Shown: piece by piece, positions 1 through 23,317 of the stretch
Layout: each line of letters opens with the position of its first letter
Numbering within the stretch: the first letter of the stretch is position 1
Assembly (NCBI GenBank): GCA_040757115.1
Contig: JBFLYA010000041.1
Span: 1 to 23,317 of the forward strand
Reading direction: 5' to 3'
DNA length: 23,317 nucleotides
Source of the DNA: a bacterium
GTDB lineage: Bacteria > UBA9089 > CG2-30-40-21 > SBAY01
Position numbers and translations under genes: made by a program
The notes under the pieces: model-generated
Seen by the model: the letters and a program-made list of their open reading frames with translations, nothing else
Database searches by the model: none
What the model was told of the DNA's origin: nothing

Positions 1-124
1 TTTTCCACAATCAATTTCTACCTATTTCTATAAATTTCAATCTATTTCTATTATCTTATCTCCATATCACTCTTATCTCCTTATCCCCTTTCTTACACTT
101 TTGATATATAGCCTGAACGGTTAC
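1..124. repeat. Right part of a MITE-like element (family C end) with word-repeat arm
   Basis: The first 90 bases are iterations of pyrimidine-rich words (atttctacct/atttctataa, then tatctcc/ttatctcc), which look like one arm of a hairpin whose other arm is left of the window. The stretch ends in CTGAACGGTTAC at 113-124, the same terminus seen at 18381-18392 and, as an 11-base end, at 12020-12257. The subterminal bases (ttacactt..tatagcc) also match the copy near 18361-18380. The left end and target duplication lie outside the window. No gene is seen in 1-148. Confidence 0.5.
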
Positions 125-148
125 ATTATTTTTATTACCCGCAAGTTT

Positions 149-628
149 TTATTTAACCTTTACTTTTAAAATAAAAGTTGCAGTACCTGAAGGAGAAATT
201 TCAGGTATGCTCCATTTTACATGACTTACTGGTTGAACATTATCATTATCAAAGTTAGTTCCACCACCATCATGACAGTAAGTAATCGTTCCTGAACCAC
301 CTGCCTCGCCAAAGGTAGTATAAGAGGGGACAGCATCAATAAAGCTAATATCTGTAATAGAACTTGTCCCGAAATTAGTGGCAATAATGGTATAGGTAAT
401 CGTTCCCTCAGGTAAAATCTCAGTCTTATCTACCAATTTAACTAATTCTACCTGTGGCGATTCCAGTGGATGAGGAGATTTATGAGAGATTTGAGGCTTT
501 TGAGTAATAGCCTGTTGCTCTGTGACAATTTTACTATTGTTACTTGTATAACTAATCCAGGCTGCATGAGCACTTGATACCATAATTACTACTACCATCA
601 AACCCAATAATGGTTTCATCCTATTCAT
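149..628 (-). CDS. Small secreted DUF11-domain protein
   Basis: A 159-aa protein. It begins with a signal peptide (basic start MNRMKP, hydrophobic LLGLMVVVIMV, cleavage near SSAHAA). A polar linker follows, then one DUF11-type Ig-like domain over roughly the last 100 residues (VELVKLVDKTEILPEGTITY, a 'T..N.G' turn, and a closing 'SGTATFILKVKVK'). DUF11 domains occur in bacterial surface or exported proteins; the exact role is unknown. I prefer the ATG at 628 over the one at 637, because the Shine-Dalgarno sequence (aggag, 638-642 on this strand) abuts the first ATG but sits 9 nt before the second. The closest relative in the window is the last domain of the kelch protein at 3436-5598. A MITE-like element (652-1116) is inserted immediately upstream of the SD; without it this gene would start about 27 bp after the stop of the 555-aa gene, so it was probably the last gene of that operon. 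Confidence 0.8.
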   Translation of the reverse strand: MNRMKPLLGLMVVVIMVSSAHAAWISYTSNNSKIVTEQQAITQKPQISHKSPHPLESPQVELVKLVDKTEILPEGTITYTIIATNFGTSSITDISFIDAVPSYTTFGEAGGSGTITYCHDGGGTNFDNDNVQPVSHVKWSIPEISPSGTATFILKVKVK

Positions 629-651
629 AATTCTCATCTCCTAACGAAAAT

Positions 652-1116
652 TAGAGTTCTGCAAAACCAGGAAACTGTAGTTTTTAAGCGGGTATTTAAA
701 ACCTCTATTCTTATCAATTTCCTCCAAAGATCAAAATGCAAAAAGCAAATATAAAAATTACATATCAAAATGTAAAATTATCTCTTTCCTTTCAGCGTTA
801 AAATAGAAGTCCTTTTGGGACGGTTCACTTTTGTTTGAAAGCTTGCGGTTAGAAAATGAAGTTAAAATTGGAAATTCGAAATTAGAAATTAGGGAAGGAA
901 GTAAAAGCCCAATTTCTAATTTCCAATTTCAACTTTCTGTGAACGCTTACAAGTGACATTCGAAAGAAATCATAGGAAAAACGATAAAAGGAACCGTCCC
1001 GTCCTTTTTGAAATTTGATTTGTAATTTTGCATTTTGATATTTATATTTGATATTTGATATTTAATATTTGATATTTATTTGTTGTCTCCCCCAAATCCT
1101 ATTTTGCAGAACCCTA
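652..1116. mobile_element. MITE-like element A1, 465 bp, with 9-bp target duplication
   Basis: The ends are TAGAGTTCTGCAAAA (652-666) and TTTTGCAGAACCCTA (1102-1116), inverted with one mismatch. The element is flanked by identical 9-mers AACGAAAAT at 643-651 and 1117-1125. There is no ORF. The interior has an arm of caaaatgcaaaa/aaatataaa words (about 729-782) opposed by a run of 'atatttgatatttgat' words (about 1010-1080), with element B1 inserted between them. A second copy of its right half lies at 12270-12384, and a shared internal block at 772-805 matches 11983-12016. Confidence 0.85.
817..1000. mobile_element. MITE-like element B1, 184 bp, nested in A1, with 8-bp target duplication
   Basis: Perfect 10-bp terminal inverted repeats GGGACGGTTC (817-826) and GAACCGTCCC (991-1000) are flanked by GTCCTTTT at 809-816 and 1001-1008. 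Removing the element and one 8-mer restores the gaagtcctttttgaaatt junction seen uninterrupted in A2 at about 12266-12283. The interior is a hairpin of gaaattagaaatt/aatttctaatttcc words (about 859-893 against 909-938). No coding capacity. Confidence 0.85.
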
Positions 1117-1138
1117 AACGAAAATACTAAAGACCAAA

Positions 1139-2806
1139 TTACTTAATTACTCCCAACTTACCCGTAACTTTTTCCCCCGTATCATTATCAACAATCAAAT
1201 ATATATAAATTCCACTGGCGACATTTTCATAGGCATCATTTCTTAAATCCCAACTCTTTTCCTGTCCAATATCATTCTTTTCTAATGTTCTAACTAACTC
1301 ACCAGTTATACTAAATATTTTAATCGTTACATTCGTAGTTAATTCTGCAAATGTAAGTTGGTAACCATGGCGGCATGGATAGCATGGATTAGGATAAACA
1401 AATACCTTAGATAATCTTTTAGTCGCTGGTTTCTTAGACGGGAAAATGGCAAATTCAGATAGATGATAAACTTCAATGGTAATGGTATTTTTAATCGGGT
1501 CGATTACCCCACCCATTAATTCCCATTCCTTTTTACTATCATTCCAATAGAAGACCTTCAATGTTCGCTCATCTTCACCGGTAATATCTTCGTAACCATC
1601 ATTATCTACATCTAAATAAAGCATAGTGATGGTAACTTTATTATTAAATTCTTCCCTGGGTGAGTTAAATTCATAGAATGCCGCTGGTTTATCACCTTTT
1701 ATCAGAAAATTTCCTGTGGTTTCAGGAGCTTCTTCTACCGGTTTTTGAGTTATAGAAACAGTGCCTCCTTCAGGTGCCATCTCATTTTCAGGAATGATAA
1801 TCTTTGTCTCCCCATCTTCAGGATTGCCATCTATGATAGTGATAGTTCCGCCTTGATTGGTAATTGTCCCTTCAGTAGTCAAGCAGACCTCTATTTTATA
1901 CCTTTGAGTTAGCGTAGCATTTAGTCCATCGGTTGAGTAGATTTGATATGTAATTCCTGTAGTCCCAACTACATCCCCTGGGATAGAATAAGAATAGATA
2001 GAATTTGGCTCAGCAGCCATCGTGCCACAAATTTCAGGCGTTTGCGTGCCATAATATAATAATGCCTTATCTACAATAGTTCCATCCGTAATCGTCCCAT
2101 TAATAACGACCTTGTTTCCTAACATACCAATTTTAGTCATTGGCGTATGGAGTATTTTAGGTGGGGTAATATCAAATCCCGTGGTCACCGTAGCCATCCG
2201 CGTATCAGGCATACCCCAGGTGTCTATGTCAGAAGAAGAGGCAGTAATTTGAGTAGTCGTTCTCTCGCCTTCATTACCTCCATCAGGCACTACAACCTGC
2301 AGGAAAAAGTATTTTGATTGCCCAGCAAGTAATGTCACAGAGCCAATACTTGTAGTTTCAGTTGCCTGATGAATTCCATCCTGATTGGTATCCTCAATTA
2401 ACTTTACTTGCCAGCCTTGAGGTAGGCTTTTATTGTCTATGGAAAGGGTAATTGTATCCGTTCCATTACCGGTATTAGTCAGGGTGTAGGAATAGTAAAT
2501 AGTTCTTGAACCGCCTAAGAGCTGGTCGGGTAATTTATCAAATGCAGATATGCCATAGCCTTGCCAGACTAAGGTAGAGACGATGTTACATGTGGTAACT
2601 GTTTCTGTTCCCCAGGTATTCTTATACCTTAAGATAACATCCCCGGGTTGAGAAATTCCATTTTGATAGGTAGAACTACCGTTATCTCCGCCATTTCTGA
2701 TAATAGTTCCTGCGGTAGTAAGAGTAGCAGAAACTGGAAGGGACTGAAACAAAACCAATAACAAAAAAATCCATTTTATTAAACCTGTATTCACCATATT
2801 TGTCAT
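1139..2806 (-). CDS. Secreted multidomain protein with FlgD-Ig/type IX-like C-terminal domain
   Basis: A 555-aa protein. The signal peptide covers about residues 1-28 (LIKWIFLLLVLFQSLPVSA). Residues about 70-215 form a beta-rich module with a D-x-N-x-D-G-x-H loop (DTNQDG at 139-144), also found twice in the kelch protein at 3436-5598. The middle part has Ig-like strands. Residues 466-555 carry the hallmarks of a type IX secretion/FlgD-Ig C-terminal domain: VFVYPNPC, then IKIFSITGELVRTL, WDLRN, VASGIYIYLI and GKLGVIK. In families with this tail it directs outer-membrane secretion and attachment; here that is inferred. The stop of the aspartyl-protease gene is 17 bp upstream, and the SD (aggaatagaggt) lies in the end of that gene, so the two are probably co-transcribed. 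The specific function is unknown. Confidence 0.82.
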   Translation of the reverse strand: MTNMVNTGLIKWIFLLLVLFQSLPVSATLTTAGTIIRNGGDNGSSTYQNGISQPGDVILRYKNTWGTETVTTCNIVSTLVWQGYGISAFDKLPDQLLGGSRTIYYSYTLTNTGNGTDTITLSIDNKSLPQGWQVKLIEDTNQDGIHQATETTSIGSVTLLAGQSKYFFLQVVVPDGGNEGERTTTQITASSSDIDTWGMPDTRMATVTTGFDITPPKILHTPMTKIGMLGNKVVINGTITDGTIVDKALLYYGTQTPEICGTMAAEPNSIYSYSIPGDVVGTTGITYQIYSTDGLNATLTQRYKIEVCLTTEGTITNQGGTITIIDGNPEDGETKIIIPENEMAPEGGTVSITQKPVEEAPETTGNFLIKGDKPAAFYEFNSPREEFNNKVTITMLYLDVDNDGYEDITGEDERTLKVFYWNDSKKEWELMGGVIDPIKNTITIEVYHLSEFAIFPSKKPATKRLSKVFVYPNPCYPCRHGYQLTFAELTTNVTIKIFSITGELVRTLEKNDIGQEKSWDLRNDAYENVASGIYIYLIVDNDTGEKVTGKLGVIK

Positions 2807-2823
2807 TCACAATTCAATAACCT

Positions 2824-3249
2824 CTATTCCTGCTTATACATATCCGCCATCCATTTACCTTCATGACCTGGGTTAGGGATAACACTTTGAGTTCTGGGGT
2901 CAACGACAAAATCAATGGCTTCTAAAAATAAATAGCCAATCAATGGTGGTGTAGTATCATCATTTTCCATCACTTCCATAACAAAACTGCGGTCTTTTAA
3001 TTCAATTTCAGCACCTTTAAATATCTTACGATTTGCTGGTCCATTAGCTGTTTTGATAGGGATGATATTATGAAATTGCAAGCCTAACCTTTCAATATCT
3101 ACTTTATTAATAGAGACATAAGTTGCACCTGTATCTACAATCGCCTCAATCTCTATGGTGCGAATCTGACTGCCTGGGATTATATTTTCACTTGCCTTAA
3201 CTACATCCCCATAATTCCTTATTATTATCTTCTCAGTTATTCGTCCCAT
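2824..3249 (-). CDS. Clan AA (retropepsin-like) aspartyl protease
   Basis: A 141-aa protein without a signal peptide, so probably cytoplasmic. The active-site motif is at residues 36-42 (AIVDTGA, catalytic Asp39), followed by the typical Y-V-S-I and a helix ending in R-L-G-L. The second half has the family's closing pattern: P-P-L-I-G-Y-L-F-L-E near 100-110, then 'DFVVDPRTQSVIPNPGHEG'. Length and motif order fit small single-domain bacterial retropepsin-like proteins, which dimerise to form the active site; their substrates are mostly unknown. It is the first gene of a likely operon with the 555-aa secreted protein (17-bp gap) and, originally, the DUF11 gene. The start ATG follows a purine-rich aagggaaaagaag leader. 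Confidence 0.8.
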   Translation of the reverse strand: MGRITEKIIIRNYGDVVKASENIIPGSQIRTIEIEAIVDTGATYVSINKVDIERLGLQFHNIIPIKTANGPANRKIFKGAEIELKDRSFVMEVMENDDTTPPLIGYLFLEAIDFVVDPRTQSVIPNPGHEGKWMADMYKQE

Positions 3250-3282
3250 TCTTCTTTTCCCTTTCTTCTAAAGATGGAAAAT

Positions 3283-3416
3283 AGGACGCAAGATTTTTCT
3301 TTGCAGATGAACAGGATTAAAATTAATTTTTGTTATTTCCTCAGTGTTTCTTAATGTTTTTAGTGCTTTAGTGATTTCTTCTTTAAAATCCTAAAAATCC
3401 TGTAAATCTGCGTCCT
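3283..3416. repeat. Word-repeat hairpin between kelch and protease genes
   Basis: The left arm (about 3283-3318, ggacgca...gcagatgaacaggatt) is the reverse complement of the right arm (about 3386-3416, aatcctgtaaatctgcgtcc) apart from a short interruption. The loop holds cagtgtttct/tagtgcttta-type words. No terminal duplications can be defined. It could act as a 3' mRNA structure for the kelch transcript. Confidence 0.6.
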
Positions 3417-3435
3417 AAAAAAAGTCTGCGGTCTT

Positions 3436-5598
3436 CTACTTTATCACTACCTCAAACCTACATTCTCCAGAACCTGATGGCTGGACAGAACCATTGATTG
3501 TAAAGGTGATAACCTTAGTCGCATCATCATAGGATACTGAGATACTATCTCCACCACCAGCTCCAACTGTCCCTGTCCCACTATTAGCGACATAAGTTGC
3601 CCAGGCAGGAATGACATCCTGTATCTGGACATTAATCGCCTCGGCATTACTCACATTCCTATACTTCAAGGTATAGGTCAAAGTAGCACCGGGTAGTTGA
3701 GCATCTGCTGGTGAAACACATTTTTCTAAGGTGAGATAAGGCACGGGCGCAGAGCAGGTGGTTATAGTTATATCTTCTATTGTTTCCAGGTCACCCCAGG
3801 GCACAGTATCCGTCCCAGAACAGGAGGCAATCACCTTATTAGTTGAGGTAGCACCTATATCTACTAAGGGTATATCTACCTTTAAGAAGAAGTAATTACT
3901 TTCTCCGGCGGCTAAGGTAATACTCCCAATCTGCGTCGTTTCTGTGGCTTGATGGAGTCCATTCTGATTATCATCCATTATCGTCGTTAAAGTCCACACT
4001 CCACCTGCCACATTACTGGCAGATAAAGTGATGGTATCTGTGGCATTGCCACTATTAGTCAGGCGATATGGGTAATAAATAGTCGTAGATGGGCTACCGG
4101 ATAAGTCTGCCGGGCTGGTTAATTGGACGCCATAGCCTCTGGCAAAGGTCAGGGTATCATCCAACCGGACATCCGGGTCACCCCAAGCATCCGGGTGTGA
4201 AGATTCTGCCTTTACCCTAATCGTTGTGCTACCTGCAATTGAAACATCTACTTTAAGGAAAAATTTACGACTTTCATTTTGCCTCAAGGTAATTGGGCTT
4301 GGCAATGTGGTATTTTCGTCATCCTGATGGAAGCCATCCTGATTGGTATCATCGATTAAAGCAACAGACCAGGTCGCTCCTTCAAGCGTAGTTGCAGAAA
4401 TAGTAATTGTATCCGTGCCATTACTTGAGTTACTGAGTTCGTAGTTATAATAAACCGTAGCGGTAGGCATAACCGATTGGTCTTTTGGTAACTCTAAGTA
4501 GCCAATCCCATAGCCCTGCAGGATAGTCGTGGTAGTAGCCATGCAGGTAACGGTCTTTGTCCCACCCATACCAGAGTATATCAATATAGCATCACCCTTA
4601 GCATCGGCTACATTTAAGGTGCCGGTATCACTGCCATTGATGATATTCGTCTCCACCGGCGCCCCTAAAGTCGCCTCCTCAACGACATTTAGAATATCCC
4701 CTGTATAATTATCATACCCCCCAATAGCATATATCTTACCATTAAGTGTAACGGCTGCTAATTCCCATCGTGCCGTAGGCATCGGTGCTTTAGTTGTCCA
4801 GGTGCCATTAGGACCGACACTCGGGTCAAATTCCTCAACTACATTTCCCCCAATAGCATAAATCTTACCATTAAGTGTAACGGCTGCTAAAGATGATCGT
4901 CCCGTAGGCATAGGTGCCTTAGTCGTCCATGTGCCATTAGGACCGACACTCGGGTCAAATTCCTCAACTACATTTTCACCTCCATATCCCCCAATAGCAT
5001 AAATCTTACCATTAAGTGTAACGGCTGCTAATTCCCATCGTGCCGTAGGCATCGGTGCTTTAGTTGTCCAGGTGCCATTAGGACCGACACTCGGATCAAA
5101 TTCCTCAACTACATTTAGTTTACTAGCAAAATTGTCTCCCCCAATAACATAAATCTTACCATTAAGTGCAGCTGCTGCTAACCAAGATCGCGCAGTAGGC
5201 ATAGATGCTTTAGTCGTCCAGATGCCATTAGGGCCTATGGTTGGATCAAATTCCTCAACTGTATTCCCTACTGAATTTAGATAGTTACCCCAAAATCCCC
5301 CAATGGCGTATATCTTTCCATTAAGTGCTACTGTTACTAACCTTGTTCGTGCAGTTGGCATATTTGTTTTCTGAGTCCATGTACCAGTAGGACCAACAGT
5401 TGGATCAAATTCCGCGACTACATTTTCACCGCCATCTCCCCCAATAGCATAAATCTTACCATTAAGTGTAGAGGCTCCTAAACTACATCGTCCCGTAGGC
5501 ATCGGTGCTTTAGTTTTCCATTCTAAGTCAAGTGCGAATGACTGTGTCCCCAATCCTAAATAAAACCCAATCCCGATTAATCCTAAAACTTTTTTCAT
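3436..5598 (-). CDS. Secreted six-blade kelch protein with DxNxDG modules and DUF11 C-terminus
   Basis: About 720 aa. The signal peptide is MKKVLGLIGIGFYLGLGTQSFA. Residues about 25-315 contain six kelch motifs of the form W-T-T-K-A-P-M-P-T-x-R ... L-N-G-K-I-Y-A-I-G-G ... V-E-E-F-D-P, enough for one complete beta-propeller. Two copies of a module with DTNQDG / DDNQNG calcium-loop-like motifs follow, then one DUF11 domain (from about LTLEKCVSPADAQLPG to the end). Kelch propellers are binding scaffolds; the partner is unknown, and a surface or adhesin role is inferred. The ATG at 5598 is preferred because the strong AGGAGG sits 9 nt before it, whereas it touches the ATG at 5607. A consensus promoter lies about 100 bp upstream. 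Blades 4 and 6 are almost identical, a sign of recent internal duplication or gene conversion. Confidence 0.85.
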   Translation of the reverse strand: MKKVLGLIGIGFYLGLGTQSFALDLEWKTKAPMPTGRCSLGASTLNGKIYAIGGDGGENVVAEFDPTVGPTGTWTQKTNMPTARTRLVTVALNGKIYAIGGFWGNYLNSVGNTVEEFDPTIGPNGIWTTKASMPTARSWLAAAALNGKIYVIGGDNFASKLNVVEEFDPSVGPNGTWTTKAPMPTARWELAAVTLNGKIYAIGGYGGENVVEEFDPSVGPNGTWTTKAPMPTGRSSLAAVTLNGKIYAIGGNVVEEFDPSVGPNGTWTTKAPMPTARWELAAVTLNGKIYAIGGYDNYTGDILNVVEEATLGAPVETNIINGSDTGTLNVADAKGDAILIYSGMGGTKTVTCMATTTTILQGYGIGYLELPKDQSVMPTATVYYNYELSNSSNGTDTITISATTLEGATWSVALIDDTNQDGFHQDDENTTLPSPITLRQNESRKFFLKVDVSIAGSTTIRVKAESSHPDAWGDPDVRLDDTLTFARGYGVQLTSPADLSGSPSTTIYYPYRLTNSGNATDTITLSASNVAGGVWTLTTIMDDNQNGLHQATETTQIGSITLAAGESNYFFLKVDIPLVDIGATSTNKVIASCSGTDTVPWGDLETIEDITITTCSAPVPYLTLEKCVSPADAQLPGATLTYTLKYRNVSNAEAINVQIQDVIPAWATYVANSGTGTVGAGGGDSISVSYDDATKVITFTINGSVQPSGSGECRFEVVIK
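4690..5530 (-). repeat. Tandem DNA repeats encoding kelch blades
   Basis: About six units of 130-160 bp. The core segment (from 'caatagcata' through 'ggtcaaattcctc') recurs nearly unchanged; the units at about 4723-4835 and 4990-5102 differ at very few positions. The same unit occurs in the kelch gene at 8837-9583. High identity at synonymous sites points to recent homogenisation. Confidence 0.75.
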
Positions 5599-5700
5599 TT
5601 TATTCATCCTCCTGCTTTTTAATTAGTCCTCTCTTGAGAGGGCTAAAGAGTGTATCCCCTAATTGTTCAACCAAGGATGGTTAAATTACTTGATTAGGTT

Positions 5701-5729
5701 AATATATCACAATTGTCAAAATTTGTCAA
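5701..5729 (-). promoter_or_regulatory. Sigma-70-type promoter for the kelch gene
   Basis: On the minus strand, TTGACA (5724-5729) and TATATT (5701-5706) are separated by 17 bp. This is a near-consensus housekeeping promoter, giving a leader of about 95 nt before the SD and ATG at 5598. Confidence 0.75.
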
Positions 5730-5761
5730 GGAAAATTTTTTGATTTTTTTAAAACTTGGAA

Positions 5762-6135
5762 GGGGAGCGTTGCGTAGGACTTAAAGCTATATCTATGGTC
5801 CCAGGCATTGCTTTATCTCATTTTTTGCCATCTTTTTGTTTCTCTTGACATTTTGAACTACGAAATACGCGAAACACACGAAAGAGTCTGATTGACAAAT
5901 CTTTCATTCTTGAAAACTATCTGTTCTTTTCCCATTTTCGCGTCTTTTGCGTGTTTCGTAGTTTTTTCTCTCCGTGTTAAACTTTAATTATTTTTTTGAA
6001 GTTACAACTCTATAACACCTCCTCCTCTTGATGTCAACTAAGTAGATTACCTCTTTTTTATCACTTTGGCATCTTTTATCACCTAAAATTCTCCCCAACC
6101 CGCATCATAACTAAAAGTCATTTGCAACGCTCTCC
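5762..6135. mobile_element. MITE-like element H, 374 bp, with 6-bp target duplication
   Basis: The ends GGGGAGCGTTGC (5762-5773) and GCAACGCTCTCC (6124-6135) are inverted with one mismatch, and the similarity continues inward (aggactt against aagtcat). The flanking 6-mer TTGGAA occurs at 5756-5761 and 6136-6141. The interior has a word hairpin: gaactacgaaatacgcgaaa (about 5855-5884) against tttgcgtgtttcgtagtt (about 5935-5963). It fills most of the gap between the kelch and DUF2723 genes; no gene is visible in 5608-6178. Confidence 0.7.
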
Positions 6136-6178
6136 TTGGAAATGGATCAATACCGAGAGGTCTCTTTTTAGTCCCTTT

Positions 6179-8719
6179 TTACTTCCATGTAATATTCCTA
6201 CCACTTTCTAAAGATAATAACGCTTGACGAATATTATCTCGATTAGGATCTATTTCTAAAATCTTATTAAATATCATAGCAGTATTTTTTATCTCTCCCT
6301 TTTTATAATATGACTCAGCTAATTTATAATAATTATCCACATTATTAGGTGCTAATTTTATGGCCTTTTTAAATTCCTCAATTGCTTTGCCATATTCCAT
6401 ATTAAAAAGATAAACGCAGCCTAATTTTGCATACCCAGTGCTATCATTTGGGGCTAATTTAATTAGTTTTTTATAACAAATAATCGCTTTCTGATATTGG
6501 TGTAATGAAAGATATACCTCTCCAAGATTTAAATATCCAAGTACATCTGAAGGATTTAGATTAATAGATTTTTCAAAATTCTTAATAGATTGTTTCACAT
6601 TACCTTTTTTATACCATAAAACTCCTTCATTGGAATATATCTTGGCATAATTATTAAATAATTTTATAGTTCTATTAATGTCAAAAGTTATCCCATCATC
6701 AATAATCTCATCCTTTGTGCCTCTTATTTTAACTCTTAACTTATTTTTTATAAGATTATCAGATAATATATTTTTGTCTTTTTCATTCTCTACAATCTTC
6801 CACAAAAGACCACGTGGAATTAAGTGATAATCTTTTGCATATTGTTGAATAAAATCCTCCTCAAACAAAATATAGAATGGGACTTTTTTAAAATTATTTT
6901 TAACTATCTCATCCATTATCAGTTTTTTTAAGTTTTTATTTTTAATCCTTGATTTTAATTCCATAATCCTTTCTTTTAAAAGTTCAAATTTTAATTCAGA
7001 ATGTTTTTCCTTCATCTGATTAATATACCAATCATAATGTAAGAAAGTAACATCAATGAATAGTATATTGGGTTTACATTCCTCAACAAATTGGAGATAG
7101 AAAAGTGGGAAACTAGTTATATCTCCTTGAATAAAAGCTACCGTGTTTTCTTCTAATTGGGATATCATATTGTTTCCATAATCATAAGCAAAGTAGTATT
7201 GATGCCGATTAGCATATTGATAATTTGTAGTAAAAGGGAAAATTAAAAGAGCTAAGAATGTAAATGGAATGAAATAATCTATTTTAAAGAATAAGGAGTG
7301 AGGGATAGGATTAATTTTAAAAGTAGTTAGAGTAATCAATCTAACTATTCCTATAATTCCACAGCCATTAAATATAGCAAAGAGAGCAAAAGTCAAAATA
7401 TAATAATCTTCAATATTATAAATTGAATAACATGTAGCAGAAAGTATGTTCATTAGAATTATTAGTAACAAAAAGATAAAGAGATTTCTATTTATTATAA
7501 ACAAAGTTATTGCTCCAATAGGTCCAAGCCAAGTAAGATAAGGAGTAAACTGATGAGTGAAGAATTTACTTATATAAAATTTAAGTTTTTCTATTTGTTC
7601 CCTTATAGAGGGAGATTTCATATAATCTCTATAATCCCTGGCACTAATATGGTCAATAAACCTTTCTAATGTATCTGGATCATCCCAATTAATTGATGGG
7701 TTCATAGCAGCTCGAAGAGGAAGGTATAAGTAAAGGAATAACGGTAAGATGAATAATAGTAGCATTATTGAAATTGGCTTTAGAATTAATAATTTCCGAA
7801 GAATAGATTTCCAATAAAAGATATTCTTATGAATAAACTTTCTTTTTGAGGGTAAGTTTTCAGTTTTTTTTACTTTACTTGTTGAATACCTACTTATCCA
7901 CGCCTGCCAACTAATAATTAAGATTAAGTAGATAGTAGCTGGCACAAGATAGATAGTCTGAAAGTGGTGAGTAAAAGCAACACCTGCAATGAAAGAAAAT
8001 AAATAAAGTAGCCGGGGAGAAGGGGGAAGAGAGAAATTTTGGAGTAGATTATTTTCCCTTTTAACAACCTCTTGCCATTTAATCAGAATAAAGATTAAAA
8101 TAGTGGCAAAGAGGATATTAAGGGTATATTTTTCAGCAACTACAGCCTGAATCCAAAAAGTGGTAGCAAAGGCAAGCATAAGTGCAGATAGAGTAGCAGG
8201 AATTAAATGAGGAAGTGAGGAAGTGAAGGAGTGAATAAGTAATTGAATATTATGAGTTTTTTCCTCTCTCCATGTCTTTCTCACTTCATCACTCAAATTT
8301 CTTCCCACTTTTAATGTAATAAAGTAGACCATCATACACGCCAGCGAAGCACATAAGGCAGAAGCAAGATTCATACGATAAGCAATATTTCCAATGGGTA
8401 AAGTAGTTATCCATAGTTTTCCAAGTAAGCAATAAAATGGATAACCCGGAGGATGGGGGATACCTAAAACAAAAGCCGCAGTTACCATCTCTCCAGAATC
8501 ATGTAAACCAATAGTAGGGGTTAAGGTATGCAAGTATACCGCCCAGGAGATAAAAAATACCAATATCCCACCACCATAATCTATTGAAGTAAATGCCCTT
8601 GGAACAATTGGTTCATCTTTTGAAATGAGAAACTTTGGTATTCTAAACTGAACCTTCCACTCCCTCTTTTTCTGCCTTCTATCATCTGAAGTCTGTTTTT
8701 TTAACTTTTTCTTACCCAT
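6179..8719 (-). CDS. DUF2723 (TMEM260-like) GT-C membrane protein with C-terminal TPRs
   Basis: An 846-aa protein. A Lys-rich N-terminus is followed by about ten or more membrane segments. The DUF2723 signature is clear: H-D-S-G-E at 73-77, H-P-P-G-Y-P at 89-94, and 'WIQAVVAEKYTLN' in the next loops. DUF2723 is a GT-C-fold family whose animal member TMEM260 is a protein O-mannosyltransferase with the same arrangement of N-terminal membrane domain and C-terminal TPRs. Here about four TPRs occupy roughly residues 695-840. The bacterial substrate and sugar donor are unknown; transfer of a polyprenyl-linked sugar at the membrane is inferred. There is no SD: a TATAAT box ends 10 nt before the ATG, suggesting a leaderless or nearly leaderless mRNA. 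Two loops contain word-repeat stretches (see 8209-8295), which make loop inserts relative to the usual family layout. Confidence 0.82.
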   Translation of the reverse strand: MGKKKLKKQTSDDRRQKKREWKVQFRIPKFLISKDEPIVPRAFTSIDYGGGILVFFISWAVYLHTLTPTIGLHDSGEMVTAAFVLGIPHPPGYPFYCLLGKLWITTLPIGNIAYRMNLASALCASLACMMVYFITLKVGRNLSDEVRKTWREEKTHNIQLLIHSFTSSLPHLIPATLSALMLAFATTFWIQAVVAEKYTLNILFATILIFILIKWQEVVKRENNLLQNFSLPPSPRLLYLFSFIAGVAFTHHFQTIYLVPATIYLILIISWQAWISRYSTSKVKKTENLPSKRKFIHKNIFYWKSILRKLLILKPISIMLLLFILPLFLYLYLPLRAAMNPSINWDDPDTLERFIDHISARDYRDYMKSPSIREQIEKLKFYISKFFTHQFTPYLTWLGPIGAITLFIINRNLFIFLLLIILMNILSATCYSIYNIEDYYILTFALFAIFNGCGIIGIVRLITLTTFKINPIPHSLFFKIDYFIPFTFLALLIFPFTTNYQYANRHQYYFAYDYGNNMISQLEENTVAFIQGDITSFPLFYLQFVEECKPNILFIDVTFLHYDWYINQMKEKHSELKFELLKERIMELKSRIKNKNLKKLIMDEIVKNNFKKVPFYILFEEDFIQQYAKDYHLIPRGLLWKIVENEKDKNILSDNLIKNKLRVKIRGTKDEIIDDGITFDINRTIKLFNNYAKIYSNEGVLWYKKGNVKQSIKNFEKSINLNPSDVLGYLNLGEVYLSLHQYQKAIICYKKLIKLAPNDSTGYAKLGCVYLFNMEYGKAIEEFKKAIKLAPNNVDNYYKLAESYYKKGEIKNTAMIFNKILEIDPNRDNIRQALLSLESGRNITWK
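8209..8295. repeat. Word-repeat hairpin inside the DUF2723 coding sequence
   Basis: The plus strand reads gaggaagtgaggaagtgaag (from 8209) and is opposed by ctttctcacttcatcactc (about 8276-8294), an imperfect inverted repeat of the 'gaagtga' word. It encodes the loop 'THNIQLLIHSFTSSLPH' between two membrane segments and keeps the reading frame. Confidence 0.6.
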
Positions 8720-8729
8720 TTTACTACAT

Positions 8730-8757
8730 ATTATAGGACCCTTCCTTTAGAGATCAA
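8730..8757 (-). promoter_or_regulatory. Promoter giving a near-leaderless DUF2723 transcript
   Basis: On the minus strand, TTGATC (8752-8757) is separated by 16 bp from a perfect TATAAT (8730-8735). Only 10 nt separate the -10 box from the ATG at 8719, so transcription should start within a few bases of the start codon. No SD is present. Confidence 0.55.
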
Positions 8758-8836
8758 CTTAAACATCCCTTGGTTAAATAATTCTTTTGCTTTCTTCTTT
8801 GTGCTGATTTGTTAGCATAAATGTTTCATTTTAAAA

Positions 8837-9583
8837 TTACATAGCATATATCTTACCATTAAGTACTGCTGCTGCTAACCCATTCCGTGCAGTAGGCATA
8901 GGTGCTTTAGTCGACCAGGTGCCATTTGGACCGACACTCGGGTCAAATTCCTCTACTACATTTAATTTCTTACCTTCTTCTCCTTCTTCTCCCCCAATAG
9001 CATAAATCTTACCATTAAGTGTCGCGGCGGCTAAAGCCTCTCGTCCTGTCGGCATCGGTGCCTTAGTCGTCCAGATGCCATTAGGAGCAACTGTTGGGTC
9101 AAATTCCTCAACTACATTTAGAGCTCCACTTCCTCCAATCGCATAAATCTTACCATTAAGTGCAGCGGCTGCTAAAGATGATCGTCCCGTAGGCATAGGT
9201 GCCTTAGTCGTCCAGGTGCCATTTGGACCGACACCTGGGTCAAATTCCTCAACGACATTTGCACCTTCATATCCCCCAATCGCATAAATCTTACCATTAA
9301 GTGTCACGGCAGCTAAAATCCATCGTCCTGTCGGCATCGGTGCCTTAGTCGTCCATGTGCCGTTTGGTCCGATACCTGGGTCAAATTCCTCGACTACATT
9401 TATATTTGAAACTCCAAGTCCCCCAATAGCATATATTTTGCCATTAAGAGCGCCTGCTCCTAAACCATATCGTCCTGTCGGCATCGGTGCCTTAGTTTTC
9501 CATTCAAGGTCAAGAGCTAAAACTTGTGTAGCACATGCTAAATAAATACCAACTCCTATTAATCCTAAAACTTTTTTCATCAT
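8837..9583 (-). CDS. Secreted kelch protein, truncated in the fifth blade
   Basis: A 248-aa protein with signal peptide MMKKVLGLIGVGIYLACATQVLA, nearly the same as in the 3436-5598 kelch protein. Four complete kelch motifs are present (each N-G-K-I-Y-A-I-G-G ... V-V-E-E-F-D-P). The fifth stops abruptly in its core: N-G-K-I-Y-A-M then TAA, where the others have A-I-G-G. Four and a half blades should not close a standard propeller, and the additional modules of the larger paralogue are missing. The gene is therefore probably a 3'-truncated duplicate; whether it is still functional is doubtful. The SD (aggag) is 9-10 nt before the first ATG. It lies just downstream of the GT39 gene on the same strand. 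Confidence 0.8.
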   Translation of the reverse strand: MMKKVLGLIGVGIYLACATQVLALDLEWKTKAPMPTGRYGLGAGALNGKIYAIGGLGVSNINVVEEFDPGIGPNGTWTTKAPMPTGRWILAAVTLNGKIYAIGGYEGANVVEEFDPGVGPNGTWTTKAPMPTGRSSLAAAALNGKIYAIGGSGALNVVEEFDPTVAPNGIWTTKAPMPTGREALAAATLNGKIYAIGGEEGEEGKKLNVVEEFDPSVGPNGTWSTKAPMPTARNGLAAAVLNGKIYAM

Positions 9584-9614
9584 TTTTCTTTACTCCTTTT
9601 TTTTTATTTTTTGT

Positions 9615-9700
9615 AAGCGGATTAAGCGGATTATTTATCTGACAGCATTATGCGAATTGAAAATATCATTTTATCCGCTTTATCCGCTAAATCTGCTTAC
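9615..9700. repeat. Word-repeat hairpin in the leader of the truncated kelch gene
   Basis: gtaagcggattaagcggatt (about 9614-9633) is opposed by atccgctttatccgctaaat...gcttac (about 9673-9700). The word is 'agcggatta' and its complement. It lies between the possible promoter and the start codon, so it would be transcribed into the 5' leader. Confidence 0.65.
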
Positions 9701-9703
9701 TAA

Positions 9704-9732
9704 AGATTACTATAATTTTCTTATTTTGTCAA
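9704..9732 (-). promoter_or_regulatory. Possible promoter for the truncated kelch gene
   Basis: A perfect TTGACA lies on the minus strand at 9727-9732. The -10 region at 17-bp spacing is TAATCT (9704-9709), a poor match. The context (just after the GT39 stop) is reasonable but the call is weak. Confidence 0.35.
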
Positions 9733-9741
9733 CAAAAAATT

Positions 9742-11631
9742 TTAAATTATTTTTTCCTTTGTCTTTATTTCTAATCCCATTTGATACTCACCTTTAATCT
9801 TCACCCAATCTTTACCGTTATTCTCGGAAAAATAGGACCGACCATAAATATGAAAGGTGTCGATAGGAAGAGAGAGAATTGCCCCATTAATCATTTTTAA
9901 TGTAATTATATTTAGTCCCTTTTTTAAAATATAAGAAGCGATTTTAATTTTGAAGCTGTTAATTGTTCCAAATTGATAAAAATTAGCACATGATATGGGA
10001 GGAGAAGATATCCCATTAATATTTATTATAAATCCCCCGATATTTCTTTCAACCATATAAGTCATGACAAAATTAATATCTTCTGCTGATGAAATATCCC
10101 TATTAATAATCAGTTCTTTTTTTATCATCATAGAATTACCTTCTAAAGTAATTACATTACCTTCCCGCCAACTTTCGTAACCTAAATTACCACAATCTTT
10201 AATGATTAAACATTCTTCTTTTTCAGTATATACTCCATTGGGATTAGTAAAACAAACACATAATCCATAAATACGCTCTGCATATGTAAGAACAGAACAT
10301 AGAAATAATAGAATTAAGGAAAGAAGGATAGGTTTATAATATTTTAGACGAAACTTTTCATACCAAAAATACAATAGAAATCCAGTAAAAATTGCCATGA
10401 TAGGTAATACCGGTGGGCGATATCTTTCTATAACTACAAATAAAATGACAGAAAAACTATAAGCAAATATAAAACCATAAAGCAATAAAGATTTCTTCCA
10501 GGATTTTAAAGAAAAAAATATACCTGTAAGTCCTAATATGAAAAAAATATCGAAACTAATTATTATAGGTAGTCTTAATAAAGAAGAATATATTTTACCT
10601 TGTTCATAATGTGTTTGATGTGGAACTCCCCATTTACTTACCAATAATAAAAACTTTTTAAGTTGTAATTTTATGAACTTTACAGGCTCTCTTTTTACAA
10701 AATCTAAAACATCTGCTACATAAAGCTCTTTTCCCTCTTTTTTCATCCTTTCCTGCAGGTTATTTAAATAAGGTTGACACAGGTCAAATGAAGCGTTTGC
10801 ATGCTCATTATTACCTATCCAAAATTGAAATCCGCCAGCCGTGGTAAGTAAAATAAATTTCCCACCATAAATACAATTCCTAATAGTAACAGGTGAGATA
10901 GTAATAAAAAAGGCTAATAATACAATCGCATATTTAGTGATGACCTCTTTCTTAGGTATTTTGTAGGTAATAAGCATCCATATCAAGATAAATGGAAGAA
11001 AGATAATTACATTAGGCTGGGAAAGAGTAGCTAATCCTAAACATACTGCTCCCAAAACAAGATTTTTTGTTATCCCTTCTTCCTTACCTCTGAGAAAGAA
11101 AAATAAAGATGCACAACTAAAAAATGTAGTTAAAGCAGTAGATAAAAGCACCCCTTCATAAAATATCAATGTGCCACATACAGCACAAAGTAATGCCCCG
11201 ATCATACCAATAGGTTTATTAAAAAGTTGCTTGCCAATAAGATAAGTCAAAAGACAGGTAATAACTCCAAGGATGAATTGAATTACCCTTGGGAAGATTA
11301 AGTTATAACCAGAGATAAGATAGCATAAGGACAGGAAATAGTAATACAAAGGATTATAACCAAAAGGTGTTTTCGGGAAAGTTCCCTCAAGTATTTCTTT
11401 AGCCGCAGTAACATACATATATGTATCATCACCTGCGTGTGGGGCAAAAAAGTACGGGTCATTATTCTTTAATTGAAAAATATATACCAGTCGTAGAAGA
11501 ATACCTACTAAGAGAATACCACCTACCAGAACATATTCCTTTTTAACCAATTTAACTAACTCAAAAGAAATCCCTCTTTTAATATTTTTAGTCTCATTAT
11601 TTTTTTTACCCTTCTTTTTCTTCTTAGCCAT
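9742..11631 (-). CDS. GT39/PMT-like membrane glycosyltransferase
   Basis: A 629-aa protein. A Lys-rich start is followed by a first membrane segment (about 33-52), then the acidic loop G-D-D-T-Y-M-Y at 67-73 and 'TPFGYNPLYYYFLSL' (88-102). This is the layout of the PMT_2/GT39 glycosyltransferases (ArnT-like GT-C fold), where acidic residues of the first external loop are catalytic. About ten to twelve membrane helices run to about residue 450. The last 170 residues form a soluble, beta-rich, probably periplasmic domain containing 'GLNIITLKMINGAILSLPID'. The family moves sugars from polyprenyl phosphate to protein or lipid; the acceptor here is unknown. Neighbouring DUF2723 and Wzy_C-type genes suggest a shared glycosylation role. 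A weak SD (aaaggtaa, 11641-11648 on this strand) touches a family C element end, and an insertion there may have displaced the original promoter. Confidence 0.78.
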   Translation of the reverse strand: MAKKKKKGKKNNETKNIKRGISFELVKLVKKEYVLVGGILLVGILLRLVYIFQLKNNDPYFFAPHAGDDTYMYVTAAKEILEGTFPKTPFGYNPLYYYFLSLCYLISGYNLIFPRVIQFILGVITCLLTYLIGKQLFNKPIGMIGALLCAVCGTLIFYEGVLLSTALTTFFSCASLFFFLRGKEEGITKNLVLGAVCLGLATLSQPNVIIFLPFILIWMLITYKIPKKEVITKYAIVLLAFFITISPVTIRNCIYGGKFILLTTAGGFQFWIGNNEHANASFDLCQPYLNNLQERMKKEGKELYVADVLDFVKREPVKFIKLQLKKFLLLVSKWGVPHQTHYEQGKIYSSLLRLPIIISFDIFFILGLTGIFFSLKSWKKSLLLYGFIFAYSFSVILFVVIERYRPPVLPIMAIFTGFLLYFWYEKFRLKYYKPILLSLILLFLCSVLTYAERIYGLCVCFTNPNGVYTEKEECLIIKDCGNLGYESWREGNVITLEGNSMMIKKELIINRDISSAEDINFVMTYMVERNIGGFIININGISSPPISCANFYQFGTINSFKIKIASYILKKGLNIITLKMINGAILSLPIDTFHIYGRSYFSENNGKDWVKIKGEYQMGLEIKTKEKII

Positions 11632-11648
11632 TTTTTTGAATTACCTTT

Positions 11649-11660
11649 GTAACTATTCAG
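11649..11660. repeat. Solo family C terminus
   Basis: GTAACTATTCAG matches the left end GTAACTGTTCAG of C1 with one difference. The partner end was not found nearby. It begins directly next to the SD of the GT39 gene. Confidence 0.4.
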
Positions 11661-11712
11661 CCACAGATAAACACGGATGAAACACTGAAAATTCGTGACC
11701 TGAAAATAGTTT

Positions 11713-11786
11713 TTTCACGCAAAGGACGCAAAGGTAATTTTTACCCTTATTTTCCTTTGCGTTCTTTGCGTGCTTGGCGTGAAACT
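11713..11786. repeat. Word-repeat hairpin (cgcaaag words)
   Basis: tttcacgcaaaggacgcaaa (about 11713-11732) is opposed by tttgcgttctttgcgtgctt and ggcgtgaaa (about 11756-11786). The arms are two to three copies of a nine-base word. Its translation looks like a short Lys/His-rich protein, but that is a by-product of the repeat. Confidence 0.7.
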
Positions 11787-11875
11787 TCTCCTGAAAATAT
11801 CGGTGGTGTCTGAAAATAACTCTAATAGTGAAATCTATGCAGATTTGGTGTCCAAAAGGGATTTCATCCAAAAGA

Positions 11876-12384
11876 GCAAAATGCAAAACTCGTTTATAGT
11901 TTATGGTTTATAGTTTATGGTTTATAGTCCTTCAACTATAACCTATCTACTATCAACTATAAACTATCTTTGCCAAAGTTCAGTAAAATTATCTCTTTCC
12001 TTTCAGCGTTAAAATACTTGTAACTGTTCAGATAGTAATTCACCGCAGAGACGCAGAGAAACAGAAAGGAAAATATCTTTTTTTTCGTGTTTTTCGGTGT
12101 TTAAAAAAGTTTAAAAACAGTTAGGTGAAAGTAAGTATTAAAAGATTAATAAACAACGAAAGACCCGAAATGCACAAAAAAAGGAAATTTCTGTCTCTGG
12201 TGAATAGATTTTAATTTTTTCTCTGCGTCTCTGTGGCATCTTGCGGTGAACGGTTACAAATACTTGAAGTCCTTTTTGAAATTTGATTTGTAATTTTGCA
12301 TTTTGATATTTATATTTGATATTTAATATCTGATATTTAATATTTATTTGTTGTCTCCCTCAAATCCTATTTTGCAGAACCCTA
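11876..12384. mobile_element. MITE-like element A2 nested in D1 (left end uncertain)
   Basis: The right end TTTTGCAGAACCCTA (12370-12384) and the preceding roughly 110 bases match A1 closely, as does the internal block 11983-12016. The left end is only approximate (a 'tgcaaaac' near 11882). The left interior differs from A1: here it is a hairpin of gtttatagtttatgg words (11893-11930) against ctatcaactataaac (about 11953-11967). The target duplication was not recovered. Confidence 0.55.
12020..12257. mobile_element. MITE-like element C1, 238 bp, nested in A2, with 8-bp target duplication
   Basis: The ends GTAACTGTTCA (12020-12030) and TGAACGGTTAC (12247-12257) are inverted with one mismatch and flanked by AAATACTT at 12012-12019 and 12258-12265. 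The interior is a word hairpin: caccgcagagacgcagagaa (12041-12060) against ttctctgcgtctctgtgg (about 12218-12236), with a second nested pair (tcgtgtttttcggtg against cgaaagacccgaaatgcac). No coding capacity. Confidence 0.82.
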
Positions 12385-12547
12385 TACACTATTTTAACCT
12401 TTATGCTAGATTAAGACACCACCAAAAATTCAGGGAGTGAAGTTTTGAGGATGGTTTCCCAAATGTCGCTAATTTCCTGCATAAATAGAGTCTATAGTCT
12501 TGTGTCTGATGTCCAGTGTCTAAATCACACCCCAGATAATTATTGTA

Positions 12548-12577
12548 TTGACTTTGTATACAAAAGTATGTTATACT
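12548..12577 (+). promoter_or_regulatory. Promoter giving a near-leaderless ligase-1 transcript
   Basis: TTGACT (12548-12553) and TATACT (12572-12577) are separated by 18 bp. The -10 box ends 9 nt before the ATG at 12587, and no SD is present. The in-frame TTG at 12548 is the -35 box itself, not a start codon. Confidence 0.65.
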
Positions 12578-12586
12578 AAAAACACA

Positions 12587-14860
12587 ATGAATCTCTCAAA
12601 TTTCTTAAAGATAGGTAGCGAATATTGTGATAAAGCAATAATCTGGATTGTGTTTTTAATGATTTTAATCATTCCACTTATCTTTGACCCACACATAACC
12701 AGTTTTGATTTAGCCAAAGTAACCGCCATGCGGATATTAACCCTTGTTATTATTGGACTTTGGTTATTAAAACTCACCTTTTTCGCTCAAGAATATCAAT
12801 TCATAAAAACACCACTTGACCTGCCAATTCTTGCCTTTTTAATTATAAGCATAGCCGCCACAATAACCGGGATTCATCCAATAATGAGTTTGGTCGGCGA
12901 ATATAAAAGATACGATGGATTAATTAGCACCATTAATTACATATTTATCTACTATATTGCGGTTAATTTCTTAAGACAACGCAAATATCTTAAAAGAACT
13001 GTTGCTGTTATTAGTTTTGCTGGGGTTTTAGTGGCTGGTTGTGGGATATTGCAATCTTATGGAATTGATTTAACCAGATGGGAGTCAGGGATAATCTCGA
13101 CAATGGGCAATCCTAATTTCTTAGGGGGCTATTTAGCCATAGTCTTTTTTCTCCCTTTAACTTTATTTTTCCTTGTATCTTCAAAAAAGATTGGAAATCC
13201 AAAATCCCAAATTCCCAAAAGTCAAGTAATGAAAATCATCTTTTTAGGGATTTCTTTAGTCAGTCTCCTCTTAATTTATAAATGCTTTTCTTTACTTGCA
13301 CATCGAGGAGGAGCACTGGGACTTGGTGCCGGCATACTTTTGTTTGGAATCCTATTGGCAAAACAATTTCTTAAAAATAAGATGAGGACGATAGTGATTT
13401 TAAGCGTGATGTGTCTGGCAACAATCTTATTTTTTATCAAAGGGCAGTCAGGTTTAGTTCAAAAATTTACCTCAACCATTGCCGTAGAAAAAGAAGAAGG
13501 CAAGGCAATCCCAACTCTAAAATTTACCTCAACGGCTGAAACAAGATTCTATATCTGGCAGACAGGATTGGAGATTATAAAAAAATATCCTTTGTTAGGA
13601 GTAGGTCCGGATGCTTTAAGGATGGCTTCAACTCAATGTGAGAAGATTGAATTTATTCGCACCGAAGGAGGAAGAAATTGCCTGATTGATAAGGCTCATA
13701 TGGAAGTGTTAGATATGGCTATAACTCGTGGGTTATTAGGTTTAGCCGCTTACTTCTGGATTATAATTTTACTATTTGTAGTTGTATATAAAACCTATTC
13801 CTCAATTAAAGAAGAAAACAGGATTTTATTAGTCGGGGTCTTATCGGCTGTGCTTTCTTATCTTGTTCAGAATGAGGTTGGTTTTGGAATTATCGCGACT
13901 TCTTCCTTATTCTGGTTATTATTAGGAATGGCAATACCAATAGCCATACCCAAACCTCAATTCACAAAGCCCTTTAAACTGCACATTCTTCCCCGTATTA
14001 TCATTTGTTTCCCTTTATTGATATTAATTTATTATCTCATCTCATTATCGTTACGACCATATATTGCGGATATTTATTATAAAAATGGGTTGGCGATGAT
14101 TTCACAGGGTAATATTGACCAGGCGATTGCCAGTTATGACCGTGCATTAGGATATAATCCGTTGGAAGAATTTTATTATGGTGAGGTTTTAAATGCCTAT
14201 GATATGAAATTTAAACAAACTCAAGATATAGTCTGGTTAGATAAACTTATAGCTAAAGGGGAAGAGGCAGTCAGATGTAATCCTCTTCACGCATATTATT
14301 ACAATCTTTTAAGTGCGGTTTATGGAGAGAAATATGTTCGGGGAGACCCAACTTACGCCGAGAAATCAATTGAGGCTTCTAAAAAGGCACTTAAATGTAA
14401 ACCTCTATTTGCTGACCCATACAATAATATCGCCGCAATTTATGTTCGTCAGGAAAGATATGATGAAGCGATAAAAGAAATGGAGCAAGCCTCCCAACTT
14501 TTCCCCGATGACCCTAATTATCTCCGAATTTTAGGTGAACTATACCAGGTGAAAGCTCAGACAAATAAGGCAATAGACTTATTGAAAAAGGCGATTGAAT
14601 ATAATCCGCAAAATCCAGACCCTTATGCCAAACTGGGTAAGATTTACTTTGACCAAAAAAGATATAAAGAGGCAGAAACCCAGTTTAAAAAGGCAATCTC
14701 GTTAGATGCAAAAAATATCTTTGCCCGTAATAACTTAGGCACGATTTATATTAATCAACAGAGATTTAAAGAAGCAAGGTCTGAATTTGAGGCAGTCTTA
14801 AATGTTGCGCCAGGGGAAAATTATGCTCTGCAAATGCTGGCAATGATTAAAGGACACTAA
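12587..14860 (+). CDS. O-antigen ligase-like (Wzy_C) membrane protein with TPR tail, paralogue 1
   Basis: A 757-aa protein from the ATG at 12587 (see promoter). About twelve membrane segments cover residues 1-500. The Wzy_C/WaaL region contains H-R-G-G-A-L-G-L-G at about 242-250, the conserved 'TRFYIWQTGLEIIKKYPLLG' then VGPD, and after a loop 'AHMEVLDMAITRGLLGL'. The tail from about 515 to the end has several TPRs (for example 'NPLHAYYYNLLSAVYG', 'ERYDEAIKEMEQASQLFPDD', 'NPDPYAKLGKIYFDQKRYKE'). The family joins or polymerises polyprenyl-linked glycans in the periplasm, onto lipid A, other glycans or, in the PglL/PilO group, proteins; which applies here cannot be decided. Just before a membrane segment, 'KKIGNPKSQIPKSQVMK' is encoded by aatccaaaatcccaaattcc-type word repeats. 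The next gene is a tandem paralogue. Confidence 0.82.
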   Translation: MNLSNFLKIGSEYCDKAIIWIVFLMILIIPLIFDPHITSFDLAKVTAMRILTLVIIGLWLLKLTFFAQEYQFIKTPLDLPILAFLIISIAATITGIHPIMSLVGEYKRYDGLISTINYIFIYYIAVNFLRQRKYLKRTVAVISFAGVLVAGCGILQSYGIDLTRWESGIISTMGNPNFLGGYLAIVFFLPLTLFFLVSSKKIGNPKSQIPKSQVMKIIFLGISLVSLLLIYKCFSLLAHRGGALGLGAGILLFGILLAKQFLKNKMRTIVILSVMCLATILFFIKGQSGLVQKFTSTIAVEKEEGKAIPTLKFTSTAETRFYIWQTGLEIIKKYPLLGVGPDALRMASTQCEKIEFIRTEGGRNCLIDKAHMEVLDMAITRGLLGLAAYFWIIILLFVVVYKTYSSIKEENRILLVGVLSAVLSYLVQNEVGFGIIATSSLFWLLLGMAIPIAIPKPQFTKPFKLHILPRIIICFPLLILIYYLISLSLRPYIADIYYKNGLAMISQGNIDQAIASYDRALGYNPLEEFYYGEVLNAYDMKFKQTQDIVWLDKLIAKGEEAVRCNPLHAYYYNLLSAVYGEKYVRGDPTYAEKSIEASKKALKCKPLFADPYNNIAAIYVRQERYDEAIKEMEQASQLFPDDPNYLRILGELYQVKAQTNKAIDLLKKAIEYNPQNPDPYAKLGKIYFDQKRYKEAETQFKKAISLDAKNIFARNNLGTIYINQQRFKEARSEFEAVLNVAPGENYALQMLAMIKGH

Positions 14861-14866
14861 ATTTCA

Positions 14867-15066
14867 GGTGGTGTCTGAAAATAACGCTAATAGTGAAATC
14901 TATGCAGATTTGGTGTAAAAAAGGGGATAAGGAGATAAAGGGAGATATGGAGATTATTCATTGTAATTTCCAAAATTTTAGAATGAATTTATCTCCTTAT
15001 CTCCATAATCCCCATATCTCCTTTTCTTACACTATTTCAACCTTTATGCTAGATTAAGACACCACC
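14867..15066. mobile_element. MITE-like element D2, 200 bp, with 8-bp target duplication at a stop codon
   Basis: Perfect 10-bp ends GGTGGTGTCT (14867-14876) and AGACACCACC (15057-15066) are flanked by AAATTTCA at 14859-14866 and 15067-15074. The left duplication overlaps the last two bases of the TAA stop of the upstream gene. The interior is a hairpin of ggagataaggagataa words (14922-14953) against ttatctccttatctcc (about 14990-15023). Without it the two ligase-like genes would be about 30 bp apart. Confidence 0.88.
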
Positions 15067-15101
15067 AAATTTCACCGTTTTTATAGTCAAGGAGTTAAAT
15101 G

Positions 15102-17420
15102 ATGAAACAGGTTTCTAAATTTGCTACTAATTGTGATAAATTTATTGTTGGTTGTCTAATGCTCATAGTATTTGGGATACCGTTATTTTTTGGCTTGAAT
15201 GTTAATAGCCTTGATTTACAAAAAATAGCCTTTATGTGGACACTCTCGTTAATTATAGCCATTACCTGGATAACCAAAATTGTTTGGACAAGAGAATTTA
15301 ACTTTGTCAGAACTCCACTTGATATTCCAATATTTGCCTTCTTGTTAGTAAGTATCCTGGCGACTATTTTCTCTATTCATCCCATCATTAGCCTGATTGG
15401 TTTTTATAGTCATCATGAAGGATTACTCATAGTCATTACCTACATCTTTTTATTCTATGGCGTGGTTAATTTTATAAATAAAGAATTAATGCCCTGGATG
15501 ATGGATGTTATTATTCTTAGTGGGGTATTGGTGGCAGGTTATGGTATTATTCAACATTATGGTCTTGACCCGGTAAAATGGGAATTATTTATGGGCGGTC
15601 GAGTCTCATCAAGTCTGGGCAATCCAATTGGTTTCGGGAATCATATCGTTATGGTTTTAGGAATAGCGGTATGTTTATTTCTCTCCAAAGAGATTATTAC
15701 CAGGCGAAAAACTAAGCAGATTCCATCATCAAAGAAAAAGAAAAAAATGATTTTAAAACCTGCCCAACAATACAAACCCATCGTAGAAATACCGTGGTGG
15801 ATATATGGAATATGTATTGGTATAATTTTGTATGGGTTGGTTTTTTCTGGTAGTCGGGCGCCTTTTCTTGGTATGCTGGGTGGAATTGGAGTAATAGGAA
15901 TTTTATTAGCTAAGAGAATAATTATCAAGAAGAAACAAGTTGGAATATTAGGAGTGATGTTTGTTGGTTATTTAGTGTTTTCCAATATAAATCCAGAGAT
16001 TGCCATAATTGGCAGGTTCACAAGTATGCTTAAACCCCCAGCGCCAAAGGTTGCTTCACCTTTTGAAGTTGGCACTTTTACCGCAACCTCTATCGCTTAT
16101 CGAACCCCTCGAATCTACCTCTGGCAAGGGGCATTAAACATCATTCGTGAGCATCCTGTTTTAGGTGTCGGATTAGATACCATCGGACTTGTTCATTCCC
16201 GGTATAAACCCATAGAATCTGCAATAGCAGAAGGGGCTTATGCCACCGCAGCCAGTGCCCATAATGAACTATTAGATGTGTGGGTTTCCAGAGGAACAAT
16301 TGGATTAATTATCTATCTCTGGGTGCTGATTAGTTTCTTAGTTATTTCTTTAAAAAACTATTGGTCTTATAAGGGGATAGAAAAATTCTTTATTACGGGA
16401 TTATTAGCCAGCTGGTTTTCTTATCTTATTCAAAATCAATTTAGCCCAACAGGTATCTCATCTTCTTATCTTTTCTGGATAATTATGGCTTTAGGTATGG
16501 TATTTAGTGCAAAGCAGAAGTCTTTCGTGTTATCTCCTCTAATCAAAGAATTTCGATGGTTTATTCTTCTGACCACATCAGGAATAGGAATTGGGCTGTG
16601 GATTTTATTAGTCGTCCGACCCTGTATTGCTGATTTTAATTATGAACAAGGAACTTTACTTCAAACTATGCCTCAATATGAGAAAGAAACTCAATACCGG
16701 TTTGAGCGGGCACTAAAATATAACCCTTATGAAACACAGTACCATCGGGAGGTGTGTTCTATTTACCTTAATCGGGCACAGACTACAGGTGAAGAGACAT
16801 GGATTAAAAAGACTATTGAGCAATCTAAAAAGTTAGTCAAATTTAATCCTGAGGATGGTGTGGGGAATTCTATTTTAGGGGCAGGATACTATCTGGAAGG
16901 CAAGGAATTAAATGAGGCGGTGAAGTATTTCAAAAGGGCAATAGAGATAGACCCCTATAACCCTGACCCACATAATACCCTTGCTTTAGGCTATCAAAGA
17001 CTCGGAAAATATGACGAGGCAATTAAAGAATTTAAACAGGCATTCTGGTTAAAGCCTGATTATTCTATGTCTATTGAGAACTTGATGCGTCTCTATGCCA
17101 ATATTGGTAAAGGTGATATTAAATCTGATATTAAGGAGATATTAACCAGAGAATCTGGGGGGCGAACGAGCAGGATTAGAGAAAGATTAGTTGAATTTCA
17201 TCTTAAAGAAAATAATCTGGATGAGGCGGCTAAAGAATGTATCATAATTCTTCACCTTATTCCAGAAAATGTAAATATCTGTAGAACTTTAGGTAATATC
17301 TATGCCCAGCAAGGAAAAATTGATGAGGCAAAAAAGGCATTTAATCATTTATTAAAGATTAAGCCAGATGATATTTATGCCAGGGAATTTTTGGCAAAGG
17401 TAGATAAACATCATTTCTGA
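15102..17420 (+). CDS. O-antigen ligase-like (Wzy_C) membrane protein with TPR tail, paralogue 2
   Basis: A 772-aa protein from the second of two adjacent ATGs; aaggag (15089-15094) is 7 nt before it and 4 nt before the first. It is collinear with paralogue 1 along its whole length: shared 'PLDIPIFAFL' and 'IHPIISLIG' blocks, the S-G-S-R-A-P-F-L-G turn in place of H-R-G-G, 'TPRIYLWQGALNIIREHPVL' followed by GVG, and 'SAHNELLDVWVSRGTIGL'. The C-terminal 270 residues are TPRs ('DPYNPDPHNTLALGYQRLG', 'YDEAIKEFKQAFWLKPD', 'EAKKAFNHLLKIKPDD'). It was probably cotranscribed with paralogue 1 before element D2 inserted. Two non-identical ligase-like proteins may have different acceptors or split polymerase and ligase roles; this is inferred only. 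Confidence 0.82.
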   Translation: MKQVSKFATNCDKFIVGCLMLIVFGIPLFFGLNVNSLDLQKIAFMWTLSLIIAITWITKIVWTREFNFVRTPLDIPIFAFLLVSILATIFSIHPIISLIGFYSHHEGLLIVITYIFLFYGVVNFINKELMPWMMDVIILSGVLVAGYGIIQHYGLDPVKWELFMGGRVSSSLGNPIGFGNHIVMVLGIAVCLFLSKEIITRRKTKQIPSSKKKKKMILKPAQQYKPIVEIPWWIYGICIGIILYGLVFSGSRAPFLGMLGGIGVIGILLAKRIIIKKKQVGILGVMFVGYLVFSNINPEIAIIGRFTSMLKPPAPKVASPFEVGTFTATSIAYRTPRIYLWQGALNIIREHPVLGVGLDTIGLVHSRYKPIESAIAEGAYATAASAHNELLDVWVSRGTIGLIIYLWVLISFLVISLKNYWSYKGIEKFFITGLLASWFSYLIQNQFSPTGISSSYLFWIIMALGMVFSAKQKSFVLSPLIKEFRWFILLTTSGIGIGLWILLVVRPCIADFNYEQGTLLQTMPQYEKETQYRFERALKYNPYETQYHREVCSIYLNRAQTTGEETWIKKTIEQSKKLVKFNPEDGVGNSILGAGYYLEGKELNEAVKYFKRAIEIDPYNPDPHNTLALGYQRLGKYDEAIKEFKQAFWLKPDYSMSIENLMRLYANIGKGDIKSDIKEILTRESGGRTSRIRERLVEFHLKENNLDEAAKECIIILHLIPENVNICRTLGNIYAQQGKIDEAKKAFNHLLKIKPDDIYAREFLAKVDKHHF

Positions 17421-17471
17421 CAGAAAAAATAATACTCGATGTTCAAGTTTTTTAAAGATATAAAGATTTAA

Positions 17472-17514
17472 CCGCAAAGAGCGCAAAGGAAGATTTCGCA
17501 AAGGACGCAAAGAA
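17472..17514. repeat. One-armed cgcaaag word array
   Basis: Four irregular copies of a cgcaaag(g/a) word follow 'taacc' without an opposing arm nearby. The same word makes the hairpins at 11713-11786 and 20287-20355. A short gggacgg...gggttcagg stretch follows (17526-17544) and may be a decayed element end. Confidence 0.55.
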
Positions 17515-17647
17515 AGGGAAATTACGGGACGGGGAAGGGTTCAGGTAGGATAAAAATAAGGAGAAAGGGAGAAGATGGAGAAGTGGAGAAAAGAAGAGTT
17601 AACTGATAGGATTATTAATGCCTGTATTAATGTCCATCAAAAGTTAG

Positions 17648-17822
17648 TGTCGTGTTGAACAAATAACGCACGGAATTCGATTCTGGTAACTGGTGATTGG
17701 TAACTGGTAATTAAATACCGTTTGGCTGATCTCAGGACGAAACTATTTAACCAGTTACCAATTATCCGTTTACAGGTTATGGGATCTGATGATACGCCGT
17801 GCAAAACTTACTCAACACCACA
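17648..17822. mobile_element. MITE-like element F, 175 bp, 26-bp ends, TTAG duplication
   Basis: The left end (17648-17673) begins TGTCGTGTTGAACAA and the right end (17797-17822) reads, reversed, TGTGGTGTTGAGTAA; both end inward in GCACGG, with about 19 of 26 positions identical. It is flanked by TTAG at 17644-17647 and 17823-17826. The interior hairpin uses ggtaactggtgattggtaac words (17684-17711) against aaccagttaccaattatcc (about 17750-17768). The insertion is confirmed by exact restoration of the interrupted GxxExxY gene. Confidence 0.88.
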
Positions 17823-17965
17823 TTAGGACCTGGTTTTCTGGAGAGCATCTATCACAATGCCTTGAGGGTTGAGTTTGCAAGACAGAACATTATCTTTGAA
17901 TCAGAAAAAGAAGTCAAGATATTCTATCAAGGTGTTGAGGTTGGGATTCATAGACTTGATCTTTT

Positions 17966-18149
17966 CGACCTGTGCGGTTAAATGTAAAATGGATAATGTA
18001 AAATGAGAAATGTAAAATGAAAATGTATAACTGAAAGGTAATGAGTCTGGCGAAGTAGTAAAATTTCCCATTTTTCATTTCCTATTTTACATTTTACATT
18101 TATTTTTCCTTTGCGTCTCTGCGATGAATTAGTCTAATCGCACAGGTGG
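17966..18149. mobile_element. MITE-like element E, 184 bp, with 8-bp target duplication
   Basis: The ends CGACCTGTGCGGTTA (17966-17980) and TAATCGCACAGGTGGG (18134-18149) are inverted apart from two differences and one missing base. They are flanked by GATCTTTT at 17958-17965 and 18150-18157. The interior hairpin is aatgtaaaatggataatgta (17981-18028 region) against tattttacattttacattt (about 18083-18101). Excision in silico restores the GxxExxY reading frame. Confidence 0.88.
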
Positions 18150-18339
18150 GATCTTTTTGTTGAAGATGAGATTGTGGTAGAGATTAAAACTGTTGAGGAG
18201 AGAAGTGGGAAGTATTATAATCAGGTTAGATCATACATTAGAGCAGTGGATAAAGAAATTAGGGTTACTGGTAAATTTCGCAGACTCCAGGATTGATGTC
18301 CGAAGGGTGGAGCAAGAAAAAGTTTGAGCCAATTCTCCC

Positions 18340-18392
18340 TTTTCCCCATTTCTCCTTGTTTACACTTCTAATGTATAGCCCTGAACGGTTAC
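18340..18392. repeat. Right end of a family C-like element
   Basis: Word-like ctccctttt/ccccatttctcc runs are followed by tttacacttctaatgtatag and the terminus CTGAACGGTTAC (18381-18392), as at 1-124. A possible left partner is the ggttcagg plus aaggagaaagggagaa stretch at 17538-17572, but no target duplication supports it. After it come atccgttatatccgtctaat words and the SD of the next gene. Confidence 0.45.
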
Positions 18393-18467
18393 AAAAATCC
18401 GTTATATCCGTCTAATCCGATTACTAAAAAATTAAACTAATTAAACTAATGAGGAGGTAGATTTAAA

Positions 18468-19373
18468 ATGGGTAAAAGAAGTTTAAAGGAAAATTCAAGA
18501 GGAACAAGGATTAAGAAGATAATGTGTAGCATTGGGGTGATGTGTATCTTGCTGGGCAGTAGCACTATAGCCCAGGGTATAGAATGGCAGTGGCCATGGT
18601 TAAAAAGTAAGGAGCAAAAGACTAAGCAGGAAAAGGTGGTTAAAAAGAAAAATCTACCACTTAGAGCAAAACAAATCGGCACGCCGACTGTTCAGGCATT
18701 GGTGGATAAAGTCAAGGAGAATTACCAGAAGATTCAAGATTTGAAGGCAGAGATGGTAGTTACAGTAGAAAAAGTAGGAGGATGGGGGTACCCAATACTT
18801 ACAGATAAGATTACTAAGGCAGGAAAATATTACTTTAAAGCACCTGATAAAATTAAATATGAAGACCCAAAAGACCATGATAGAGATACTGTTTGGAAGG
18901 GATTAACTCAGTATGTTAGAGCTTATCATGGCTCAAATGTTCCAAGTACTAGAGAACCTTGGTATTCTCTTTTAGAGCCTGATAATCTATATTTCTACTG
19001 GCGGTTGGATGAGATAATGACTAAGTTTGATACGAAGGTGATTGATAATCCTCAACCTGATGTCTGGGTGATTGAGGCGGTGCCGAAAGATAGTAATCAT
19101 GAGGATGATTATAATTATCCATATTCAGATGGTAGATTGGAAGTTTTTGTTAATTATGATAAAGGCGTGATTACTAAAATTGATGTACACGGTATTACTC
19201 TTGGTTTGCTTTCTTCCCGAAGAGAATCCCAAGATTTTACATTAATTAATAATATTTGGATACCAACAAAATTTATTAGGACATCTTTTGGAGATAAAGA
19301 GGTAAAAGAAGAAATAACACTTAGCAATATACAGTTAAATACTGGTATTCCAGATAGCGAGTTTGAGTTTTAG
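18468..19373 (+). CDS. LolA-like exported protein, copy 1
   Basis: A 301-aa protein. A basic N-terminus and hydrophobic stretch (IMCSIGVMCILLGSSTIAQG, ending about residue 37) form a signal peptide. After a Lys-rich linker, residues about 70-300 have the LolA/LolB-like pattern: 'VQALVDKVKENYQKIQDLKA' helix, then K-Y-Y-F-K-A-P-D-K-I-K-Y, a long antiparallel sheet, and a closing 'LSNIQLNTGIPDSEFEF'. Proteins of this fold carry lipoproteins or lipids across the periplasm; the cargo here is unknown. AGGAGG lies about 11 nt before the ATG. A secreted lipase follows 55 bp downstream, and the same pair recurs at 20389-23112, so the two products probably act together. The linker before the domain and the N-terminal 70 residues are almost identical between the copies. 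Confidence 0.75.
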   Translation: MGKRSLKENSRGTRIKKIMCSIGVMCILLGSSTIAQGIEWQWPWLKSKEQKTKQEKVVKKKNLPLRAKQIGTPTVQALVDKVKENYQKIQDLKAEMVVTVEKVGGWGYPILTDKITKAGKYYFKAPDKIKYEDPKDHDRDTVWKGLTQYVRAYHGSNVPSTREPWYSLLEPDNLYFYWRLDEIMTKFDTKVIDNPQPDVWVIEAVPKDSNHEDDYNYPYSDGRLEVFVNYDKGVITKIDVHGITLGLLSSRRESQDFTLINNIWIPTKFIRTSFGDKEVKEEITLSNIQLNTGIPDSEFEF

Positions 19374-19374
19374 C

Positions 19375-19407
19375 AGGAGTAGAAAGTAGAGAGTAGAAAG
19401 TAGAAAG
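19375..19407 (+). repeat. Tandem agtagaaag words between LolA-like and lipase genes
   Basis: Four slightly different copies of agtagaaag/agtagagag lie between the TAG stop and the AAGGAGG of the lipase. There is no opposing arm; it is a single-armed example of the word repeats. Confidence 0.6.
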
Positions 19408-19428
19408 TTTTAAGGAGGTAAAATAATT

Positions 19429-20223
19429 ATGTTTAAAAGAGTTATAGCCTTATGTTTGGTAAGTAGTTTATTTTGGTTAAGTCCTGCTTTTGCTAAAAAT
19501 CCTGTGTTGATAGTTCATGGACTCAATGGAGATTCACAGAGTTTTAAAGATGGATGTATGGTAAAGACATTACAAAATGCAGGACTACAGGTGTTTACCT
19601 TAGCAGATGTAGGTGGTGATTTTCCTAATAGAGGACAAGGATTAATACAGGAAGATGTAAAATTGCTTAAACAAGCAATAGATGAAGTTAAGAGGCGAAC
19701 AGGAGCAACTAAAGTTGATATAGTAGCCCATTCAAGAGGTGGTATTGTAGCTGAACTTTATACGATGATGTATGGTAATCAGTATCAACCTACAATGGAA
19801 TATACATATCATCCACCTGAGGATCCTCGGCTATTAAAGAAGAAGACCATCACCAACATCCCCCGCTACGGCAATGATGTCAATCAAATCATTATGATGG
19901 GGACACCGCAGATGGGGAGTTTTTGGTCGGATTTTGGGCATGATAATCCTGTTCTTTCTGACCAACTTAGAAAACTTGGGATTGCTAAGGATGCACCTGA
20001 TCAATATACAGTAGGTGTAGAGCAATTGCAGGAAGAAGGTAGTGCCTTTATGGAATATTTCTGGAAGAATAAATTAAATTCAGACCTACCAACGATTACT
20101 TATATTAATTTAGCTGAGGATAGGATTTGCCCACCATTGTTTAAATAGGGTGATGGTGTAGTTACTTTTGATTCTGCCTGTGGGGTGGAATTACTTCAAC
20201 AATTGCTTTTTGGACGCAGATGA
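19429..20223 (+). pseudogene. Secreted lipase-like alpha/beta hydrolase, copy 1, decayed at the 3' end
   Basis: The 239-aa open part has a signal peptide (to about residue 22, FAK), the oxyanion H-G-L-N-G at 30-34, and the nucleophile elbow A-H-S-R-G-G at 100-105 (Ser102). It is collinear with the lipase at 21307-23112 up to 'INLAEDRI'. There seven codons (CPPLFK and TAG, 20128-20148) replace the two codons DN of the paralogue. After the TAG the frame continues with homologous G-D-G-V-V-T-F-D-S-A and V-E-L-L-Q-Q-L-L until cgcagatgaa word repeats begin at about 20209. The catalytic His region (V-H-H-T-N-L) and the Ig-like extension are missing. TAG ends other genes here, so it is a stop. The fold and active site are incomplete, so activity is unlikely. 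SD aaggagg is 11 nt upstream. Confidence 0.8.
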
Positions 20224-20355
20224 ACGCAGATGAACACAGATTTTAAAGAAAAAATCACTTGCATTTAAAGATAAACAGGTGTATACTTTCTTTGCGGCCT
20301 TTGCGCCTTGGCGTGAAAAAAAAAGAGACTCTCACGCAAAGACGCAAAGAGAAAG
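20211..20355. repeat. Word-repeat cluster: cgcagatgaa array and cgcaaag hairpin
   Basis: ggacgcagatgaacgcagat runs from 20211. A hairpin follows, ctttgcggcctttgcgcctt (about 20289-20310) against tcacgcaaagacgcaaagag (about 20332-20352). The cluster replaces the 3' end of lipase copy 1 and stops 16 bases before the SD of the next gene. Confidence 0.7.
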
Positions 20356-20388
20356 AAGGGAAATCTATTTGAGGAGGTAAAAAAAACA

Positions 20389-21282
20389 ATGTGTAATCTA
20401 AAAGGTTTAAAGGAAAATTCAAGAGGGACAGGGATTAAGACCATAATGTGTAGCATTGCGGTGATATGTGTTTTGCTATGCAGTAGCACTATAGCCCAGG
20501 GTATAGAATGGCAGTGGCCATGGCTAAAAGCTAAGGAGCAAAAGACGAAGCAAGAAAAAGTGGTTAAAAAGAAAAATCTACAACTTAAACCAAAACAAAT
20601 CGGCACGCCGACTGTCCAGGCATTACTGGATAAGGTCAAGGAGAATTACCAGAAGATTCAAGACTTGAAGGCGGATGTGGCAGCAAAAGCAGAATGTACA
20701 CCTAGCCCACCATTGCCAGGTTTGTATACCGTTAACATGAAGTGGTACTTTAAAGCACCAGATAAGCTTAAAATGGTTCCTCCTAATGAGAAGAGAAGAA
20801 CTATTGTGAAAAATAATACCAAGTATACCCTTCACCTAAGATGGGGGAAATGGGAAATTGATTCTAAACCACTTTATTGGTATTATTTATTAGACCCGGG
20901 TAGGTTTGATTTCTACTGGCGGCTGGATGAAATAATAACTAAATTCGATACCAAAGTCATCAACCACCCAGAAGAAAATATCTGGGTCATTGAGGCTGTG
21001 CCGAAAAAAAGTAATCCTGAGGATGATTATAATTATCCTTTGCCAAGAGTTGGATTAGAGATTTATATTGATTATGAAAAAGGAGTAATGACAAAAATTG
21101 TTGATTTTGATGCAAAAACTGGAGAAAAGGATACTCCATGGTGTGAAATTAAAGATTTTAAATTGATTAGTAATATTTGGGTACCAACAAAATTTATAAA
21201 AATTACAGAATCAACAGAGGAAATCACACTTTCTGACATTCAACTAAACATTGGTATTCCAGATAGTGAATTTGAATTTTAG
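20389..21282 (+). CDS. LolA-like exported protein, copy 2
   Basis: A 297-aa paralogue of the 18468-19373 product. The signal peptide is 'TIMCSIAVICVLLCSSTIAQ' then G. The Lys-rich linker and the helix 'VQALLDKVKENYQKIQDLKA' are nearly identical to copy 1. The strands after that have diverged (a Pro-rich C-T-P-S-P-P-L-P-G insert near residue 105), and the two copies converge again at 'FYWRLDEI' and the terminal 'GIPDSEFEF'. The mosaic of near-identical and diverged blocks suggests gene conversion or different selection on the lipid-facing strands. AGGAGG lies 11 nt before the ATG. The lipase ATG is only 24 nt downstream, so translation is probably coupled. Confidence 0.77.
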   Translation: MCNLKGLKENSRGTGIKTIMCSIAVICVLLCSSTIAQGIEWQWPWLKAKEQKTKQEKVVKKKNLQLKPKQIGTPTVQALLDKVKENYQKIQDLKADVAAKAECTPSPPLPGLYTVNMKWYFKAPDKLKMVPPNEKRRTIVKNNTKYTLHLRWGKWEIDSKPLYWYYLLDPGRFDFYWRLDEIITKFDTKVINHPEENIWVIEAVPKKSNPEDDYNYPLPRVGLEIYIDYEKGVMTKIVDFDAKTGEKDTPWCEIKDFKLISNIWVPTKFIKITESTEEITLSDIQLNIGIPDSEFEF

Positions 21283-21306
21283 TTTAACTTTTTGGAGGTG
21301 ATAATT

Positions 21307-23112
21307 ATGTTAGCAAAAAAGGTAGCCTTATGTTTGATTCTTAACTTATTGTGGTCAAGCATTGCTTTTGCAAAGTACCCAGTGCTTATTCTTCCAGGAA
21401 TTAATAGCACTTCACAAGATATGAAGGATGGATGTTTAGTAACCACATTGAAAAATGCGGGGATAGATGTATTTACTATGGCGGATGTAGGTAAAGAGTT
21501 TTTGAATCGTGGACAGGGATTGATTCAAGAAGATGTGAAATTACTTAAGCAGGCAATTGATGAAGTAAAGAGACGAACAGGGAGTGATAAGGTGGATATA
21601 GTCGCTTACTCAAGAGGTGGACTGGTTGCTGAACTTTATACTATGATGTATGGAAATCAATACCAATCTACAATGGAGTATACATATTATCCTGCTGGAG
21701 TTAAAAGAGAAGAAAGATTTAAAAAAACTAAGACCATCTCCAACATCCCCCGCTATGGCAACGACATCAATCAAATCATCATGCTGGGCGCACCAAATAA
21801 GGGGAGTTTTGGGGCAAATGTGGCGTATAGTCTACCTTGGTTGGCTAACTTGGTTGATGAGATTGCTAATATATTTGGCCATGACCCGCCGGATGCTGAT
21901 ACTGTGGGAATGGAACAATTACGCACTTCGAATAACTTTATGACCTATTTCTGGCAAAAGGCACTAAATCCTGAAGTTCCTAAAGTCAAATACATTAATC
22001 TGGCTGAAGATAGGATAGATAATGGTGATGGAGTAGTATCTTTTGATTCTGCTAAAGGGGTAGAATTACATCAACAATTATTAGAAACTATCGCATTGAG
22101 TACCTTAAATATTCCATCTGTCCATCATACAAATTTATTCAAAGATGTAGGTGTCAAGAAGGAGATATTACAAGAAGAATTTGATGCTTACCCTATCACT
22201 GCCAATATCTCTATCTTAAGGGAATCTCCTGTCAGAGAAGGGGCAATATCTATCTCTATTACCTTATCCGAATCTTTATCTTCAGCACCAACACTATTTA
22301 TTAAAGGTAACGGTGCTTTTTCTTCTCCACATCCAATATCTTTAGCCGGCTCGGGTAAGAACTTCTCTGTAATCTTGAATATTTCCAAAGGGACTGACGG
22401 CAGCGCAAGGCTTTATTTTGAGGAGAAAACACAAATGCAGGTAAAGATAGCCAGTGCTGATTGTAAAGAAGATATTATTGAAACTATTGAAGTACCAATA
22501 TCAGGCTACCATTCCTTTTTAATTGACACCGAGGAGCCGGAGGTAACTGCTACTACCCCAGCAAATGGTGAGGTGATTATTGCTGAGGAGACACCCTGGA
22601 CAGTCAATATCTCTGCTACGCTTTTTGACCCACCAGTTAACAGCTATGCCTCCGGGATTGATAATTCAACTATTGTATTGAATACTCCTCAAGGAACCTT
22701 TCATCAAGCATCAGCAGTGAATAATTTAGATTACGGTGAGTATTCTTGCTCAATTGAAGCAAAGGATAATGCCAATACACCAGGACATGACTTGAAAGGG
22801 TCTCCTTATCGCTGGAGTTTTGAGATTGTGCCACCTATCTTTGTATCTATCCATCCTGCCTGGCAGGATTTTACAGAGCCACATGAATCCCATACTCATT
22901 ACATCACTATCACTAACAAGGCAAAGAATAAGTCTTTTACGGCTAATATTGAGATGAAACTGATTAGGGCATCAAAATGCCTTTCTATCACTCAATATCC
23001 TGCTTCTACCTTAGAATTACCTGCAAATAGCGAAAAATCAACCTCATTTGTAGTTACCTCAGGTGAGGAATTAATACCAGATGATAATTTGATTCATCAA
23101 ATAAAGGTGTAA
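21307..23112 (+). CDS. Secreted lipase-like alpha/beta hydrolase with Ig-like C-terminus, copy 2
   Basis: A 601-aa protein. The signal peptide is MLAKKVALCLILNLLWSSIA then FA. The hydrolase domain (about 25-280) has L-P-G at 29-31 near the oxyanion hole, A-Y-S-R-G-G at 100-105 with nucleophile Ser102, G-A-P-N-K-G-S at 161-167, an acidic E-D-R-I-D-N-G-D-G-V-V-S segment (about 234-245), and V-H-H-T-N-L at 272-277 supplying the His. This matches bacterial triacylglycerol-lipase-like and esterase families; the substrate is not known. The remaining 320 residues hold beta-sandwich domains ('TEEPEVTATTPANGEVI', 'SGIDNSTIVLNTPQG', then a C-terminal module), which may bind a surface or glycan. The SD GGAGGTG is 6 nt before the ATG at 21307; the in-frame TTG at 21292 is part of that SD region. 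It is the intact version of the decayed lipase at 19429. Confidence 0.82.
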   Translation: MLAKKVALCLILNLLWSSIAFAKYPVLILPGINSTSQDMKDGCLVTTLKNAGIDVFTMADVGKEFLNRGQGLIQEDVKLLKQAIDEVKRRTGSDKVDIVAYSRGGLVAELYTMMYGNQYQSTMEYTYYPAGVKREERFKKTKTISNIPRYGNDINQIIMLGAPNKGSFGANVAYSLPWLANLVDEIANIFGHDPPDADTVGMEQLRTSNNFMTYFWQKALNPEVPKVKYINLAEDRIDNGDGVVSFDSAKGVELHQQLLETIALSTLNIPSVHHTNLFKDVGVKKEILQEEFDAYPITANISILRESPVREGAISISITLSESLSSAPTLFIKGNGAFSSPHPISLAGSGKNFSVILNISKGTDGSARLYFEEKTQMQVKIASADCKEDIIETIEVPISGYHSFLIDTEEPEVTATTPANGEVIIAEETPWTVNISATLFDPPVNSYASGIDNSTIVLNTPQGTFHQASAVNNLDYGEYSCSIEAKDNANTPGHDLKGSPYRWSFEIVPPIFVSIHPAWQDFTEPHESHTHYITITNKAKNKSFTANIEMKLIRASKCLSITQYPASTLELPANSEKSTSFVVTSGEELIPDDNLIHQIKV

Positions 23113-23145
23113 ATAAGGAATGAGGGGAAAAATGAGAAATTGAAT

Positions 23146-23174
23146 TTGACAAATGTTAAAAAATGTAGTATAGT
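23146..23174 (+). promoter_or_regulatory. Sigma-70-type promoter for the gene at the window end
   Basis: TTGACA (23146-23151) and TATAGT (23169-23174) are separated by exactly 17 bp. The expected transcript start is about 35 nt before the ATG at 23215. It closely resembles the kelch promoter at 5701-5729 (TTGACAAA and a 17-bp spacer). Confidence 0.75.
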
Positions 23175-23214
23175 TAAAAAAACAAAGTTGAAAATTTTAG
23201 GAGGTGTTTGAAAG

Positions 23215-23317
23215 ATGTTTAAAGTAAAAAAAGTATTAGGGTTTTTAGTGGTTTTAAGTATGGTGATTGGGGGAGGTACAGTGTTACAAGCTATGGGTGG
23301 GGAACCAGCTAAAGAAA
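23215..23317 (+). CDS. Start of an exported protein (partial)
   Basis: 34 codons are visible, running off the window. The sequence is a signal peptide: M-F-K-V-K-K-V-L-G-F-L-V-V-L-S-M-V-I-G-G, then G-T-V-L-Q-A, with probable cleavage after QA. AGGAGGTG (23199-23206) lies 8 nt before the ATG, and a strong promoter is upstream. The M-x-K-V-L-G-(F/L)-(L/I) start recalls the kelch proteins in this window, but the mature protein is not visible and no function can be given. Confidence 0.7.
   Translation, partial: MFKVKKVLGFLVVLSMVIGGGTVLQAMGGEPAKE

Follow-up and report, generated by a model that had tools for sequence, protein, structure and literature searches.

Word hairpins of a bacterial genome as probable arms of a gene-in-a-hairpin element linked to two small protein families

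REP/REPIN sequences with their RAYT transposases are a known case of palindromes that are abundant in intergenic DNA and linked to a gene family. The elements described here differ from these in that the linked genes are not Y1 transposases and that they are enclosed by the hairpin. Among 132 control ORFs, one Y1-like gene flanked by hairpins was seen (L048:13555-13842).

Degenerate, intergenic arrays of 7-nt words are described for cyanobacteria, Xanthomonas (GGGAATC; frequently arranged as convergent inverted pairs) and Beggiatoaceae (TAACTGA) in the main texts of two reports, and their origin is unexplained there (PMC4692102, PMC4679880); a search of these main texts showed no link between heptanucleotide arrays and S23 genes. 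The intervening sequences (IVS) of 23S rRNA, e.g. in Coxiella, contain an S23 gene between complementary borders, are excised by RNase III and are considered selfish (PMC4990558).

Here we analysed a window of 23,317 nucleotides (the whole stretch; contig JBFLYA010000041.1, assembly GCA_040757115.1) together with the genome to which it belongs. We report that its word hairpins, the arms of which are copies of one short iterated word, are very probably (roughly 0.8) arms of a gene-in-a-hairpin element of a kind found widely, in most cases after loss of the gene. The unit covers ~0.4-0.7 kb; it very likely opens with an inverted array of such a word, continues with a gene of ~120 codons and closes with the same array inverted. 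Like the 23S rRNA IVS, these elements have an S23/four-helix-bundle gene between inverted complementary ends and are small and scattered; unlike the IVS, which are found in 23S rRNA helices, they are located in intergenic DNA, their arms are built from iterated words, and GxxExxY, a protein family with no relation to S23, is found in them as well.

Word hairpins in the window and in the genome

Using a gapped inverted-repeat detector, eight hairpins with a score of ≥50 were found in the window (starts 859, 5856, 9606, 11716, 11883, 12043, 14913 and 17987), and hairpins of this score were absent from all five dinucleotide shuffles of the window. The hairpin at 17683-17775 was recovered by a repeat search of the window, and folding showed weaker, gapped hairpins at 3283, 8209 and 20287, which are not significant one by one. 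For the genome, hairpin counts refer to a 778-kb sample (18%) and gene counts to whole-genome family searches. The sample has 190 hairpins at a score of ≥42 compared to 5 in the locally shuffled control, and in 84 of the 190, both arms repeat a word with a period of 6-14 (p<0.05 each). A chance origin is ruled out by these shuffled controls of window and sample. The coordinates at which an earlier note on this DNA had placed word hairpins are correct, and the change of word from site to site that it described was confirmed.

Genes between the word arms

Inverted word arrays stand immediately on both sides of genes from two small protein families, GxxExxY (PF13366/TIGR04256) and the four-helix-bundle S23 family (PF05635/TIGR02436), in this genome as well as in dozens of further species. 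Whole-genome searches gave 65 PF13366 and 26 PF05635 matches here. Inverted word arms with a score of ≥45 are present at 35 of the 38 near-full genes of both families in this genome (random genomic pairs: median 28, 99th percentile 46). Among GxxExxY loci from many phyla arms were detected at 56 of 78, compared to none of 65 distant control sites, and among four-helix-bundle loci at 49 of 66, i.e. 18/24 in the same phylum, 12/16 on cyanobacterial plasmids and 19/26 in 20 genomes of other phyla; outside this genome approximately one quarter of the genes lack arms at the sensitivity used. Control ORFs have arms in 6 of 132 cases, five of which belong to the GxxExxY or four-helix-bundle families or adjoin them. 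Moreover, matches to gene arms were obtained for 7 of 12 sites in the window and for 105 of the 190 sampled hairpins, compared to ~6% of random stretches.

The length of the word follows the protein. Period 7 was found in 25 of 37 four-helix-bundle arms compared to 1 of 72 GxxExxY arms (p=1.5e-14), while CRCNRAG is present in both arms of 59 of the 72 GxxExxY elements and in none of the 37 four-helix-bundle elements. The four-helix bundle goes with free 7-nt words and GxxExxY with words of 8-9 nt, mostly CRCRRAG. Period-7 arms of four-helix-bundle genes were found on plasmids of Nostoc, Anabaena, Calothrix, Geminocystis and Pseudanabaena. The cyanobacterial heptanucleotide repeats (STRR), the published arrays of which were compared by description only, are likewise degenerate tandem 7-nt intergenic words; the difference is that here the 7-nt arrays bracket four-helix-bundle genes, at the 12 of 16 cyanobacterial plasmid loci given above.

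The earlier note had offered slippage or fold-back copying as a process that grows palindromes from a seed word, which would make genes in the loops coincidental insertions. Arrays do change by whole words between orthologs, homologous genes carry different words at the same in-frame place, and 85 of the 190 sampled hairpins are without a known gene-arm match, as such growth would have it. However, an unbiased scan gave seven pairs of periodic inverted arms at a spacing of 250-900 bp, and every one of them encloses a gene of the two families, a relative or a remnant. In addition, the word period varies with the gene family and the association persists across phyla. The scan disfavours pure seed-word growth, and bare palindromes are an improbable explanation: what stood of the idea is the change by whole words, while the unit is a gene bracketed by word arms.

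By Pfam, GxxExxY belongs to the PD-(D/E)XK nuclease family (E=1e-46), and intact copies retain the D..ExK residues; in one GxxExxY set (A1) aspartate 67, glutamate 77 and lysine 79 are invariant and in another (A2) D64 and K76 are invariant and E74 nearly so. The predicted structure has its nearest match in the Cas4-like SSO0001 (Z 9.7, 98 residues, rmsd 3.4), and as modelled GxxExxY is a minimal PD-(D/E)XK nuclease, Cas4-like in predicted fold. Assignment as a Holliday-junction resolvase was rejected; such enzymes appear in the structure list, but not at its top. Some close paralog pairs are under purifying selection, with dN/dS values of 0.09-0.12 in three pairs; in other pairs the values are 0.25-0.9. 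The four-helix-bundle protein has a distant sequence relative in Avd of diversity-generating retroelements (DivGenRetAVD E=8e-6 and bAvd E=6e-6, matches that fall short of the curated cut-offs). Within the S23 family, the structure of the Xanthomonas protein XCC0516 has been solved (2gsc). Open-access literature naming GxxExxY is scant and its role is studied in none of the papers found; nor did we find a paper tying GxxExxY, PF13366 or S23 genes to word arrays, such that their link is without precedent in the open-access literature searched.

The S23 affiliation also raises the possibility that these are RNA-level elements comparable to the 23S rRNA IVS, with arms that fold in the transcript and are removed by RNase III, making the insertion harmless to the host. 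In its favour, the four-helix bundle is the S23 family of intervening sequences, which have complementary ends and undergo RNase III excision (PMC4990558), and PF05635 and TIGR02436 match the four-helix-bundle elements. These two models do not match the GxxExxY elements. As for location in 23S rRNA helices, the annotated cyanobacterial four-helix-bundle loci instead lie between protein-coding genes, outside rRNA, and the word periodicity and the nuclease family are left unexplained. We regard this alternative as rather unlikely on its own; it can be compatible with the gene-in-a-hairpin explanation.

Apparent remnants and a broken element in the window

Most of the window hairpins look like gene-less remnants. 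The window also holds a broken GxxExxY element on the forward strand, which aligns in pieces to the intact element L160. Its first piece (17535..17647; 98% identity) comprises the left arm and the gene start; the gene begins inside the left word arm (17554..17586, forward strand), which forms an inverted repeat of score 57 with the right word arm (18329..18361, reverse strand). An insert with a ggtaactg hairpin at 17684-17768 follows (17648..17822, an alignment gap relative to L160), and the same insert is present at the same place in the paralogs L165-L168. The middle piece of the gene (17823..17965; 97% identity, PF13366 E=3e-11) precedes a second insert with a gtaaaatg hairpin at 17981-18101 (17966..18149), which is also an alignment gap, its sides overlapping by 8 bp, and the last piece with the right flank (18150..18392) is 96% identical and matches PF13366. 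All these pieces and inserts are on the forward strand.

The ggagataa core at 14922..15023 (score 81) corresponds to the arms of the GxxExxY genes L156/L159 without the gene; its arms can be aligned to L156/L158 as far as the start codon, located within the last word, and again from the stop codon onward. The cgcagagac hairpin at 12041..12236 (gene-arm score 74) retains the last codons and the stop of a GxxExxY gene, aatagattttaattttttctctg being common to the 3' end of gene L150. The ggacgcag-type hairpin at 3283..3416 matches the arms of GxxExxY gene L155 (score 52) and is likely a remnant of such an element; at the orthologous place a sister genome has a different 540-bp composite. Likely solo GxxExxY arms are also the cgcaaagga hairpin at 11713..11786 (score 52) and the cgcaaag hairpin at 20287..20355, which match the arms of GxxExxY locus L216 with scores of 60 and 55, respectively. 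For the other family, the gtttatag heptad hairpin at 11893..11967 likely represents solo four-helix-bundle arms (score 88 to the arms of gene L184), and its loop is shifted by two heptads in the sister-genome ortholog. The gaaattag-type hairpin nested in the A1 copy (859..938; score 61, none in shuffles) has a four-helix-bundle gene-arm match of 49.

No match above chance among the sampled gene arms was found for the sites at 5855, 8209, 9615, 17684 and 17981. Specifically, the cgcgaaacacacgaaa hairpin at 5855..5963 (score 56) has a best gene-arm match of 39, which is within the range of shuffled sites, and the agcggatta hairpin at 9615..9700 (score 50) one of 37. The gaagtgag hairpin at 8209..8295, a weak fold, lies in frame inside the coding gene 6179-8719; sister-genome homologs of this gene have another in-frame sequence at the hairpin place, one of them with other words.

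MITE vehicles and change between sister genomes

Most of the word hairpins here sit within IS66-like MITEs with GTAACCGTTCA ends and exact 8-bp target duplications. Among candidate GTAAC pairs 51 of 143 have an exact 8-bp duplication compared to 0.1% expected, and these 51 elements contain many different words, with at least eight different cores. GTAA-starting ends, the 8-bp duplication and ends common with an IS66 transposase gene place the GTAAC elements among IS66-family MITEs; the gene in question, L353, is a decayed IS66 transposase gene between GTAACCGTTCAGGTA ends with the same 15-bp ends, and an intact IS66 source element was not found in this genome. The likeness extends to the vehicle, while the word cores are a varied cargo that is present without these MITEs in other phyla. 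In the window, the GTAAC-ended element at 12020..12257 holds the cgcagagac hairpin, is flanked by the exact 8-bp duplication AAATACTT and is the same element as at the orthologous L110:3575-3812. It is part of a GGTGGTGTCTG-ended element with located ends (11802..12423, forward strand), which also contains the A2 copy and the gtttatag hairpin and is at the same place in a sister genome. Half of another GTAAC-ended element with a ggagataa core, cut at the contig end (1..125, reverse strand), matches L043:4487-4723, an element with an 8-bp duplication, with 100% identity over its 125 bp.

The GGTGGTGTCTG family is represented by ~25 near-full copies with a single fixed ggagataa core, some copies having another interior or none; the window copy at 14867..15066 (forward strand) is bordered by the duplication AAATTTCA at 14859-14866 and 15067-15074. 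These copies, and the insertion of whole elements with 8-bp duplications, are what ordinary fixed-interior MITEs predict, with the words an inherited interior of an old transposon and without independent life. This is nevertheless very improbable as the explanation, given that a single terminal-repeat family holds at least eight cores, that the same core is found in other flanks in other genera, and that arms of both gene families are present in phyla in which no such terminal repeats were seen; it is contradicted as the whole story and still describes how cores are copied within this genome.

Since the cores are carried in IS66-like MITEs, words and terminal repeats mix freely, which upholds the view of the earlier note that the word core behaves as a module of its own, distinct from the terminal repeats, and that one terminal-repeat family carries different words. 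One fixed interior per terminal-repeat family, to which it had opposed this view, holds only for part of the GGTGGTGTCTG family. Several of its seven MITE-like families with word cores were confirmed, not all seven, and the A1 and A2 copies carry different words because different elements are nested in each.

Filled and empty orthologous sites of GTAAC elements with 8-bp duplications were seen, and every clean insertion between sister genomes is a whole terminal-repeat element carrying its core. A second entity, as had been suggested, exists in the form of a gene with word arms. None of these insertions shows it targeting MITEs, and self-directed movement of this unit was not caught in the sister-genome comparisons. 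Word arrays gain or lose whole words between sister genomes, and one orthologous site has the gene in one genome and only the hairpin in the other; a few cases point to the direction from gene to solo hairpin.

Two candidate cases of change were discarded. The one coreless orthologous copy (L062 compared to L149) could have meant that the ggagataa core had entered an empty MITE; its junction, CCGAA/CCAAA, fits loss of the hairpin by deletion better than an originally empty site. A pair of four-helix-bundle genes, each located between cas6 and cas4 in cyanobacteria, was considered as one ortholog with changed words; the proteins are 41% identical compared to 65% for Cas4, and separate insertions are therefore likelier.

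We suggest that the protein would act on the folded arms, that slippage together with template switching between the arms would hold both on one word while the word drifts, that deletion of the gene would leave solo hairpins, and that MITE transposition would copy the cores and so mix words with terminal repeats. More broadly, and with chances that we put somewhat short of even, these elements may form a pan-prokaryotic selfish class in which the word length is set by the protein family. Intergenic arrays of 7-nt and 8-9-nt words in many genomes would then be its footprints, and its upkeep or movement would be driven, via the word hairpins, by a minimal Cas4-like nuclease or an S23-like protein.

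Arrays of short repeated words have been on record for decades from cyanobacteria, Xanthomonas and giant sulphur bacteria and still lack an accepted origin. Gene-in-a-hairpin elements may explain the seven-base repeats of cyanobacteria. The link to two specific small genes, together with the rule that the protein predicts the word length, is testable in any genome and at the bench. Finally, the elements place GxxExxY and the four-helix bundle, both very common protein families, in a context for the first time.

Genes between the arms of word hairpins

In the window, which is contig 41 from a genome of 4.3 Mb, a gapped inverted-repeat detector identifies eight strong hairpins, whereas five dinucleotide shuffles gave none; the other sites named in an earlier note are weaker stems detected by folding or repeat search. 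Hairpin counts outside the window rest on a 778-kb sample, about 18% of the genome, which has 190 hairpins compared to 5 in the shuffled control, and 84 of the 190 carry an iterated word in both arms. As the earlier note claimed, the word differs from site to site.

At one orthologous site a sister genome carries a GxxExxY gene (PF13366, PDDEXK_3) in the loop, whereas the cgcaaag hairpin of this genome contains no gene, and therefore the PF13366 genes and the PF05635 genes (23S rRNA IVP, four-helix bundle) were tested for bracketing arms. The genome has 65 and 26 matches to these families, respectively, and the assignments were confirmed with NCBIfam and Pfam. Inverted arrays bracket 35 of 38 near-full genes of both families at a score of ≥45 (random genomic pairs: median 28, 99th percentile 46); nearly all arms are iterated words, the few exceptions (loci L158, L191 and L194) being other inverted repeats. 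Among GxxExxY loci of 80 species from many phyla including archaea, 56 of the 78 usable ones have arms vs 0 of 65 control positions within those loci, offset by 700-900 bp. Four-helix-bundle arms are present in 18 of 24 loci within the phylum, in 12 of 16 on cyanobacterial plasmids and in 19 of 26 in 20 genomes reached via GxxExxY loci. Moreover, a blind scan of the genome sample gave seven pairs of periodic inverted arms with a spacing of 250-900 bp: six enclose a GxxExxY gene, a four-helix-bundle gene or a relative of the latter, and the seventh encloses a GxxExxY remnant. Such flanks occur at 6/132 control ORFs, five of which belong to or adjoin these families; the sole other gene type so flanked is a Y1 (REP-type) transposase-like gene (L048:13555-13842). 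No self-mobility of the gene-plus-arms unit was observed.

In CRISPR loci on cyanobacterial plasmids of two genera (L308, L309), four-helix-bundle elements with differing words separate cas6 from cas4; the protein sequences suggest separate insertions, and this place may therefore be a hot spot.

The PD-(D/E)XK residues are retained in the GxxExxY copies, and dN/dS is near 0.1 in three paralog pairs and 0.25-0.9 in others. For the predicted GxxExxY model (mean pLDDT 94) the closest structure is that of the Cas4 nuclease SSO0001 (Z 9.7; next 7.7). XCC0516 (2gsc) is a relative of the four-helix-bundle protein, which is also weakly related to Avd of diversity-generating retroelements.

Word length follows the protein family: 25/37 four-helix-bundle arms have period 7 vs 1/72 GxxExxY arms (p = 1.5e-14), the latter being mostly of period 8-9, and CRCNRAG is present in both arms for 59/72 GxxExxY but 0/37 four-helix-bundle cases. 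In further genomes, period 7 was found in 14 of 19 four-helix-bundle arms and period 8 in five. Within families, protein and word similarity are moderately correlated, for which relatedness alone could be a sufficient cause.

The Coxiella intervening sequence, an S23 gene flanked by complementary ends within 23S rRNA and excised by RNase III (PMC4990558), likewise has a gene between complementary ends; in contrast, the elements studied here lie in intergenic DNA and have word arms and a second protein family. In Xanthomonas, heptamer arrays are often convergent inverted pairs, and such arrays also occur in Nostoc and Beggiatoaceae (PMC4692102, PMC4679880); in the searched passages of these open-access papers, no link to GxxExxY or four-helix-bundle genes was found.

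Window hairpins and gene arms

Matches to gene arms were obtained for seven of the 12 window sites at scores of 49-88 (shuffled sites ≤42) and for 105/190 sampled hairpins at ≥45 vs about 6% of random stretches. The final codons of a GxxExxY gene, stop included, are still present in the hairpin at 12041-12236, and a GxxExxY element with both arms present (17554-17586 and 18329-18361) has its gene interrupted by two nested word-hairpin inserts, both among the sites first noted. From these matches, the 12041-12236 remnant and the broken 17554-18361 element, we infer that solo hairpins would arise through gene loss.

The hairpin at 20287-20355 sits between tandemly duplicated copies (18468-20148 and 20389-23112) of a gene pair, outer-membrane lipoprotein-like plus lipase-like. 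Approximately 4.1 kb of the window (5614-9744; two ORFs, one with kelch-like repeats) is missing at the orthologous place of the sister genome (L111:3944-3998).

Carrier elements of the word cores

The earlier note regarded the word core as a module apart from the terminal repeats, an idea that one fixed interior per terminal-repeat family would contradict. The 200-bp GGTGGTGTCTG element (14867-15066) does have the same ggagataa core in about 25 near-full genome copies, but elements bounded by GTAA[CG][CT][AG]TTCA hold at least eight different cores, and part of the ggagataa core recurs elsewhere in the phylum, in other genera and families, where its flanks are unlike the GGTGGTGTCTG element; modularity was thus borne out. 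Exact 8-bp duplications flank the GTAA[CG][CT][AG]TTCA-bounded elements in 51 of 143 candidate pairs (0.1% expected from mismatched flanks). The proposed comparison of orthologous loci, covering about 125 kb common to both genomes, revealed whole elements that one genome has and the other lacks, with the 8-bp duplications GAAAAATA, TATTTTCC, GAAAATTA and ACTTTTCT. GTAA ends and 8-bp duplications are traits of IS66, and in this genome identical GTAACCGTTCAGGTA ends flank a decayed IS66 transposase; therefore, the outer vehicle of the word cores is IS66-like.

In place of the window's GGTGGTGTCTG element (14861-15088), the sister genome has ~785 bp resembling a nucleotidyltransferase-HEPN gene pair (L110:6380-7165). 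One GGTGGTGTCTG element end (L072, G009:C85:2915-2968; 98% identity over 54 bp) is present in a genome from another family of the phylum, which is a recent transfer or misbinning.

Changes in the arrays

Word changes at orthologous loci, a check also proposed in the earlier note, were detected. At 11893-11967 the sister genome has its loop two heptads further along, with no change in total length, and in a shared four-helix-bundle element the genomes differ by one heptad in one arm and by 41 nt in the other, the gene being almost identical. The gene at 6179-8719 is large and membrane-protein-like, has TPR-like repeats at its C-terminal end and keeps the hairpin sequence at 8209-8295 in frame; its homologs in the sister genome (L108 and L104 in G001) carry other in-frame sequences there, one of them with ggagcct-type words. 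Whole-word slippage together with copying between arms would account for these changes, and may be the reason why both arms of one element carry the same word.
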